Origin: Mycobacterium sherrisii
GTDB taxonomy: Bacteria; Actinomycetota; Actinomycetes; Mycobacteriales; Mycobacteriaceae
Length of the DNA: 64,000 nt
Direction: 5' to 3'
NCBI RefSeq assembly: GCF_002102355.1
Contig: NZ_LQPT01000019.1
Span: 308,455 to 372,454, forward strand
Shown: one piece after another, positions 1-64,000 of the stretch
Position numbering within the stretch: position 1 is the first letter of the stretch
Layout of the letters: every line of letters starts with the position of its first letter
Position numbers and translations under genes: made by a program
The notes under the pieces: generated by a model
What the model saw: the letters and a program-made list of their open reading frames with translations, nothing else
What the model was told of the DNA's origin: nothing
Databases searched by the model: none

Positions 1-726
1 GCGCTGACCGACCTCGGCTGGCGTGACATGCTGGACGAAATCCCGGAACTTGCCATCCCCCTGGTGTTTCGGCTGCTCGGCGAGACCGGTGCGCATGCGC
101 CGGTCCTCAACGACGTGGTGCTGCGCGCGGCCGGCAAGCCGGTCGGCGGTATCACTGCGCTGCCGTTCTCGGGAAATTCCTGGGTGCGCTGGCGTCGTGA
201 CGACACACCCGGTTCGGCAATCGATGAAAGTCTGCCGATACATCCTGTGGCCGAAGGTGATTCGGTCTTTCAAGCTGGCCTGGACCTCGGGCGGCAGGCG
301 CTGGGCTGGTGGTTGGTCGGGGCGAGCCGGGCCATGTTGACGCTGGCTCGTCAGCATGCCCTGGACCGAGTCCAGTTCGGTCGCCACATCAGCTCGTTTC
401 AGGCGATCCGTCATCGACTGGCCGAGACTCTCGTTGCGATCGAGGGCGCCGTGGCGACCCTGCAGGCCGCCGCCGCGCAACCCGAGGATCCCGAGTTGGC
501 CAGCCTCCTTGCCAAGGCGGCGGCGGGGCAAGCGGCGCAGACCGCGGCCCGGCACTGCCAACAGGTGCTCGGCGGTATCGGTTTTACCGCCGAGCACCCA
601 CTGCACCGTCACATCAAACGCTCGCTGGTATTGGACAGCCTCCTCGGCAGCGCGCGAGAACTCACCGGACAAGCCGGAGCGGCGTTGCGGGTCAAGGGCT
701 TCGCGCCGCGGCTGCTGCAGCTGTAG
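1..726 (+). CDS. Acyl-CoA dehydrogenase, C-terminal part (5' end outside window)
   Basis: The frame is open from the first base, so the true start lies upstream; 241 residues are visible. The last half has the acyl-CoA dehydrogenase C-terminal helical domain: a stretch around ALDRVQFGRHISSFQAIRH, then QVLGGIGFTAEHPLHRHIKR near the end. These are the FAD-contacting parts of the fold. The shortened style, with GGIGFT and no YEGTS-type motif, fits the non-catalytic-like beta partner of mycobacterial alpha2beta2 FadE pairs; that assignment is inference. It is followed by a small membrane protein on the same strand. Substrate unknown. Confidence 0.85.
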   Translation, partial: ALTDLGWRDMLDEIPELAIPLVFRLLGETGAHAPVLNDVVLRAAGKPVGGITALPFSGNSWVRWRRDDTPGSAIDESLPIHPVAEGDSVFQAGLDLGRQALGWWLVGASRAMLTLARQHALDRVQFGRHISSFQAIRHRLAETLVAIEGAVATLQAAAAQPEDPELASLLAKAAAGQAAQTAARHCQQVLGGIGFTAEHPLHRHIKRSLVLDSLLGSARELTGQAGAALRVKGFAPRLLQL

Positions 727-781
727 CTCGCCGAGCGCCTCGGGACCCCGCGTCGGCCGGTGCTGCCTAGAATCAGGGCGC

Positions 782-1102
782 ATGAGCTCACTCGGCGAAC
801 CGCGGAATCAGGTCGGCGTCGCCTCGGTGATCCTGGGCGGGTTGGCCCTGGCCACCTGCTGGCTGTTGATCGGCGTGCCGCTGGGCATCGCGGCGGTGTT
901 GAGCGGGGATATCGGGCGGCGGCGCGTCCGTCGCGGCGAGGCGACGAATGCGCGGGTCGCGGCGGCGGGCATGGTGTTGGGCGCAGTGGCGATCGTGGCG
1001 GGACTCATCGTCATCGGCTACTACGCCTGGCTGGACTCCCGGGATCCGGGGCGTTTACAGCGATGCCTGGACAATCCGGCCGCCACCAACTGCGGGCCCT
1101 AG
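782..1102 (+). CDS. Small DUF4190-like membrane protein
   Basis: A 106-residue protein with two hydrophobic segments, about residues 13-36 and 60-83, separated by a basic loop (GRRRVRRGEATN). Glycine/alanine-rich paired helices of this kind are typical of DUF4190 proteins, which have no known biochemical role. The ATG at 782 is the first start that keeps the whole first membrane helix. The stop overlaps by 4 bp the stop of the convergent acyl-CoA dehydrogenase. I infer a membrane location only. Confidence 0.7.
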   Translation: MSSLGEPRNQVGVASVILGGLALATCWLLIGVPLGIAAVLSGDIGRRRVRRGEATNARVAAAGMVLGAVAIVAGLIVIGYYAWLDSRDPGRLQRCLDNPAATNCGP

Positions 1103-2274
1103 GCTCGGGGTAATCCGAGCACGCGTTCGGCGATGATGTTGCGCTGAATTTCAGATGTACCGCCGGCGATCGTCGCGGCGAAGGTGCGGGTGTAGCGGTC
1201 GAACCAACTGCCGTAGTGGCTGTCCAAGTTGAGCGCTGCGAACGGGGCGGTGACGCCCCGCAACACCAGGCCGGCACTGCCGTTGGCATCGAGCGCATCC
1301 TCGCAGGCGCGCTGCATCGCCTCCGAACCCAAAAGCTTGAGCACCGACTGCGCGGGCACGTCTTCCTCGCCGCGCGCGGCTTTGGCCAGCGTGGCCGACC
1401 CCAACAGCCGCATCGCGTAGAAATCCATCACCAGGGTCGCGTAGCGATCTCGCTGCACGGACCCCGACGGGGTGGATTCCACCGTCAGCGCGTGCAGCAT
1501 GTCGGCGTAATCCAGCCACAGCATGGCGCGTTCGTGGCCGAGCGAGCCGGTGGCCACGCGCCAGCCCTCGTTGAGCTCGCCGACCAGGTTCTGCGCCGGG
1601 ACCCGTACGTCGGTGAAAAAGACCTCGTTGAAGTCGACGTCTTCGATGTCACCCACCGAGGCGAACGGGCGGCAGACCACGCCGGGGGTATCGGTAGGGA
1701 TCAGAAATGCACTGATGCCCTTGTGTTTTGGCGCGCTGGGGTCGGTGCGAACGAAGGTCAACAGCACGTCGGCATGGTGGGCACCCGAGGTCCACACCTT
1801 CTGTCCGTTGACCACGAAGACCTCACCGTCCGGCACGGCGCGGGTCTTCAGCGAGGCGAGGTCCGACCCCGCGCCGGGCTCGCTCATGCTGAGCGAGGCC
1901 GTCATCTCGGCGCGCAGAATCGGTACGACCCACCGCCGCTTCTGTTCGTCCGTTCCGAATGAAAGCAAGGAAGCCGCAATGATGCCGACGCCTTGCGGAT
2001 TGAAGCTTTGGTAGATCCGCCGCCGCGACAACTCTTCGAGATACACGTACTGCTGCAGCAGCGTCGCGTTGCGCCCGCCGAACTCCGGCGGATTCCCGGG
2101 CAGCAGCCACCCGCTGTCGAACAGCAGCCGTTGCCACCGTCGGGCCCACTCGGGGATGTCCGAAGTCGACCGCGGACGCTCACCGGCCACCGCGGGATCG
2201 GGCAGGTTTTCTTCGAGGAACGCGACAAATTCGGCGCGGAACTCCTCCACGTCGGAGTCGAAGGTCAGCTGCAC
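1099..2274 (-). CDS. Acyl-CoA dehydrogenase (FadE family)
   Basis: A full-length 391-residue FAD-dependent acyl-CoA dehydrogenase, which would introduce the alpha-beta double bond in an acyl-CoA. MSEPGAGSDLASLKTRA and the following NGQKVWTSGAH form the central beta domain that binds flavin. The C-terminus reads IAGGTSEIQRNIIAERVLGL, where straight-chain enzymes have the glutamate-containing YEGT; this variant is common in mycobacterial alpha subunits acting on branched or cyclic acyl-CoAs. It reads away from the TetR gene, and the palindrome at 2374-2388 sits about 100 bp upstream of its start, so repression by that regulator is likely. Confidence 0.93.
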   Translation of the reverse strand: MQLTFDSDVEEFRAEFVAFLEENLPDPAVAGERPRSTSDIPEWARRWQRLLFDSGWLLPGNPPEFGGRNATLLQQYVYLEELSRRRIYQSFNPQGVGIIAASLLSFGTDEQKRRWVVPILRAEMTASLSMSEPGAGSDLASLKTRAVPDGEVFVVNGQKVWTSGAHHADVLLTFVRTDPSAPKHKGISAFLIPTDTPGVVCRPFASVGDIEDVDFNEVFFTDVRVPAQNLVGELNEGWRVATGSLGHERAMLWLDYADMLHALTVESTPSGSVQRDRYATLVMDFYAMRLLGSATLAKAARGEEDVPAQSVLKLLGSEAMQRACEDALDANGSAGLVLRGVTAPFAALNLDSHYGSWFDRYTRTFAATIAGGTSEIQRNIIAERVLGLPRA

Positions 2275-2373
2275 GGCACTCCCCTGAAGTTTGCGGGCAC
2301 TCGTTCGGTAGATCCGGGTTTTCGCCCACGGTGCGATTCACTCTTGCGATTCCGCTTCTATACACGCGTTCAG

Positions 2374-2388
2374 GAGAATAGTATTCTC
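2374..2388. promoter_or_regulatory. Palindromic operator, GAGAATA-G-TATTCTC
   Basis: A perfect 7-1-7 inverted repeat in the divergent region between the acyl-CoA dehydrogenase (start 2274) and the TetR gene. The identical 15-mer occurs at 50883-50897, and the same GAGAAT-N3-ATTCTC core occurs at 3239-3253 and 45604-45618. All four copies are intergenic. This is the expected form of a TetR-family operator. Confidence 0.75.
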
Positions 2389-2510
2389 ATGGCAAGAAAG
2401 TTACAATCTCCGACACATGGTCCGTGAGGGGGTCGAGCGCAGCGATGTCACGGCGTTCTCCGGTAGAGTCCAACCATGTTCTCCCCTCGCGGCAACCGTC
2501 CGAGCCTTCC

Positions 2511-3167
2511 GTGACCAACCCGAGCGGAGAGCCGGCCTGGAAGCAGCGCGCCGTCGAGCGATCCATCAAAACCGCGAAACTGCGTGCCGCGCAACGCGTT
2601 CAGCGTTTCCTCGATGCGGCTCAAGCCATCATCATCGAAAAGGGCAGCACCGATTTTACCGTCCAGGAGGTGGTGGACCGCTCGCGCCAGTCGCTACGGA
2701 GCTTCTACCTGCAGTTTGACGGCAAGCACGAGCTGCTCCTCGCGCTGTTCGAAGATGCGTTGAGCCGATCGGCCGATCAGATCCGCGCCGCGACCGAAAG
2801 CCACTCCGATCCCCTGGAGCGGTTGAAAGTGGCGGTCGAGCTGTTATACGAGGCTTCGCGACCCGACCCCGCCGCCAAGCGACCCCTGTTCACCGACTTC
2901 GCCCCTCGGCTGCTGGTGACCCATCCGGCCGAGGTGAAGGTCGCGCATGCGCCGCTGCTCACGCTGCTGACCGAGTTGATGGAAGCCGCCAGCGAGGCGG
3001 GTGAATTGCGCGCCGGACTCAATCCGCGGCGCATCGCCGCGATGACAATGCAAACGGTCATGTTCATCGCGCAGTCCAGCGGCGGCAGCGATGACGCGAC
3101 GATCCATCCGATCACCGCCGACGAGGTGTGGGACTTCTGCTCAGCCGGATTCGTCGGCCAGCGCTAA
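2511..3167 (+). CDS. TetR/AcrR-family transcriptional regulator
   Basis: A 218-residue regulator from the GTG at 2511 (VTNPSGEPAW). The frame is open further up with an ATG at 2445 and a possible start at 2424, but that extension is low-complexity and unlike the family. Residues about 30-75 form the TetR helix-turn-helix (AAQAIIIEKGSTDFTVQEVV, then SRQSLRSFYLQFDGKHELLL). The remainder is the helical ligand and dimerisation domain. It lies between two copies of GAGAAT-N3-ATTCTC, at 2374 and 3239, so autoregulation and control of both neighbours is the simplest reading. The ligand is probably an acyl-CoA (inference). Confidence 0.88.
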   Translation: MTNPSGEPAWKQRAVERSIKTAKLRAAQRVQRFLDAAQAIIIEKGSTDFTVQEVVDRSRQSLRSFYLQFDGKHELLLALFEDALSRSADQIRAATESHSDPLERLKVAVELLYEASRPDPAAKRPLFTDFAPRLLVTHPAEVKVAHAPLLTLLTELMEAASEAGELRAGLNPRRIAAMTMQTVMFIAQSSGGSDDATIHPITADEVWDFCSAGFVGQR

Positions 3168-3468
3168 CCCCCACAACCCTTCTCCCTTGCTCCGGTCCTT
3201 TTCGGCGCCGAGCAGATAGCGCACGCGAGTTGCCTTGTGAGAATGTGATTCTCTAATATTTAGAACGATAAGTAGCCAAAACGGATTCGCCGTTGACACC
3301 CGTTGCCGGGTGATGACAGAGTTCAGTGGCGGCGCCCCGGCGGGTCGGGGCAAACGCGGTGACTGCGAGAGGCGATCGATTACCCCTGACAGCCGGCGCT
3401 TTCCCCATCCACCGGGCCAGCCGGTTTCCGCCGAGACATTCCGGTTCGAACAACTAAGTGAGGTAGCG
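3168..3468. other. Intergenic region with operator, no gene seen
   Basis: About 300 bp between the TetR gene and the mycofactocin-type SDR. It holds the operator at 3239-3253, followed by an AT-rich stretch that could carry the SDR promoter. The SDR frame stays open upstream to 3310, but the extra residues do not resemble the family, and the ATG at 3469 has a GTGAGG ribosome-binding sequence. I see no other gene here. Confidence 0.5.
3239..3253. promoter_or_regulatory. Palindromic operator, GAGAAT-GTG-ATTCTC
   Basis: A 6-3-6 perfect inverted repeat about 215 bp upstream of the SDR start and 70 bp after the TetR stop. It shares both arms with the sites at 2374, 45604 and 50883. An AT-rich run, CTAATATTTAG, follows directly and may be part of the SDR promoter. 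Confidence 0.72.
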
Positions 3469-4320
3469 ATGACTGGACGTGTTGAAGGCAAGGTTGCTTT
3501 CGTCACCGGGGCGGCGCGTGGCCAGGGCCGCAGCCACGCGGTGCGGCTGGCACAGGAGGGTGCCGATATCATCGCCGTCGACATCTGCAAACCCATCCGC
3601 GCGGGCACCGCGGAGGGCCCGGCGATCCCCGCCTCCACGCCCGAAGATCTGGCCGAGACGGCCGATCTGGTGAAGGGCTACAACCGGAGGATCTACACGG
3701 CCGAGGTGGATGTGCGCGACTTCGCGGCGTTGAAGACGGCGGTGGACGCCGGCGTCGAGCAGCTGGGGCGCCTCGACATCATCGTGGCGAACGCCGGGAT
3801 CGGCAACGGTGGTGAGACGCTGGACAAAACCAGCGAAGAAGACTGGACGGAGATGATCGACGTCAACCTGTCCGGTGTCTGGAAATCCGTGAAAGCCGGT
3901 GTGCCCCATATCATCGCCGCCGGACGCGGCGGATCGATCATCCTGACCAGCTCGGTCGGCGGCCTGAAGGCCTACCCGCACACCGGTCACTACGTCGCCG
4001 CCAAGCACGGGGTGGTCGGATTGATGCGCGCCTTCGGAGTCGAACTGGGGCAGCACATGATTCGCGTCAACTCCGTGCATCCCACCCACGTCAGCACGCC
4101 GATGATCATGAACGAGGGCACCTGGAAGATGTTCCGGCCGGACCTGGAAAACCCCGGTCCGGACGACATGGCGCCGATCTGCCAGATGTTCCACACCCTG
4201 CCGATCCCGTGGGTGGACCCGATCGACATCAGCAACGCTGTGCTGTTCTTCGCCTCCGACGAGTCGCGTTACGTCACCGGCGTCACACTGCCGATCGACG
4301 CCGGCAGCTGCCTGAAGTAA
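3469..4320 (+). CDS. Mycofactocin-type short-chain dehydrogenase/reductase
   Basis: A 283-residue SDR. TGAARGQGRSHAVRLAQEG is the nucleotide-binding glycine motif, and DICKPI with a roughly 25-residue insertion after it is the hallmark of the mycofactocin-dependent SDR subfamily, in which the nicotinamide is held tightly and re-oxidised by the peptide-derived cofactor mycofactocin. NAGIGN, the serine in LTSSVGG and YVAAKHG give the SDR catalytic residues. The ATG at 3469 is chosen for its GTGAGG ribosome-binding site. It probably oxidises a secondary alcohol, and the operator at 3239 puts it under the adjacent TetR. Mycofactocin biosynthesis genes are not in this window. Confidence 0.9.
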   Translation: MTGRVEGKVAFVTGAARGQGRSHAVRLAQEGADIIAVDICKPIRAGTAEGPAIPASTPEDLAETADLVKGYNRRIYTAEVDVRDFAALKTAVDAGVEQLGRLDIIVANAGIGNGGETLDKTSEEDWTEMIDVNLSGVWKSVKAGVPHIIAAGRGGSIILTSSVGGLKAYPHTGHYVAAKHGVVGLMRAFGVELGQHMIRVNSVHPTHVSTPMIMNEGTWKMFRPDLENPGPDDMAPICQMFHTLPIPWVDPIDISNAVLFFASDESRYVTGVTLPIDAGSCLK

Positions 4321-4323
4321 CCA

Positions 4324-4740
4324 CTAAAACGGGCTGCTGTTGTCCTGCCACTGGGCCGATTCCGGTCGCGGACCGTAGCGGCGGATGTAGTCCTCGTGCA
4401 TCCGTGCCTGCTTGCGTCGGTTGATCACGTCGACCAGGTTGGGGTCCAGCCCGTGGTCCTGCAGTCGGTGCCGGCGCCAAACCTTGTTCAGCGCAAGGGA
4501 AATCAGCAAAGCCCAGATGTAGAGCGGTGCGGTCATCTCGGTGTGCACGTACAGCGAGGCGGGTAACAACCACAGCGGAGCCAGCACCACCAGTGGTGGT
4601 ATGGCCCACCTGATCATGTGCCGCCGGATGGCTCCCTCGCCGGCCAGATCGCGCGCGACCCAGCTGCGCATCGAATCCGGCAGGCGCCGGCCGTAACAGT
4701 AGCCGATGTACTGCCAGAGGTTGGGTTTGTCGGCGGTCAT
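4324..4740 (-). CDS. DUF5313-family membrane protein
   Basis: A 138-residue protein starting MTADKPNLWQYIGYCYGRRL, the conserved opening of the mycobacterial DUF5313 family. Two hydrophobic segments, about residues 45-65 and 70-90, are followed by a charged tail with many arginines. The ATG at 4740 has an excellent GAGGAG ribosome-binding site; the longer open frame to 4854 would overlap the MarR gene. It lies 25 bp downstream of the MarR gene on the same strand, so the two are probably co-transcribed. Function unknown. Confidence 0.82.
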   Translation of the reverse strand: MTADKPNLWQYIGYCYGRRLPDSMRSWVARDLAGEGAIRRHMIRWAIPPLVVLAPLWLLPASLYVHTEMTAPLYIWALLISLALNKVWRRHRLQDHGLDPNLVDVINRRKQARMHEDYIRRYGPRPESAQWQDNSSPF

Positions 4741-4765
4741 TTTCGCTCCTCGAAGATGCTGGATG

Positions 4766-5257
4766 TCATGACTGTAGTGCGCCAGCCGCGACCGCGGCGG
4801 CGTTGATGCGGGTGAGAACCTGGTGCAGATGCCGCAGTTCGGCCAGGCCGACACCCAAACGTGCCACGACGGCGGGTGGAATCTCGAGCGCCCGCTCCCG
4901 TAGCGCGATGCCGCGTGCGGTGAGCTTCACGTCGGTGGTGCGTTCGTCGGCGGGGTTCTTGTCGCGGGTAATCAGCCCCAACCCCTCCAGCCGTTTGAGC
5001 ATCGGCGATAGCGTGGCCGAATCCAACTGCAATGCCGCGGCGATCTGTTTGACCGACATTGGGAACTTTTCCGCGGTCGGCGATTTGCGATGATCCCATA
5101 GCGCCAGCATCACCAGGTATTGCGGATGCGTCAGGCCGAGCGGCTCCAGCAGGGGCCGGTACACCGCCAAGACCGCCCGGTTTGTGGTCGCCAATGCGAA
5201 GCACACCTGTTGTTCGAGGGCCAACGGATCGACTTCGGCGGTGGTCGGCGCGGCCAT
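4766..5257 (-). CDS. MarR-family regulator, OhrR-like
   Basis: A 163-residue winged-helix regulator. The N-terminus reads QQVCFALATTNRAVLAVYRP, closely matching OhrR-type organic hydroperoxide sensors, and Cys19 sits where OhrR has its reactive cysteine. SVKQIAAALQLDSATLSPMLKRLE is the recognition region, followed by the wing (RDKNPADERTTDV). No ohr peroxidase gene is adjacent. The partner is a DUF5313 membrane protein downstream and an SDR diverging upstream, so the regulated process is unclear. A weak ATAG/CTAT inverted repeat lies near 5275-5290 in the divergent region. Confidence 0.87.
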   Translation of the reverse strand: MAAPTTAEVDPLALEQQVCFALATTNRAVLAVYRPLLEPLGLTHPQYLVMLALWDHRKSPTAEKFPMSVKQIAAALQLDSATLSPMLKRLEGLGLITRDKNPADERTTDVKLTARGIALRERALEIPPAVVARLGVGLAELRHLHQVLTRINAAAVAAGALQS

Positions 5258-5342
5258 TACTACATGGTGCCCTAATAGTTCGTGCGCTATCTATATGATG
5301 CCTCTCACAGGCGACCGCGGGCGGGGCATACGCTCGGAATCC

Positions 5343-6194
5343 ATGGACGGGTACGCATCCGATTTTGCGGGTCGCGCGGCAGTCATCACCGGAGGTGCCA
5401 GCGGAATCGGATTGGCCACCGCCACCGAGTTCGCCCGCAGGGGCGCCCGCGTGATGCTAGCCGACGTCGATGCCGCGGCACTGCAGCGGGCCGTGGCGAA
5501 CCTGCAGACCGAGGGCATCGACGCGCACGGCGTGACGTGCGACGTGCGCCACCTCGAAGAGGTGGTCCGCCTCGCAGACCAGGCCTTCCGCCTTCTCGGC
5601 CAGGTCGACGTTGTTTTCAGCAACGCCGGAATCGTTGTCGCCGGTCCGCTGGTAGCGATGACGCATGAGGACTGGCGCTGGGTGATTGACGTTGATTTGT
5701 GGGGTTCGATCCATGCCGTCGAGGCGTTCGTGCCGCGTCTCATCGAGCAGGGCAACGGCGGCCACATCGCCTTCACCGCGTCGTTCGCCGGGTTGGTGCC
5801 CAACACCGGCCTCGGGGCCTACGGCGTCGCCAAGTACGGCGTTGTGGGGCTGGCGGAGACGCTGGCCCGTGAGCTCAAGGAACACGGCATCGGCGTCTCG
5901 GTGCTGTGCCCCATGGTCATCGAGACCCCATTGGTTGCCAACTCCGAGCGGATCCGCGGCGCCGATCACGAACCGGCGTCCAACCCCGACCCGACCGAAG
6001 GGTTCGCGCCGCTCCCGCCGACGCAGGACGAAACGGTGTCGGTGCATAACGTGGCGCGATTGACCGCCGACGCGATTCTGGCCAATCGGCTCTACATCCT
6101 GCCGCACGAAGCGGCGCGTGCGTCGATCAAGCGCAGGTTTGACCGCATCGACCGCACCTTCGACGACCAAGCCGCCGAGGGCTGGAAACACTAG
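5343..6194 (+). CDS. Short-chain dehydrogenase/reductase
   Basis: A 283-residue classical SDR with GGASGIGLATATEFARRGA for cofactor binding, NAGIVV, and a YGVAKYG catalytic motif. Aspartates after the second strand (LADVD) suggest NAD(H) rather than NADP(H). The ATG at 5343 starts directly before the conserved fold; ATGs at 5295 and 5298 would add about 15 unrelated residues. It diverges from the MarR gene, and its stop overlaps the stop of the next SDR on the other strand by 4 bp. Substrate unknown. Confidence 0.87.
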   Translation: MDGYASDFAGRAAVITGGASGIGLATATEFARRGARVMLADVDAAALQRAVANLQTEGIDAHGVTCDVRHLEEVVRLADQAFRLLGQVDVVFSNAGIVVAGPLVAMTHEDWRWVIDVDLWGSIHAVEAFVPRLIEQGNGGHIAFTASFAGLVPNTGLGAYGVAKYGVVGLAETLARELKEHGIGVSVLCPMVIETPLVANSERIRGADHEPASNPDPTEGFAPLPPTQDETVSVHNVARLTADAILANRLYILPHEAARASIKRRFDRIDRTFDDQAAEGWKH

Positions 6195-7000
6195 AGCGGC
6201 GGCCCCAGCCGGTAGGCACCGGTCTGCCGGTCGCGATACCAGCCGCCGGCCGCGTGGGTCCCGCCATCGACATGTAGTGTCTGCCCGGTGAGATAGACCG
6301 ACATGTCGGATGCCAAAAATATTGCTGCACCCGCGATTTCATCGACATGGCCGGGTCGCCCGATCGGCACGATATCGGCCATTGCGGCCGCCGCGTCGGC
6401 ACTATTCAGCGCGGCCAGACCCTCGGTCAGGGTGATATCCGGTGCTATCGCGTTGACCCGAATGCCGTGCGGCGCCAGCTCGAGCGCCGCGGTCTTGGTG
6501 TAGTTGATGACTCCGGCCTTGGCCGCGGCGTAGGCCGCATAGCCCGGGGCGGCACGCACGCCTTCGATCGACGTCACCGAGATGATGCTGCCGGGCAGAT
6601 CGGCGGCGACCAACTGCCGAGCGACCCGCTGGGTGCAGAGCAGCACGTGGCGAAGGTTGGTCTTATACAGTGTGTCCCAACCTTTTTCGCTGGTCTCCAG
6701 CAGGGGCGAAGAGAACACGCCACCGGCATTGTTGACCAGGATGGTGGGTACTCCGAGTGCGGCGGTGGTCCGCTGCAGCGCGGCGTCGACCTGCTCGCCG
6801 TCCCGGACATCGGTGACGAGACCAAGGGCGCCAATCGATTCCGCTGCCCTTGCGCAGGTCTGTGGGTCTCGCTCCCAGACCGCCACCTTGGCACCGAAGG
6901 CAACCATTCCGGCGGCGATGCCGCGGCCGATGCCCGCACCGCCACCGGTGACGACCGCGACCCGGTCGGTGAGCAGGATGTCCGAAGGATCGATCGCCAT
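6191..7000 (-). CDS. Short-chain dehydrogenase/reductase
   Basis: A 269-residue SDR with GGGAGIGRGIAAGMVAFGA, NNAGG, a serine in SVTSIEG and YAAAKAG, i.e. all catalytic positions. It is the last gene of the minus-strand operon running from the TetR at 16150. It starts 6 bp after the double-domain CoA transferase, so a role in the same pathway is likely, such as oxidation of a hydroxyacyl-CoA formed by the crotonase (inference). Confidence 0.88.
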   Translation of the reverse strand: MAIDPSDILLTDRVAVVTGGGAGIGRGIAAGMVAFGAKVAVWERDPQTCARAAESIGALGLVTDVRDGEQVDAALQRTTAALGVPTILVNNAGGVFSSPLLETSEKGWDTLYKTNLRHVLLCTQRVARQLVAADLPGSIISVTSIEGVRAAPGYAAYAAAKAGVINYTKTAALELAPHGIRVNAIAPDITLTEGLAALNSADAAAAMADIVPIGRPGHVDEIAGAAIFLASDMSVYLTGQTLHVDGGTHAAGGWYRDRQTGAYRLGPPL

Positions 7001-7006
7001 CGCCGC

Positions 7007-9436
7007 TCAGGTCGCCGTGCGCAGCCAGGGTTCAGTGCCGATGACATTGTCGGCTTCCAGCTGCGCTATCTCTGCCGCACTCATGCCCAACTCGGCGAGC
7101 AATTCATGATTGTGCTGCCCCAACGTGGGGGCGGGTTGGGCGTGAAATACCTTCGGGCCGCCCGACAACCTCATCGGCACGGTGCTGAGCCTAGCGCGGT
7201 CGCCCACCGGATGGTCGACTTCCTCGAAGAAGCCGCGAAACGTCAGCTGCGCCAATTCGGTTTGCCGATGCGGTTGCAGCACCTTGGCCACCGGGACACC
7301 GGCATCCCACAGCGTTGCGATGATCTCGTCGCGGCTGCGCACCTCGCACCAGGCGGCGAGGTGGTCATCGATGACGTCGTGGTGTTCGCGCCGACCGGTT
7401 GCGGTGGCCAGTGCGGGATCGTTTGCCCACGACGGCGATCCGAGCGCACCGCATAGCCGCGTCCACTGGTCGTCGGTCGCCACGGCGATGGCGACCCAAC
7501 TGTCGGGCCGGCCGAACTCGTCGATGTCGGCGCTACGGTACAGGTTCTGTGGCGCCGCGGAGGGCCCCCGGTTGCCCGCGCGCTGAAGCAGTGCGCCGTA
7601 GGCCGAATACTCGATGACCTGCTCGGCCGCGATGCTGAGCGCGGCGTCGACCATCGCCGCTTCGACGAACACCCCCTCGCCGGTGCGGCGGCGATGCTCC
7701 AGCGCCAGCAGCACGGCGTTGACCGCGTGCACCCCGGCGTTGGGGTCACCGACCGAATACGGGTCATACGGGGTGCGATCCGGATAACCGGTCAGCCAAC
7801 TGATTCCGGACGCAGCCTCGATGACATAGGCAAACGCCGGATTGTCCCGCCACGGCCCGTCCAGGCCGAAACCGGGCATCCGCACCAGCACCGCGTCGGG
7901 CCGCAGCGACTGGACCGCGGCGAAGTCCAGCCCGATCTGATCCAGCACACGGGGCGTGAAGTTTTCCACGATCACGTCGCATGTTCCGATGAGCCTGCGC
8001 AACACGTCTCGGCCGCGCGCGTTTTGCAGGTCCAGGGTGAGTCCCTTTTTGTTGGTGTTCAGGGCATGGAAGATCGGCGACTTTTCCCACCACCGTTCCT
8101 TGCTGGTGGGTATCCCGGCGATCAGGCGGGTGCCATCCGGGCGCCGGGTGGATTCGACATGGATGACCTCGGCGCCGAGCATGGCCAGAATATGGGTGGC
8201 GCACGGACCCGCCCAGAACGTGGTCATGTCCAGTACCCGAAGACCGGTCATCGGCCGCACTTTCGCGACGCCGGCGGGGGCCGGCCGGACGGGCAGCTGC
8301 GCGGTGCGGTAGTGCTCGGTGTGCTCGCCCAACCGCGGCGCCGGTTGTGGCGGCCGCAGCCGCGCGGGCTCCATCCGATATGGATGGCCGGGTTGCCGGA
8401 ATCCGCCGCGCGGATTGCGGACGAACGAACCCCGTGCCACGAATTGGTCGAACGCGGTGACGTTGGCCCCGTTGCCGACCGGTGCGTTCGGGATGCGGAA
8501 TGCGCTTGCCAAATCCCGTATTTCGTCGATCGGTGTACTCGCGATCCAGGCGAAGATCTCGTCGGCGTACACATTGGCCAGCTCGGTGATCGACAGCGGC
8601 GAGTTTTCGTCGATCCACTCGGGGTGGCCCACCATGGCACAGAGGTCGAACCACTGCTGCGCGGTACCGCAGCCGAGATCTATCAGGCCGTCTTTCCCCT
8701 GGGCAACGCCCGGCACCGTCGGCCGACGGGCATCGCGCCACGGTCGCCCGAGCATCTCGTAGTAGGTGACCGGGTAGTATGTCAGGCAGAGAATTTGCGT
8801 TTCGAGCATCGACAGATCCACCAGTTCGCCAGCCCCACAGTCGATTCCGCGCCACCGCGATGCCAGAGTAGCCACGCTCGCGTAGGCACCCGCCAGGTAC
8901 TCACCGATCTGACCGCCGACGAACACCGGGGCGCGCGCCTGTTCGCCCCGGCCGAGCCCTACGATCCCGCCCGACCAGGCCTGCAGCGTGAATTCGGTTG
9001 CGGCACGGTCTCGCCAGGGTCCGTCGAGCCCGAACGGTGTGATCGCGGTGACCGTCAGATGCGGGTGGCGAGCACGGATGGCATGTGGTGTGAAGTCCGG
9101 CTGCTTGGCCAGCCGCGAGCCTTGGGACCACACGACCGCATCCGCCGCGGCCAGCAACCGGTTCACCAGGGTGGTGTCGCGGTCGCGGTCCGGGTCGGCG
9201 ACGACGCTGTGCTTGGCACCGGCCAGGAAGCTGAACAGCGCACCGTCGTCACCGTCGGGGACGACGGTGCGCGAGGCCGACCACCGACGTAGCGGATCCC
9301 CCTCGGGGGCTTCGACTTTGACGACGTCGGCGCCGCCGTCGGCGAGCAGCTTGGTGCAATACCCGCCCGCTATCCCGGTGGACAGATCGACCACCGAGTA
9401 CCCGGTCAGCGGCGATTCGGCGCGGTGGTGCTTCAC
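7007..9436 (-). CDS. CaiB/BaiF CoA transferase with two fused family III domains
   Basis: An 809-residue protein made of two complete family III CoA-transferase domains, about residues 8-385 and 400-800, where the usual protein has one of about 400. Domain 1 opens TGYSVVDLSTGIAGGYCTKL and keeps the expected aspartate in LVDLSMLE. Domain 2 opens TGLRVLDMTTFWAGPCATHI, and the matching position reads FVEAAMVD, with Glu for Asp. The GTG at 9436 overlaps the crotonase stop (GTGA), indicating translational coupling; the frame extends upstream only inside the crotonase gene. It would activate a carboxylic acid by moving CoA from another thioester. The fused form may mimic the family's interlocked dimer. 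Confidence 0.9.
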   Translation of the reverse strand: MKHHRAESPLTGYSVVDLSTGIAGGYCTKLLADGGADVVKVEAPEGDPLRRWSASRTVVPDGDDGALFSFLAGAKHSVVADPDRDRDTTLVNRLLAAADAVVWSQGSRLAKQPDFTPHAIRARHPHLTVTAITPFGLDGPWRDRAATEFTLQAWSGGIVGLGRGEQARAPVFVGGQIGEYLAGAYASVATLASRWRGIDCGAGELVDLSMLETQILCLTYYPVTYYEMLGRPWRDARRPTVPGVAQGKDGLIDLGCGTAQQWFDLCAMVGHPEWIDENSPLSITELANVYADEIFAWIASTPIDEIRDLASAFRIPNAPVGNGANVTAFDQFVARGSFVRNPRGGFRQPGHPYRMEPARLRPPQPAPRLGEHTEHYRTAQLPVRPAPAGVAKVRPMTGLRVLDMTTFWAGPCATHILAMLGAEVIHVESTRRPDGTRLIAGIPTSKERWWEKSPIFHALNTNKKGLTLDLQNARGRDVLRRLIGTCDVIVENFTPRVLDQIGLDFAAVQSLRPDAVLVRMPGFGLDGPWRDNPAFAYVIEAASGISWLTGYPDRTPYDPYSVGDPNAGVHAVNAVLLALEHRRRTGEGVFVEAAMVDAALSIAAEQVIEYSAYGALLQRAGNRGPSAAPQNLYRSADIDEFGRPDSWVAIAVATDDQWTRLCGALGSPSWANDPALATATGRREHHDVIDDHLAAWCEVRSRDEIIATLWDAGVPVAKVLQPHRQTELAQLTFRGFFEEVDHPVGDRARLSTVPMRLSGGPKVFHAQPAPTLGQHNHELLAELGMSAAEIAQLEADNVIGTEPWLRTAT

Positions 9437-10431
9437 TGCTTCTTCCGCTTCGACTTGGTCGTTTTGCCGGCGTTGGTGTTCTTGCGCGCCTTCTTGCTCA
9501 GGCGCCACTCGGCGGGGAACTTCTCGTCGTTGTCCTTGACCGCCTCGCCCAGGCCCCGCTTCATCGCGTCGTCGAGCATCAGCTCGTCGCCGGCATCCGG
9601 GCGGACCAAGGGCCCCAGGGACTCGAAGACGCCGCTGAGCATGCTGCCCAGGTACTCGCCCTGGAACTGTTTCATGATCTCGAAGAAGACCTTCTGCATG
9701 AACACCGTGTCGGTGGGGCGGTTACTGGCGCAGGCCAGCGCGTATTTCTCCACCTCCGCCTCGAGCTCGCCCCGCGGCACCACGCTGTTGAGGAAGTTGC
9801 AGTCATACATTTCCGCGGCGGTGAAAGCTCTTCCGGTGAACACCATTTCCTGAAACTTGCGGATGCCCATGGTCTGCGCCCACCACCACATCCGGGGTCC
9901 CCAGCCGTAGTAGCGAAACGACGGGTGCCCGAACAGCGCGTCGTCGCTGGAGATCACCAGGTCCGCATCGGCGGCCTGGTAGAAATGCCAGCCGTAGCAG
10001 TAACCCTTCGCCTCGAGAATGCTGATCTTCTTGAAATCCTGCAGCCCGCGAATGCCGGAGTTCGGGTTGGCGTACCACTGACCGAGGGTGGCGCCGTCGC
10101 GAAACGACCCCCGTGGGGGATGGCTGACTTCGTCGGGGCCGATTCGGTATTCGGCCAGTCGCGGACCCTGGTCGGCCGCGTCGCGTACCCGCATCGCCTC
10201 GGCGAGGTCCGCCCCGGAACCGACGTCGTCGCCGGCCCCGCGGACCACCAACACCTTGACGTCGTCGTCGATGTTGGCCCGGTGCAACAAGTCTGCGTAG
10301 CGCACTCGCGCGCCAATGGTGGGGGCGTTGAGGTATTCCGGCCGGTCGAACGTGATGGTGGCGATCCGCGTCGCGGGATCCTTGCCGTACCGAATGATCT
10401 CTTCGGCCGGCGGCTCTGCGGGGCCCGGCAT
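9433..10431 (-). CDS. Enoyl-CoA hydratase/isomerase (crotonase) family protein
   Basis: A 332-residue crotonase-fold protein, longer than the usual 260. GAGDDVGSGADLAEA is the first oxyanion-hole region and AKGYCYGWHFYQAADADLVI the second, though the usual GGG is replaced by GYCYGWH. The glutamates used by hydratases are not obvious, so it may be an isomerase, hydrolase or C-C lyase. The C-terminal 25 residues are very lysine-rich (KKARKNTNAGKTTKSKRKKQ), which is unusual. It is coupled to the CoA transferase by a 4-bp overlap and lies 2 bp after the M24 protein stop. Confidence 0.85.
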   Translation of the reverse strand: MPGPAEPPAEEIIRYGKDPATRIATITFDRPEYLNAPTIGARVRYADLLHRANIDDDVKVLVVRGAGDDVGSGADLAEAMRVRDAADQGPRLAEYRIGPDEVSHPPRGSFRDGATLGQWYANPNSGIRGLQDFKKISILEAKGYCYGWHFYQAADADLVISSDDALFGHPSFRYYGWGPRMWWWAQTMGIRKFQEMVFTGRAFTAAEMYDCNFLNSVVPRGELEAEVEKYALACASNRPTDTVFMQKVFFEIMKQFQGEYLGSMLSGVFESLGPLVRPDAGDELMLDDAMKRGLGEAVKDNDEKFPAEWRLSKKARKNTNAGKTTKSKRKKQ

Positions 10432-10433
10432 GG

Positions 10434-11561
10434 CTAGGGCTGCCAGAACGGGCTACCGGTGAGCACCTCGGAACCATTGGCGGTAATCAGGACCGCTTCT
10501 CGCCCGAAGATCGCGCCGATTTCTTCTTGCCACACATATCCCGTGACGGCGAGCACCATTCCCGGTTCCAGCTGCTCCTGTGCCGCCGTTGCGGGCAGAT
10601 GCTTGGCGACCACCGGCGGGTCGAAACCCATGCCCAGACCGCGGGCCACCGGCATCGGCGGTTCGGGCTCCCCGGCGGCGTGATACGCGGCAAGCAGCCC
10701 ACCCGCACCCGCGCCGGGGCGGCAGGCGTCAATCAGTTTGCCCCACAGGCTTTCCCACCGACCGTGCAGCGCTGCGGCGCCGCGCGCGGGCCGCCCTGTG
10801 TCCGCCGGCCAGGTGCGGCCGACCTCGCCGACGTAGCCCCCGGCGAGCACGCCGGCGGAAAACGCCACCAGGTCGCCGTCCTGCACGCGGCCACCACCGT
10901 CGGCGCGCCGCCACGGATGCGTGCGCGACGTCACCCAGGCCACATCTTGATTCGACGGGGTGCTCACCCCGCCCGCCGCGGCGGCCTCCAGCAGGGCCCC
11001 GGCCAGTGCCTGCTCGGTGACCCCGGGCCGCAACCCCGCGACCGCGGCGGCCAGGGCCGTCTCGGCCACCGCGACCGATTCCCGCAACGCCGCGATCTCT
11101 TCGTCGGTCTTGATGCGCCGCGCCGCCCGCATGGCCAGCTCGCCGTCCACCAGCTGCGCGTTGGGAAATGCGGTGGGCAGCAGCTGTGCGAAAGCCGGTG
11201 AGATTGCATCGGTTCCGACGCGGCGGGCCGTTGCCGCCCCATCGATGCGGCTCAGCGCCGCTATGGTGTTCATCGGATTCCACGAGATGCCGTAGAGGTT
11301 GTCGTGCGGGATGTCCTCGGGCACGCCCTCGTCCCAGGTGCTCAGCAGGTGTACGGCGCCGGTCTCGCGTACGACGACGCAGCTCGGCCCGAAGGGGCGG
11401 GTGCCGGCGACCCATAGCTGCGGCGCCCCGGTCACGTAGCGAACATTCGCTTGCCGGCCGAGGACCAGCACATCGAGATCGTGTGCGGCCATCTGTTCCA
11501 GTGCCCGCCGGCGGCGCCCCAGCCGCAGCGCGCGCGCATCGGGCAAGACGTCAGTTGACAT
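10434..11561 (-). CDS. M24-family creatinase-like protein lacking most metal ligands
   Basis: A 375-residue pita-bread-fold protein of the M24 family (aminopeptidase P, prolidase, creatinase). The five metal ligands of active peptidases are mostly missing: the first aspartate is Ser235 in AFSAG, the second is Glu246 in GEVGRT, the GHG histidine is lost (GLGMGFDPP), and the first C-terminal glutamate is Thr340. Only Glu355 looks retained. Creatinase also works without metal, so a metal-independent C-N hydrolase or a regulatory partner of the neighbouring intact M24 enzyme are both possible. An ATG at 11576 is an alternative start. Confidence 0.85.
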   Translation of the reverse strand: MSTDVLPDARALRLGRRRRALEQMAAHDLDVLVLGRQANVRYVTGAPQLWVAGTRPFGPSCVVVRETGAVHLLSTWDEGVPEDIPHDNLYGISWNPMNTIAALSRIDGAATARRVGTDAISPAFAQLLPTAFPNAQLVDGELAMRAARRIKTDEEIAALRESVAVAETALAAAVAGLRPGVTEQALAGALLEAAAAGGVSTPSNQDVAWVTSRTHPWRRADGGGRVQDGDLVAFSAGVLAGGYVGEVGRTWPADTGRPARGAAALHGRWESLWGKLIDACRPGAGAGGLLAAYHAAGEPEPPMPVARGLGMGFDPPVVAKHLPATAAQEQLEPGMVLAVTGYVWQEEIGAIFGREAVLITANGSEVLTGSPFWQP

Positions 11562-12795
11562 GGCCGTACGGGTCATAGGGGTAGTCGGTCAACCTGATCC
11601 AGCCTTCCTCGGTGATCACCAAGACCTCTTCGCTGCGGTAACCGCCGGTGCCGTCCTCCCACACCACGGGCTCGAGAACCAGCACCATCCCGGATTGCAA
11701 AACGAAGCTTTCGTCGAATTCCTGGCCCAGATCTGTTCCAATCATCGGCATTTCGGCGGCGTTGACGCCGATGCCGTGGCCCAGATAAAAGTGCGGCAGC
11801 CACGGCTTGGTGCCGCTGTTGGCCGCGGTCGCGGCCCGGCCGAGGTCGGCCGCGGTGGCGCCGGCTCGCGCGACGCCCAACACCGCCGTCATGATCTCGC
11901 ACCATCTGTCGAACTGCGCCTGTTGGCGCGGCGACGGATCACGTCCGACGATCCAGGTGCGACCGAAATCGGAGCAATAACCCTGGTAGGTGATGCTGAC
12001 GTCGGTCCATAGCACGTCGCCTTCGGCCAGCTCCCGCTCGGTGCTCAGCAGCGGCAGCGCCAAGTCACCGTGGGTGGTCCACACGCCCTCGGCCTTACTG
12101 GGCGGCATGACCTGCCAGATCGGTTCGAGCATGCTGGCGGTAGCGCCGAGCTCGAAGGCGCGGCGCAAAAAGCTTGCCGACAAATCGATTTGGCGCACGC
12201 CCGGCGCTAATCTCTGCTGGACTTCGACCATCGCCTCGTCGGTGATCCGGATGGCGGTGCGCATGCACGACAGTTCGTCCGGGGTTTTGACGGACTTGGC
12301 CGCGCTGACGATGGCGGCGGCGTCCACCGGAACGCCGGAGCGAAAGAGCAGCTTCGCGGCACGCGACATCGCACCGGTGCATTCGTCGACCGCGATCACC
12401 GCTCCGGACGGAATCAGCTCAGCGATCGTGCGCGCGAAATCGGCCACGCCTTCCTCGAATTCGAGGTACACCGGCCCGTGTAGGTGGTCGCCGGGCAGGC
12501 CGGATTCCTGCGCGACGCCCTCGCGGAACGGCAGGAACAGGTGCGGCCACTGGTCGTCGGCCAGCACGACGGCGACCGGGCGTTCGACGTAGGAGAGCCC
12601 GGCATCGCCGAGCGGCCAACTGGCGCCGGTGGCGTAGACGACGGCATTGTTGCCCAGCAGGATCATGGCGTCGACCCCGCGGTCGGCCATCGCCGATCGC
12701 AGGCGTGCGCCGGTGTCGCGGCGCAGCCGCGCCAAGTCGGGTGTATCGGGGATCACCAGTCCGGGGCCGGTGTCCGGTTGCGCAAACGTCGTCAC
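11551..12795 (-). CDS. M24-family Xaa-Pro peptidase-like metallohydrolase
   Basis: A 414-residue protein with an N-terminal creatinase domain and a C-terminal M24 catalytic domain. Metal ligands are visible: Asp in WTDVSI, Asp in CSDFGRT, His in LGHGIGV, Glu in LVLEPVVW and Glu in RSEEVLVIT. It would cleave an Xaa-Pro or related amide bond; the catabolic operon suggests a small amide rather than a peptide (inference). The GTG start shares one base with the amidohydrolase stop (TAGTG). Its 3' end overlaps the degenerate M24 paralogue, so the two are made together and may form heteromers. Confidence 0.88.
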   Translation of the reverse strand: MTTFAQPDTGPGLVIPDTPDLARLRRDTGARLRSAMADRGVDAMILLGNNAVVYATGASWPLGDAGLSYVERPVAVVLADDQWPHLFLPFREGVAQESGLPGDHLHGPVYLEFEEGVADFARTIAELIPSGAVIAVDECTGAMSRAAKLLFRSGVPVDAAAIVSAAKSVKTPDELSCMRTAIRITDEAMVEVQQRLAPGVRQIDLSASFLRRAFELGATASMLEPIWQVMPPSKAEGVWTTHGDLALPLLSTERELAEGDVLWTDVSITYQGYCSDFGRTWIVGRDPSPRQQAQFDRWCEIMTAVLGVARAGATAADLGRAATAANSGTKPWLPHFYLGHGIGVNAAEMPMIGTDLGQEFDESFVLQSGMVLVLEPVVWEDGTGGYRSEEVLVITEEGWIRLTDYPYDPYGHVN

Positions 12796-13961
12796 TACAG
12801 GCCCAGGAATGTCGTGATGTTGTCGCTGACGATCTTCACCGCGTCGGTCGGACCCACCGCGTCGACGACGGCCTTGAGCGATTTCTCGGAGTAGCCGTAT
12901 GTGCTTTCGTTGTGCGGATAGTCGCTGGACCACATCACCTTGTCGACCCCGATCCGGTCGATCAGTTGCAGACCCAGCGGGTCGACCATGAATGACGCGC
13001 TCATGTGCGTGTCCCAGTAGTGCCGCACGTCGTGCTGCAGCGGCCGGTTGAACATGTGCTGGTAGGACGCGACCAGGTGCTCGGCATCTTGCAAAGCCCA
13101 AGGCACCCAAGCGATCCCACCTTCGAACCAGCCGATCCGCAGTCCGGGGTGGTCGTCGAGAATTCCGGTGAAAAGGTACTTGGCGAATTGCTCCCGGAAG
13201 CCGTCGACGTTGATCATCATGCCGACCACCACGCTGTTGAACTGACACGGGGTTTTCGGTGGGGTCTCGCCGATGTGGTGGGTCACCGGCAGTCCGGCGT
13301 CTTCGATCTCGTCCCAGACCGGCTTCATCGCGGTGCTGCCGTAGTCGATCACGTTGCCGTCGTCGTCCTTGCCCGGATTCAACGGCAGCAGAAATGTCCT
13401 GATTCCCAATGACTTCAGCTCGGCCAGCGTGCGTCTGGTCCCCTCGGGTTCCCACCAGTTGATTAGTCCCGCGCCGTAGAAGTGACCGTTGGACCGCTCT
13501 TGCAGCTCGGCGATGTACTCGTTGTAGATGCGGAAGGCCAACTCGCGCAGCTTCTTGTCGGGGTAGTGAAACAGCGCCAGCACCGCATTGGGGAAGGCCA
13601 GTTCCTTGTCGACACCGTCCTCGCGTAGTTCCTCGATGCGAGCCTCGATGTTGGTGCTGGCGGCGCCGGGCAGATCGTCGTACTGCATCAACACGGCGCT
13701 GAAGTCCCCGGGCAAGAACGATTGCCCCTGGCGGCCGACCTGGTACGCGCCGTCCTCGTACCAGATCCGGGGCGCCTTGTCCTTCAGCTCGTCGGGAAAG
13801 CGGTCGTAGAAGATGTCGTCGGCCAGCGAGATGTGGTTGTCCGCCGAGAAGACCACGGTGCCCTGCGGCAGGCCCACATCGCTGCCCGCGGCGTGGCCGC
13901 GCCGATCCTTCGGAGCACCGTAGCCACCGGGCGGGTAGAGCGTGCTTGTCTGCGTTGACAT
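12795..13961 (-). CDS. Amidohydrolase family 2 (COG2159) metal-dependent hydrolase/decarboxylase
   Basis: A 388-residue TIM-barrel amidohydrolase of the family that includes ACMSD-type decarboxylases. FSADNHISL gives the first-strand metal motif, VTHHIGE a later histidine pair, and SSDYPHNES the conserved aspartate. A strong GGAGGG ribosome-binding site precedes the ATG. Members of this group hydrolyse C-N or C-C bonds or decarboxylate aromatic acids, and the sequence alone does not decide. It lies between the P450 and the M24 pair in the same operon, after a 62-bp gap. Confidence 0.87.
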   Translation of the reverse strand: MSTQTSTLYPPGGYGAPKDRRGHAAGSDVGLPQGTVVFSADNHISLADDIFYDRFPDELKDKAPRIWYEDGAYQVGRQGQSFLPGDFSAVLMQYDDLPGAASTNIEARIEELREDGVDKELAFPNAVLALFHYPDKKLRELAFRIYNEYIAELQERSNGHFYGAGLINWWEPEGTRRTLAELKSLGIRTFLLPLNPGKDDDGNVIDYGSTAMKPVWDEIEDAGLPVTHHIGETPPKTPCQFNSVVVGMMINVDGFREQFAKYLFTGILDDHPGLRIGWFEGGIAWVPWALQDAEHLVASYQHMFNRPLQHDVRHYWDTHMSASFMVDPLGLQLIDRIGVDKVMWSSDYPHNESTYGYSEKSLKAVVDAVGPTDAVKIVSDNITTFLGL

Positions 13962-14023
13962 TGTTGACCCTCCATTTGGATCGGCACTTCACGGGTGATC
14001 ATCGGGCTGCTCAAGGTTTTCGG

Positions 14024-15277
14024 CTACCAGGTCACCGGCAGTTCATAGACGCCGTAGGCGAGCCGGTCGTGTTTGAACGGGATTTCCTCGATCGGCACGG
14101 CCAGCGCCATCGTGGGGATGCGGCGGAATAGCGTCTGGAACACGATCTGCAGTTCCGCGCGCGCCAGTTGCTGGCCCACACACTGATGGCGACCGTAGCC
14201 GAAGGCGACGTTGCGGTCCGCCCCGGCGCGGTGCACGTACAACCGGTCCGGTTCGGGGAACGCGTCGGCGTCCCAATTGGCCGGTGCCAGGTCGATGATG
14301 ATGCCCTCGCCGGCGCGGATGGTTTCACCGGCGATGTGGATGTCGTCGAGCGCGACGCGGCGCTGCCCGTTCTGGATGATGCTGAGGTAGCGCAGTAATT
14401 CCTCCACCGCGCCGGTCAGGACCTTCGGGTCCTCGGCGTCGCGGACCACCCCGAGTTGGTCGGGATGTTCCAGCAGGGCAAGCACTCCGAGCCCGATCAT
14501 GTTGGCCGTCGTCTCGTGTCCGGCGATCAGCAGCCCGGTGCCGAGCTGGGCGGCCTCTTTGACGCTCAGCTCGCCGGCCTTGACCCGCTCGGCGAGATCG
14601 GAAACCGCGTCCTCCGAAGGGTTTTCCATCTTCGTCTCGACCAATTGGGCAAGATATTTGTGCAGGCTCATCGCGCCCTTGGCGGTGTCCGCACCGGTGG
14701 CGTAGCGCGCCAGCCCCATCGTCGCGTGCTGCTGGAACATCTCGGCGTCCTCGTAGGGCACCCCGAGCATCTGGCTGATCACCAGCGATGGAACCGGAAG
14801 GGCAATGCCGGCAACGATATCCGCGGGTTGGGGGCCGGCCAGCATGGTGTCGATGTGCTCGTCGGTGATGCGCTGAATCGTCGGCCGCAGGCCTTCGACA
14901 CGGCGGAACGTGAACGGTTTGGACAGCATTCGCCGGAAGCGGGTGTGTTCCTCGCCGTCGGAGGTGAACACCGAGCGGGGCCGTTTGTGCACGGTCGACA
15001 GCATGGCTTCGTTCCAGTGCGGGAACCCGGGCACCCGGTCGTCGACGCTGACCCGGGAATCGGAAAACAGTTCGCGCACCTGCTCGTAACCTGTGATCAG
15101 CCAGGGCGTGCTGCCGTCCCAGATCCGCACCCGGGACAGTGGCCGCTCTTCGGCCAGGGCCATGACGGCCGGCGGTGGGGCGAACGGGCAGCGTTCGTTG
15201 CGGGCCATCGGGTAGTCCGGGATCTCCGAACTCGGCTCGGTCTCGGAGATGCCCGTGCTCGTCAACGCGTCTGACAT
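14024..15277 (-). CDS. Cytochrome P450
   Basis: A 417-residue soluble bacterial P450. The I-helix oxygen-binding motif AGHETT lies at 252-257, ExxR (EELLR) at 292-296, and the haem-binding loop FGYGRHQCVG with ligand Cys366. It hydroxylates an organic substrate using O2 and electrons from a ferredoxin. The ferredoxin gene lies immediately upstream with a one-base gap (TGAcATG), a typical redox pair. It is part of the TetR-led operon, so it probably performs the first oxidation of the pathway. The CYP family cannot be assigned by eye. Confidence 0.95.
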   Translation of the reverse strand: MSDALTSTGISETEPSSEIPDYPMARNERCPFAPPPAVMALAEERPLSRVRIWDGSTPWLITGYEQVRELFSDSRVSVDDRVPGFPHWNEAMLSTVHKRPRSVFTSDGEEHTRFRRMLSKPFTFRRVEGLRPTIQRITDEHIDTMLAGPQPADIVAGIALPVPSLVISQMLGVPYEDAEMFQQHATMGLARYATGADTAKGAMSLHKYLAQLVETKMENPSEDAVSDLAERVKAGELSVKEAAQLGTGLLIAGHETTANMIGLGVLALLEHPDQLGVVRDAEDPKVLTGAVEELLRYLSIIQNGQRRVALDDIHIAGETIRAGEGIIIDLAPANWDADAFPEPDRLYVHRAGADRNVAFGYGRHQCVGQQLARAELQIVFQTLFRRIPTMALAVPIEEIPFKHDRLAYGVYELPVTW

Positions 15278-15278
15278 G

Positions 15279-15473
15279 TCATTCCTCGAGGTAGATGGCC
15301 TGGGCGGGGCACGCGGCGACCGCCTGGCGCACCCCTTCGGTCTGCTCGGCCGACGGCTGCTCGGTGAGCAGTACGACGACGCCGTCTTCGTCGCGCTGGT
15401 CGAACACCTCGGGTGCGTTCATCACGCAGTTGCCTGAGGATGCGCAAATGTTTTGGTCGACAATTACTTTCAT
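15279..15473 (-). CDS. [3Fe-4S] ferredoxin, P450 partner
   Basis: A 64-residue ferredoxin beginning MKVIVDQNICASSGNCV. Three cysteines (C10, C16 and the ACP cysteine near the end), with a residue other than Cys at the second position of the motif, give the [3Fe-4S] type usually paired with actinobacterial P450s. The ATG at 15473 has GAAGAG seven bases upstream; an in-frame ATG at 15488 is less well placed. It lies 11 bp after the TetR stop and 1 bp before the P450 start. Confidence 0.93.
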   Translation of the reverse strand: MKVIVDQNICASSGNCVMNAPEVFDQRDEDGVVVLLTEQPSAEQTEGVRQAVAACPAQAIYLEE

Positions 15474-15484
15474 CGGTGTGCTCT

Positions 15485-16150
15485 TCATTCGTACGGAGTT
15501 ACCGGCGCCAGCCACAGGCCAACGATCGCGTCGATGAGGCCGAAGGAGGCCGCGCGCCAGGAGGGCTGCATCATCGCCGCACCGGCGGCGAGCGCGCGTT
15601 CACGATCGGCGCAGGTGTGCATCAGCAGGTTGCGGGCCATAATGTTGCGCTCGAAGCGCACATCGGCCGGGAGGTTGGGCAAGCAGCGGTTGATGCCCTC
15701 GACGACCTGCACCAGCGAGGGCGAGCTGAGCGCCCCCTTGACGATGATGTTGTAGTAGGCCGGATCGGTCATGGCCTGAGCCGCGAAACGCGCATACCAG
15801 CTCGGGTTGCCGAGCTCCTCGAGGTGATCGGTCAATGGGCGCACCAGGCACGCCACCCAGCCGCGCATCTCGGTGTCGCCGCCGGAGGTCAGCAGCTCCG
15901 CCACCATCTGCTCCCGCAGCCTCTCGACGGGACCTCGGTGCTTCTCCTCGATGGCGCGCACCAGGTCCGCCTTGGTGCCGAAGTGGTAGCCCACCGCGGC
16001 GTTGTTGCCCTGCCCGGCGGCCTCGCTGACCTGCCGGTTGGACACCGCGAACATGCCGTGTTCGGCGTACAGGCGTTCGGCCGCGACCAGGATCGCCTCC
16101 TGGGTGGAGCTGGCACGCTCGGTGCGAACGGCACGGCCGGCGGTGGTCAT
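15485..16150 (-). CDS. TetR-family regulator heading the P450 operon
   Basis: A 221-residue regulator from the ATG at 16150. STQEAILVAAERLYAEHGMF and SNRQVSEAAGQGNNAAVGYH form the helix-turn-helix, followed by FGTKADLV. The C-terminal domain is a typical TetR core. It is the first gene of the operon that continues into ferredoxin, P450 and seven more genes. A 20-bp near-perfect palindrome lies just upstream (16181-16200), and the same sequence precedes an SDR at 22.8 kb. Repressor of its own operon and of that SDR is the likely role. Confidence 0.9.
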   Translation of the reverse strand: MTTAGRAVRTERASSTQEAILVAAERLYAEHGMFAVSNRQVSEAAGQGNNAAVGYHFGTKADLVRAIEEKHRGPVERLREQMVAELLTSGGDTEMRGWVACLVRPLTDHLEELGNPSWYARFAAQAMTDPAYYNIIVKGALSSPSLVQVVEGINRCLPNLPADVRFERNIMARNLLMHTCADRERALAAGAAMMQPSWRAASFGLIDAIVGLWLAPVTPYE

Positions 16151-16179
16151 CCGCCCAGTCAACCTCGCCCCCGGCTATT

Positions 16180-16199
16180 AAGTCAAGCGCTTGATTTAA
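16180..16199. promoter_or_regulatory. Palindromic operator with core TCAAGC-GCTTGA
   Basis: TAAGTCAAGC followed by GCTTGATTTA, a 20-bp inverted repeat with one mismatch pair and a perfect 12-bp core at 16183-16194. It lies about 30 bp upstream of the TetR start. The sequence recurs almost unchanged at 22801-22820. The CAAG-N2-CTTG core resembles the KstR2 box, but one flanking consensus base differs. Confidence 0.72.
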
Positions 16200-16244
16200 A
16201 CCGATGGGCGCGGGTGGCCCACCGCGAGCCGACGGTTGAAACGG

Positions 16245-16625
16245 CTAACTCGCCCACTGCGGGTTGAGCGCGGCGATGCGGTCGATGTTCTCCTCGGCCC
16301 AGGTCCGCAACAGGCCCAACGGATAGGCCGCACTCTCGCCGAGATCGGTCAACGCGTACTCGACCCGCGGCGGAACATCCGGGAACACCGTGCGCGAGAC
16401 CAACGCCGCCGATTCCAGCTGACGCAGCGTGCGGGTCAACATCTTTGGGCTGATTCCAGGCAACTGACTCTTCAGCTTGCCGAAACGAACCGGGCCGTCG
16501 TCGAGTAGACCGATAACCAACGCCGCCCACTTGTTGGCCAACAAATCGAGCAGCATACGACACGGGCATTGCTCGGAGTACACGTCGTGATCGTCGTGCT
16601 GCCCCGTCGCGCAGCTCTGCGCCAT
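16245..16625 (-). CDS. HxlR-family winged-helix regulator
   Basis: A 126-residue regulator. CPCRMLLDLLANKWAALVIG is the characteristic HxlR opening with its cysteine pair, followed by GPVRFGKLKSQLPGISPKML (recognition region) and RVEYALTDLG (wing). HxlR proteins often respond to thiol-reactive or electrophilic compounds. It diverges from the mandelate-racemase-like operon across a 418-bp gap containing a 16-bp perfect palindrome, so it may control that operon (inference). Confidence 0.9.
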   Translation of the reverse strand: MAQSCATGQHDDHDVYSEQCPCRMLLDLLANKWAALVIGLLDDGPVRFGKLKSQLPGISPKMLTRTLRQLESAALVSRTVFPDVPPRVEYALTDLGESAAYPLGLLRTWAEENIDRIAALNPQWAS

Positions 16626-17043
16626 CGCCGGCCTCCTACCGCCACGAGCTGTAAAGCTACCCGCAAGATACTAATTGGTCGGGCGGCGGCGTTAGCCGGT
16701 TCCGCGCGGCCGGGACCCGCCGCACAACGGCGTCGCGGGCGCGGCCCAGGCGAACCGGTAGCGGAACAACCACATTGCCGCTAGCCTGAAATGGTAGTAG
16801 CGCTACTACTTCATGAAAGGGCTGCGATGCGCGGATGCACGCGACCGGCGGCGAGCCGCGCAGCGTCGACCAGAATCGTCTACCCGGCACCGGCGAGGTG
16901 CCGATGATCTCGTCGGCGCGCCAGCGCGGTGCTCTCACCAGCGAAGGTATCCAACGGAGAGCAGGAGCCCTTGCATGTTACTGAGGGCGACTCGCTAATC
17001 TCGCCGCGACAGCCGCAGTCGTCATCCAATCCCTAGGAGCCCC
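16626..17043. other. 418-bp intergenic region with palindrome and possible small ORF
   Basis: Between the HxlR gene and the racemase-like gene. It holds the palindrome at 16794-16809 and a weak open frame on the plus strand, about 16834 to 16983, with no recognisable match. An AGGAG ribosome-binding site at 17035-17039 serves the gene at 17044. No convincing gene is visible. Confidence 0.4.
16794..16809. promoter_or_regulatory. 16-bp perfect palindrome GTAGTAGCGCTACTAC
   Basis: An uninterrupted 8+8 inverted repeat with GTAGTAGC arms. It lies 168 bp upstream of the HxlR start and 234 bp upstream of the racemase-like start, the expected position for an operator in a divergent promoter region. 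Confidence 0.55.
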
Positions 17044-18144
17044 ATGCCAGTTCGGACTGAGCCAATGACGCTGCGGCGCGCGACCGTGCGACCGGTCGTC
17101 GTACCGCTAAACCGTCCGATCATCGCGGCGATCGGACAGTTCGACGAATGGCCGCTGATCCTGGTCGACCTGGAGATGACCGGTGGTGTGATCGGATCGA
17201 GCTACATCGCGCCCTACCGCGCCGCCTCGCTGCCCACCGTCGTCGCCGAAATGATGGCAGTGCTCGATGGGCTGCAGGGACGGCCCGTCGCCCCCGCCGA
17301 CGTGTTCGCAGCGACGACCCGCGGCCTGAATGTCATTGGCGTGAGCGGTGTTTCCAGAATCGTTCTTGCCGCCGTCGACATGGCCCTCTGGGACGCGTTC
17401 GCCAAAGAGGCCGGCCTGCCGTTGGCGCGGCTGTTGGGCGGCACCGTAGGACCGGTACGCGCCTACAACAGCAACGGACTGTGGCGGCATGAAGCCGCCA
17501 CGTTGGGGTCCGAGGCACAAGCGCTACTGAACGAGGGCGGGTTCAGCGCGCTGAAGCTGCGGCTGGGTTACGAGCAGCTACGCGACGACATCGCAGCCAT
17601 CGATGCCGTACGCCAGAGCATCGGCTCCGACGTCGACCTCATGGTGGACTTCAACCAAGCCCTGGGTCTAGGTGATGCCATCCGTCGTTGTCATGAGCTC
17701 GACGAGCTGGGCCTGTACTGGTTCGAGGAACCGATCGCCTACGACAACGTCCACGGGTATGCAGAACTTGCGCGGCGCGTCCGCACACCACTGCAGGCCG
17801 GTGAAAACTATTACGGTGCAGTAGATCTGATGCAGTCACTGACCGCCGGGGCCGTGCATTACACCATGGCCGACCTGATGCGGATCGGCGGCGTGACCGG
17901 CTGGATGCAGGCGGCGGCCGTGGCCGCCGCCGCGGGCATTCAGTTTTCCAGCCACCTGTACCCGGAGTTCTCGGCGCACCTGTTGCGGGTCACCCCGACC
18001 GCCCATTGGCTGGAGTGGGTCGACTGGGCCAAGCCCGTCCTCGCGAACCCATTGGAACCGCACGCCGGCGCCGTGACGGCGCCCGACGAACCCGGGGCGG
18101 GCTTGATCTGGGATGAACGTGCCGTCGACAAGTACTCCGTATAG
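17044..18144 (+). CDS. Mandelate-racemase-like enolase-superfamily enzyme with Lys166 replaced by Arg
   Basis: 366 residues, aligning end to end with Pseudomonas mandelate racemase. Metal ligands are intact: Asp202, Glu228 and Glu254. The (R)-specific pair Asp277/His304 and the electrophile Glu324 are present at exactly the racemase spacing. The KxK motif reads K171-L-R173, so the (S)-specific base Lys166 is arginine. The enzyme may therefore work on one face only, for example as a dehydratase, or have altered racemase activity. AGGAG precedes the ATG. It is followed 14 bp later by a benzoylformate-decarboxylase-like gene, the order expected of a mandelate-type pathway. Confidence 0.85.
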   Translation: MPVRTEPMTLRRATVRPVVVPLNRPIIAAIGQFDEWPLILVDLEMTGGVIGSSYIAPYRAASLPTVVAEMMAVLDGLQGRPVAPADVFAATTRGLNVIGVSGVSRIVLAAVDMALWDAFAKEAGLPLARLLGGTVGPVRAYNSNGLWRHEAATLGSEAQALLNEGGFSALKLRLGYEQLRDDIAAIDAVRQSIGSDVDLMVDFNQALGLGDAIRRCHELDELGLYWFEEPIAYDNVHGYAELARRVRTPLQAGENYYGAVDLMQSLTAGAVHYTMADLMRIGGVTGWMQAAAVAAAAGIQFSSHLYPEFSAHLLRVTPTAHWLEWVDWAKPVLANPLEPHAGAVTAPDEPGAGLIWDERAVDKYSV

Positions 18145-18158
18145 GCAGCGGGAAAGTC

Positions 18159-19751
18159 ATGCAAACAGTGCGCGAGGCGTTCTTCCAGGTCGCCCGAGAA
18201 CTTGGACTCACCACCATATTCGGGAATCCCGGCTCGACCGAAGAGCCGTTCCTGAAGGACTTTCCGGCTGACTTCCGTTATGTGCTGGCGTTGCAGGAGG
18301 CGCCGGCCGTCGCGATGGCGGACGGGTACGCTCAGCGCACCGGCCGTCCCGCCCTGGTCAACCTGCACACCGCCGCGGGGATGGGCAACGCCGTCGGCAA
18401 CATCGAGAGCGCCTGGTACAACCGTGCGCCGCTGATCATCACCGCCGGCCAGCAGACCCGCGAAATGTTGTTGCTAGAGCCCTATTTGACCAACGTCTCG
18501 CCTCATCTGGTTCCACAGCCGTTCGTCAAGTGGGCCTACGAAACCGTCCGGCCCGAGGATGCGCCCGCGGCGCTGATGCGCGCGTACGCGGCCGCCGTGC
18601 TGCCGCCCGCGGGCCCGGTCTTCCTCTCCATCCCGATGGATGACTGCGATCGTCCCTGCCCGCGGCTACCGCAGATCCGCACCGTGAGCGCGACGCTGCC
18701 CGCCGACACCGACACCCTGCGCCCGGTGATCGACGCCCTCGCCGGCGCGGACTCGCCCGCGTTGATCATCGGCGGCGCGGTCGATCGGTCCGGCGGATGG
18801 GACCACGCGGTGACGCTCGCCGAAAAGCTGCGATGCGCGGTTGTGGGCCGCCCCGGGGGAGGCCGGCCCGGGTTTCCCGAAACGCACCGTCTGTACCGAG
18901 GCACGCTGCCGCCGGCCATCGGCCCGCTCGGCGAAGCGCTGGCCGGCCATGACGTCGTGGTGGTGATCGGCGCACCGGTGTTCCGCTATTACCCGTACAT
19001 CCCAGGCGAATACCTGCCGGTCGGCACGCGGCTGTTTCAGATCACCGATGATCCATCCGAGGCGGCCCGCGCACCGGTGGGGCAGGCCGTGCTGGCCGAC
19101 CCGGGCCGGTCGTGCGCGGTGCTGGCCTCGGCTTTGCCGGCCGCGCAACGCAATTCGCCGACCCCGCGCGCGTCGCAACCGCCGGTGCGCCCAGCTCAGA
19201 TCACTGCGGAGTGGCTCTACCGCGTCGTCCACACCGTCCGCCCCCCGGACAGCGTGATCGTTCAGGAATCGCTGTCGACGGCGCAGAAGTTGCGTGAGCA
19301 GATACCGACCGCGCGGTCGCGATCGTTCTTCTCGATGTCGAGCGGCGTGCTCGGTTTCGGCCTTCCCGCCGCGGTGGGTGTCGCGCTGGCCGAACGCGAT
19401 GAGGGCAGCAACCGCACGGTCATCTGCATCGTCGGCGACGGCGCCGCGAACTACGTCATCCAGGCTTTGTGGACGGCCGTCCAGCAGCAGCTGCCGATCC
19501 TGTTCATCATTCCCCGCAACGGGGCCTACAACATTCTCAAGAGCTTCGCCGAGTTGCTGCAGACGCCCGGTGTGCCAGGCCTCGACCTGCCGGGACTGGA
19601 CTTCGTCGCCTTGGCCCAGGGTTACGGCTGCGGCGGCGAACGGGTGACCAATCCCGAGGACCTCGAGGAGGCCGTCGGCCGGGGCATTGGGCTCGACCGA
19701 ACCCACCCGATCGAAGTGACCATCGACTCGACCGTTCCCCCGCTGATCTAG
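18159..19751 (+). CDS. mdlC: Benzoylformate-decarboxylase-like thiamine diphosphate enzyme
   Basis: 530 residues with the full three-domain ThDP decarboxylase layout. Ser26 (NPGSTEE), Glu47 (ALQEAP) and His70 (LHTAAG) fall at the same numbers as in Pseudomonas benzoylformate decarboxylase, and the ThDP/Mg motif GDGAAN is near residue 430. The position I align with catalytic His281 (VFRYHQY in the known enzyme) is Tyr278 here (VFRYYPY). It would decarboxylate a 2-keto acid to an aldehyde, but that change suggests altered substrate or rate. It forms an operon with the racemase-like gene. No mandelate or aldehyde dehydrogenase is adjacent. Confidence 0.85.
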   Translation: MQTVREAFFQVARELGLTTIFGNPGSTEEPFLKDFPADFRYVLALQEAPAVAMADGYAQRTGRPALVNLHTAAGMGNAVGNIESAWYNRAPLIITAGQQTREMLLLEPYLTNVSPHLVPQPFVKWAYETVRPEDAPAALMRAYAAAVLPPAGPVFLSIPMDDCDRPCPRLPQIRTVSATLPADTDTLRPVIDALAGADSPALIIGGAVDRSGGWDHAVTLAEKLRCAVVGRPGGGRPGFPETHRLYRGTLPPAIGPLGEALAGHDVVVVIGAPVFRYYPYIPGEYLPVGTRLFQITDDPSEAARAPVGQAVLADPGRSCAVLASALPAAQRNSPTPRASQPPVRPAQITAEWLYRVVHTVRPPDSVIVQESLSTAQKLREQIPTARSRSFFSMSSGVLGFGLPAAVGVALAERDEGSNRTVICIVGDGAANYVIQALWTAVQQQLPILFIIPRNGAYNILKSFAELLQTPGVPGLDLPGLDFVALAQGYGCGGERVTNPEDLEEAVGRGIGLDRTHPIEVTIDSTVPPLI

Positions 19752-19820
19752 CTTCGGAAGGTAGTCGATACTCATGTCGTGCAAAGACTTTGACGACCCC
19801 AGCGCCGGACGTGGTTTGTC

Positions 19821-20884
19821 ATGACCGGCTCGGCGACGCGACCGCTGGGCGCCTATGTCCAGGACGATTACCAGACCGTGGCCGAATTCTTCGACCTGAT
19901 GCCGACGGGCGTCACCGTCAGCGACGACGGGCGGGTTTTCGTATCCTTCCCGCGGTGGGGTGACGAGGTGCCGTTCACCGTGGCCGAGGTGGTCGACGGA
20001 GCCGCCGTCGCCTACCCGGACGCGCGGGTCAACGACTGGCGCCCCGGGGATTCGGCCGATCAGCTGATCTCGGTTCAAAGTGTCGTCGTCGATCCGGACG
20101 GGTATCTGTGGCTGCTGGATACCGGAGCGCCCTCGTTCGCGGCCCATGTCGCCGGCGGGCCGAAGCTGGTGCGAATCGACCTGGCGCACAACGCTATCGA
20201 TCGTGTGCTGCGGATCGACGATGCGGCAATACGGCGCAGACGTACCTCAACGACGTGCGCTTCGATTTCAGCCGGGGCCGCTACGCCTACATCACGGACT
20301 CACAACCGACCGGCGCGCCGATCGTGGTCGACCTCGACACCGGCCAATGCTGGGATCGACTGCGCGGCCATCGCAGCACCCAAGCCGAGGACGGGTTCCG
20401 CGCGGTGGTGCAGGGCGTGGTGCGCGAGCAGTACCGGGTTGGTGCGGACGGCATCGCGATCAGTCCCGATGGCGAGCGGCTGTTCTACTGCCCCCTGTCA
20501 AGCCGTCGGCTCTACAGCGTGAGCACGCAGGCATTGCGGGATCGCGGCATCCCCGAGGATCGGGTCGCGGAAACGATATTCGACCACGGTGACAAAGGAG
20601 CCTCCGACGGTCTGGAATCCGACACCGACGGCAATCTCTACGTCACCGCCTACGAGCACAGCGCGGTGCTGAAAAAGGCTGCCGACGGCCGATGGACTAC
20701 GTTGCTGCACGGGCCGAAGCTGTTGTGGCCGGACACCCTGGCACTGGCCGCCGACGGGCATCTCTATGTCAGCGTCAACCAGCTGCCCCGCATCCCGCTG
20801 TTCAACGACGGCAACGAAGCCCGCATACCGCCATATCTGATCATTCGGGTCAACGTCGACGCCCGGCCGGTCCGGTTGCGGTGA
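19821..20884 (+). pseudogene. Major royal jelly protein/yellow-family gene, frameshifted
   Basis: The first about 134 residues (from MTGSATRPLG, including VDPDGYLWLLDTGAPSF) are in one frame. The rest (from QTYLNDVRFDFSRGRYAYIT to VNVDARPVRLR) continues in the frame one base earlier. The switch lies around 20222-20240. Joined, the parts make about 354 residues of a beta-propeller like royal jelly/yellow proteins, with SDGLESDTDGNLYVTAYEHS as a clear blade motif. A single missing base explains it; either the gene is broken or the assembly has an error. It follows the decarboxylase by 69 bp on the same strand. Confidence 0.8.
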
Positions 20885-20927
20885 CACCGATTGTCCAGCA
20901 ACTCCATTCGTTCACGCAGATAGGATC

Positions 20928-21959
20928 ATGATGAAGGCGATCGTTTACACCGAAGCCGGCGACCCCTCGGTACTGCAGCTGGTCGAGCGGCCCGTTCCCC
21001 CGGTCGCCGCGGGCCAGGTTCGGGTGCGCATCGCCGTGTCGGGGGTGAACCCGACCGACTGGAAGGCCCGACAGAGCTCCACCGTGGTGGCCGCAGGCGG
21101 TCAGGTCCCCAATCAGGACGGCGCCGGTGTCGTCGACGCCGTAGGCGACAACGTGATCGGGCTGAACGTCGGTGACCGCGTGTGGGTTTGGGACGCTGCG
21201 TGGCAGCGAGCCGACGGGACGGCGCAGGAGTACGTTGTGTTGCCGGCGCACCAGGTGGTGCCGCTTCCCGCTAACGCGAGCTTCGATGTGGGTGCGTCGC
21301 TGGGCATCCCTGCGCTCACCGCGCATCGCGCGCTGACCGCGCATCATCGCGCACCGGTGCAACTCGAGCCCGGCGCGTTGCGCGGATTCACCGTGCTGGT
21401 TGCGGGCGGGGCGGGCGTCGTCGGCCACGCGGCCATCCAGCTTGCGGTCTGGTCCGGCGCAACGGTGATCGCCACCGTCAGCGACAACGAGAAGGCCGAG
21501 CTGGCCCGGCGGGCGGGGGCGCAGCAGATCATCAATTACCGGCAGGAGAAATTGGTGCCGGCGCTGCTGGACCGACACCCCGCCGGCGCCGACATCATCG
21601 TCGAGGTCAACCTGCGCGCCAACATCGAATCAGACCTGGAGCTGGTGGCAAGTCACGGCACCATCGCAAACTATGCGTCGGACGAGCGCGACGTCATCCC
21701 CATTCCCACCCGCGCCGGGATGGACAAAAACGTTCGGCTGCAATACATTCTGACCTACCTGACGGAACCGGGTGCGAAGCTTGCCTCCGTGCGTGCGGTT
21801 ACCGCGGCGGCAGCGGCCGGTGCGCTGGAGGTGGGCGATCAGGCCGGATTGCCCGTCATCCGCTATTCCCTCGAACAGACCGCCGACGCGCACCGCGCCT
21901 CGCAGGAGGGTGTGGTGGGCAAGATCCTGATCGACGTGGCACCGGTGGATAACCCGTGA
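20928..21959 (+). CDS. Quinone-oxidoreductase-like medium-chain reductase
   Basis: 343 residues of the MDR superfamily. GVNPTDWKAR and QDGAGVVDAVGDNVIGLNVGDRV mark the catalytic GroES-like domain without zinc ligands, and VLVAGGAGVVGHAAIQLA is the nucleotide-binding fold, closest to zeta-crystallin/NADPH:quinone reductases. It probably reduces an enone or quinone with NADPH. A second ATG at 20931 has better ribosome-binding spacing. It lies 43 bp after the frameshifted propeller gene on the same strand, and its end is 3 bp from the convergent SDR. Confidence 0.88.
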   Translation: MMKAIVYTEAGDPSVLQLVERPVPPVAAGQVRVRIAVSGVNPTDWKARQSSTVVAAGGQVPNQDGAGVVDAVGDNVIGLNVGDRVWVWDAAWQRADGTAQEYVVLPAHQVVPLPANASFDVGASLGIPALTAHRALTAHHRAPVQLEPGALRGFTVLVAGGAGVVGHAAIQLAVWSGATVIATVSDNEKAELARRAGAQQIINYRQEKLVPALLDRHPAGADIIVEVNLRANIESDLELVASHGTIANYASDERDVIPIPTRAGMDKNVRLQYILTYLTEPGAKLASVRAVTAAAAAGALEVGDQAGLPVIRYSLEQTADAHRASQEGVVGKILIDVAPVDNP

Positions 21960-21962
21960 GAG

Positions 21963-22793
21963 TCAGCCTTCCGGCTTGGCCGACCGGATCGGTTTTCCCG
22001 CAACCGTCCCGCCGTCGACCGGTAGCACTGTGCCGGTGACATAACGCGACCGGTCGGTCGCGAAATACAGTGCCGCCTCGGCGATGTCGTCGGGGGTGCC
22101 GTCGCGCTTGAGCGGACGGTCGTCGCGCATGCCCTGGCGGATCTTTGCCTCGAACTGCCTGAGCTGCTCTGGGTCCATGCCCGCGGCCGACTTTCCCAAG
22201 ATCGGCGTGGGGATGCTGCCCGGCGCGATCGCGTTGACCCGAATCTCGTGATATGCCAACTCAATTGCCGCGGCCTTGGTGAACTGGATGACCGCGGCTT
22301 TCGACGCGCGGTAGATCATCACCCCGCCGCCGGCCTGGATGCCGCCGATCGAGGTCATGTTGATGATCGATCCCCCGCCGTGGCCGGCCATATGCCGCGC
22401 GGCATCTCGGGTACCGGCCATCACGCCCAACACGTTGACCCCCATCACCCGATGAAAGTCCGCGAGGTCGTCGTCGAGCAGCCTGCGCAGCGGGCTTGAC
22501 ACCCCGGCGTTGTTCACCATGACATGCAGGCCGCCGAACCATTCGACGGCGCCGGCCACCAGCGCTTCCACCTGCTCGGGGTCGGACACGTCGGTCTCGC
22601 GAAAGAGGGCAGCGTCGCCAAGCGAGGCCGCCAGCGCCTCACCCGGTTCGGTCTCGACGTCGGCGATCACCACCCGTGCGCCCTCGACGACGAACCGCTC
22701 CACCAGACCGCGACCGATGCCGGAGGCGCCGCCGGTGACGATGGCGACCTTGCCATCCAACTCATTGACCACACGGAGAGTTAATCGGCGCAT
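21963..22793 (-). CDS. Short-chain dehydrogenase/reductase under the P450-operon operator
   Basis: 276 residues with GGASGIGRGLVERFVVEGA, IADVE (suggesting NAD), NNAGVS, TSIGG and the catalytic YRASKAA. The annotated start is the ATG at 22793; GTGs at 22772 and 22769 give a more usual SDR N-terminus (VNELDGKVAIVTGG). The 20-bp palindrome at 22801-22820 lies directly upstream and is nearly identical to the one before the P450-operon TetR. It is therefore likely co-regulated and may act in the same pathway although transcribed alone. Confidence 0.88.
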   Translation of the reverse strand: MRRLTLRVVNELDGKVAIVTGGASGIGRGLVERFVVEGARVVIADVETEPGEALAASLGDAALFRETDVSDPEQVEALVAGAVEWFGGLHVMVNNAGVSSPLRRLLDDDLADFHRVMGVNVLGVMAGTRDAARHMAGHGGGSIINMTSIGGIQAGGGVMIYRASKAAVIQFTKAAAIELAYHEIRVNAIAPGSIPTPILGKSAAGMDPEQLRQFEAKIRQGMRDDRPLKRDGTPDDIAEAALYFATDRSRYVTGTVLPVDGGTVAGKPIRSAKPEG

Positions 22794-22800
22794 GCCAGTT

Positions 22801-22820
22801 TAAGTCAAGCACTTGATTTA
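22801..22820. promoter_or_regulatory. Palindromic operator with core TCAAGC-ACTTGA
   Basis: TAAGTCAAGCACTTGATTTA, with core at 22805-22816, differs from the P450-operon operator at only one base. It sits within 10 bp of the proposed SDR start, so binding would block the promoter. Confidence 0.72.
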
Positions 22821-22918
22821 GAACCGACACGTCGCGACGCGAGCAGCAAACTTCCTCGGCGCCCTGCCGAGTCTGGCTACTGTTTGGCCATGAGCGCGCG
22901 CATCGGAGTGCGGCGGCG

Positions 22919-23795
22919 ATGAATCCCGATCCGTTCTGCACGTCCGACCAATGGAGCATGATCGCGTCGGCACCCTCGACGTCGCAGCTGGCCGGTGTGC
23001 TCGGCGGATTCCTGATCACCGCGATCGCGCTGCTGTTCGACCGCAACAGCCGCGAAGGCATCCACACGCTGGCCCTGTTTCGCGTCGGCGGTGCTGATCC
23101 TGATGCTCAGCAGCTTTCTGTTCAGTCTCATTAGCGGCACGCACCCGCCCGACAACGGTGACCGGCAAGGGATCTGCGCGATCGCCTGGACCCAGGGCAC
23201 CCTGGCGACCGGCATGCTTGCGGCCGGCACCACCGCGCTGTTCGGCGGGCTGGGCTGGATGCTCGCCAGCCACGCGGTGAACAAGGCGCACCAGGTAGAC
23301 CCGGAGGACATCCGGGCCTATTGCTTCCTCGCGGACCTCGGCGGCTGGCTGACGTTCGGCGCCGCGATGGCGACGACGCTGATCATGAGCGAGACCAGCA
23401 TCGACTACCTGCACTTCGTACTGGGCCACCGGCCCGCGCTCTGGCTCACCGGGTTGATCGTGACATTCTGCGCGCTGGCCATCATCGTCGATCTGGTTGT
23501 GGTCTACATCCGCACCAGAAATCTCAACCGCTCGCTATCCAACACCGCCGAGCCGACGCAGCTGGCGCTGCGGTCGATCCAGGTCGCCACGGTGGGAACG
23601 CTGTTTCTCGCCGTCGCCGCATCCTGGTTGGCCGTCACCCTCGCCCGGCTTCCCGGCGGGTGGCTGACGACGCCCAATCGCGGCTTTGTCGTGTTCGTCT
23701 TCGTGTTGGCGCTGCTGGTGCCGACGATCATTTCGACCGCGGCCTGCTACTCGGTTGCCAGTACCGACGAGGGGCTTGCCCGCCGCCTTTCCTGA
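22919..23795 (+). pseudogene. Multi-pass membrane protein gene, frameshifted
   Basis: It starts MNPDPFCTSDQW with a first membrane helix (LAGVLGGFLITAIALLFDR). At about 23081 the frame must shift by one inserted base to continue as VLILMLSSFLFSLISG, four or five further membrane helices, and an end at CYSVASTDEGLARRLS. Joined, it is about 292 residues with no recognised family. Either the gene is broken or one base is extra in the assembly. It precedes the LuxR-type regulator on the same strand by 61 bp. Confidence 0.72.
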
Positions 23796-23856
23796 CCGCC
23801 CGCGACCGCTTCGGAACCCCCGGCCCCGTAATGTCAGGCAACGTAATCCTCGAATT

Positions 23857-26661
23857 GTGGCGGTGCGCGTGACAACTCATCCGGCGCAGTTGCTGCGCGG
23901 ACGGCGCGCCGAGTGCATGGCGCTCGAGCAGCTGACGGCCGCGGCCCGCGCCGGCGAAAGCCAGGTGCGGGTGTTGCGTGGCGAGGCCGGCATCGGCAAA
24001 ACGGCGCTGCTCGACTATGTGGCCGAGCACGCCAAAGGCTTTCGCACCGCGCGGCTCGCGGGCGTCGAGTCCGAGATGGAGCTGGCATTCGCCGGCTTGC
24101 ACCAACTGTGCACGCCGCTGCTCGACTGCATCGACCGATTACCGGAGCCGCAGCGCGCCGCGTTGGACGTCGCGTTCGGCCGCAGCGTCGGACCGGCACC
24201 CGATCGGTTTCTGGTGGGGTTGGCCATCCTGAGCCTGATCGGCGCCGCGACCGAAACGCAGCCGCTGATCTTCCTTGTCGACGATGCGCAATGGATCGAC
24301 CGCATCTCGGCCCAGACGTTGGCCTTCGTCGCGCGCCGTTTGATCGCCGAACCCGCCGCGTTGCTCTTCGCGGTGCGCGACGGTTGTCCCCACGAGTTCG
24401 GCGGGCTGCCGGAGTTGGTATTGGGCGGGCTCGACTCCGCGGACGCACGCGCATTGTTGGATTCGGCGGTTCTCGGCCGCCTGGACGACCAGGTGCGCGA
24501 TCGGATCGTGGCCGAAACGCGGGGCAACCCGCTGGCCCTTCTCGAGCTGCCCCAGGGGTTGACCGCCGCCGAGATCGCGGGCGGTTTCCAGCGGCCCGAC
24601 GCCCGTCCGCTGGCCGGGCAGATCGAGCAGACGTTCGTGCGCCGGATCCAGTCCCTGCCCGAGGAAACCCAGCGGCTGATGGTGACCGCCGCCGCGGAAC
24701 CGGTCGGTGACGCGGCGTTGCTCGCGCGGGCCGCCGACCGGCTGGGGCTGCCGCCGGACGCGGCGGCGGCGGCCGAGGCGGCGGGGCTGATCGACGTCGG
24801 CACACGGGTGCGTTTCCGCCATCCATTGGTGCGCTCGGCCGCCTACCGGTCGGCCGACTTGCCGCAACGTCGGCGCGTGCACCGGGCGCTGGCGGAGGCC
24901 ACCGACTCCGACGTCGACCCGGACCGGCGCGCCTGGCATTTGGCGAGCGCCGCGTCCGGTCCGGACGAGGCCGTCGCCGCCGCACTCGAGCGCTCGGCCG
25001 ATCGCGCGCAGGCCAGAGGAGGCGTCGCCGCGGCTGCCGCCTTCTGGGAACGGGCGACGCAGCTGACCGTCGACCCGGCTCGCCGTGGCGCCCGCGCGCT
25101 GGCCGCCGCCCAGGCCAAACGCGACGTGGCGGCCTTCGACGCCGCGGTCGAATTGCTGACCATCGCCGAGTCCGCGGCCCTGGACCCCGTGCAGCGGGCC
25201 CGCTCTGTGCGACTGCGCGCCCAGATCGCGTTCGCCCGCAGCCGCAGCGGTGCCGCGGACGCGCCGCTCGTGTCGGACTCGGCCGTCGGCCTGCTCGACG
25301 CGGCGCGCGGGCTGGCGGCCCTGGACGCCCCGTTGTCGCGCGAGACGTATCTCGAAGCGGTCGGGGCCACCCTGTTCGGCGGCCGGCTGTGCCCGCACGG
25401 CGGGATCCAGATGACGGCGCAGGCGGCACGGGCCGCACCGCCCGGACCGAACCCGGCGCGGCCGGTCGATCTGCTGCTCGACGGCATCGCCATCCGCGCC
25501 ACCGATGGCCATGCCGCAAGCGTGCCGGCGCTGCGCGCGGCGCTGGAGCTGGTCCGCGCGGAATCCGGGCGCCGCGACGGCGACGTGATGCGGTGGTTCT
25601 GGCAGGCCTTCCCCATCGTGCAGGAATCCGCGGCTCACGAAGTGTGGGATGACGACGTCTGGCATCAGCTGGCCACCGAATCGGTGCGGCTGGCCCGCGA
25701 GGCGGGCGCGCTGGCCGTGCTTCCGCATGCCCTGGTGTACCGGGCCGGTGTGCACCTGCAGGCCGGCGAGTTCGCGTCGGCCTCGGCGCTGATCGAGGAA
25801 GCCAACGCCATCAGCGCCGCCACGGGCGACGCCCCGGTCAAATACCACTCGGTGCTGCTCGCCGCGTGGCGCGGTGCCGATGGTGAGGCCCTCCAACTGA
25901 TCGAGACCGCGGCGGCCGACGGCATGTCGCGTGGGGAGGGACGAGTCCTCGGTCTGACCGGCTATGCCAAGGCCGTGCTTTACAACGGTCTCGGTCGCTA
26001 CCCGGATGCGTTCGCCGCCGCCCGTCAGGCCTGCGAAGACGACGACTACGGGTTGTTCGGCTGGTGCTTGATCGAACTCATCGAGGCCGCCGCCAGAAGC
26101 GGCGAACGCGCGGCGGCCGAGGCTGCCCTGCGTCAACTCGAAGAGCGCGCGCTGGTCACCGGAACCGATTGGGCCGCAGGAGCTTTGGCGCGGTCACGCG
26201 CATTGCTGACCGATGACGGCGCCGCCGAAGGCCGCTACCGGGAGGCGATCGAACGACTCGGGCGCACGCGCATCGTCGTGCACCTGGCCCGCGCCCACCT
26301 CGTCTACGGAGAGTGGCTGCGTCGGTGCAACCGCCGCATCGACGCTCGCACCCAGTTGCAGACCGCCCACGAAATGTTCGGGCGGATGGGCGCCGAGCCG
26401 TTCGCCGCGCGTGCTCGCCGCGAACTGTTGGTCACCGGACAAAAGGTGAGCAGGCGCGGCCGCCCAAGCGCGCCGGGCGAGGAGTTGACCGCCCAGGAGG
26501 CGCAGATCGCCCGGCTGGCCGGTGCGGGCCTGACCAATCCCGAAATCGCCGCGCAGTTGTTCATCAGCGCGCACACCGTCGAATGGCACCTGCGGAAGGT
26601 GTTCGCCAAGCTCGGCATCACCTCACGCCGACAACTGCGGGGTATCGAGCTGGCCCCCTGA
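23857..26661 (+). CDS. Large ATP-binding LuxR-family (LAL) transcriptional regulator
   Basis: About 934 residues from the GTG at 23857 (GTGs at 23863 and 23869 are alternatives; the frame extends to 23686 but overlaps the membrane gene). An AAA-type ATPase domain comes first: Walker A GEAGIGKTALLD near residue 45, Walker B LIFLVDDAQWID near 140. A long helical, TPR-like middle follows, and a C-terminal LuxR helix-turn-helix (LTAQEAQIARLAGAGLTNPE, then SAHTVEWHLRKVFAKLG). Such MalT/LAL proteins are signal-dependent activators. The target may be the adjacent oxidoreductase and copper oxidase genes downstream, which is inference. Confidence 0.93.
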   Translation: MAVRVTTHPAQLLRGRRAECMALEQLTAAARAGESQVRVLRGEAGIGKTALLDYVAEHAKGFRTARLAGVESEMELAFAGLHQLCTPLLDCIDRLPEPQRAALDVAFGRSVGPAPDRFLVGLAILSLIGAATETQPLIFLVDDAQWIDRISAQTLAFVARRLIAEPAALLFAVRDGCPHEFGGLPELVLGGLDSADARALLDSAVLGRLDDQVRDRIVAETRGNPLALLELPQGLTAAEIAGGFQRPDARPLAGQIEQTFVRRIQSLPEETQRLMVTAAAEPVGDAALLARAADRLGLPPDAAAAAEAAGLIDVGTRVRFRHPLVRSAAYRSADLPQRRRVHRALAEATDSDVDPDRRAWHLASAASGPDEAVAAALERSADRAQARGGVAAAAAFWERATQLTVDPARRGARALAAAQAKRDVAAFDAAVELLTIAESAALDPVQRARSVRLRAQIAFARSRSGAADAPLVSDSAVGLLDAARGLAALDAPLSRETYLEAVGATLFGGRLCPHGGIQMTAQAARAAPPGPNPARPVDLLLDGIAIRATDGHAASVPALRAALELVRAESGRRDGDVMRWFWQAFPIVQESAAHEVWDDDVWHQLATESVRLAREAGALAVLPHALVYRAGVHLQAGEFASASALIEEANAISAATGDAPVKYHSVLLAAWRGADGEALQLIETAAADGMSRGEGRVLGLTGYAKAVLYNGLGRYPDAFAAARQACEDDDYGLFGWCLIELIEAAARSGERAAAEAALRQLEERALVTGTDWAAGALARSRALLTDDGAAEGRYREAIERLGRTRIVVHLARAHLVYGEWLRRCNRRIDARTQLQTAHEMFGRMGAEPFAARARRELLVTGQKVSRRGRPSAPGEELTAQEAQIARLAGAGLTNPEIAAQLFISAHTVEWHLRKVFAKLGITSRRQLRGIELAP

Positions 26662-26757
26662 GTTCGCGACGACTACGGACTTTCCGGGGTTCCCGGGGGC
26701 GGCCACCGGGACCATGCTGAGAGAGCCAATGCATCGGGAAACTCGGAAGGCGTGATC

Positions 26758-27519
26758 ATGAAGGTTCTGGTAATCGGTGGCAGCGGACTCATCGGGTCAC
26801 AGGTAGTCGCCCAGCTCAGCGAACTGGGGCACGAGGCTGTCCCGGCCTCGCCGAGTTCGGGGGTCAATACCATTACCGGCGAAGGTCTCGCCGCGGCGGT
26901 TGCCGGAGTGCACACGGTGGTGGACGTGTCGAACTCGCCGTCCTGGGCCGACGATGACGTGCTGGAATTTTTCACGACCTCCACCCGTAACCTCCTCGAG
27001 GCCGAGCAGGCGGCCGACGTGCAGCACCACGTCGCACTGTCCATCGTGGGAGCCGACCGGGCGGCCGCAAGCGGGTACATGCGGGCCAAGATCGCCCAGG
27101 AGAAGTTGATCAGGGAATCCGGCGCGCCGTACACGATCGTGCGGGCCACCCAGTTCTTCGAATTCGTTGGGGGCATTGCCGATTCGCTGACCGACGGGAA
27201 CACCGTCCGCGCCCCGCACGGGGCTTTCCAGCCGATCGCGGCCACCGATGTGGCCACGGCCGTCACGCGCGCGTCGATCGGCGAGCCGGCCGGACTGATC
27301 AACATTGCAGGTCCCGAGAAGCAGGGCATGGACGACTTCATCCGGACCCGGTTCGCCGCGACGGGCGATCCGCGCGAGGTGATCACCGATCCCAACGCCC
27401 GGTACTACGGCGCGGTGCTCGACGACCGCATGATCGTCCCCATCGAGGGTGAACAGGTGACCCTCTACCCCACCAGGTTCAGCGACTGGCTGGACGCTCA
27501 GGTACCCACCGCCAAGTAA
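26758..27519 (+). CDS. NAD(P)-binding NmrA/atypical SDR protein
   Basis: 253 residues. VLVIGGSGLIGSQVV is the Rossmann motif, and the mid-part RAKIAQEKLIRESGAPYTIV matches NmrA/SDR5-type uncharacterised reductases. GGAAGG precedes the ATG at 26758. It lies 96 bp downstream of the LuxR-type regulator and 22 bp before a classical SDR, so the two small genes probably form an operon. No catalytic Tyr-x3-Lys is evident in the usual place, so function is uncertain. Confidence 0.83.
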   Translation: MKVLVIGGSGLIGSQVVAQLSELGHEAVPASPSSGVNTITGEGLAAAVAGVHTVVDVSNSPSWADDDVLEFFTTSTRNLLEAEQAADVQHHVALSIVGADRAAASGYMRAKIAQEKLIRESGAPYTIVRATQFFEFVGGIADSLTDGNTVRAPHGAFQPIAATDVATAVTRASIGEPAGLINIAGPEKQGMDDFIRTRFAATGDPREVITDPNARYYGAVLDDRMIVPIEGEQVTLYPTRFSDWLDAQVPTAK

Positions 27520-27541
27520 TAATGCCGAGGAGCTGAGTCCG

Positions 27542-28264
27542 ATGGAGTTGTTGGACCAGACCGCCGTGATCACCGGCGGGACGGCGGGCATCGGGCTCGA
27601 GTCCGCGCGGTTGCTCGCAAGCGAAGGGGCCACGGTCATCGTCTCGGGCCGTGACCGCGACCGCGGCGAACAAGCGGTGGCGGCGATCGGTCCGAACGCG
27701 CGGTTCGTGCCGACCGACATGGCCGACGCCGAGTCCGTGAATTCACTTGTGCAGCAATGCGGCGATGTCGACATCATCGTCAACAACGCCGGCAGCTTCC
27801 CGTCCGCGCTGACCATCGACCAGGACATGGCCGCCTTCGAGGAGATGTTCCGCACCAATGTACGCGGCGCCTACTTTCTGGTCGCCGGCCTGATCCCCCG
27901 CATGTTGGAGCGCGGTCGCGGCAGCATCGTCAACGTCACCACCATGGCCGCGTTCAAGGGGATTCCCGGCGCATCGGGCTACAGTGCCTCCAAGGCCGCC
28001 CTGGAATCGCTCACCCGCACCTGGGCGGCGGAATTCGGGGCGGCCGGGGTGCGGGTGAACAGCGTGGCGCCCGGCCCCACCCGCACCCTCGGGGTGGCCG
28101 TGGCCTGGGGGGAGGTCAACGAGGAACTCGGGCGGGCGCTGCCGTTGGGTCGTACCGCTTACGCATCCGAGATCGCCGAGGCCGTCCTTTTTCTCAGCTC
28201 CCCCCGCGCCAGTTTCATCACCGGCTCCACGCTGCACGTCGACGGGGGCGGCGCCGCGGTCTGA
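27542..28264 (+). CDS. Short-chain dehydrogenase/reductase
   Basis: 240 residues, a compact classical SDR: GGTAGIGLESARLLASEGA, NNAGSF, serine in TTMAAFKG, catalytic YSASKAA, and a C-terminal TGSTLHVDGGG. SGRDRDR after the second strand suggests NADP(H). GAGGAG precedes the ATG. It is co-oriented with the NmrA-like gene upstream and the copper oxidase 96 bp downstream. Substrate unknown. Confidence 0.88.
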   Translation: MELLDQTAVITGGTAGIGLESARLLASEGATVIVSGRDRDRGEQAVAAIGPNARFVPTDMADAESVNSLVQQCGDVDIIVNNAGSFPSALTIDQDMAAFEEMFRTNVRGAYFLVAGLIPRMLERGRGSIVNVTTMAAFKGIPGASGYSASKAALESLTRTWAAEFGAAGVRVNSVAPGPTRTLGVAVAWGEVNEELGRALPLGRTAYASEIAEAVLFLSSPRASFITGSTLHVDGGGAAV

Positions 28265-28360
28265 GTTCGAAGGAATTGTCGATGGGTGGTTGCGTTCCGG
28301 CTGACTCCCGGGCAGCGTTAATTCGCCGAGAACCAACCGACCGACGACAAGGAGCCATCA

Positions 28361-29959
28361 ATGCCGGTGCAGCCCACCCGTGGGGGTCCCTTCGGTGCAC
28401 GGCTCACCCGGCGCGGGTTCATGGCGGCGGGCCTTGCGGGCGGACTGACGCTGGCCGCGTGCGGACAGTCCAAGTCGACGGCGCCGAGCAGTGCCACCAA
28501 GATGGCGGATGCGATCGCCGCGGCGGAGGCGGCCCGGCCGCACAGCGGACGCACGGTGACGGCCAGGTTGACCGCGCAGGTCAGGCAGATCGATCTGGGT
28601 GGGCCCGTAGTCCGGACGCTGACCTTCGGTGACACGATCCCCGGCCCGCTGATCCGGGCCGCGATCGGGGACGAGCTTGTGGTGCGGGTCTCGAACAACC
28701 TCGATCGGCCGACATCGGTGCACTGGCACGGTATCGCGTTGCGCAACGACATGGATGGCGCCGAGCCGGCGACACCGGACATCGCAGCCGGGCAGGAATT
28801 CACTTACCAGTTCTCGGCGCCGGATTCGGGTACCTTCTGGGGCCATCCCCACACCGGCCTCGACGAGGACACCGGCTTGTATGTGCCGGTCATCATCGAT
28901 GATCCGACCGAGAGTGACTACGACGTCGAATGGATTGTGGTCCTTGATGATTGGACCGACGGTGTGGGCAGGAGCCCGCACCAACTCTACGAGGAACTCA
29001 CCAATCCGAACAAGACGAACGTGCCGCCCCCACCCGAAACCATGTCATCGACCACGAGTACCCCCACGTCGGAGACGAGCACCCCCGCAACCACAGCAAC
29101 CTCCATTAGCCCGTCGCCGCCCGCGGCCCCCGCGCGCGTCGGCACCAGTGATCTTCTCGGCGGCGATGCGGGCGACATCGCCTACCCGTTCTATCTGATC
29201 AACGGCCGAATTCCCGCCTCCCCCACCGTCTTCAACGCAAAGCCCGGCCAGCGGATCCGGATCCGTTTCATCAACGCCGGTTCCGACACCGCGTTTCGCG
29301 TCGCGCTGGCCGGCCACACCATGACCGTCACCCACACCGACGGGTTTCCCGTCATACCGACGGAGGTCGACGCACTGCTCATCGGGATGGCAGAACGATA
29401 CGACGTCATCGTGACCGCGGCCGAGGGGATCTTCCCACTGGTCGCGCTGGCCGAAGGCAAAAACGCGCTGGCGCGCGCGTTGCTGTCCACCGGCAAGGGC
29501 AGCCCGCCCGATGCCCAATTCCAGCCGACGGAACTCACCAAGCGGGTGGGCACCGTCGCGATGTTCGCTGCCACGACACCAGCCCGGCTTCCGCGTCCCG
29601 ATCCCGGTCTCGACCTTCCGGTCGTGTTGGGCGGCAACATGATCCAGTACGACTGGATAATCAACGGCGAGCCCTACAGCAAGACCAGTCCGCTGCGCGT
29701 GCAGCAGGGGCAACGGCCCACCATCACGTTCGACAACACCACCGTGATGTATCACCCCATCCACCTGCACGGGCACACCTTCCAGCTGATCAATCCCGAC
29801 GGAACGCTGGGCGCCCGTAAGGACACCCTGATCGTGCTGCCCAAACAGAAGATGCTTGCCGTGCTGGTCGCCGACAATCCCGGCGTGTGGCCACTGCACT
29901 GCCACAACACCTATCACCAAGTCGCGGGGATGATGACCCGGCTGGAGTACACCCTTTAA
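28361..29959 (+). CDS. mmcO: Tat-exported lipoprotein multicopper oxidase, MmcO-like
   Basis: 532 residues. The N-terminus has twin arginines (LTRRGFM, 17-18) and a lipobox LAAC with Cys34, so it is exported folded and lipid-anchored. Copper ligands: HWHG (121-124), HPH (162-164), HPIHLHGH and the terminal HCHNTYHQVAGMM with an axial Met. This layout matches the copper-resistance oxidase MmcO of M. tuberculosis. Between the cupredoxin domains sits a low-complexity Ser/Thr/Pro-rich stretch (about 221-259) that looks like a glycosylatable linker. AAGGAG precedes the ATG. I see no RicR-type copper box upstream. Confidence 0.9.
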   Translation: MPVQPTRGGPFGARLTRRGFMAAGLAGGLTLAACGQSKSTAPSSATKMADAIAAAEAARPHSGRTVTARLTAQVRQIDLGGPVVRTLTFGDTIPGPLIRAAIGDELVVRVSNNLDRPTSVHWHGIALRNDMDGAEPATPDIAAGQEFTYQFSAPDSGTFWGHPHTGLDEDTGLYVPVIIDDPTESDYDVEWIVVLDDWTDGVGRSPHQLYEELTNPNKTNVPPPPETMSSTTSTPTSETSTPATTATSISPSPPAAPARVGTSDLLGGDAGDIAYPFYLINGRIPASPTVFNAKPGQRIRIRFINAGSDTAFRVALAGHTMTVTHTDGFPVIPTEVDALLIGMAERYDVIVTAAEGIFPLVALAEGKNALARALLSTGKGSPPDAQFQPTELTKRVGTVAMFAATTPARLPRPDPGLDLPVVLGGNMIQYDWIINGEPYSKTSPLRVQQGQRPTITFDNTTVMYHPIHLHGHTFQLINPDGTLGARKDTLIVLPKQKMLAVLVADNPGVWPLHCHNTYHQVAGMMTRLEYTL

Positions 29960-30777
29960 ACGCTGCCGAGAAAGTCCAGCAGCAGCTCGTTAACCGTGGA
30001 CGGTTGTTCGATTTGCGGACAATGACCGGCGTTGTCGACCACGACCGAGCGCGCGCCGTCGATTTGTGCGGCGGTCTCGGCGGCCCAGCCGGTGGGCAGC
30101 AACTTGTCGTCGCCCCCCTCGACGATCAGCGTCGGCACCCTGACGCGCTGGTATGCCCGTGCACTCGACGGCGTCGGTGGTCGCCCCGCACCTGGCCGTC
30201 GAAACCTGGCCGCGGCCACCGCCTCCCACGCACCCGGCGCGGTGCTCGATGCGTACCGGCGGCCCACATACTCGTCGTCGGCCGGATAACGAGGATCGTG
30301 AAACAACGCCGCGACGATGCGGCGCATGCCCGGCAGGCTCGCGTCGTACTCCTGCAGCGCCACAAAGTGCTCGTTCTGCTGAATCTCGCCGCCGCCGCAG
30401 ATGATGGCCAGGCTGCGGACCGGTAACAGCGGCGTGTCCGCCGTGGCGTCGTTGAGCAGGTTGATGGCACCCATGGAGTTGCCGGCGAAGTGTGCCGACT
30501 CGACACTCAGGACCTCGCAAAACCGCGCCACGTGCCGGATCCGCATACCCCGGCCGTTGACGAAGTCGATCACCTTCGCCGAATTTCCGTACCCCAACAT
30601 GTCCGGGGCCAACACCCGGTAATGCGCGGCCAATGCGGAAATATTGCGCTCCCAGCCGAGTTCGGCGCTGGCGCCGAACTCGCCGCCGTGCAACAGCAGC
30701 AGCGGATCGCCGTCTCCGGCCTCCAGATAGCCGGTGGTAAGCCCATCGACCACGACGGTCTTGTAGTGCAGGCCCAT
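29956..30777 (-). CDS. Alpha/beta hydrolase, last gene of the aromatic operon
   Basis: 273 residues from the ATG at 30777, which shares one base with the cyclase stop (TGATG). LLLLHGGEFG is the oxyanion region, GNSMGA the nucleophile elbow, and NAGHCPQIEQP carries the catalytic histidine, like meta-cleavage C-C hydrolases and related esterases. It is the eighth gene of the operon starting with the MhpC-like hydrolase, so this pathway has two hydrolases. It may open a second ring or a lactone/ester (inference). Its stop overlaps the copper oxidase stop by 4 bp. Confidence 0.87.
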   Translation of the reverse strand: MGLHYKTVVVDGLTTGYLEAGDGDPLLLLHGGEFGASAELGWERNISALAAHYRVLAPDMLGYGNSAKVIDFVNGRGMRIRHVARFCEVLSVESAHFAGNSMGAINLLNDATADTPLLPVRSLAIICGGGEIQQNEHFVALQEYDASLPGMRRIVAALFHDPRYPADDEYVGRRYASSTAPGAWEAVAAARFRRPGAGRPPTPSSARAYQRVRVPTLIVEGGDDKLLPTGWAAETAAQIDGARSVVVDNAGHCPQIEQPSTVNELLLDFLGSV

Positions 30778-31769
30778 CACTTGATCGCGATCGGGTTGAC
30801 TGGGGAGCCGACGGCACCGACCACCCGTAACGGTGGTGCGACAAGCTGAAATTCGTACACACCGTCGGCGCCGCAATCCTCGGCCAGCGCCGTCAGGTCC
30901 CAATACTCGCCGAAGATCATGCCCATGTCGCGCAGGCAGAGCAAATGCAGCGGGAACGTGATGCCGTCGACGCCGGATACCAGGTCCTCGACCTGAAGGT
31001 TGTCGGCCGCCACCGCAGCGATCTCGTGATCGTGCAGCCACTGCGCACATCGCCAATCCAGCCCGGAGTAGCCCGCCGTCTTGTTGCCGGTCATGAGAAA
31101 CTGTGTCCACCAACCTGTTCGGATGAGCACGATGTCGCCTCGCCCGATCGTCACGCCCTGCGCGCGGGCCACGTCGTCGAGTTCTTCCGGCGAGATGGGA
31201 TTACCGGCCTCCAGAAAGACCTCCGCTCCCCGGTGGCGTACCAGGTCCAGCAGCACACCGCGCGACGTGATGCCCTTGACGTCCACTTTGTCGATGCCGC
31301 AGTGGTAGGCGCCCATACTGGTCACCGAATCCGCCGGAAAGCCGTTGTAGAGCTGGTCGTCGTAGTAGACGTGTGACAGCGCGTCCCATTGGCTCGCGGC
31401 CTGCAGCGGCATGATGATGATGTCGTCGTTGAAGCGGAACGGATTGTCGGCGGTCATGTAGCCACTGAGCTGTTGCGCCAACGGGTTACGCGGCCAGTTG
31501 GGCCCATACTTGGCCAGTGTGTTCACGTCACCGCCGTCGACGGTCATGATGTGCACCGGGTTATGCCGAAACTCGAACGCGCCTTGCGGTCCCGAGGCGC
31601 CGAAGTCGACGCCGAGCGGAAAAACCTTGCCGTGCCGGACCAGGCCGGCGGCCTGTGCAACCTTGTCGGGGGTGATGAAGTTCAGGGTGCCAAGCTCGTC
31701 GTCGTCCCCCCACCGGCCCCAATTGGAAACGTCACGCGCGAGCCGCCGAAAGTCAGTCAAGTCGGTCAC
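30777..31769 (-). CDS. Cyclase family (PF04199, kynurenine-formamidase-like) hydrolase
   Basis: 330 residues from the GTG at 31769, coupled to the SDR stop by a GTGA overlap. The signature region reads MPLQAASQWDALSHVYYDD. The canonical family motif is HxGTHxDxxxH; here the first histidines are Gln/Ala/Gln while Asp and the last His remain, a variant I associate with mycobacterial paralogues. MSGYMT-like and GNPIS segments follow. It probably hydrolyses an amide, lactone or cyclic ketone derivative with metal help, but the altered ligands leave that open. Confidence 0.83.
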   Translation of the reverse strand: MTDLTDFRRLARDVSNWGRWGDDDELGTLNFITPDKVAQAAGLVRHGKVFPLGVDFGASGPQGAFEFRHNPVHIMTVDGGDVNTLAKYGPNWPRNPLAQQLSGYMTADNPFRFNDDIIIMPLQAASQWDALSHVYYDDQLYNGFPADSVTSMGAYHCGIDKVDVKGITSRGVLLDLVRHRGAEVFLEAGNPISPEELDDVARAQGVTIGRGDIVLIRTGWWTQFLMTGNKTAGYSGLDWRCAQWLHDHEIAAVAADNLQVEDLVSGVDGITFPLHLLCLRDMGMIFGEYWDLTALAEDCGADGVYEFQLVAPPLRVVGAVGSPVNPIAIK

Positions 31770-32584
31770 GAGGATCCTTCCCGCGCGGGTAAGAGGTCCC
31801 GGGCGGTTGCCGCAGCGACATTCCCACCGTCGACCCAAATGACCTGTCCCGTGATGTAGCTGGCCGCCGCACTGTTCAAGAAGAGCAACACCGCCGCCTG
31901 CTCGGCGGGTTCGCTCACCCGGCCCAACGGCTTCGGGATGTCGTCGAGGAAGCCCTGCCCGTAGGCGGTGCGCAGCTGATCAAGGATCGGGGTCTCGGTC
32001 ACCCCGGGGGCCGAGCAATTGATGCGGATACCGCGAGCCCCCAACGGCGTGACGCTTCGCATCGTGTAGAGGATGATCGCTTCTTTGGACAGCTGGTAGC
32101 CATTGCCCACGCCGTCGGGGTTGGCGCGGCACCAGTCGATGCCCTCGCGCATGGTCGCGGTGTTCAGCAGCGGCGCCACCATCGTCGCATGTTCGCGGTA
32201 CGCGGCCGCCGCCAGCGAGGACACACTGACAATGGACGATCCCGCGACCATTTTCGGGACCATCGCCTCGGTGAGCTGACGCAAGCCCAGAAAGTTGATC
32301 GTGGCGACCAGCACCGGATCACCGATTCCCGAGGAGACCCCGGCGACGTTGAACAGCGCGTCGACGGGACCGCCGATGCGCGCCGCGGCGTCGTCGATCG
32401 CATCCGGGTCGGCGAGGTCTACCTCGTGAAAGGCGGCGACCTGAACCGACGGTCGGCGCAGGTCCAAGCCGATGACCTCGGCACCCGATTCGGCGAGCCG
32501 ACGGGCCACGTGTTCGCCGATGCCCGACGCACACCCGGTCACCACCGCGCGGCGGCCCTGATAGCCAAGGTCGATTACGCCCAC
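31766..32584 (-). CDS. Short-chain dehydrogenase, 3-alpha-hydroxysteroid-dehydrogenase-like
   Basis: 272 residues from the GTG at 32584, preceded by GAGGAAG. TGCASGIGEHVARRLAESGA is the cofactor motif and LDLRRP suggests NAD. The sequence NVAGVSSG, an insertion with LLNTATMREGIDWCRANPDG and catalytic YQLSKEA resemble the Comamonas 3-alpha-HSD/carbonyl reductase group, which acts on cyclic alcohols and ketones. It sits between the LLM and cyclase genes of the KstD/Mhp-type operon, supporting an alicyclic or steroid-like substrate. Confidence 0.87.
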   Translation of the reverse strand: MGVIDLGYQGRRAVVTGCASGIGEHVARRLAESGAEVIGLDLRRPSVQVAAFHEVDLADPDAIDDAAARIGGPVDALFNVAGVSSGIGDPVLVATINFLGLRQLTEAMVPKMVAGSSIVSVSSLAAAAYREHATMVAPLLNTATMREGIDWCRANPDGVGNGYQLSKEAIILYTMRSVTPLGARGIRINCSAPGVTETPILDQLRTAYGQGFLDDIPKPLGRVSEPAEQAAVLLFLNSAAASYITGQVIWVDGGNVAAATARDLLPAREGSS

Positions 32585-32615
32585 GTTCTTCCTCAGAGCT
32601 GGCGGCGATCCGGGA

Positions 32616-33920
32616 TCACTTGCTGCGCTCCTCCTTCGCGCGCTGCGCGGCCTGGACCCGCCCCTCGTTGATCTCGGCCATCGCCTCGGGAATCTCACTG
32701 GCAGTGAAGTTACCGCCGCGGCCGGTGGGCAGTCCGCCGAACGAGTAGTTTTCGTCGAATTTCGGCGCCGCGGATTGTGGTCGCCGCGACTCGACCTTTT
32801 CGATGACCGGCGCCAGGCGCTTGGCCTTCTCCGCCACCGCTTTCGCGTCGCGTTCGATGAACTCGGGCAGCACTTCTTTGCCCATCAACTCGATGGATTC
32901 CATGGTGCCCTCGTGGCTGCGCGGGTTGAGCAGCAGGATGATCTCGTCGACGCCGCTCTCCTCGTAGCCGCGCAGGAATTCGCGCACGGTGGACGGGGAT
33001 CCGATCGCGCCGCGTCCAGGGCCGTAGGCCAGCGTCGGGTCCTTGGCGACCTCCTGCAGATACCGTTCCCACACCCCGGTGCGGCCCGGGGTGTGCACGC
33101 CGGTCATGTAGTAGTGCATGATGCCGAACGAGAAGAATCCGCCGCCCTGGCCGAGCCGCTCGAGCGCCTGCTTGTCGGTCTTGGCGACCATCATCGACAG
33201 GTCACCGCCGATGGCCAAGATGTTGGGGTTGATCCGCGGCGTCACCGGCACCCCGTTCTCCTCGAATTCCTTGTAGTAGCCGTTGACCCGCTCGGTCAGC
33301 GGACCGGGGCCGGTGTAAGCGAAACTCAAAGCGCCGATAGCCTTTTGGGCGGCCATCTGCACGCTGGCCGGGCGGGTGCAGGCCACCCACACCGGCGGAT
33401 GCGGCTTCTGCAGCGGCTTGGGCACCACGTTGCGGGCCGGCATCTGGATGTGCTCGCCCTGAAACCCGGAGAAGGGTTCTTCGATCATGCATCGGATCGA
33501 GACCTCAAGCGCCTCTTCCCATTGCGCGCGCTTGTCGGCGGGGTCGATGTTGAACCCGCCCAGTTCGCCGACGGAGGACGACTCGCCGGTACCGAATTCG
33601 ACCCGTCCGTTGGACAACAGGTCAAGGGTGGCAATGCGTTCGGCCACCCGGGCCGGGTGATTCACCGCCGGTGGCAGGTGCATGATGCCGAACCCCAGCC
33701 GGATGTTTTTGGTGCGTTGGCTGGCCGCGGCCAAGAAGATCTCCGGCGCGGTGGAGTGGCAGTACTCCTCGAGGAAGTGGTGCTCGGTCAGCCAGACGGT
33801 CGAGAATCCGGCCTTGTCGGCGGCCGCCACCTCGTCCAGGCAGTCCTGCAGCAGCACATGTTCATCGTCGGGCGCCCACGGCCGCGGCAGGGCGAACTCG
33901 TAGAACAGTGAAATTTTCAT
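32616..33920 (-). CDS. LLM-class flavin-dependent monooxygenase
   Basis: 434 residues of the bacterial luciferase-like superfamily. It begins MKISLFYEFALPRPW and has the family segment FSTVWLTEHHFLEEYCHSTAP. It uses FMNH2 or F420H2 and may insert oxygen next to a carbonyl. An AGGAGG ribosome-binding site directly precedes the ATG. The C-terminal about 60 residues are charged and longer than usual. It is the fifth gene of the operon, between the KstD-like dehydrogenase and the SDR. Confidence 0.88.
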   Translation of the reverse strand: MKISLFYEFALPRPWAPDDEHVLLQDCLDEVAAADKAGFSTVWLTEHHFLEEYCHSTAPEIFLAAASQRTKNIRLGFGIMHLPPAVNHPARVAERIATLDLLSNGRVEFGTGESSSVGELGGFNIDPADKRAQWEEALEVSIRCMIEEPFSGFQGEHIQMPARNVVPKPLQKPHPPVWVACTRPASVQMAAQKAIGALSFAYTGPGPLTERVNGYYKEFEENGVPVTPRINPNILAIGGDLSMMVAKTDKQALERLGQGGGFFSFGIMHYYMTGVHTPGRTGVWERYLQEVAKDPTLAYGPGRGAIGSPSTVREFLRGYEESGVDEIILLLNPRSHEGTMESIELMGKEVLPEFIERDAKAVAEKAKRLAPVIEKVESRRPQSAAPKFDENYSFGGLPTGRGGNFTASEIPEAMAEINEGRVQAAQRAKEERSK

Positions 33921-33938
33921 TGTTACCTCCTTAGAGAC

Positions 33939-35651
33939 TCAGGCCAGACTGGCAAGGTGTTTCGCGGCGACGAAGCCGAATGTCATGGCGGGACCGATCG
34001 TCGCCCCCGCTCCCGCATAGCTGCGGCCCATCACCGGTGCCGAGGTGTTGCCCACCGCATACAACCCGGGCACGACGGTCCGGTCGGGCCGCAGCACCCG
34101 GGCGTATTCGTCGGTCAGCAGACCGCCCGAGGTGCCGAGATCGCCGAGCACGATGCGGAACGCGTAGTAGGGCGGGTCGCCCAGCGGATACAGATTCGGA
34201 TTGGGCAACGTCGCATCGCCGTAGTAATTATCGTAAACGCTGTCCCCCCGGTTGAAATCGTCGTCGTGACCTTTGCGCGCGAGCTCGTTGAAACGCGCCG
34301 CGGTGGCCCGAAGTTCGGCCGCCGGGACGCCGATCTTGACCGCCATCTCGTCCCAGCTGTTCGCCGCTTTGACCACACCGGATTCCAGCCAGGCCGACGG
34401 CACCTTGCGCCCGGTGGGGACCGGCGCGAAGGGAATCTTCGGTATCGGCAGATGCCCGCCCACCACGTAGCGGTTGAAGGACCGGTGATCGGTGATCAGC
34501 CAGCACGGGATGTGGGTGACCCCGGACTTCTGCCCCTCGATCATGGCGTGGCCGAAATCCATGTACGGCGCCGCCTCGTTGATGAAGCGCTTGCCGTCGC
34601 CGTTGACGATGAACTGCGCAGGCATCATCCGCTCGTTGAGCATGAATTGCATCCGCCCGTCCGGCCATTGGATGGCCGGGAACCACCAGGCCTCGTCGAG
34701 CAGATCGGTTGCAGCGCCGACCTTTTGGCCGGCGCGGATGCCGTCCCCGGTGGCGGCGGGATTGCCGAAGCTCCAGTCCTGCGCCAGCACCGGCAGCTCC
34801 TCCTTGCGCCAGGCGAGGTCGTGATCGAATCCGCCGGATGCCAGGATCACCCCTCGCCGCGCGCCAATTCGTTGCGCGTCGCCGGCACGCTCGATCATCA
34901 CACCGGTCACCGCGCCGTCGGCGTCGGTGAGCAATTCGGTCATCGGGGCGTTCAACCAAAGTGGGACGTCACACTCACGCATCGCTAGTCGCAACCGCGC
35001 CGCTAGCGACTGGCCGATCGCGGCCATCCGCTCGTTGAACACCCGCGCCTTGAACATTCGCCACATCAGTTTCACCAGCACACCCTTGCCGGCCCACGAC
35101 TGCCTGATCCGGTAGAAGGTCCGAAGCTCTTTGGGGCCCAACCATATTCCCCGGGGAGCCAGCGCCAGGGGTTGCAACAACGTCTGCTCATCGGGGCCCA
35201 GCTTGCGCAGATCGATGGCCGGCACATTGATGGTGCTGCCCAGCTGCGAGCCCCCGGGCAATTCCGGGTAGTAGTCGGCGTAGCCGGGCTTCCAGACGAA
35301 TTCGAACCAGCCGGACAGGCCCTCGAGGAACTCGAGCATCTTCGGGGCGGACTCGACGTACTGTCGGATGCGCGCCTCGCTGACCAGACCGTCGGTGATC
35401 TTGAGCAGGTATCCGACCACACCCTCGGGGTCCGGGCAGTAGCCCTCCCGGCGTTGCGCCGGCGCGCCGGGCACCCAGATGCCGCCGCCGGACAACGCGG
35501 TGGAACCCCCGAAGTACGGCGATTTTTCGACCACGAGGGTCTTGAGTCCGGACACGTGCGCGGTCAGGGCGGCGGCCATGCCGCCGCCGCCGGACCCGAC
35601 GATCACCACGTCGACGATGTGGTCGAAGTCGTCCATCTGGGTTCCGGTCAT
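33939..35651 (-). CDS. FAD-dependent dehydrogenase, 3-ketosteroid-delta1-dehydrogenase-like
   Basis: 570 residues from the ATG at 35651, overlapping the mhpB-like stop by [25 protein letters not shown] is the FAD-binding motif and [15 protein letters not shown] the KstD/fumarate-reductase signature. The C-terminus has [21 protein letters not shown], the second FAD contact typical of KstD. It would desaturate a cyclic ketone, ultimately giving a phenol when repeated. Its place beside a phenol hydroxylase and an extradiol dioxygenase suggests ring aromatisation followed by cleavage (inference). Confidence 0.92.
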
Positions 35652-36595
35652 GTCGGTGTCGCCGTCCGGATCGCGAACCCGGCGATCAGTTCTTCGGCCG
35701 GCTTGTAGTAACGCAGCACCGTCCGATAGCCACCCATGGCTGCCAGCGCGCCGAAAGCGGCTATCCAGCTGCGGATCTCGTGCGCGGAACTGCCGCCTTC
35801 GTAGGTCACGAACGCGTTCGACCAAAGGTCGAACTCCGCCAGGCGCCCGTCGTCGATGATCTCCAGCACGCGGTGATCCCACGCCGGGTTGAGGGGTTGC
35901 AGGTCGCTGTGGCCATCGGCAAAGGCCTTGGCCGCTTCGATGACGGCGACCTGGCGGGCCTGGCGCTGCTCGGTTGTCATCGGCCGGCCCTGCACGATCC
36001 GTTCGAGGACTTCGGGAGCCGCCGTGGCCAGGGTGGGCACCGGGGGGCTGTGGGAGAGTCCGCCGGAGCCGATCACCAAGACCCGCTTGTCCAGGCCGGA
36101 CAGGTAATTGCCCACCGCGGTGCCCAACGCCCGGCAGCGATGCAACGGCCCCAGGGGCACCGCGACCGCGTTGATGAAGACGGGGATGACCGGCCGCGAC
36201 ACCGCATCCCCGAACAACTTCTCCAACGGCTGAACCGTGCCATGATCGACGTCCATGCTGGCCGATACCGCCACATCGATGCCGGCTTCCAGCACCGCCT
36301 CGGCACACCGTGCGGCCAGCTCGGCCGGCACGTCGAGCGGACCGGCATGCGTGCCATAGTCCCCAACCCCGTTGGCGCTCAATCCGATACAGAATGGCGG
36401 CATCGCCTTGTAGAAGAAGCCGTTGTAGTGGTCCGGCGAAAAGATAACGACCAGCTCGGGGTCGTAGTCGCGGACGAATTGGGACGCCCCCGCGATGGCG
36501 CCCTCGATGTCGTCAAGCAGGTCCCGCGACGGCCCCGGAAGATTCAGGAGCGGGCTGTGGGACATACAGCACAGAGCCATGGTCACTGTCGACAT
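35648..36595 (-). CDS. mhpB: 2,3-dihydroxyphenylpropionate 1,2-dioxygenase-like extradiol dioxygenase
   Basis: 315 residues, collinear with E. coli MhpB, a type II (LigB) Fe(II) extradiol dioxygenase that opens catechols next to the hydroxyls. Matching segments include [14 protein letters not shown] (metal His), [27 protein letters not shown] and [17 protein letters not shown]. The ATG at 36595 has GGGAGGGGG placed five bases upstream. That start lies 83 bp inside the mhpA-like gene, an unusually long overlap. ATG 36580 would match MhpB's start better, but lacks a ribosome-binding site. Confidence 0.93.
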
Positions 36596-38222
36596 CACCC
36601 CCTCCCGGAATCAGCGTCAGGGCATCGAGGATCGACGCGCTCAGCTCGGGCGCGAGCTGAGCGATGCAGGCGCCCGCTATGCAACGGTCGGGCCGCAAGA
36701 ACAGCACCGATTCGGCGTGCACGTCGAACCACGATTTGAGTCCGCCGGTGCGGTCGCCCACGACGACGACGTCGGGGTCGTCGTGTCCGGTCCAGTGCAG
36801 CTGGGTCAGCGGCCGCAGCGCGATAAAGGCCGCGCCCAAAGCTTTCCACTTCGCAAAGGCCTCGTCGCCGAGAATCTTGCGCGGGTTGTTGTTCCAGCAC
36901 AACACGGCGAACCAGGGGCCGATGACGTCGTCCAACAAGACATCCCGTTCGGTCCGGGTATCGACCCGGGGCTGGATGAACAGGGTGCCCACCGGAGATT
37001 CGCCGCGCCGCGGCGCCGAATGCACGACGGCGCCGTGCTCGTAACGCGGCATCGGTTTGAACCGCATCTCCAGCACATAGCGCTTGAGCGTCGGCACAAT
37101 CGACGCCGAGCGCACCAGCACATCGCGGGCGGCGGCCACGTGACGATTGGTCGGTGAGATGACGCGGCCCACCATGGTGGACAGGTCGATCATGGCCCGG
37201 GCGTGCTTGCGACGTTCCATGTCGTAGCTGTCCAACAATTTGTCCTCGGCGCGACCGCTGACCACGGCGGCCAGTTTCCAGCCCAGGTTGGCCGCGTCCC
37301 GGATGCCGCTGTTGTACCCCTGCCCCTGCCACACGGGCATCAGGTGCGCGGCGTCGCCGGCCAGCAACAGCCGGCCACTGCGAAAGGCCCCGGCGATGCG
37401 CGAGTGGTGGGTGTAGACGCGGCGCCGGATCACGTCGACGCGACCGGGTCGTGGCACCATGCGGGCCAGCATCTGCTCCAGGAACGCGGGATCCTCGGCC
37501 TGCTCGTCGGTTTCGTGGGCGTGAATCATGAACTCGAACCGGCGGATTCCGTGCGCGATCGAGATCGAGGCGTAGGGGCGTTCGGGGTCGGCGCCGACCT
37601 CGCTGTTGGGGTGGCCCAGCGGGTCGTTGGCGATGTCGACCACGAGCCAGCGGGTGGGTGACGTCGTCCCGTCGAACGACACGCCCATCATCCGGCGCGT
37701 CATGCTGCGGCCGCCGTCACAACCCACCACGTAGCGGGTCCGCACGCTGTCTTGCGCACCGCCGCCCAGCTCGACGGCCACCGCGTCGGGGGTGTGCGCA
37801 CATGCCGTCATCGGCCGGCTCCACCGGACTTCCACACAGTCGAATCTGTCTAAGCCGGAAAGCAATTCGGCATCGACGAGCGGCTGCACGAAGCCGTTGC
37901 GCTTCGGCCAGCCGAACCGTGCATCGGGCGGCGCCATCTCGGCCAGCACTCGGCGCTTGGCGTCGTAGAACCGCAGGATCTGATTCGGGACGGTGTGCGG
38001 CAGCACCCGGTCGGCCAGGCCGATCGATTGGAAGGTGCGCAACGACTCGTCGTCCAGACCGACGCCGCGCGGGTAGTCGATGAGAGTGTCACGCTCCTCG
38101 ACTAGCAGGGTCCGAACCCGCTGCATGCCAAGGATATTGGCCAGCGTCAAACCAACCGGGCCCGCGCCGACGATAACGACGTCGAAATCCACGCCTCGGG
38201 TCTGGTGCCTGGCCGATTCCAT
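36513..38222 (-). CDS. mhpA: 3-(3-hydroxyphenyl)propionate hydroxylase-like FAD monooxygenase
   Basis: 569 residues. [19 protein letters not shown] is the FAD-binding fold, [18 protein letters not shown] the DG motif and [20 protein letters not shown] the GD motif of class A aromatic hydroxylases. The first 450 residues follow MhpA, which converts a phenol to a catechol with NADH and O2. The start shares one base with the hydrolase stop (TGATG). The last about 27 residues are read out of frame through the start of the dioxygenase gene and look unrelated to the family. Confidence 0.92.
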
Positions 38223-39085
38223 CAGCGGCCCAGCAGAAAGTCGAGATGCAACTGGTTGAACGTCTTGGCGTCTTCGTACTGCGGCCAGTGCCCACAACCG
38301 GGCAGCACCTCGAATCGGGCGCCCGGGATCATCGACGCCATCCGGCGTCCCTCGGTGACGTCGGCCGTGGGGTCGTCGCTGGTCCACACCACCAGCGTCG
38401 GTGCGACGATCGACCCGTACTCGTCCGGTCCGAGGATGTTGCGCGCGCGAATCTCGGGATCCTGCAACGCCATGATGTCGCTCATCGCCGAGACGAATCC
38501 CGGCTGGCGATATATGCGTTGCCGGCTGGCAACCAGGTCGTCATAGTCCTTCGACTTGTCGGCCATCAGCCATTTGATGCGGGCCTGCACCGTTTCCCAG
38601 GTCGGATTCTCCGCTGCCGCCATCGACAGCGTGACGATCCGCTGCATCACCACCGGATCGGCCTGGGAACCGCCGGCGGTGTTGAGCACCAGGCGCTCAA
38701 CGAGTTCCGGGTGGTCGACGGCGGTCCGGGCCGCCACCCAACCGCCGAGCGATTCACCGCTGAGGTAGGCGCGGTCGGCGCCGATGGTGCGCAGCACCGC
38801 CACCACGTGATCGACGTAGTGGCTCACTTCCAGCGGATGTCCGGGCTTGTCGGTGTACCCGTGTCCCAGCATGTCGATCGACCAGGTCCAGAAGTGCTCG
38901 GCGTGCGCGCCCAGGTTGCGCACATACGCCTCGGCATGACCGCCCGAGCCGTGCAGCAGCAGCAGTACCGGCTTGCCGGCATCGCCGGCCCGCAGGTAGC
39001 GGGTCCGGACGCCGTCGGCATCGAGGTAGCCCTGCTCGAACCCGACACCTTGCAGATCGCTCCAGATGCTTTCGAACTCCGCCAC
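38222..39085 (-). CDS. mhpC: Meta-cleavage-product C-C hydrolase, MhpC-like
   Basis: 287 residues from the GTG at 39085, preceded by [26 protein letters not shown] is the oxyanion region, LSGESLGGW the nucleophile elbow, and [20 protein letters not shown] the catalytic-His segment shared with MhpC/BphD-type hydrolases of vinylogous 1,5-diketones. It is the first gene of an eight-gene operon and lies downstream of the strong inverted repeat at 39140-39162. No hydratase or aldolase (mhpD/E) is in the window. Confidence 0.9.
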
Positions 39086-39139
39086 GGTTCCTCTCTGCCT
39101 TGCCTCTGGTGGAAATCCGGTTCTCGTTTTAGACTTACC

Positions 39140-39162
39140 AAGTGTGCGAATATCGCACACTT
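39140..39162. promoter_or_regulatory. 10-3-10 perfect inverted repeat, IclR operator candidate
   Basis: AAGTGTGCGA, three bases, TCGCACACTT, centred in the 128-bp divergent region between the MhpC-like operon and the IclR gene. A further half copy (GTGCG) follows at about 39165. The site lies 55 bp upstream of the operon start and 52 bp upstream of the regulator start, so one protein could control both directions. A small AGAGC/GCTCT hairpin at 39179-39191 lies just before the IclR ribosome-binding site. Confidence 0.75.
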
Positions 39163-39213
39163 ATGTGCGTTATATAAAAGAGCTTCGCTCTCCTAGGAAG
39201 GTCTGTCAAGACT

Positions 39214-39891
39214 GTGACGGGTACGGGTACCGGCTCGCAGACCCTGGCCAGGGGACTCACCGCGCTGCACATGGTGGCTGACTCCCCGACCGGACTGACC
39301 GTGCAGCAACTCGCCGACCAGGTCGGGGTGCACCGGACCATCGCCTATCGGCTGCTGTCGACGCTGGCCCAGTTCCGGCTGGTCGCCAAGGGAGAAGACG
39401 GGCGGTACCGGCCCGCGGCGGGCCTGGCCGTGCTCGGCGCGTCGTTCGACCGCAACGTCCGACAGCTGAGCCTGCCGACGCTGCGCGCCCTGGCCGACGA
39501 CCTGGGCACCACGGTGTCACTGCTCGTCGCCGAGGGCGACCAACAGGTGGCGGTGGCGGTGATCGTGCCCAGCCACGTCGCCTACCAGCTGTCGTTCCAC
39601 GAAGGCAGCCGCTACCCACTGGACCGCGGCGCCGCCGGAATCGCCTTGCTCGCAAGCCTTCCGCCGCGCCCCGGGGAACGCGAACTGGTGGCGCGGGCAC
39701 GCGAACGGGGCTGGGTGACGACCTACGGGGAGATCGAGCCGAATACCTACGGTCTGGCCGTGGCGGTACACCGTCGGGCACCGTCGCCGCCGACGTGTAT
39801 CAACCTCATCTCGCATCGAGAAGATGTGGTGCTGCGCGGGCGGGAGGCGGTCATCAAAGCCGCGGCGCAGTTGTCCGAGCTGCTGAGCTGA
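39214..39891 (+). CDS. IclR-family transcriptional regulator
   Basis: 225 residues from the GTG at 39214. The N-terminal winged helix reads TGLTVQQLADQVGVHRTIAY then RLLSTLAQFRLVAKGEDGRY, and the rest is the IclR effector domain. IclR proteins commonly control aromatic catabolism, with MhpR as the nearest functional analogue. It diverges from the mhp-like operon across the 23-bp inverted repeat and is followed 13 bp later by the second KstD-like gene. Confidence 0.9.
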   Translation: MTGTGTGSQTLARGLTALHMVADSPTGLTVQQLADQVGVHRTIAYRLLSTLAQFRLVAKGEDGRYRPAAGLAVLGASFDRNVRQLSLPTLRALADDLGTTVSLLVAEGDQQVAVAVIVPSHVAYQLSFHEGSRYPLDRGAAGIALLASLPPRPGERELVARARERGWVTTYGEIEPNTYGLAVAVHRRAPSPPTCINLISHREDVVLRGREAVIKAAAQLSELLS

Positions 39892-39904
39892 AGGGATGCC
39901 ATTC

Positions 39905-41530
39905 ATGTCTTGGGACCCCGAAATCGACCTCGAAACCGATGTCGTCGTGCTGGGGACCGGCGGCGCCGGGCTCACCGCCGCCCTGTCGGCGGCCGCCGCG
40001 GGCGCATCGGTAGAGGTGTTCGAAAAGGCCGCGACCATCGGCGGGACCACCGCGGTATCGGGCGGCGTGGTATGGATTCCGGCCCATAAACGTTGTCCCG
40101 ACGGCGAATTGACCGAGATCGATGCGCTGCGCTACCTGCGTGCCCAGTCCCTCGGTCAGATGGACGACGACTTGGTCGAAACGTTCGTCCGGACCGGTCC
40201 GGCCATGCTGGAGTTCGTCGAGGCGCACAGCGGCCTGCGCTTCGAAGTCGCCGCCGGCTTCCCGGATTACCGTCCGGAGCTGCCGGGGGGACGACCGACG
40301 GGTGGCCGGTCACTCAGTGCGGGACCGTTCGACCTCAACCAGATAGGTGAGTGGGGCGGCCGGATCACCTCGTTTCCCGCCGACTGGTCCAACGTCGGTT
40401 TCGATGCCGAGACGCGCGCTCGTCTGCACGCGGCGATCGAGGAAGGCAGCGAACTGTGTGTGGCCGGCACCGCCTTGATCGCGGGGCTGCTCAAGGGGTT
40501 ACTCGACGCCGGGATCACCCCGCACACCAATGCTCGTGCCGAAGAGCTCATCGCCAAGGGCGGCGAGATCGTCGGCGTGCGCATCGCGCTCGCCGAACGC
40601 ACCATCCGGGTGCGCGCCAGGCGCGCAGTTGTATTGGGAGTCGGCGGTTTTGAGTGGGATCCGCGGTTGGTGCAGGCCTTCCTGCGCGGACCCATGCACG
40701 GTGCGGTCTCCCCGCCCAACAACACCGGCGACGGCCTGCGCATGGCGATGGCACACGGCGCGGATCTGGGCAACATGGGCGAGGCCTGGTGGGTGCCGAT
40801 CGTCCAGATTCCCGGCGACACCATCGACGGCAAGCAGCGCAGCCGCAGCGTGCGGCTGGAGCGGACCCGGCCGCGCAGCATCATCGTCAACCAGGCCGGG
40901 CACCGGTTCGTCAACGAGGCCTGCGACTACAACTCGATGGCCGGCGCGTTCCACTACCTGGACCCGCGGGGCGGCTACGTCAACGACCGCGGATGGATGA
41001 TCTTCGATTCGGTTCACTTGCGGCGCTACGGTTTTCTCGGTGTGGCGCCCGGCGAGCCGGTCCCCGACTGGTTCTGCGAATCCGCGGACCTCACCGAACT
41101 GGGCGCCAAGACCGGTATCGACGCCGACGGGCTGATCCGCACGGTCGAGGAGTGGAATCGCCACGTGGCCCGGGAGGTCGATCCCCAGTTCGGCCGGGGT
41201 TCGAGTGCCTACGACGGCTACTGGGGCGACGACAGCGCCACCACCGTCGCCGGGAAGACGCTCGGCCCCATCGACACCGCGCCGTATTACGCGGTACCGG
41301 TGCGCATCGGCGCGATGGGGACCAAGGGCGGGCCGCGCACCGACCACGACGGCCGCGTGCTTCACGTCAGCGGGGAGCCCATCCCCGGGCTGTTCGCCGC
41401 GGGCAACACGATGGCCGGGGCGACCGGGCGGGCCTACGGTGGGGCGGGCGGAACGATCGGCCCGGCAATGGTTTTCGGCTACCGTGCCGGCTACACCGCC
41501 GCAACCGGGAAATCGGTAGATCAGGGCTAA
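39905..41530 (+). CDS. Second FAD-dependent KstD-like dehydrogenase
   Basis: 541 residues from the ATG at 39905 (AAGGG nine bases upstream; ATG 39896 is poorly spaced). TDVVVLGTGGAGLTAALSAA binds FAD, TIGGTTAVSGGVVWIPAH is the KstD-like signature, and TGRAYGGAGGTIGPAMVFGY the C-terminal FAD contact. It resembles but is not a close copy of the protein at 33939-35651, so the pathway has two cyclic-ketone or acyl desaturases. It is co-transcribed with the IclR gene. Confidence 0.91.
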   Translation: MSWDPEIDLETDVVVLGTGGAGLTAALSAAAAGASVEVFEKAATIGGTTAVSGGVVWIPAHKRCPDGELTEIDALRYLRAQSLGQMDDDLVETFVRTGPAMLEFVEAHSGLRFEVAAGFPDYRPELPGGRPTGGRSLSAGPFDLNQIGEWGGRITSFPADWSNVGFDAETRARLHAAIEEGSELCVAGTALIAGLLKGLLDAGITPHTNARAEELIAKGGEIVGVRIALAERTIRVRARRAVVLGVGGFEWDPRLVQAFLRGPMHGAVSPPNNTGDGLRMAMAHGADLGNMGEAWWVPIVQIPGDTIDGKQRSRSVRLERTRPRSIIVNQAGHRFVNEACDYNSMAGAFHYLDPRGGYVNDRGWMIFDSVHLRRYGFLGVAPGEPVPDWFCESADLTELGAKTGIDADGLIRTVEEWNRHVAREVDPQFGRGSSAYDGYWGDDSATTVAGKTLGPIDTAPYYAVPVRIGAMGTKGGPRTDHDGRVLHVSGEPIPGLFAAGNTMAGATGRAYGGAGGTIGPAMVFGYRAGYTAATGKSVDQG

Positions 41531-41586
41531 TCCTCGCCGCGACACTTAACCGGTTGCGACAACACGCCGTAAAGCGCCGCAATGGT

Positions 41587-42873
41587 TTAAGTTTCGGGCA
41601 GCAGCGGCGGGTCGGATTGCTTCAGCGGTACATCCACGCAGATGTGCGTGCCGTGCGGGACGTCGAGCAAGACGAACACTCCGCCGGCGGCGTCCACGCG
41701 GGCGCGATGCGACGCCAACCCGATGTGACCCTCCCCCAACCGGCGTGCGATGGTCTCGCCGCTGAACCCCACTCCGTCGTCGACCACATGCATGACGCAT
41801 CGGCGATCGGTGACCCCGAGCGTCACGGAGGCGTGCCGGGCTCGCGAGTGTTGCACGATGTTGGACACCAGCTCGCGCGCCACCCCGAACATGATCGGGT
41901 CGATCTCGTTGCGGATCGGGTAGTCGATGTCGGTGGTGATCTCGATGCCCGAGCGCTGGGCGGCATCGGACACCAGCTGGTGCACCGCCGCGCCCAGACC
42001 GACCTGTTCCAAGACAGCGGGATGCAGCTCAAAAGTGGCCTGCCGCAAGCGCTGTGAGGCGATTTGAAGGCCGGCCAGCGCACGCTCGACGCGCTCGTCG
42101 CCGGGCAGTTCCGTCTCCAATTCGACGAGTTCCTGGCGCACCACCAAAATGTCCTGCAACGGTCCGTCGTGGATCGACTCGGAGATGCGACGCTGCACGA
42201 CGTCCGACGCGGTCATGGTCTGCGCGAGCAACTCCTCACGCAGCACGCTGAGGCCGGCCACCGACCGGGTGTGCCGGTCCTCGATGCGGACGGCCAGGTA
42301 CGCCGTCGCGCACAAAAAGCCATACAGCGCAAAACGAAAGATGGCTTCGAGCAGTCCGACCGAACGCAGCATGTCCGGGTCCTGAAGCACCGCGATCGCG
42401 AAGCCCGCCATGGAAAAGGAAAGCACCACCGCGGCCCGTCGCGAGGACACGTCGAGTCCCAACAGGATGGGCAGCATGGTCATGATCAACAACGGGTAGA
42501 CGCCGTCGGTCGACAGCAGCTGAAAGACCGTCAGCGCAATCACGTCGATGACGGTGAAGGCGAATGGTTCCAGCCGGCGCACCGTCCCCCGGCGAGCGGC
42601 CGGCAAGAACGCGCGCGCCATCGCGCACAACGCGGCGAACGCATACCCGGCGATCAGGACGCCCTGCCGCGGCCACTCCGAGCGGCTGGTGCCGATGATC
42701 GTCGCGGCGACCATCAGGCCGACCACGCCGATGCGAACCACCGACGCGATGCGGTACGAGCGAAGCTGATGAATCCCGCGTACCCGGCGCAGTTCCGCGT
42801 CGCTGGTATCGGCCACGCGAACACAGTACTCATCCGAGTCGGCCGCGCCGGGGCGACGCGGCAAAATACGCAT
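41587..42873 (-). CDS. NarL-type sensor histidine kinase
   Basis: 428 residues. After a short cytoplasmic start there are about five to six hydrophobic helices (residues 45-190) forming a membrane sensor without a large outside loop. RISESIHDGPLQDILVVRQE carries the phospho-accepting histidine (HisKA_3 type), and VARELVSNIVQHSRARHASV then VDDGVGFSGE form the ATPase N and G1 boxes. It diverges from its likely partner response regulator by 56 bp. The signal is unknown. Confidence 0.92.
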   Translation of the reverse strand: MRILPRRPGAADSDEYCVRVADTSDAELRRVRGIHQLRSYRIASVVRIGVVGLMVAATIIGTSRSEWPRQGVLIAGYAFAALCAMARAFLPAARRGTVRRLEPFAFTVIDVIALTVFQLLSTDGVYPLLIMTMLPILLGLDVSSRRAAVVLSFSMAGFAIAVLQDPDMLRSVGLLEAIFRFALYGFLCATAYLAVRIEDRHTRSVAGLSVLREELLAQTMTASDVVQRRISESIHDGPLQDILVVRQELVELETELPGDERVERALAGLQIASQRLRQATFELHPAVLEQVGLGAAVHQLVSDAAQRSGIEITTDIDYPIRNEIDPIMFGVARELVSNIVQHSRARHASVTLGVTDRRCVMHVVDDGVGFSGETIARRLGEGHIGLASHRARVDAAGGVFVLLDVPHGTHICVDVPLKQSDPPLLPET

Positions 42874-42929
42874 CAGGTCGCCCGTCGTGGCGAACGGTGC
42901 TGGTACGGACAGGCGTTACACTGTCCGCC

Positions 42930-43583
42930 ATGGCCGGCGCAGCAACGCCCGAAAAGGTCAGCGTCGTTGTCGGCGATGATCACCCACTGTTCCGCGAAGG
43001 TGTCGTGCGCGCGCTCGCGCTGAGCGGTTCGGTGAATGTCGTCGGCGAGGCCGACGACGGCTCGCAAGCGCTGGACCTGATCAAGAAGCACCGTCCCGAC
43101 GTCGCCCTGCTCGATTTCCGGATGCCCGGCATGGACGGTGCGCAAGTGGCTGCGGCAGTGCGCAGCAACGAACTGCCCACCCGCGTGCTGTTGTTGTCGG
43201 CCCACGACGAGTCGGCGATCGTGTACCAGGCGTTGCAGCAAGGAGCGGCCGGCTTCTTGCTCAAGGACTCGACGCGCACCGAGATCGTCAAGGCCGTACT
43301 CGACTGCGCGAACGGACAGGACGTGCTGGCCCCGTCGCTGGCCGGTGGGCTGGCCGCGCAGATCCGGCAGCGAGCCGAGCCGGCGACCCCGGTCCTGTCC
43401 GCCCGAGAGCGCGAGGTGCTCGGCCGGATCGCCCGCGGCCAGAGCATCCCCGCCATCGCGGCCGAGCTGTTCGTGGCGCCGTCCACCGTCAAGACGCATG
43501 TGCAGCGGCTATACGAGAAGCTCGGTGTCAGCGATCGGGCGGCTGCGGTCGCCGAGGCGATGCGACAAGGCCTGCTCAACTAG
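42930..43583 (+). CDS. NarL/FixJ-family response regulator
   Basis: 217 residues from the ATG at 42930. The receiver domain has acidic residues in VVVGDDHPLF and phospho-acceptor Asp in VALLDFRMPG, with a conserved Lys in LLKDS. The C-terminal LuxR helix-turn-helix reads LSAREREVLGRIARGQSIPA then APSTVKTHVQRLYEKLGV. Together with the histidine kinase it forms a two-component pair. Its last 8 bp overlap the end of the convergent E1-alpha-like gene. Confidence 0.93.
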   Translation: MAGAATPEKVSVVVGDDHPLFREGVVRALALSGSVNVVGEADDGSQALDLIKKHRPDVALLDFRMPGMDGAQVAAAVRSNELPTRVLLLSAHDESAIVYQALQQGAAGFLLKDSTRTEIVKAVLDCANGQDVLAPSLAGGLAAQIRQRAEPATPVLSAREREVLGRIARGQSIPAIAAELFVAPSTVKTHVQRLYEKLGVSDRAAAVAEAMRQGLLN

Positions 43584-44475
43584 CCGCGGGCCACGCTTCG
43601 GGCTCCCGAAACGACGCCGGCTCCTCGTCGCACAGCATGGCCCTGGCGAATGCCTCGGCCTCGGCGACCAGGCGGCGGGCCCGGCGCTCAACTTCGTAGA
43701 GGTGGGCGGCACTGATGCCGGCGTCGATCAGCTGTTGGCGGGCCACGACGAGCGGGTCCACCGCGGCGGCGTCGCTCGGGCATTCGGTCACGGCGCGCAG
43801 CAGCACGGGACCTCCGCCGGCACTTGCCCTTCGGATTGCGTCTGCCACCGAATCGCGAACGGCCGCAACGTCATTGCCGTCGACGGTGAGCACCTCAATG
43901 CCCTGGCGGGTGCTTGCGTCGTCGTCCGGGCCCGCGTCTTCGACGATGAAGACGACCGGCAGCCGCCAGGACGTCGCGATGCGCGCGGCCTCGGCGAAGT
44001 CCGCGGATTCGGCGTCGTGCGTTTCCATCACGCACACCGTGACCCTGCCATCGTCGACCAGTTGCTTGCCGTAGGCATGTCCCACGGCCAGCAACGGTGA
44101 CTGCTGCAAAGCGCTTGACAGCGAACACAATCCGCGAATGGACGCCACGAATGGCGCCTCTTCGCCCGCGTCCGACCCCAGACCGGGACCGGTCAAGGCG
44201 GCGATCGCCGGCGCCAGCGGCAACGCGCACCCGATCTGCTGGGCGTGCTGCAGATGGACGACCCCGGTGGTCATCAAATCGCCGGGACGCAGCGCCGCCA
44301 CGGTGCCGATGGCCACGGCTTCCTGGCCGAAGGCCGGCCGCACGGGCTGATTGAGCCGGCCGTCGATGCGCAACTCCTCCACCGCCATGTCCAGCAGGCG
44401 CAGGACCCACATTTGTCGGTACAACTCGAGCTGGTCACGCAACCGCGCCGCTGAGACGTCAGGGGTGTGAGTCAT
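43576..44475 (-). CDS. Dehydrogenase E1-alpha-like protein with a lost ThDP motif
   Basis: 299 residues matching the alpha subunit of ThDP-dependent 2-oxoacid dehydrogenases in overall order: YRQMWVLRLLDMAVEELR at the start and PVRPAFGQEAVAIG near residue 50. The ThDP/Mg motif, normally GDG with a downstream Asn, reads METHDAESADFAEAARIATS (about 149-168), so the key Gly-Asp-Gly and Asn are gone while surrounding structure remains. No beta subunit gene is adjacent. It is probably non-catalytic or changed in function. GAGGAG precedes the ATG. It lies downstream of meaB. Confidence 0.75.
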   Translation of the reverse strand: MTHTPDVSAARLRDQLELYRQMWVLRLLDMAVEELRIDGRLNQPVRPAFGQEAVAIGTVAALRPGDLMTTGVVHLQHAQQIGCALPLAPAIAALTGPGLGSDAGEEAPFVASIRGLCSLSSALQQSPLLAVGHAYGKQLVDDGRVTVCVMETHDAESADFAEAARIATSWRLPVVFIVEDAGPDDDASTRQGIEVLTVDGNDVAAVRDSVADAIRRASAGGGPVLLRAVTECPSDAAAVDPLVVARQQLIDAGISAAHLYEVERRARRLVAEAEAFARAMLCDEEPASFREPEAWPAAS

Positions 44476-44573
44476 GCCGGTGTCTCCTCACTGGTCGGGA
44501 TACACCAGCGAAGTTAGGCGGCCGGGGCCCGCCACAACTCCGCCGATCGGACCGCTATCGAGAGGAATGCTCC

Positions 44574-44591
44574 GTCCCCCGATCGGGGGAC
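44574..44591. promoter_or_regulatory. 18-bp perfect palindrome GTCCCCCGATCGGGGGAC
   Basis: An uninterrupted 9+9 inverted repeat in the 125-bp gap between meaB and the E1-alpha-like gene, about 100 bp upstream of the latter's start. It may be an operator for that gene. It could also form a terminator-like hairpin for meaB, but no T-run follows in the direction of transcription. Confidence 0.5.
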
Positions 44592-44600
44592 AGCCGAGGA

Positions 44601-45488
44601 TCAGTCCGGGTGACCACCGGCGCGCAGCAGCAGCCGCTCGGCGGCCGAGTACGGGTCGTCGCGGCCGTCGACGACGGATTCGGCAAGCCCGTCGAGATCC
44701 GGCTGCGCGCGCAACAGGCTGTGCGCCAGGGACAGGATCTGGGCGCGGGCACGAGCCGCCCGACGCGCGCGGTTGTCGCTGCGGTGGTGATCGTCGATGG
44801 CGGTGACGAGCTCGGCGATGCCGTCGCCCCGTGCCGCGACGAGGCTGATGATCGGCGCGTGGGTTTCGGCGCGCAGATCCCGCACCGTCTGTTCGGCGCC
44901 GTCCCGGTCGGCCTTGTTGACCGCCACGATGTCGGCGACCTCCAGCAGGCCGGCCTTGGCGGCCTGCACCGCGTCGCCGGCGCCGGGGTTGAGGATGACG
45001 ACGGTGGGGTCGGCGACGGCGGCGATCTCGATCTCCGATTGGCCCACCCCGACGGTTTCCAGCAACACCAGCTCGTAGCCGATCGCGCCGAGCACCCGGA
45101 TCGCCGCCGGGACTGCGGCGGCCAGGCCGCCGAGATGGCCGCGGCTGGCGACCGAACGAATCAACACGTCAGAGTCGTTGATATGCGCGGTCATTCGAAT
45201 GCGGTCACCGAGCAGTGCACCGCCGCTGAACGGCGAAGACGGGTCGACGGCCAACACGGCCACCCGCGAGCCACGCCCGCGATAGGCCCCGACCAGGGCC
45301 GTCACCGTCGTCGACTTGCCCGCACCGGGTGGGCCGGTGATGCCGATGACGCGCACCGTGTACGGTGTTGCGGGGCCGATACTCGCCAGCACCTCCTCGC
45401 GCCGGTCACCCTCGACGAGACTGAGCAACCGACCGGCGGCACGCGGAGATCCGTTGCGCGCCCAGGAAATCAGGTCGGCGATGGTCAT
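44601..45488 (-). CDS. meaB: MeaB/ArgK-family G-protein chaperone for B12-dependent mutases
   Basis: 295 residues. GITGPPGAGKSTTVTALVGA is the P-loop, VDPSSPFSGGALLGDRIRMT the family signature, LLETVGVGQSE the switch region and VNKAD the guanine-specificity motif. MeaB protects and reloads methylmalonyl-CoA-mutase-type enzymes with adenosylcobalamin, and a split mutase of that class is encoded 9.5 kb away at 54991-56991. The ATG at 45488 overlaps the stop of a 32-codon leader ORF (ATGA). An operator of the GAGAAT-N3-ATTCTC type lies upstream at 45604. Confidence 0.93.
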   Translation of the reverse strand: MTIADLISWARNGSPRAAGRLLSLVEGDRREEVLASIGPATPYTVRVIGITGPPGAGKSTTVTALVGAYRGRGSRVAVLAVDPSSPFSGGALLGDRIRMTAHINDSDVLIRSVASRGHLGGLAAAVPAAIRVLGAIGYELVLLETVGVGQSEIEIAAVADPTVVILNPGAGDAVQAAKAGLLEVADIVAVNKADRDGAEQTVRDLRAETHAPIISLVAARGDGIAELVTAIDDHHRSDNRARRAARARAQILSLAHSLLRAQPDLDGLAESVVDGRDDPYSAAERLLLRAGGHPD

Positions 45489-45583
45489 GGACACATTATG
45501 GGGCGGACATTGCCGCTGACGTTCACCTCGTCCGCGTGAAGGTCGAGCATCTTGATGGTGGCCACGACGATTGCTTCGGGCAC
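45485..45583 (-). pseudogene. 32-codon leader ORF resembling a thiolase C-terminal remnant
   Basis: It starts GTG at 45583 with a strong GGAGG ribosome-binding site (45589-45593) and ends TGA overlapping the meaB ATG. The peptide begins VPEAIVVATIKMLDL and continues to DEVNVSGNV. This matches the thiolase region where an EAF segment is followed about 20 residues later by VNVxGGAxxLGHP, but the GG and GHP part is replaced. I read it as the leftover of a deleted thiolase gene that now couples translation to meaB. A chance open frame is possible. Confidence 0.5.
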
Positions 45584-45603
45584 GCTTTCCTCCAGATGGG
45601 CAT

Positions 45604-45618
45604 GAGAATTTTATTCTC
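45604..45618. promoter_or_regulatory. Palindromic operator, GAGAAT-TTT-ATTCTC
   Basis: A perfect 6-3-6 inverted repeat, 21 bp before the leader ORF of meaB on one side and 141 bp before the S33 hydrolase on the other. It has the same arms as the sites at 2374, 3239 and 50883. It probably links both flanking genes to the TetR regulon. Confidence 0.73.
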
Positions 45619-45759
45619 TCAACAGGAGAGTGCCAGTTGCAATAACGACCGGCCCGCGAGACTGCAACGAGCGCCGGCCCTCGGGTAACGCGTCGTAGTT
45701 GCAGTGTCGCGGACAGAATAGGGGCACGGTTCACGACTACGAGGAGGCGACGCCCGGCC

Positions 45760-46647
45760 ATGACCCAATCGCAGGGAACAATCGCGGTGCCGGGCGGCAA
45801 GGTCTGGTTCAAGCGAGTCGGTGGTGGGCCGGGCCGCCCGCTGCTCGTCGTTCACGGCGGCCCGGGCGTCCCGCACGACTACCTGCTGGCGTTGCAGCGC
45901 CTGGCCGACGAGCGAGAGGTCATTTTCTGGGATCAGCTCGGTTGCGGGAATTCCGAATGCCCTTCGGACACCGGACTGTGGACGATGAATCGCTCGGTCG
46001 CCGAGATGGACGCCGTGATCGATGCCCTCGGCCTGGAACGTTTCCACCTCTTTGGCAACTCGTGGGGCGGCATGCTGGCCCAGCAGTACGTGCTCGACGT
46101 GCCGACGACCGCGGTGAGCCTGACGATCTCGAACAGCATCGCCTCCATTCCCCAGTTCTCCGGCATGGTGGCACGGTTGAAGCGCGAGCTGGATCCGGCT
46201 ACCCAGGCCGCCATCGACCGCCACGAATCCGCCGGTACGACGTCCTCAGCCGAATACCAGGACGCGATTCGCACGTGGAACGAGACGTATCTGTGTCGGG
46301 TCCGGCCGTGGCCGTACGAGCTGCAGGACGCGTTCGCCCGGATAGGGGTCGAGATTTACACAACGATGTTCGGGCCCAGCGACTTTCACATTGTCGGAAC
46401 GGTGCGCGACTGGGACGTCTTCGACCGGCTGGCCGAGATCCGAGTGCCGACCCTCGTCCTCGCCGGCCGGTACGACGAATGCGCTCACGAGCACATGTGG
46501 CAGATGCACCAGCGGATCAAGGATTCACGGTTCGAGTTGTTCGAGGCCAGTTCGCACATGCCGTTCATCGAGGAGCCGAAGCGCTTCGACAATGTGCTGC
46601 GAGATTTTTTGCGGCATAACGACGCTACCGGTCGTCGACCAACGTGA
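45760..46647 (+). CDS. S33-family alpha/beta hydrolase, proline-iminopeptidase-like
   Basis: 295 residues. VVHGGPGVPHDYL is the oxyanion motif, FWDQLGCGNS the S33-specific segment, and LFGNSWGGMLAQ the nucleophile elbow; the catalytic His is in SSHMPFIEEP. In a catabolic cluster it is more likely an esterase, epoxide hydrolase or amidase than a peptidase. GAGGAGG lies 11 bases before the ATG. It diverges from meaB under the operator at 45604 and is convergent with the crotonase. Confidence 0.88.
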   Translation: MTQSQGTIAVPGGKVWFKRVGGGPGRPLLVVHGGPGVPHDYLLALQRLADEREVIFWDQLGCGNSECPSDTGLWTMNRSVAEMDAVIDALGLERFHLFGNSWGGMLAQQYVLDVPTTAVSLTISNSIASIPQFSGMVARLKRELDPATQAAIDRHESAGTTSSAEYQDAIRTWNETYLCRVRPWPYELQDAFARIGVEIYTTMFGPSDFHIVGTVRDWDVFDRLAEIRVPTLVLAGRYDECAHEHMWQMHQRIKDSRFELFEASSHMPFIEEPKRFDNVLRDFLRHNDATGRRPT

Positions 46648-46660
46648 CCGGCCGCTCGGC

Positions 46661-47428
46661 TCAGTTCTTTCCGGCGGTCAGTTTGTCAACGATCGTGCGG
46701 AAGTCTTCGGTCACGAAGGACTGGCTTTCGGCACAGAGCGCATAGTCGAGGCTGGCGAGCACGGCGCGTTCCAGATGGATGTTGAGCACCCGCTTCGTGC
46801 TCTCGACGGCTTGCTGCGGCAAGTCCAAGATTTTTCTCGCGCAATCGATCGCCTCGTCGACGGGATCGGCCGCGACGTGGTTGGCCAATCCGAGCTCCAC
46901 GGCCCGCCGTGCGCTGATGCGCCGGCCCGTCAGCGCGTATTCCTTGGCCAGCATCAGGCTGATGTGCAGCGGCCAGGTCAGCGGACCGCCGTCGGCGGCC
47001 ACCAGTCCCACCTGGACATGCGGATCGGCGAGGTAGGCGTCTTCGGCGATGTAGACGAGGTCACTCAGCGCGACGAGGCTGCAACCCAGGCCGACCGCGG
47101 GCCCGTTGACAGCCGCTATCACCGGGATTCGGCATCGCGCCATGCCCAGCACGATCTCGCGACCGTCCCGAATCGTCTTGGCACGCAGCTCGGCATCACC
47201 CGAAAGCTCCTTGAGGTAGGTGAAGTCGCCGCCGGCCGAAAACGCCCGGCCCGCACCGGTGATCACGGCCGCGCGGGCGGTGGGGTCGTCGGTGAGCCGC
47301 TGCCAGATTCGGGCCAGTCCAGAGTGCAGATCATCGTTGACCGAGTTCAGCGAGTCCGGACGGTTCAACGTGATGATGCGCAGGGCCCCGTCGGCACGGA
47401 CGTCGATTTCAGCAGGCATGTCGTACAC
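46661..47428 (-). CDS. Enoyl-CoA hydratase/isomerase family protein
   Basis: 255 residues from the GTG at 47428 (GGGAG seven bases upstream; ATG 47419 is the alternative). ITGAGRAFSAGGDFTYL and AVNGPAVGLGCSLVALSDLV form the oxyanion hole of the crotonase fold. The catalytic glutamates are not certain, because the second helix reads HVQVGLVAADGGPLTW. It begins one base after the acyl-CoA dehydrogenase stop and is the last gene of the synthetase-dehydrogenase-hydratase operon, a beta-oxidation-like set. Confidence 0.9.
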   Translation of the reverse strand: MYDMPAEIDVRADGALRIITLNRPDSLNSVNDDLHSGLARIWQRLTDDPTARAAVITGAGRAFSAGGDFTYLKELSGDAELRAKTIRDGREIVLGMARCRIPVIAAVNGPAVGLGCSLVALSDLVYIAEDAYLADPHVQVGLVAADGGPLTWPLHISLMLAKEYALTGRRISARRAVELGLANHVAADPVDEAIDCARKILDLPQQAVESTKRVLNIHLERAVLASLDYALCAESQSFVTEDFRTIVDKLTAGKN

Positions 47429-47429
47429 G

Positions 47430-48518
47430 TCAGACTCCCAATCCCAAAATTCGTGAAGCGATGATGTTCTTCTGTATCTGCGATGTTCCACCCATCACGC
47501 TTTGCGCGCGGCTGTACAGGTACGCGCTGAGCAGATCTGGGTCGCGGGTCCCCGAGGTGGCCAGTGCGGCGTGCCCCACGGATTGTTCGACCCAGGTCAT
47601 CAGCAGCTTGTCGAGTGAGCCTTCCGAACCGTGGGACACACCATCGAGCTGTTCGGAAAGCCGCCGGCGCACGTGATGGGTCAGCATGTCGGACTGCACC
47701 GCCGCCCAGGCCAACTCTTCCGATATCTCGCCCTCGTTGCGGCTCAACAATTCTCGGACAAGCTTGCCGTATCGTGCCGCATAGCCGAGGGTGGCGGGCT
47801 CGCGTTCGTGCCCGACAACCGTCATTGCCACGGCCCACCCGTCACCGGGTGCGCCGACCATCCGGCCGGCGGGCACCGTGGCGCCGTCGAAGAACACCTG
47901 GCCGAACTCGTTCGTGACGCCGTTCATCATCTGAAGCGGACGTTGTTGCACACCAGGCTGATTCATCGCGACCACGAACGCCGACAGGCCACGGTGCCGC
48001 TTGGCTTCGGGATCGGTGCGGGCCAGCAACAGACACCAGTCGGCGACGTCGGAGTAGCTGGTCCAGATCTTGTGTCCGTGGATGACGTAGTTGTCACCGT
48101 CCCTCGTGGCAGTCGTGGTCAGCGACGCCAGGTCGGAGCCGGCTACCGGTTCGCTGAAGCCCTGGCACCAGCGTTCGGTGCCGTTGATGATGCCGGGCAG
48201 AAACCGCTTGCGCAGTTCGTCGTTGGCATGCGCGCCGATGCCATAGACCAGATAACCGACGCTGGGTCGCGGTGGTGCGCCGGCGCGCACCAGCTCCTCG
48301 TCGACGATGACGTCGTACACCGGTGCCAGGTCCTGCCCGCCCCAATCGCGCGGCCAGGACAGGCCGAAAAACCCGTTCTCGTACAGGGCGCGGTGCCAGT
48401 CGGCCATGCGCACCCAGTACTCGTCACCCGAGCCGGAGAACTCCTTGGCATGCTCGGTAAGCCAGGTGCGCAGGCGCATCCGAAATGCGGCCTCGTCGGG
48501 CGAGTCACGAAAGTCCAA
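47430..48518 (-). CDS. Acyl-CoA dehydrogenase, alpha-type subunit
   Basis: 362 residues. FSEPVAGSDLASLTTTA and HGHKIWTSYSDVADW are the flavin-binding central domain, and MGGTSQIQKNIIASRILGLG the C-terminus. It starts 14 bp inside the shorter acyl-CoA dehydrogenase gene, so the two are translated together. A long and a short FadE in tandem are typical of mycobacterial alpha2beta2 heterotetramers that dehydrogenate bulky, sterol-side-chain-like acyl-CoAs (family knowledge; the substrate here is unknown). Confidence 0.91.
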   Translation of the reverse strand: MDFRDSPDEAAFRMRLRTWLTEHAKEFSGSGDEYWVRMADWHRALYENGFFGLSWPRDWGGQDLAPVYDVIVDEELVRAGAPPRPSVGYLVYGIGAHANDELRKRFLPGIINGTERWCQGFSEPVAGSDLASLTTTATRDGDNYVIHGHKIWTSYSDVADWCLLLARTDPEAKRHRGLSAFVVAMNQPGVQQRPLQMMNGVTNEFGQVFFDGATVPAGRMVGAPGDGWAVAMTVVGHEREPATLGYAARYGKLVRELLSRNEGEISEELAWAAVQSDMLTHHVRRRLSEQLDGVSHGSEGSLDKLLMTWVEQSVGHAALATSGTRDPDLLSAYLYSRAQSVMGGTSQIQKNIIASRILGLGV

Positions 48519-49419
48519 AATCGATCTCCTTCAACCTGACGGGCCACAGCTCCGTCGATGTCAGTGCGCGGCGCAGGTAGACATGGGCGATGCACTCCCA
48601 GGTATTGCCGATGCCGCCGTGCACCTGAACCGTCGTCTCGCACACCGTTCTGGTGGCACGCGCGCAGTAGACCTTCGCCATCTGCGCGGCGCGGATGGCC
48701 CGTGCCGGTTCGAGTTCGTCGACGCCCCACGCGGCATGCCGCAACACGCTGATCGAACCTTCGATCAACGCCAGGCTTTCCGCGAGCAGGTGAGCGACGG
48801 CCTGATACGACCCGATCGGCCTGCCGTACTGTTCGCGAATCTTGGCGTAGTCACAGGCGACGGCGTGAGCACCGCGGGCGATGCCGACCAAATCCGCCGC
48901 CGTGATGACCAACGCGAGCGCCTGCCAGCGGGCCGCCTCGTCGGCGGGGAGGTCTCCGAGAGTCTGTGCAGCGCTGCCTAATTCGGCATCTTCGCGGGTC
49001 AAATCAGCACTCGCACGAATGCCACCGACGCCCGTGCTCCGCACCGTACGGCCGGACAACCACAGCGCGCGGCGGGCGCCTCGTGCATCGACCGCACGGT
49101 CGTCGACCGCCACGGTCGCCGCGGGTGTTCCGTCGACCTCGGCACCGAGGCGGCGAACCAGGTCATCAGCCAGTACGGGACCGAGGAACGGGCTGTCGAC
49201 CAGGCGGCGGCCGAATTCCTCGGCGACGATTGCGACGTCGAATCCGGTGGCTCCATCGGAGCGCAGCGATCGCCACCCGGTTGCTGCGATCTGCTTGTCC
49301 AAACGGGTGATTCGGCTCTCGTCGGCGAGGTCCTGCACGGTCGCCGGCCCGAGGTCGTCGGCCAGCTTGGCGGCAGCATCGCGCAATTGCTGCTGTTCAG
49401 CTGTCAGTCGTACATCCAT
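48505..49419 (-). CDS. Acyl-CoA dehydrogenase, short beta-type subunit
   Basis: 304 residues, shorter than the usual 380 because parts of the N-terminal and middle domains are reduced. KIREQYGRPIGSYQAVAHLL and TVQVHGGIGNTWECIAHVYL match beta subunits of mycobacterial heterotetrameric FadE pairs. It overlaps the synthetase gene by 23 bp upstream and the alpha-type gene by 14 bp downstream, so all three are tightly coupled. Confidence 0.9.
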   Translation of the reverse strand: MDVRLTAEQQQLRDAAAKLADDLGPATVQDLADESRITRLDKQIAATGWRSLRSDGATGFDVAIVAEEFGRRLVDSPFLGPVLADDLVRRLGAEVDGTPAATVAVDDRAVDARGARRALWLSGRTVRSTGVGGIRASADLTREDAELGSAAQTLGDLPADEAARWQALALVITAADLVGIARGAHAVACDYAKIREQYGRPIGSYQAVAHLLAESLALIEGSISVLRHAAWGVDELEPARAIRAAQMAKVYCARATRTVCETTVQVHGGIGNTWECIAHVYLRRALTSTELWPVRLKEIDFGLS

Positions 49420-50812
49420 AGCGCTCCTTAAGCACTCGGCGCAGTACCTTGCCCGACGGCAGGCGAGGAATATCCGGCACGAACACGATCCGGCTCAGGC
49501 GTTTGTAGGAGGCCAGCGTCTCGTCGACCCGGGCGGTGAGGTCCGCGGCGACGGCCTGCACGTCGGCTTTATGGCGCGTGGTGATCGCGGCGACGACGGC
49601 CTCTCCATTGATTCCGTCCGGAATTCCGAACACCGCACAGTCCTCGACTGCGGGGTGAGCGTGCAGCACCGTTTCGATCTCGGCCGGAGCGACTTGGAAT
49701 CCGCGCACCTTGATCATTTCCTTGAGCCGGTCGGTGATCCGCAACCAGCCGTCCCCGTCGAGCCAGCCCACGTCGCCGGTGCGATACCACCCGTCGCACA
49801 TCACCTCGTTGGTGGCCGCGGCGGGCAGATATCCCGCCATCAGCGTGGTGGAGCGGGCCTGGATCTCCCCGACCTCGCCCGGTCCGACCGGCCGGCCGGT
49901 CAGCAACGAGACGACTCGCAGCTGCACCCCTGGCACCGCGCGTCCCACGGTATCCAGCCGCGCATCGTCGAGCGGATTGCACGCGATCACCGGCAATTCC
50001 GTGGTGCCGTAGGCCGGAACCCAGCCGACACCGATGCGCCGGGTCACCGTTTCGGCCACGCTCGCGGTGACCGGCGTCGCGCCCCACATGATGTAGCGCA
50101 ATGACGACAGGTCGTACGACTCCAGCGTCGGATGGGATGCGATGGCCAACGCTATCGGTGCGACGGCCATTTCGATTGTGATGCGGTCCTTTTCGATGTG
50201 GTGCAACATTCGGTCGATGTCGAAGCGCGGGTGCAGCCGCACCTGGACGCCGGTGCGCAGCGCCGTGAGGATGTTCAGCAACCCCAGGATGTGCGACGGC
50301 GGGGTGGTTATCTGTATCCGGTCTCGGGAGGTCAGTTGCAGCGCGTCGCGCCAGTGCAGCACGGCGTCGGTCAGCGCGGCGTGGCTGTGCCGGACGGCCT
50401 TCGGTAAACCGGTGGTGCCCGAACTGAACACCAGCACGGCGTCGTTGGTCGGCGGACCCGAGATCGCGATCGGCTCCACCGCGGGGACCGGGTCGTCCAG
50501 GTGCAACATCGGCATCAGCGAGTCCAGGACCGGATGATCGCCGACGGCGTGCCCAGGTTCGGTGAGTCCCAGCGCGTCGTCGACCTCGTCGTGTTTCCAT
50601 GCCGGACTGATCAGCACCGCGGTCGCGCCCAGCCGCCAGATCCCCAGCAGGACGGCGACGAATTCCGGTCGGTTGGCGGACATGACGGCGACGCGGTGGC
50701 CCGCGGCGACCCCCCGTTTGCGCAGCGCGACGGCCAGACCGTTGGCCAACGCGTCGAGTTGCGGCACGCTGAAATGCCGTTCCTCGAACACGAGCGCGGC
50801 CGGCTCGCTCAC
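49397..50812 (-). CDS. AMP-forming acyl-CoA synthetase
   Basis: 471 residues, a little short for the family. LVFSSGTTGLPKAVRHSHAA is the P-loop-like AMP motif, GWYRTGDVGWLDGDGW the hinge region, and PRLPSGKVLRRVLKE carries the catalytic Lys. It activates a carboxylic acid to its CoA ester at the cost of ATP and feeds the two dehydrogenases and hydratase downstream. It diverges from the ferredoxin operon, with the perfect operator at 50883-50897 between them. Confidence 0.92.
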   Translation of the reverse strand: MSEPAALVFEERHFSVPQLDALANGLAVALRKRGVAAGHRVAVMSANRPEFVAVLLGIWRLGATAVLISPAWKHDEVDDALGLTEPGHAVGDHPVLDSLMPMLHLDDPVPAVEPIAISGPPTNDAVLVFSSGTTGLPKAVRHSHAALTDAVLHWRDALQLTSRDRIQITTPPSHILGLLNILTALRTGVQVRLHPRFDIDRMLHHIEKDRITIEMAVAPIALAIASHPTLESYDLSSLRYIMWGATPVTASVAETVTRRIGVGWVPAYGTTELPVIACNPLDDARLDTVGRAVPGVQLRVVSLLTGRPVGPGEVGEIQARSTTLMAGYLPAAATNEVMCDGWYRTGDVGWLDGDGWLRITDRLKEMIKVRGFQVAPAEIETVLHAHPAVEDCAVFGIPDGINGEAVVAAITTRHKADVQAVAADLTARVDETLASYKRLSRIVFVPDIPRLPSGKVLRRVLKERYGCTTDS

Positions 50813-50882
50813 CCGTCTTGTCCTTCCCCGCAGGCCAGGCGCACCCGACAGCGGCGCAGTAGAGAAGATGCTATCGCTAGGT

Positions 50883-50897
50883 GAGAATAGTATTCTC
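50883..50897. promoter_or_regulatory. Palindromic operator, GAGAATA-G-TATTCTC (second identical copy)
   Basis: Identical over 15 bp to the site at 2374-2388 beside the TetR gene. It lies 71 bp upstream of the acyl-CoA synthetase and 63 bp upstream of the ferredoxin start, so it can control both divergent operons. Confidence 0.77.
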
Positions 50898-50959
50898 TAT
50901 ACTGAAGAACGCAAGTACGGGCGCGCGGCCGTCACGCGAACACCGAGGAGGCTCGCAGG

Positions 50960-51262
50960 GTGGCAGATCCCACTTCGAACGGTGCCGAGCCGGGCACGGT
51001 GACGATCCACCTGGAGCGCAAGAAGGCAACGGTGCCGCTGATTCCGGGCGAGACGCTTCTGGAAAGTGCGCGGCGGGCCGGCCTGGACCCGCCGTTCAAT
51101 TGCGAGGCCGGCAACTGTGGGACGTGCATGGCACGCCTCGAGAGTGGTCGCGCCACGATGCGGACCAATGACGCACTCGACGACGACGAAGTGGCCGACG
51201 GTTACATTCTGACGTGCCAAGGCATACCGGACACCGACTCGGTCACGGTGCGTTACGAGTAG
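50960..51262 (+). CDS. Plant-type [2Fe-2S] ferredoxin
   Basis: 100 residues from the GTG at 50960, preceded by GAGGAGG. FNCEAGNCGTCMARLESG gives the C-x4-C-x2-C part of the cluster motif, and YILTCQG the fourth cysteine. It is the electron donor for an oxygenase or reductase; no Rieske or P450 oxygenase is adjacent, so its partner is elsewhere or is one of the flavoproteins. It is first in an operon with the EthD-like protein and the amidohydrolase. Confidence 0.93.
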   Translation: MADPTSNGAEPGTVTIHLERKKATVPLIPGETLLESARRAGLDPPFNCEAGNCGTCMARLESGRATMRTNDALDDDEVADGYILTCQGIPDTDSVTVRYE

Positions 51263-51282
51263 TCACAGGAAGGTGACGACCT

Positions 51283-51615
51283 ATGTCCACGAAGACCAAG
51301 GGCATCATCCTGGTGGAGAGCCGACCCAGTTCGCCCGAGCGCGACCAGGAGTACAACACCTGGTACGACGAAGTCCATTTACCCGAACTCGTAGCCCTCG
51401 ACGGAATCGTCTCCGCGCGACGGCTGCGCCCGGTCAACCCGGACGGTCCGTACGTCGCCATCTATGAAATCGAGGGCGACGACCTACAGGCCGTGCTGGA
51501 CAACATGATCGCCAACGCCGGCCAGCTGACCATGTCCGATGCCCTGCAGCTGGATCCCGCGCCCATCCCCCGACTTTTGCAGACCACGACCGAATGCACC
51601 GGCTCACCGAAATAG
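51283..51615 (+). CDS. EthD-like small alpha/beta-barrel protein
   Basis: 110 residues with the ferredoxin-like-fold pattern of EthD/DUF4286 proteins: GIILVESRPSSPERDQEYNT followed by WYDEVHLPELVALDGIVSA. The WYDEVHxPE block is the usual family core. EthD proteins accompany oxygenases and degrade or bind reactive intermediates, but the reaction is generally unknown. It lies 20 bp after the ferredoxin and 28 bp before the amidohydrolase. Confidence 0.82.
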   Translation: MSTKTKGIILVESRPSSPERDQEYNTWYDEVHLPELVALDGIVSARRLRPVNPDGPYVAIYEIEGDDLQAVLDNMIANAGQLTMSDALQLDPAPIPRLLQTTTECTGSPK

Positions 51616-51643
51616 GCTGCGCCACTGCGTAAGAGAGGAAAGT

Positions 51644-52906
51644 ATGCGGGTCGACGACCTAATTCTGGTGAGTATCGACGACCACGTGGTCGAGCCGCCG
51701 GACATGTTCCTGCGCCACGTGCCTGCCAAGTACAAGGACGAGGCACCCATCGTCGTGACCGACGACGCGGGCGTCGACCAGTGGATGTACCAGGGCCGGC
51801 CGCAGGGCGTGAGCGGACTCAACGCCGTGGTGTCCTGGCCCGCCGAGGAATGGGGCCGCAACCCAGCCGGTTTCGCCGAAATGCGCCCGGGTGTTTACGA
51901 CGTTCACGAACGCGTCCGCGACATGAACCGCAATGGCATCCTCGCGTCGATGTGCTTTCCGACGTTTACCGGCTTCTCCGCGCGGCACCTCAATATGACC
52001 CGTGAGGACGTCACCCTGGTGATGGTGTCGGCCTACAACGATTGGCACATCGACGAGTGGGCCGGCTCCTACCCGGACCGATTCATCCCGATCGCGATCC
52101 TACCGACGTGGACCCCCGAGGGGATGTGTGCGGAGATCCGCCGCGTCGCCGCGAAGGGCTGCCGCGCGGTTACCATGCCGGAACTGCCCCACCTGGAAGG
52201 ACTTCCGAGCTACCACGACGACGACTACTGGGGTCCGGTCTTCCGCACGCTGTCCGAACACAACGTGGTGATGTGTCTGCACATCGGCACCGGGTTCGGG
52301 GCGATCAGCATGGCTCCGAACGCGCCGATCGACAACATGATCATCCTGGCCACCCAGGTCTCGGCGATGTGCGCGCAAGATCTGTTGTGGGGCCCCGCAA
52401 TGCGCAACTATCCGGACCTACGGTTCGCGTTCTCCGAGGGCGGCATCGGCTGGATTCCGTTCTATCTGGACCGCAGCGACCGCCACTACACCAACCAGAA
52501 GTGGCTGCGGCGCGACTTCGGGGACAAGCTGCCCAGCGACGTCTTTCGCGAGCACGCGCTGGCCTGCTACGTCACCGACAAGACGTCGTTGAAGCTGCGC
52601 CATGAGATCGGCATCGACATAATCGCGTGGGAGTGCGACTACCCGCATTCGGACTGCTTCTGGCCGGACGCGCCGGAGCAGGTGCTGGCCGAGCTGAACG
52701 CCGCGGGTGCGGACGACTCCGACATCGACAAGATCACCTGGGCCAACGCCTGCAGGTTCTTCGGCTGGGACCCGTTTGACCGCACGCCCCGCGATCAGGC
52801 GACCGTGAAAGCCTTGCGCGCCAAGGCAGCCGACGTGGACATCGCGATCCGGTCACGCGCTGAGTGGGCGCGCCGGTACCAGGAAAAGCAACTCGCCAGC
52901 TCGTGA
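51644..52906 (+). CDS. Amidohydrolase family 2 (COG2159) hydrolase/decarboxylase
   Basis: 420 residues from the ATG at 51644, preceded by GAGAGGAAAG. It starts VDDLILVSIDDHVVEPPDMF, the first metal motif (D-x-H). VMCLHIGTG is a later histidine region and WECDYPHSDCFW the conserved aspartate strand. It is related to the protein at 12795-13961 and could cleave a C-C or C-N bond or decarboxylate. It closes the ferredoxin operon under the 50883 operator. Confidence 0.88.
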   Translation: MRVDDLILVSIDDHVVEPPDMFLRHVPAKYKDEAPIVVTDDAGVDQWMYQGRPQGVSGLNAVVSWPAEEWGRNPAGFAEMRPGVYDVHERVRDMNRNGILASMCFPTFTGFSARHLNMTREDVTLVMVSAYNDWHIDEWAGSYPDRFIPIAILPTWTPEGMCAEIRRVAAKGCRAVTMPELPHLEGLPSYHDDDYWGPVFRTLSEHNVVMCLHIGTGFGAISMAPNAPIDNMIILATQVSAMCAQDLLWGPAMRNYPDLRFAFSEGGIGWIPFYLDRSDRHYTNQKWLRRDFGDKLPSDVFREHALACYVTDKTSLKLRHEIGIDIIAWECDYPHSDCFWPDAPEQVLAELNAAGADDSDIDKITWANACRFFGWDPFDRTPRDQATVKALRAKAADVDIAIRSRAEWARRYQEKQLASS

Positions 52907-52924
52907 GGCCCGGGCAGGGCGAGC

Positions 52925-52980
52925 CCGAACGTGCGGTTAACTTCACGCTCAGGACCGAACGTGCGGCCAACTTCACGCTC
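52925..52980 (+). repeat. Two tandem 26-bp direct repeats, period 30 bp
   Basis: Copies at 52925-52950 and 52955-52980, each CCGAACGTGCGG followed by two variable bases and AACTTCACGCTC, differ only at those two bases (TT versus CC). They lie between the convergent ends of the amidohydrolase and CoA transferase genes. Confidence 0.75.
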
Positions 52981-53012
52981 GCGCGGTGACACCGCCCTGG
53001 CGCACGGCGGCT

Positions 53013-54053
53013 TCAGCCTTCGGGAAGCGGTGGCGGTGGCCGGTATTCGGGCTGGTAACCCGAGACGTGGATCGGAGAGCCGACCAGACGGAAATCCCCT
53101 GCCGTGACAACCACTTCCGGTGTTGCTTCAAGCGCCTCGGGCAGCGTACGCACGGCCGCCGCTGGAACTCCGAGCGGGCGCAGGCGTCGCTCCCACCCCG
53201 CCGCGGTGTCGGTCGCGAGTATCGCCGTGACCACGGCCAGCACCTCGTCGCGACGGGCCACTCGTTCGGCCATCGTTTCGAAACCGCCGATGCCCGCTTC
53301 GGCGGCGAACGACTTCCAGAATCCATCATGGGTGATGAACAGCGCCAGATAGCCGTCGGCGGTCGGAAAGAGTTGAGCCGGGACGTAATACGAGTGGGCG
53401 CCGTACGGCCGTCGCTGCGGCTCGACAGCGCTGTTGAGGTAGGCCGACGCGTGGTAGTTCAGCTGGGACAGCATCACGTCGCGCAGCGACACGTCGACCT
53501 GGCCACCCGTTCCGGAGATGATTTTGGCCAAAAGTCCGAGGGCGGCCGTCATGCCGGTCGAGTTGTCGGCCGAGGAGTAGCCGGGCAGCGTCGGCGGTCC
53601 ATCCGGATCGCCGGTCAGCGCCGCGGTGCCGACGCCGGCCTGCACCACGTAGTCGAAAGCCGGGTCGTCACCGCCATACAGGCCGAAGCCGGTGATCGCG
53701 ACGCAGACGATTTGGTCGTTGTGTCGACGCAGCGCGTCGTAGGTCAGACCGAGACGGCGAATGGCGGACGGCTTCAGGTTCACCAGTAGCGCATGAGATC
53801 CGGCGACCAGTTCGCCCAATCGCTGTTGTCCCGCTTCGGAATTCAGGTCGAGGACGATGCTGGACTTGTTGCGATTGAGGCTGGCGAAGTAGGTCGCGCC
53901 GACGCTGCGTGAGATCTCACCGCCTGCAGGCTCGATTTTGGTGACCTCGGCGCCGAGATCGGCCAGCAGCATGGTGGCGTACGGGCCCGCCAGCATGGTG
54001 CCGACCTCGAGGATGCGTATCCCTGCCAGCGGTCCGGTGTTGTTGTCGGTCAA
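53013..54053 (-). CDS. CaiB/BaiF family III CoA transferase
   Basis: 346 residues, a single-domain form. LAGIRILEVGTMLAGPYATM is the family opening, VTKIEPAGG the CoA-binding segment, and GGQVDVSLRDVM holds the catalytic aspartate. The C-terminal end is shorter than usual. Its start overlaps the LLM stop by 4 bp (ATGA), placing it last in the mutase operon. It would load CoA onto the acid to be rearranged or hand it back (inference). Confidence 0.91.
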   Translation of the reverse strand: MTDNNTGPLAGIRILEVGTMLAGPYATMLLADLGAEVTKIEPAGGEISRSVGATYFASLNRNKSSIVLDLNSEAGQQRLGELVAGSHALLVNLKPSAIRRLGLTYDALRRHNDQIVCVAITGFGLYGGDDPAFDYVVQAGVGTAALTGDPDGPPTLPGYSSADNSTGMTAALGLLAKIISGTGGQVDVSLRDVMLSQLNYHASAYLNSAVEPQRRPYGAHSYYVPAQLFPTADGYLALFITHDGFWKSFAAEAGIGGFETMAERVARRDEVLAVVTAILATDTAAGWERRLRPLGVPAAAVRTLPEALEATPEVVVTAGDFRLVGSPIHVSGYQPEYRPPPPLPEG

Positions 54054-55006
54054 CGCAATTCCGCTACGAGTCCGGCGATCATCTCGCGTGTGCGGCGTTT
54101 GGAGGCGACCAGCTGGTCCCGATCTTCACCGATCGGCAGCAGCCGCACCGACAGGTCGGTCACCCCGGCGTCGGCGAAGCGGCGCATGCGGGCCAAGATG
54201 GCCGCCTCGTCGCCGGCCGCACACAGATCGCCGACATCGCGGGCGTCGCCGCGGTCGAGCAACCGCTGATAGTTCGGTGACACCTCGGCCTCGCCCAGGA
54301 TACGGTTGGCACGCTCCTTGGCCGCGTCGACTTGTGAAGGCGCACAAAGACATACCGGTATACCGGCGATGATCCGCGGCGCGGGGCGGCCGGCGTCCGC
54401 GGCTGCCTTGGTGATCTTCGGCGCGATATGATCGCCGATCGCGCGCTCGTCGGCCATCCACAGCACGGTGCCGTCGGCGAGCTCGCCGGCAATCTGCAGC
54501 ATCACCGGCCCCAGGGCGGCGACCAGCACCGGCATCGGGCTATCGGCCCCGATCGCCATCGGGTTGTGCACGGTGAACGAATCATTTTCGACGTCAACCG
54601 ATCCCGGTCCGGCGATCGCGGCGTTGAGCACCTGCAAGTAGTCGCGGGTGTAGGCGGCCAGCTTCTCATACGGTAGGCCAAGCATGTCCCGGATGATCCA
54701 GTGGTGCGACGGCCCGACCCCCAGCGCCAGCCGCCCCCTTGTCACGGCGTGCGTCGAAAGGGCCTGCCGGGCAAGCGCGATCGGGTGCTGGGCCTGCAGC
54801 GGCACCACCGCGGTGCCCAATTCGATGCGCGAGCTGTGCGCGGCCATCAACGACACCATGGTCAGGCAGTCGAAGTCGTTGGGCACCTGAGGCATCCACG
54901 CGGTGTCCAGCCCGGCCGCCTCGGCCCATTCGATGTCGGCGGCCAACTTGTCCACCTTGCGGGCCATCTCGCCACGCTCGGCGCCGATCATCACTCCGAC
55001 GCGCAC
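54050..55006 (-). CDS. LLM-class F420-dependent oxidoreductase
   Basis: 318 residues from the GTG at 55006, preceded by GGAGGACCA, overlapping the mutase small subunit by 16 bp. ADIEWAEAAGLDTAWMPQVP and LGTAVVPLQAQHPIALARQA are the LLM F420 signature regions, and RLALGVGPSHHWII follows. It is probably a hydride-transfer enzyme acting on a hydroxy or oxo intermediate of the mutase pathway (inference). Confidence 0.87.
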   Translation of the reverse strand: MRVGVMIGAERGEMARKVDKLAADIEWAEAAGLDTAWMPQVPNDFDCLTMVSLMAAHSSRIELGTAVVPLQAQHPIALARQALSTHAVTRGRLALGVGPSHHWIIRDMLGLPYEKLAAYTRDYLQVLNAAIAGPGSVDVENDSFTVHNPMAIGADSPMPVLVAALGPVMLQIAGELADGTVLWMADERAIGDHIAPKITKAAADAGRPAPRIIAGIPVCLCAPSQVDAAKERANRILGEAEVSPNYQRLLDRGDARDVGDLCAAGDEAAILARMRRFADAGVTDLSVRLLPIGEDRDQLVASKRRTREMIAGLVAELR

Positions 55007-55413
55007 TGGTCCTCCATGGGTTCGGGCGTGCCGGTCAGCGCGCGGATCTCCCGCACAAGCGCCTCCAGCGGTGTCCCGGTGGGGAACACCGCGGCCGCGC
55101 CGGCGGACAGCAGCTTGGGCACGTCGGCGTGCGGAATGGTGCCGCCGACGACGACCGCGATGTCGGCGGCGTCGGCGGCGCGCAACGCTTCGATGGTGCG
55201 GGCGGTGAGCGCCAGGTGCGCACCGGAAAGGATGCTCAGCCCCACCACGGCGACGTCTTCCTGCACCGCGATCGAGGCGATGTCCTCGATGCGCTGCCGG
55301 ATGCCGGTGTAGATGACCTCGAACCCGGCGTCGCGCAGCGTCCGTGCCACGATCTTGGCGCCCCGGTCGTGGCCGTCCAAACCGGGTTTGGCCACCAGAA
55401 TCCGGACGGCCAC
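54991..55413 (-). CDS. Acyl-CoA mutase small subunit, B12-binding
   Basis: 140 residues comprising only the cobalamin-binding domain. GLDGHDRGAK contains the D-x-H-x2-G motif whose histidine replaces the lower base of B12, followed by VVGLSILSGAH and VVVGGTIP, the other two B12 loop motifs. A stand-alone small subunit is typical of isobutyryl- and 2-hydroxyisobutyryl-CoA mutases and archaeal methylmalonyl-CoA mutase. It starts directly after the large subunit stop. Confidence 0.94.
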   Translation of the reverse strand: MAVRILVAKPGLDGHDRGAKIVARTLRDAGFEVIYTGIRQRIEDIASIAVQEDVAVVGLSILSGAHLALTARTIEALRAADAADIAVVVGGTIPHADVPKLLSAGAAAVFPTGTPLEALVREIRALTGTPEPMEDQCASE

Positions 55414-56991
55414 CTAAAACACCACCGGTTGCTGGAACTCGCCCCACACCGCCTTGAGTGCGGAAACCATCTCCCCGACCGTGCAGTACGCGTTGGCGCA
55501 GTCGATCAAATTGTGCATCAGGTTGTCATTTCCTTCGGCGGCGCGCGACAGTGCGGCAAGACTGGATTTTACTGCGGCGGAATCTCTTTCCGACTTGACC
55601 TTCGAGAGTCGCTTGAGCTGCAGATCACGCCCTTCGGCGTCGAGCTCGTAGGTGACCACATCGTGTTCGGGCTCCTCGGTCACGAACCGATTCACTCCGA
55701 CGACCGGACGCGCGCCGGATTCGATCTCCTGATGGAGTTTGAACGCCTCGTCGGCGATCAGGCCTTGCAGGTAACCGTCCTCGATGGCGTGCACCATGCC
55801 GCCGTGCCGCTCGAGGTCGGCCATGATCTCGATGATGCGAGCCTCGGTTGCGTCGGTCAGCGCCTCGACGAAGTAGGAGCCACCCAGCGGGTCGGCGACG
55901 CTGGCCACTCCCGTTTCGTGCGCCAGGATTTGCTGGGTGCGCAACGCCAGGGTCGTCGTCTCCTCGGTGGGCAGGGCAAACGGTTCGTCCCAGGCCGCGG
56001 TGAACATCGACTGGACACCGCCCAGCACCGCGGCCATCGCCTCGTAGGCCACCCGCACGATGTTGTTGTGCGCCTGCGGCGCGTACAGCGACGCGCCACC
56101 GCAGACGCAGCCGAAGCGAAACATCGCCGCCTTGGCCGTCTTCGCCCCGTAGCGCTCCTGCACGATGGTGGCCCAACGCCGCCGTCCGGCACGGTATTTG
56201 GCGATCTCCTCGAAGAAGTCGCCGTGGGTGTAGAAGAAGAACGAGATCTGTGGCGCGAACTGGTCGATCGTCATGCGGCCGCGCTGCACCACGGTGTCGC
56301 AGTAAGTCACCCCGTCGGCCAGGGTGAACGCCATCTCCTGCACCGCGTTGGCCCCGGCATCGCGAAAATGTGCCCCGGCCACCGAGATCGCGTTGAACCG
56401 CGGCACCTCGGCGGCGCAAAACTCGATGGTGTCCGCGATCAACCGCAGCGACGGTTCCGGCGGCCAGACCCACGTCCCGCGCGAGGCGTACTCCTTGAGG
56501 ATGTCGTTCTGGATAGTCCCGGTGAGCTTCGCCCGCGGGATGCCCTTCTTCTCGGCAGCAGCCACGTAGAAGGCCAGCAGGATCGCGGCCGTGCCGTTGA
56601 TGGTCATGCTCGTGCTCAGCTTGTCCAGCGGGATGCCGGCGAACAAGATCTCGAAGTCGGCCAGCGTGTCGACGGCAACGCCGACCCTGCCGACCTCCTC
56701 CCCGAACTCCGGGTCGTCGGAGTCGTAGCCACATTGGGTGGGCAGGTCGAGCGCCACCGACAACCCGGTTCCGCCCTGCTCGAGCAGGTAGCGATACCGG
56801 CGGTTGGATTCCTCGGCGGTGCCGAAACCCGAGTACTGCCGGAAGGTCCAGAGCTTGCCGCGATAACCGGACGCGAAGTTACCCCGGGTGAAGGGGAACT
56901 CCCCCGGCTGCGGAGGCTCCGCGCTCAAATCCGCCGGGCCGTAGACGGGCTGCAGCGGGATCCCGGACGGAGTGTAGGCCGTATTATCCAT
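55414..56991 (-). CDS. Methylmalonyl-CoA-mutase-like large subunit with altered thioester/CoA contacts
   Basis: 525 residues of the mutase TIM barrel from the ATG at 56991. Aligned with P. shermanii/human mutase: Tyr89 and Arg207 (carboxylate contacts) are Tyr53 and Arg171, Gln197 is Gln161, His244 is His208; all kept. But Tyr243 is Ala207, Arg82 is Lys46, Arg283 is Gln248, and the H-x-Q of RAHCQTSG (His328/Gln330) is G294-C-V296 in RFGCVCGG. So the radical centre looks functional but the pantetheine/thioester pocket is rebuilt. It rearranges the carbon skeleton of an unidentified acyl-CoA. First gene of the operon with small subunit, LLM protein and CoA transferase. Confidence 0.92.
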   Translation of the reverse strand: MDNTAYTPSGIPLQPVYGPADLSAEPPQPGEFPFTRGNFASGYRGKLWTFRQYSGFGTAEESNRRYRYLLEQGGTGLSVALDLPTQCGYDSDDPEFGEEVGRVGVAVDTLADFEILFAGIPLDKLSTSMTINGTAAILLAFYVAAAEKKGIPRAKLTGTIQNDILKEYASRGTWVWPPEPSLRLIADTIEFCAAEVPRFNAISVAGAHFRDAGANAVQEMAFTLADGVTYCDTVVQRGRMTIDQFAPQISFFFYTHGDFFEEIAKYRAGRRRWATIVQERYGAKTAKAAMFRFGCVCGGASLYAPQAHNNIVRVAYEAMAAVLGGVQSMFTAAWDEPFALPTEETTTLALRTQQILAHETGVASVADPLGGSYFVEALTDATEARIIEIMADLERHGGMVHAIEDGYLQGLIADEAFKLHQEIESGARPVVGVNRFVTEEPEHDVVTYELDAEGRDLQLKRLSKVKSERDSAAVKSSLAALSRAAEGNDNLMHNLIDCANAYCTVGEMVSALKAVWGEFQQPVVF

Positions 56992-57220
56992 CGGTGAATA
57001 ACGTACTTGCAAAAAAAGAGAATGCCAATACCAATGCCGTGACCAGCGCAAATGGGTTATACGTGCCAGGTCCGCAGCCCGTCACACCCGGTCCGAGTAA
57101 CGGTATGGCGCGGCTGTCGCTGGGCCGGTCGCCGATTTTTCGTTGACACCGGCGCCGGGGGCGCGACGCGGTAGGCGGTGGCGAGCAACCCATCCCGGAC
57201 CTATTCCCGGGACTGAGGAT

Positions 57221-58033
57221 TCAAGCGCGGCAGATGATTTCGCCGTGCGGGATCCCGTACCAACCATCCGGGGCGGCTGCCCACCTCCGCCAGGCCGCCG
57301 AGATCTCCTCGAGCCGCGCGGTCGTCGCCAGGCCGAGCCGCACGGCGTCGTCGGCGATGCTGGAATGCAGGATGCGATCGGCCCACATGCCACCCCACCA
57401 CTGACGGCTCTCGGGCGTCGCATAGCACCAGAGCGTGCCAGAGGGGGTGACGTCGTCGAAGCCGGCCGCCAGCGCCCACGACAACAATCGGCGACCGGCG
57501 TCCGGTTCGCCACCATTGGCGCGGGCTGCCCGCTGATAGATATCGCGCCACGCATCCAGGTCGGAAAGCATTGGGTACCAAACGAATCCGGAGTAGTCGG
57601 CGTCGCGCGCCGCCACGATTCCGCCCGGCTTACACACTCTGCGCATTTCCCGTAGCGCCTGCACCGGATCGGTGACGTGCTGCAGCACCTGATGCGCATG
57701 CACGACGTCGAAGGCGTCGTCGGGCACGTCGAGCCGATCGACGTCGGCGACCGCGAACGAGACGTTGGACAGGTTGCGCCGCCGCGCCTCGGCGCGGGCG
57801 TCGTCAAGGACGTCGGCGGATTGGTCGATGGCCGTGACCGATCCGGGCATGACGAGGGCGGCGATATCGGCGGTGATGGTGCCGGGGCCACACCCCACGT
57901 CGAGGACGGCAAGACCGGGCCTCAGCCAGGGCAGCAAGTAGCCCGCGGAGTCCTCGGCGGTGCGTCGCTGATGACTCCGTAGCACCGACTCATGGTGCCC
58001 GTGGGTATACCTGGCCCGGCGCGCGTCGTTCAT
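57221..58033 (-). CDS. SAM-dependent class I methyltransferase
   Basis: 270 residues. VLDVGCGPGTITADIA is the SAM-binding motif I, IDQSADVL motif II and FDVVHAHQVLQHVTDPVQAL motif IV/post-IV, followed by a GGIVAARD strand. The group is UbiE/Methyltransf_11-like; the acceptor cannot be told. It is separated from the mutase gene by about 230 bp containing no gene. Confidence 0.9.
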   Translation of the reverse strand: MNDARRARYTHGHHESVLRSHQRRTAEDSAGYLLPWLRPGLAVLDVGCGPGTITADIAALVMPGSVTAIDQSADVLDDARAEARRRNLSNVSFAVADVDRLDVPDDAFDVVHAHQVLQHVTDPVQALREMRRVCKPGGIVAARDADYSGFVWYPMLSDLDAWRDIYQRAARANGGEPDAGRRLLSWALAAGFDDVTPSGTLWCYATPESRQWWGGMWADRILHSSIADDAVRLGLATTARLEEISAAWRRWAAAPDGWYGIPHGEIICRA

Positions 58034-58095
58034 GCCGCACAGCCTACCGGCGACGATTCATATTATGAATCCATCGTCCCAATATATGAGACGAC

Positions 58096-58779
58096 TCAGT
58101 CCACCGGCACGTTGAGAATCGGGCGGTCGTCCTTCGCGCCGGGACCGTCGAAGTGCCACCATTCCCCGGCGTAGGGGCTCAACCCGCCGTACTTCATCGC
58201 GTCCCGCAATCGGGCCCGGTTTTCCTGGGCATCGGCACTGACGCCCTGTGTGGCGTATGCCGTTGCGCGCGGGGAAAAGTCGTCGAATCCGGTGCCCATG
58301 TCGGCCAGGCAGAGACCGTCGGCGTGCTGCTGGGGCGGGCACTGTTGCCCGGCGGCGGTAAAGGTCACGTCCACTGACCGTCCCGATTCGTGACTGTGCG
58401 CGTACGCGCTCGGCCGAGCCACCCAGGACGGGTTGGGGACGACGTCGAACATCCGGACCTGAACGTCGTGCGGCCGGTAGCAATCCCAGAACACCAGCAG
58501 ATGCCCTTGTGCGCGCAGCGCGGACGCCGCGTTCGCGAGGCCCTTCGACATGGATTGATGCACAAGGCACCGGGCATCGGAGGGATACAGCTGCGTGCCG
58601 GTGAAGTTGTTCGGGGTCGCATAACGCAGGTCGATGACGGCGTCGGGGACGACGGTGCGGACATCGACGAATCCGGCGGCCCGTGCGGCGTCGCTGACGG
58701 GCGGTACGTCGGGACTGGCCTGGGCGCCCGGGGCCGCGAATAACGCGACAAGGAGCACCAACGGGCGAACACTGCGCAT
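58096..58779 (-). CDS. Secreted D-Ala-D-Ala dipeptidase, VanX/DdpX-like (M15D)
   Basis: 227 residues with a cleavable signal peptide (VRPLVLLVALFAAPGAQA, residues 4-21). FWDCYRPHDVQ holds the substrate arginine, AHSHESGRSVDVTF the first zinc His and Asp, and GEWWHFDG the catalytic Glu and last zinc His. It cleaves D-Ala-D-Ala outside the membrane, for cell-wall recycling. There is no VanA/H gene nearby, so glycopeptide resistance is not implied. Confidence 0.88.
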   Translation of the reverse strand: MRSVRPLVLLVALFAAPGAQASPDVPPVSDAARAAGFVDVRTVVPDAVIDLRYATPNNFTGTQLYPSDARCLVHQSMSKGLANAASALRAQGHLLVFWDCYRPHDVQVRMFDVVPNPSWVARPSAYAHSHESGRSVDVTFTAAGQQCPPQQHADGLCLADMGTGFDDFSPRATAYATQGVSADAQENRARLRDAMKYGGLSPYAGEWWHFDGPGAKDDRPILNVPVD

Positions 58780-58940
58780 CCCGCCATTGTCGCGGCTCGC
58801 CGCTTATCGAGCCGAACCAGCCGGTCGCGTGCGGACTTTCATTCACGAATGTGAGCCACAGGGCAAATTGTCGCGAAATGTGATTTGCCTAACTTCAGCC
58901 ACATTGTAGGCGGCGACGTTCACTACTTTTGGTACGTTTT

Positions 58941-58955
58941 AAGTTTGGCAAACTT
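58941..58955. promoter_or_regulatory. Palindrome AAGTTTG-G-CAAACTT
   Basis: A perfect 7-1-7 inverted repeat, 19 bp upstream of the ATG of the secreted protein gene, in an AT-richer promoter stretch. It probably overlaps the transcript start region, so it would suit an operator. Confidence 0.5.
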
Positions 58956-58973
58956 CACGCGTCAGGAAAACAG

Positions 58974-59471
58974 ATGCGAAAAATTAGTACGGTCATCCTT
59001 CTTGGCGCTAATTTGCTTGGCACAGCGACAGTTTGGGGCTTAACCGGCGTCGCCGCAGCCGACTCCAGTGCCGCGGGCAAATTCGTACCGGTGACGGCGA
59101 AATTTCGGGCGTGCGATTTCACCTGGGCGATAAACGTGCCGACAAATGGCACGGGCACCGGTCACGCGATCATCGGCAGAGGCGCGTCCAACGAGGTCGT
59201 CGCGCAGGTGCAACTCGCCGCGGCCGAACCGCAGGCCCACTACAACGTCCGGCTCATTCAATCGCCCAGAACCTCCCCCGGCTGCGCGGCCGGTGATCCT
59301 GGTGTGGCTGTTGGCGGTATCGACACCGACGGAAGCGGAGCGGGAACAGTGACGGTGCGGGGCGGTATCGCGGCAGGCACCACCGGTGTCTGGGTCTTCG
59401 TCGACCGCCCATCGCCGCACTCGCAACGGCCGATTGATTTCTACACGTCGGAAATCATCACGCCGATCTAG
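58974..59471 (+). CDS. Secreted protein of unknown function
   Basis: 165 residues from the ATG at 58974 with AGGAAAAC just upstream. MRKISTVILLGANLLGTATV is a signal peptide, cleaved near AAADS. The mature part (about 135 residues) is beta-rich, with a Cys in RACDFTW and another in SPGCAAGD that could form a disulfide. The family is unknown to me. The AAGTTTG/CAAACTT palindrome before it suggests its own regulation. Confidence 0.78.
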   Translation: MRKISTVILLGANLLGTATVWGLTGVAAADSSAAGKFVPVTAKFRACDFTWAINVPTNGTGTGHAIIGRGASNEVVAQVQLAAAEPQAHYNVRLIQSPRTSPGCAAGDPGVAVGGIDTDGSGAGTVTVRGGIAAGTTGVWVFVDRPSPHSQRPIDFYTSEIITPI

Positions 59472-59674
59472 CCTGTCGCTGGCCCGCCGCGGTGAACCGG
59501 TCGGGCCGCGCGGCAAAACGTCGGAATACCTGCGGGCCGTGCTCGGCCTCGCTGATCACGACGGCATGCGCCCGGTCCCCGCATGAATTCCGTTACATCA
59601 CAGGGTTTCCCGTGACCGTCGATGCCGGGAGCACGCTCATGTACGCGGCTCGCGGTCCCGCTACTGTGGAGTCC

Positions 59675-60130
59675 ATGGCTCCCAAGATTGCGACCGCGGA
59701 CGTGGTCGGGCTTCCCGAACTCCTCGACTTCATCCGGCCCCGGCACAGGATGCTGCTGACCACTTTTCGCTCGGACGGATCGCTGCAGAGTTCGCCGGTG
59801 ACCGGTGGCGTCGACGAACAGGGCCGCATCGTGATCGCGACCTATCCTCGACGCGCCAAGAGCACGAACCTGCGCCGTAACCCGTCGGCAAGTGTGGTTG
59901 TCCTCTCCGACGACTTCAATGGGGCCTATGTCCAAGTCGACGGCGACGCCGAGGTGATCGGCCTGCCCGAGGCCGTGGAACTGCTCGTCGACTACTACCG
60001 AGTGATCGCCGGAGAGCATTCCGACTGGGCGGAGTACCGCCGCGCCATGGTTGAGCAGGGCAAGTGTCTGATTCGGATCACGCCGCGCCGCTGGGGCCCG
60101 ATCGCCACGGGCGGCTTTCCGCCGAAGTAG
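59675..60130 (+). CDS. PPOX-class F420-dependent flavoprotein
   Basis: 151 residues from the ATG at 59675. MLLTTFRSDGSLQSSPV and the following IVIATYPRRAKSTNLRRNPS match the split-barrel pyridoxamine-oxidase-like fold of mycobacterial F420-dependent reductases. It probably reduces a small enone or binds F420. It is followed by the tRNA-Phe gene on the other strand; the frame is open upstream to 59492, but those residues are unlike the family. Confidence 0.85.
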   Translation: MAPKIATADVVGLPELLDFIRPRHRMLLTTFRSDGSLQSSPVTGGVDEQGRIVIATYPRRAKSTNLRRNPSASVVVLSDDFNGAYVQVDGDAEVIGLPEAVELLVDYYRVIAGEHSDWAEYRRAMVEQGKCLIRITPRRWGPIATGGFPPK

Positions 60131-60300
60131 GGCGGCTGTTCGGGCTCAGGACAGCGAGCTTTCGCGAACGGACCGCGAGGGACGTTCGTCTGTACCGCCA
60201 CGGCCGTCGTCCCGGTCCACGGCAGAGGATGGCCGCTGCCGTTCACCGGCGCTCTGTTGGCCGCAGCGACCACGACACCGGTGGCCGTGCAGGTGAAACG

Positions 60301-60377
60301 TGGTGGCCAGGGCCGGGATCGAACCGGCGACCTTCCGCTTTTCAGGCGGACGCTCGTACCAACTGAGCTACCTGGCC
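60301..60377 (-). tRNA. tRNA-Phe (GAA)
   Basis: The acceptor stem GGCCAGG pairs with CCTGGCC, the anticodon loop reads CTGAAAA, and the T-loop is GTTCGATCC. The 3' CCA is encoded. Confidence 0.97.
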
Positions 60378-60412
60378 CGGAAGGCACCGATAACGTGCCT
60401 CGCCTTCATGGG

Positions 60413-60486
60413 CGACCCTGACGGGACTCGAACCCGCGACCTCCGCCGTGACAGGGCGGCGCGCTAACCAACTGCGCCACAGGGCC
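60413..60486 (-). tRNA. tRNA-Asp (GTC)
   Basis: Anticodon arm CCGCC-CTGTCAC-GGCGG, T-loop GTTCGAGTCC, acceptor GGCCCTG against CAGGGTC with one G-U pair. The bases after the discriminator are CCC, so CCA is not encoded. Confidence 0.96.
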
Positions 60487-60534
60487 TTGCTTTCCTGCGT
60501 GTACTGCTCGCCCCGGCGTTGCCGCCGTTGCGCG

Positions 60535-60607
60535 TACCCCCAACGGGATTCGAACCCGTGCTACCGCCGTGAAAGGGCGGCGTCCTAGGCCACTAGACGA
60601 TGGGGGC
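60535..60607 (-). tRNA. tRNA-Glu (TTC)
   Basis: Anticodon arm CCGCC-CTTTCAC-GGCGG and T-loop GTTCGAATCC, with a GCCCCCA/TGGGGGT acceptor. CCA is not encoded. Confidence 0.96.
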
Positions 60608-60742
60608 CAGTCCGAATCACTCCGGGGGTACTCGCAACGCAACTTGCGTTGGGAGCCACGCCAGCTTAGGTCACCGCAGGCCCAATCCTCAAACGAGGAG
60701 TGTTCGAGCCGCGATTCGTGTCCAAGTATCCTGAATCTCCGC

Positions 60743-60815
60743 GCCCCTATAGCTCAGTTGGTAGAGCTACGGACTTTTAATCCGCAGGTCCTAGGTTCGA
60801 GTCCTAGTGGGGGCA
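60743..60815 (+). tRNA. tRNA-Lys (TTT), likely integration site of the downstream island
   Basis: Acceptor GCCCCTA pairs with TGGGGGC, anticodon loop CTTTTAA, T-arm CTAGG-TTCGAGT-CCTAG. It points toward the AT-richer island that carries an integrase, and tRNA 3' ends are common targets. The matching second att copy is not in the window. Confidence 0.96.
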
Positions 60816-61054
60816 CAAATGCGAACGTCGAGTCAGGCGCGTTGTCCCCGGTTACCAGGCTGAGGCTAGTCCGCCGTGATGCCGGGCTACGTCCACACCA
60901 CGTCCACATCCGCGCTCACCAGGCCCCTGCGCTTCTAACGTCGCCAACGCACGCAACCCGTGTTGTTGTGCCGAAGCTACGAATCGTGGGTCAGTGACGA
61001 AGTAGATTGGCCGTAAGTCGGGGCCTGCGGTCCAGAACCACATCGAGGAGTCTC

Positions 61055-62179
61055 ATGGTCGACACGCTGCAGGACGAGATTGAGACGGCGCGTCAATCTA
61101 TCCGTTCGGAAGCGATGTCTATGTCCGTCGGGGAGATCGTCAATCTCTACAGGGACGAGGAGATTGTTATCCGACCCGAGTTCCAGCGACTCTTCCGCTG
61201 GGACACAGAGCAGAAGTCACGGCTTATCGAAAGCCTGCTGTTGGGCATCCCGGTGCCCTCCATCTTCGTAATTCAACGCGATGACAGCGTCTGGGAGGTC
61301 ATCGACGGCCTACAACGACTCAGCACAATCCTCGAATTCATGGGTGAACTTCGTGACGAGTCGAAGAAAGTAGTTGTTCCTGCCAGCGTCCTACGGGCAA
61401 CGAAGTATCTTAAACATCTTCAAGGCGCGGCTTATGACGAAGATACAGAAGGAGCTACTGCGGCCCTCTCTCCGGGTCAACGGCTGGCTCTTAAGCGGGC
61501 AAAAATTGACTTGAAGATACTCCTTCCTGAAAGCGACGAAAAAGCCAAATTTGAACTATTTGACCGCCTTAACACTGGCGGAAGCCCGCTTTCTGCCCAG
61601 GAAATTCGAAATGCGCAATTGATCATGCTTGATCCAAGCCTATTTGAGTGGCTGGATGGCCTACGTAACGATGAGAACTTCCAAGACACGATATCTATTA
61701 CAGATAGGCTATACGACGAGGCCAAAGACATGGAACTCGTTTGCCGATTCATTGCCCTCATTCGAACATCGGATGAAGATCTGAAGAACATGGGTAACAT
61801 AGACAGCTTTGTTTCCAACAAAATCTTCGCTACAGTCGATGAGAATGATTTCGATCGACAGTTCGAAGGTGAAAGATTTCGTAAAATATTTGAAGTACTT
61901 AATGCGGCTCTGGGCGATGATGCTTTTCGGCGGTTCGCCGATACGCGGTTCCTAGGCGGCTTCTCCGTATCGGCATACGAGACGATCACCGTGGGAGTGG
62001 GGCTTAACCTCGACCGATGGCTTGAAACGGCTGATAAGCCAGAGCTGTTACGGTCGCGAGTCGCTGAATGGTGGGGAAACTCGACGTTCCGCAATGCTTC
62101 GAAAGGCGGAAGCCGTGGTTCGACGCGGGTGCCGAAGACACTGCCGGAGGCGCGTGACTTCTTCAGTTCGGTCACATGA
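61055..62179 (+). CDS. DUF262-domain protein (predicted defence-module component)
   Basis: 374 residues from the ATG at 61055, with GAGGAG directly before it. The DUF262 core has RPEFQRLFRWD (40-50), IPVPSIFVIQ and EVIDGLQRLSTI (81-92); this ParB-like fold is the N-terminal half of GmrSD-type restriction enzymes and uses NTP. The HNH nuclease half (DUF1524) is absent. Base composition is clearly lower in GC than the rest of the window, with codons rare in mycobacteria. It overlaps the HEPN gene by 4 bp (ATGA), so the two act together. Confidence 0.88.
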   Translation: MVDTLQDEIETARQSIRSEAMSMSVGEIVNLYRDEEIVIRPEFQRLFRWDTEQKSRLIESLLLGIPVPSIFVIQRDDSVWEVIDGLQRLSTILEFMGELRDESKKVVVPASVLRATKYLKHLQGAAYDEDTEGATAALSPGQRLALKRAKIDLKILLPESDEKAKFELFDRLNTGGSPLSAQEIRNAQLIMLDPSLFEWLDGLRNDENFQDTISITDRLYDEAKDMELVCRFIALIRTSDEDLKNMGNIDSFVSNKIFATVDENDFDRQFEGERFRKIFEVLNAALGDDAFRRFADTRFLGGFSVSAYETITVGVGLNLDRWLETADKPELLRSRVAEWWGNSTFRNASKGGSRGSTRVPKTLPEARDFFSSVT

Positions 62180-62820
62180 AGATTCGCACTCAAGAGGAGT
62201 TATTCGATCGAATTTCTGATGACCTAGTATGGCGGCGGCGTGAACTTGTATTGTTTAGTAGTCAGCTGGGTAAAGTAAATCCAGAATTCTCTCGAGCTCT
62301 GTTGCGCGGCTCGGTGGCGCTTCTTTACGCGCATTGGGAAGGATTCATCAAGAATGCTTGCCACTATTACCTATGCTACCTGTCGACGCAAAACATTTCC
62401 TTATCGCAACTGATTCCGGAAATCGCGGCCCTCGCACTTCGAGGACGGATCTCTGAGGCGATCTTCGCCAAGAAGATAGCGATGCGCGCAGAACTAGTCA
62501 AGGACATTCGGGACCGCGCAGAGGAGCGTGTCAGGATTCCCAATTCACGCGATGCGGTGATAACGGAGTCGAATTTATCCTATGCGGTACTAGTGGAAAT
62601 CCTGACTGGTGTTGGGTGCGACGCATATCGATATGCAAAGTATTCCGATTTGATCGACGAGCAACTGGTTAATTCGCGAAATAAAATAGCGCACGGAGAG
62701 TACGCCAACATCGCGCAGACCGATTGGCAAGAACTGAGCTCGCAGATTCTCTGGATGATGGACGATATTGCGACTCAACTTGTTAACGGCGCAGTTGAGC
62801 ATTCCTACCTCATGTCCTGA
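62176..62820 (+). CDS. MAE_28990-type HEPN-domain protein (predicted RNase toxin/effector)
   Basis: 214 residues, mostly helical. YAHWEGFIKNACHYYL (51-66) is the conserved block of the MAE_28990/MAE_18760 HEPN family, and SRNKIAHGEY contains the R-x4-H motif (Arg168, His173) that forms the RNase site in HEPN dimers. It is translationally coupled to the DUF262 gene, which likely senses or controls it. This is an anti-phage or toxin-antitoxin-like pair by family knowledge; target unknown. Confidence 0.87.
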   Translation: MKIRTQEELFDRISDDLVWRRRELVLFSSQLGKVNPEFSRALLRGSVALLYAHWEGFIKNACHYYLCYLSTQNISLSQLIPEIAALALRGRISEAIFAKKIAMRAELVKDIRDRAEERVRIPNSRDAVITESNLSYAVLVEILTGVGCDAYRYAKYSDLIDEQLVNSRNKIAHGEYANIAQTDWQELSSQILWMMDDIATQLVNGAVEHSYLMS

Positions 62821-62834
62821 GTCGCCGGGTAAGG

Positions 62835-63794
62835 CTAGCCATGCAGTGTAAGGACATTCCCGAAGGCGACCCCTGCTACACCCCGCCCCACCTTTGGCGC
62901 CGCTAATTCGTCCTCTCTGATGTAGTCCGCGTAGGTCGTCAACGTCAATACGAAACTGGCGTGCCCCAGCCACTTAGATACCTGCATGTAGTGCTCCCCC
63001 GCGCTCAAGTTCATGGTGGCGAAGCTGTGGCGAAGGTCATGGAACCGTACGGACCCTAAGCCGAGAGCCTTGCAGGCGGGCTGCAGGTAGTTGTCGTACA
63101 GGTTGTCGGCCACCACCGGCTTAGCCCAGTCGAAGTTTGAGCGGCTACGCCGACCGGGGAACAGCGGCGCATGAGCGATGCGCTTCTTGCCGGCAAAGGG
63201 GTGCACCGTAGTCAGATATTGCCGCAGCTCGTCAGCAAGCCACGGCGCTAGAGGCACTACGCGGTTGGTGCTGGCATCACTTTTGGGTGTGCCGTGGGTC
63301 CATGTTCCGGACTTTCGCGCAGCAGTCCGAACAATGCGGATGCTGCCAACCGTGCCGGGAATATCGGACAGCGTGACGTCCTGCACCTGTAGACCCTGCA
63401 ACTCCGCTGCCCGTACCCCGGTGTGGGCGGCGAAGAGGATGGCCAGCGCGTACACCTGGTTGCCTTTCTCGCGAGCGATCCAGTCCGACACAGACGCCAC
63501 TTGGTTGGCCGTAAGCGGATGATGGCTAAACGGTGTCTCCCCGGCTGCTCGACTTCTGCGCTTCGTCGTGTGCCGTCTACCGGCAACCACAGGGTTGGAC
63601 TGGATGGCCTGATCGTCCACAGCTGTATCCAGGATGCGCTTGAGCGTTCCGATGATGTGTTTGACCGTCTTAGGGCTGCGGGTGATTAGGCCGGTGCCGG
63701 GGGTGGCTGTTGGCTTGCGGCTTGGATTGGGCTTTCCGCGAGTGACGAAGCTGCGGCGGTGATGCGGTGCCAGCAACTGTGCGCGAAAGCTAGT
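62835..63794 (-). pseudogene. Tyrosine-recombinase integrase, 5' end removed by IS481 insertion
   Basis: The remaining catalytic domain is complete: Arg122 in HTGVRAAELQ, His246-x2-Arg249 in RFHDLRHSF, His272 in LGHASF and Tyr282 in TTYADY (numbering from a TTG at 63776). In frame, coding continues upstream without a stop to 63794, where the IS481-family element begins. So the N-terminal arm-binding domain and start codon lie beyond the element. A shortened protein from the TTG is unlikely to recombine. Integrase of the island inserted next to tRNA-Lys. Confidence 0.85.
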
Positions 63795-63844
63795 TGTTGC
63801 GGGTCATGAGGTTGTAGACGCCGACACGGGTTGAGGTGTTCGGG

Positions 63845-63914
63845 GGACGGGTTCTTCGGCGGCAGGATGAGAAATCGCCAAACCCCTCGTCCTGACTACC
63901 GAAGGAACCCGTCC
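63845..63914 (+). promoter_or_regulatory. Inverted repeat masking the transposase ribosome-binding site
   Basis: GGACGGGTTCTTCGG at 63845-63859 pairs with CCGAAGGAACCCGTCC at 63899-63914 with a single bulged base. The right arm contains the GAAGGA ribosome-binding sequence and ends one base before the GTG start at 63915. In a transcript entering from outside, the hairpin would hide the site. Confidence 0.6.
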
Positions 63915-64000
63915 GTGACCCACGGTAATGCCCCGTTGTCCGTTGAAGGCCGTCGTCGACTCGTGGCCCGTTGCGCTGATCGTCCGATCGCTCACGTGGC
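63915..64000 (+). CDS. IS481-family transposase, N-terminus (cut by window end)
   Basis: From the GTG at 63915: VTHGNAPLSVEGRRRLVARC, then DRPIAHV. This is the typical N-terminal helix-turn-helix opening of mycobacterial IS481 transposases; the DDE catalytic domain lies outside. GAAGGA lies eight bases before the start. Confidence 0.85.
   Translation, partial: MTHGNAPLSVEGRRRLVARCADRPIAHV

Follow-up and report, generated by a model that had tools for sequence, protein, structure and literature searches.

The palindrome GAGAAT-N3-ATTCTC is most likely the operator of TetR1, a TetR-family regulator of 218 aa (2511-3167, plus strand) that would repress a catabolic regulon; from sequence comparisons we put the probability of this reading at about 85%. 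The 15-bp palindrome overlaps the -10 box or the -35/-10 spacer, and a TetR1 dimer bound there would keep RNA polymerase off until an inducer, in all likelihood one of the CoA thioesters that the pathway produces, frees the DNA. TetR1 would shut off itself and the divergent acyl-CoA dehydrogenase, and its regulon would span 107 kb of catabolic genes with no fewer than seven promoters; it probably also includes a few weaker sites in this region and an operon on contig C77 that is not linked to it.

Results

In the window, which is the whole 64-kb stretch of DNA analyzed, exact copies of the palindrome were found at 2374, 3239, 45604, and 50883, the four positions given by the initial annotation, and there were no further copies with up to two mismatches. 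The copies at 2374 and 50883 share all 15 letters, as had been claimed. Dinucleotide shuffles of the 64 kb gave a mean of 0.97 matches with up to two mismatches (maximum 4), while the real four are all exact. In 136 kb (window and surroundings), seven exact palindromes were present vs. 0.0011 expected from an order-2 Markov model, bearing out the proposed excess over chance. The genome-wide scan suggested earlier returned eight exact copies vs. 0.043 expected, and a reversed-pattern control had no match in the genome. Seven of the eight fall within 107 kb of one contig, where three lie to the left of the window, 5.1, 27.2, and 55.7 kb from its first position, and the eighth is on C77; the contig carrying the seven stops where the window ends on the right. 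The regulon proposed initially was supported by co-occurrence and conserved sites, but it is larger than four sites. The half-sites pair only at a spacing of 3 (seven cases in 136 kb, none at spacings 0-2 and 4-12), and GAGAAT forms the commonest hexamer-N3-complement palindrome there (7/84, the next reaching 3). None of the seven overlaps a predicted gene by a single base (simple gene finder), so the intergenic placement was correct and the motif is not spread through coding DNA in this genome region; among 43 sites taken from other genomes, one was intragenic.

TetR1 lies between two of the palindromes, as described before. Operator 1 (GAGAATAGTATTCTC, 2374-2388) is common to TetR1 and the divergent acyl-CoA dehydrogenase (391 aa, 1099-2274, minus strand; Pfam/NCBIfam). 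Operator 2 (GAGAATGTGATTCTC, 3239-3253) precedes a short-chain dehydrogenase (SDR; 3469-4320, plus strand) by 216 bp, a distance that speaks against the proposed reading; it is exact in 44 of 80 named loci and has no more than two mismatches in 75. The SDR is indeed of the mycofactocin-coupled type (TIGR03971, 330.6 bits, cut-off 300, obtained with a shorter start), and its closest solved relative is 3uve, titled "carveol dehydrogenase". The most likely start is ATG 3469, giving 283 aa, as the predicted protein aligns to solved relatives from residue 1.

The other two sites also separate the gene pairs named at the outset. Operator 3 (GAGAATTTTATTCTC, 45604-45618) lies between a minus-strand MeaB-type GTPase, an acyl-CoA mutase chaperone (44601-45488; TIGR00750, 244.7 bits, cut-off 240.75), and a plus-strand alpha/beta hydrolase matching the proline-iminopeptidase family profile (TIGR01250, 45760-46647). 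Operator 4 (GAGAATAGTATTCTC, 50883-50897) lies between an AMP-forming acyl-CoA ligase (49397-50812, minus strand), the first gene of a leftward operon, and a 2Fe-2S ferredoxin (100 aa, 50960-51262, plus strand), both assigned by family profiles; the site is conserved at the same divergent promoter in genome G212 and in G321, which belongs to another genus. On the ligase strand follow a short-partner acyl-CoA dehydrogenase (304 aa, 48505-49419), an acyl-CoA dehydrogenase (349 aa, 47430-48479), and an enoyl-CoA hydratase (255 aa, 46661-47428), and on the ferredoxin strand a 110-aa protein with no family match in profile searches (51283-51615) and an amidohydrolase (PF04909, 51644-52906) whose best solved relative is DitZ (8uyr, E 2.4e-136). 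At the left edge, the 3' part of an acyl-CoA dehydrogenase gene (272 aa, 1-726, plus strand) ends a rightward row that starts behind the exact copy located 5.1 kb outside the window's left end and comprises a CMD protein, a Rieske oxygenase, Amidohydro_1, SnoaL_4, and two acyl-CoA dehydrogenases.

Nine distant genomes were fetched, with regions picked around known sites. A site was present at TetR1 and 23-24 bp before the start of a 396-aa amidohydrolase in 9/9, at the CMD/DitZ-like genes in 5/9, at the small acyl-CoA dehydrogenase in 4/9, and at CYP150 and meaB orthologs in 3/9 each. Among the targets are amidohydrolases (DitZ-like and others), paired acyl-CoA dehydrogenases, CoA ligases, the carveol-dehydrogenase-type SDR, ferredoxin, and MeaB; DitZ is the closest solved relative of a second regulon amidohydrolase, too (E 1.6e-110). 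The CYP150-type P450 of the region (best solved match CYP150A6, E 9e-151) adjoins two small ferredoxins with the motifs CXXHXXC and CXXNXXC. Judged by their families, the enzymes probably fit a CoA-dependent pathway that takes apart, step by step, either a cyclic terpenoid or a lipid resembling a sterol. There is nearly an even chance that the operator-regulator pairing is right and the substrate is a different one, e.g., branched-chain or aromatic acids, as the enzyme families are broad, the names DitZ and carveol dehydrogenase are taken from database titles, and the Rieske oxygenase, MhpA-like hydroxylase, and HsaD-like hydrolase of the region also occur in aromatic pathways. Against this, DitZ-like enzymes, CYP150, and paired small and large acyl-CoA dehydrogenases come together in one region, which also holds KstD-like flavoproteins, an MCE-domain gene, and a split B12 mutase. 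A window protein (54050-55006) passes an NCBIfam family named after MSMEG_4879. MSMEG_4835-4843 and MSMEG_4864-4873 are listed as cholesterol-induced clusters of Mycobacterium smegmatis (PMC4881515); a relation of these clusters to the window region is only a lead, with putative orthology.

The operators probably overlap core promoter elements; this overlap and the larger regulon are the two features that the initial annotation did not have. Consensus matches and column conservation predict overlapping divergent promoters at operator 1 (2378-2407): leftward, a -35 TTGTAA (2401-2406), 17 bp, and a -10 TACTAT (2378-2383) inside the operator; rightward, a -10 TACAAT (2402-2407). For the SDR, sequence reading and flank conservation suggest a plus-strand promoter (3230-3259) with TTGCCT (3230-3235), 18 bp, and TAATAT (3254-3259), the spacer holding operator 2. 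In 10/10 cases, the promoter of the 396-aa amidohydrolase reads TTGC-N-N, 17-18 bp, TANNAT, and its -10 falls within the operator. A general rule that A as the first spacer base marks a rightward -10 was rejected; it holds at the 396-aa amidohydrolase (10/10), operator 1 (79/79), and meaB (4/4) and fails at the CMD (44/70), SDR (3/44), and CYP150 (0/3) sites. It is unlikely that TetR1 binds the sites and activates some or all targets. TetR-type activators such as FasR exist, TetR1 weakly matches the FasR model of NCBIfam, and a conserved TTGAC box is found upstream of the CMD and CYP150 sites, so that the sites are not all placed alike; however, repression fits an operator that lies in the -35/-10 spacer, as at the SDR, or one that includes the -10, as at the amidohydrolase and the acyl-CoA dehydrogenase.

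TetR1 carries an N-terminal TetR helix-turn-helix (PF00440, 31.5 bits, cut-off 24), which is almost invariant among 25 orthologs of 66-98% identity. It is neither KstR (NF033703, 21.1 bits, cut-off 280) nor FasR (NF053731, 30.7 bits, cut-off 330). The regulator has a palindromic site at its own predicted divergent promoter, and in 79 of 80 named Mycobacterium loci this site is exact and located 129-145 bp upstream of the gene. In a second set of 60 TetR1 loci, seven of which were included because they were discordant, 49 had an exact and six a one-mismatch site within 250 bp.

Across 297 genomes of the same genus, TetR1 and TGAGAATN3ATTCTC were both present in 237 and both absent in 49; eight had only TetR1 and three only the motif (Fisher p 9e-44, a statistic that ignores kinship). 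Four genomes counted as TetR1-only have a site before the gene, either exact and without the leading T (G139, G170) or with one mismatch (G056, G177). No site within three mismatches was detected near TetR1 in G063, G205, and G286, and G089 has merely a three-mismatch site there; in G026 the sole exact site is away from TetR1, and no exact copy of the motif lies within 16 kb of the second TetR1 gene in G016 or in G022. The motif occurs without TetR1 in G044 and G278, with one site each, and in G148, with seven counts (assembly of 700 contigs, 93% complete). TetR1 is absent from 52 of the 297 genomes, and 50 of these also miss the 396-aa amidohydrolase, which two have kept. As TetR1 and the pathway gene are lost together, the loss pattern cannot separate TetR1 from its pathway. 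Site, repressor, and genes tend to be retained or lost jointly in many mycobacteria. Among the 200 genomes covered by a further comparison, G321 is the one from outside the genus that carries TetR1. It has two copies of the gene (76% and about 60% identical) and 10 exact sites; each copy has a site next to it, and some of the other sites are at orthologous targets. The link of the regulon to a TetR protein, assumed initially, is thus supported by co-occurrence, by conserved sites at TetR1 and target promoters, and by the copies outside the genus.

It is also unlikely that the sites are bound by a different regulator encoded in the cluster, with TetR2 as the foremost candidate, and that TetR1 is merely a target. 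TetR2 is encoded behind the DitZ-like amidohydrolase operon (C19:297662-298291), and its co-occurrence with the T-preceded motif is about equal: 228 genomes have both, one only TetR2, 12 only the motif, and 56 neither, i.e., 13 discordant genomes vs. 11 for TetR1. The one exception among the 229 TetR2 genomes, G170, has exact sites without the T; moreover, G148 combines motif and TetR2, and the TetR2 ortholog of G321 has a site at a distance of 177 bp. On the other hand, 17 genomes have TetR1 and lack TetR2, and the T-preceded motif persists in 10 of them. Nine of these 10 were examined at TetR1 (G041 was left out), and in all except G026 a site lies 122-145 bp upstream of the gene. In addition, two sites flank TetR1 in the window, and both TetR1 copies of G321 have one. 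The position of the sites therefore favors TetR1 over TetR2.

That the palindromes are chance matches or a repeat element, and no operator, can practically be dismissed: the half-site is of low complexity and about one two-mismatch site per window arises randomly, but the exact copies far exceed the Markov expectation (0.001 in 136 kb), sites occupy orthologous positions in many species, and spacer and flanks vary among sites, with the SDR half-sites staying while the spacer changes (44 exact sites, spacer identity 0.48-0.73).

Discussion

KstR and KstR2 are the TetR repressors of mycobacterial sterol catabolism. Their regulons likewise combine a TetR regulator, a short palindromic operator, an autoregulation-type divergent site, and many operons for CoA-dependent ring catabolism. 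TetR1 differs from them in being missing from part of the genus and in scoring far under the KstR model, and the KstR and KstR2 operators, with AAC/GTT- and CAAG/CTTG-type half-sites, are unlike GAGAAT/ATTCTC. DitZ-like amidohydrolases are common to the regulon and the dit pathway for abietane diterpenoids of Pseudomonas abietaniphila, in which we place DitZ by its name; this is a likeness of sequence, not of function. The available part of PMC13063091 mentions neither DitZ nor regulation.

According to the portions consulted of PMC6237146, the Mycobacterium marinum CYP150A5/CYP190A3 locus likewise has a CYP150-type P450 beside two small ferredoxins, Fdx7 and Fdx8, with the same CXXHXXC and CXXNXXC motifs as those of our region, a likeness with putative orthology. 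CYP150A5 acts as a hydroxylase on the norisoprenoid beta-ionone, the table gives Fdx7 and Fdx8 no counterpart in M. tuberculosis or M. ulcerans, and these portions describe no regulation of the locus. Palindromes between mycobacterial TetR genes and divergent genes were also reported by Balhana et al. (2015), for 30 cases starting from M. tuberculosis genes; neither GAGAAT nor ATTCTC occurs in the text available to us, the logos being figures outside a text comparison (PMC4482099). None of six letter forms of the palindrome is printed in any paper of the literature searched, and a search for the regulon had nothing among the matches listed.

The regulon is a new, widespread case of a known kind, the TetR catabolic regulon. 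More tentatively, and at somewhat less than even odds, TetR1 may be the master repressor of an undescribed cyclic-terpenoid system in most sampled Mycobacterium species that is lost as a unit elsewhere; operator and promoter would be fused, with the half-sites fixed by the repressor, while the orientation of the -10 box within the operator would determine the three spacer bases. The analysis gives an operator, a likely regulator, and a list of targets, including amidohydrolases and acyl-CoA dehydrogenases without assigned function, to a catabolic region found in most sampled species of the genus, to which many opportunistic pathogens belong. As one exact 15-mer defines the regulon, it can be tested directly, and knowing what induces TetR1 would show what the pathway degrades. 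Because regulator, sites, and genes are lost jointly, they serve as a marker for losing part of the environmental diet.

The palindrome is rare, intergenic and clustered

All four copies of GAGAAT-N3-ATTCTC (15 bp) that the initial annotation had placed in the window were exact (2374, 3239, 45604, and 50883), and no further copy with up to two mismatches was found there. The genome-wide scan proposed in that annotation (5.56 Mb, 128 contigs) revealed eight exact copies, seven on contig C19 between 252802 and 359337 and one on contig C77, while a reversed control pattern occurred nowhere in the genome. The window spans C19:308455-372454. As an order-2 Markov model predicts 0.0011 copies in 136 kb and 0.043 in the genome, the recurrence is indeed not due to chance. 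Within the 136 kb the half-sites paired only at spacing 3 (spacings 0–12 tested). The intergenic position was likewise confirmed, as none of the seven C19 copies overlapped genes predicted by a simple script.

The exact site at C19:252802 lies between an enoyl-CoA hydratase and an amidohydrolase (PF04909, 396 aa) that is accompanied by a CoA ligase, and that at C19:281247 beside small and large acyl-CoA dehydrogenases. On one side of C19:303358 a second amidohydrolase is followed by an acyl-CoA dehydrogenase, an enoyl-CoA hydratase, a thiolase and the TetR-family gene TetR2 (C19:297662-298291); on the opposite side are a CMD protein, a Rieske oxygenase alpha subunit, Amidohydro_1 and SnoaL_4 proteins, and two acyl-CoA dehydrogenases. 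C19:310828 (window 2374) adjoins an acyl-CoA dehydrogenase and TetR1, C19:311693 (window 3239) an SDR, and C19:354058 (window 45604) MeaB and an alpha/beta hydrolase. Left of C19:359337 (window 50883) are a CoA ligase, two acyl-CoA dehydrogenases and an enoyl-CoA hydratase; right of it a ferredoxin, a 110-aa protein and a third amidohydrolase. Weaker sites were found at C19:274308 (one mismatch; CaiB-type CoA transferase and SDR), C19:282737 (one mismatch; amidohydrolase) and C19:297054 (two mismatches; 26 bp upstream of a CYP150-type P450).

The unlinked site at C77:86722 precedes a row of APH-type kinase, SDR and acyl-CoA dehydrogenase genes, and was found again before the kinase in genomes G091 and G026. 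It sits inside a longer palindrome, CCATGGAGAATAGCATTCTCCATGG, and its neighbourhood also holds another TetR.

Conservation within Mycobacterium

Of the named Mycobacterium loci (best 80 of 382 relatives), 79 carried an exact site 129–145 bp before the TetR1 match; the lone exception, M. tilburgii, had three mismatches. The SDR site was exact in 44 of the 80, with one mismatch in 25 and two in 6, and the CMD/DitZ-like site (C19:303358) matched exactly in 70 of 73 loci that extended far enough. Spacer bases of the SDR site were 48–73% conserved among exact sites, where half-site identity is given by construction. The HTH region of TetR1 was nearly invariant across 25 aligned orthologs (66–98% identity).

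From nine distant genomes, 40 regions of 5 kb were fetched around known sites, holding 43 exact sites. In these regions, chosen for their sites, TetR1 had a site in 9/9 genomes, and the 396-aa amidohydrolase had one 23–24 bp upstream of its start, also in 9/9. The CMD/DitZ-like promoter had a site in five of the nine, the small acyl-CoA dehydrogenase/amidohydrolase promoter in four, the MeaB and CYP150 promoters in three each and the ferredoxin/ligase promoter in one. A single copy of the 43 was intragenic (G157:C1:5429724, inside an acyl-CoA dehydrogenase homolog), and another (L222) had no recognisable neighbour.

TetR1 as the probable reader of the site

TetR1 (window 2511-3167, +) is flanked by a palindrome on each side. 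Across 297 same-genus genomes, TetR1 orthologs (E ≤ 1e-60) occurred in 245 and the T-extended motif TGAGAATN3ATTCTC in 240, with 237 genomes holding both, 8 TetR1 only, 3 the motif only and 49 neither (tables crossed by hand; Fisher p 9e-44, which overstates independence because genomes are related). Among the eight TetR1-only genomes, G139 and G170 had exact sites before TetR1 that lack only the leading T, G056 and G177 had sites with one mismatch at that place, and G089 had a site with three. G063, G205 and G286 had none at up to three mismatches near TetR1. The motif-only genomes G044, G148 and G278 (about 170, 700, and 610 contigs, respectively) had no TetR1 at E ≤ 1e-20.

TetR2 might read the site instead. 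Present in 229 of the 297 genomes, it matches the motif similarly (both in 228 genomes, TetR2 alone in 1, the motif alone in 12, neither in 56). Co-occurrence therefore cannot tell the two regulators apart, but position can. Seventeen genomes have TetR1 without TetR2, ten of them with the T-type motif; of these ten, nine were checked at TetR1 (G041 was left out), and in eight the site lay 122–145 bp upstream of it. In the exception, G026, the one exact copy stands at the conserved position before the APH-type kinase. Twelve same-genus genomes carry two TetR1 copies each (e.g., G016, G022, G101); no exact site was found within 16 kb of the second copy in G016 and G022.

In 200 genomes of the order, TetR1 (E ≤ 1e-50) was found in 22, namely 21 of the genus itself and G321, from a different genus of the same family. 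Of the ten exact sites in G321, one is 134 bp away from the first TetR1 copy and another about 170 bp from a second (about 60% identical); others are at orthologs of ligase/ferredoxin, CMD, amidohydrolase, KstD-like flavoprotein and TetR2. Among seven family genomes without TetR1 at this threshold, six lacked the palindrome and G352 had one site without recognisable neighbour.

Promoter layout

Promoter boxes are given as consensus readings, not mapped starts. In 10/10 amidohydrolase promoters, TTGC at -35 is followed after 17–18 bp by a TANNAT made by the operator itself. At window 2374 a leftward TTGTAA-17-TACTAT ends inside the operator and a rightward TACAAT overlaps the leftward -35. The operator at 3239 takes up the 18-bp spacer between TTGCCT and TAATAT. 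These readings fit steric repression. The CMD and CYP150 promoters have a conserved upstream TTGAC box with the operator farther downstream, and thus no single geometry holds for all promoters. KstR-type regulators take CoA thioesters as inducers; judging from such family habits, the inducer would most likely be a CoA thioester.

Window 2396-2410, GAAAGTTACAATCTC, lies 22 bp from the operator at 2374 and differs from it by three mismatches; across 79 loci, most of its columns are more than 95% conserved. This stretch could be an additional weak operator or just promoter boxes that overlap.

A probable regulon and its possible substrates

Literature searches found no paper on this regulon, and six exact motif forms were absent from the texts of 5.39 million papers (figures, supplements and subscription papers not included); PMC4482099 gives its motif logos as figures.

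The nearest solved relative of two regulon amidohydrolases is DitZ (E 2.4e-136 and 1.6e-110), then PtmU3; that of a further regulon amidohydrolase is 4dzi, that of the SDR a carveol dehydrogenase, and that of the region's P450 CYP150A6. According to PMC6237146, M. marinum CYP150A5 hydroxylates beta-ionone and adjoins ferredoxins with two unusual motifs, CXXHXXC and CXXNXXC; ferredoxins of the region studied here have the same two motifs. At locus L015 (C19:263-267 kb and on), Mce4_CUP1 and MlaD domains were found in the one protein tested, and by eye its neighbours also resemble MCE-type lipid-import genes.

KstD-like FAD dehydrogenases are encoded at window 33939-35651 (-) and 39905-41530 (+); in G321 an operator lies 141 bp from the ortholog of the latter. 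Window 36513-39891 encodes an MhpA-like hydroxylase, an HsaD-like hydrolase and a divergent IclR regulator. It has no palindrome at up to two mismatches, unlike G266, where an exact copy lies between the orthologs of hydrolase and IclR. Nor was an operator found near the multicopper oxidase (28361-29959, +; a CopA-type copper resistance relative, below cut-off) or the 914-aa AAA/LuxR-type regulator (23917-26661, +).

A split B12-dependent acyl-CoA mutase (window 54991-56991, -; 525-aa catalytic and 140-aa B12-binding subunits) is encoded about 9 kb away from the meaB gene of the regulon. MeaB would be its chaperone, and the mutase could act on isobutyryl- or another branched acyl-CoA. Because DitZ-, carveol-dehydrogenase-, CYP150-, MCE- and KstD-like relatives occur together with a B12 mutase, we put the odds at about even that the regulon serves cyclic-terpenoid or sterol-like catabolism.
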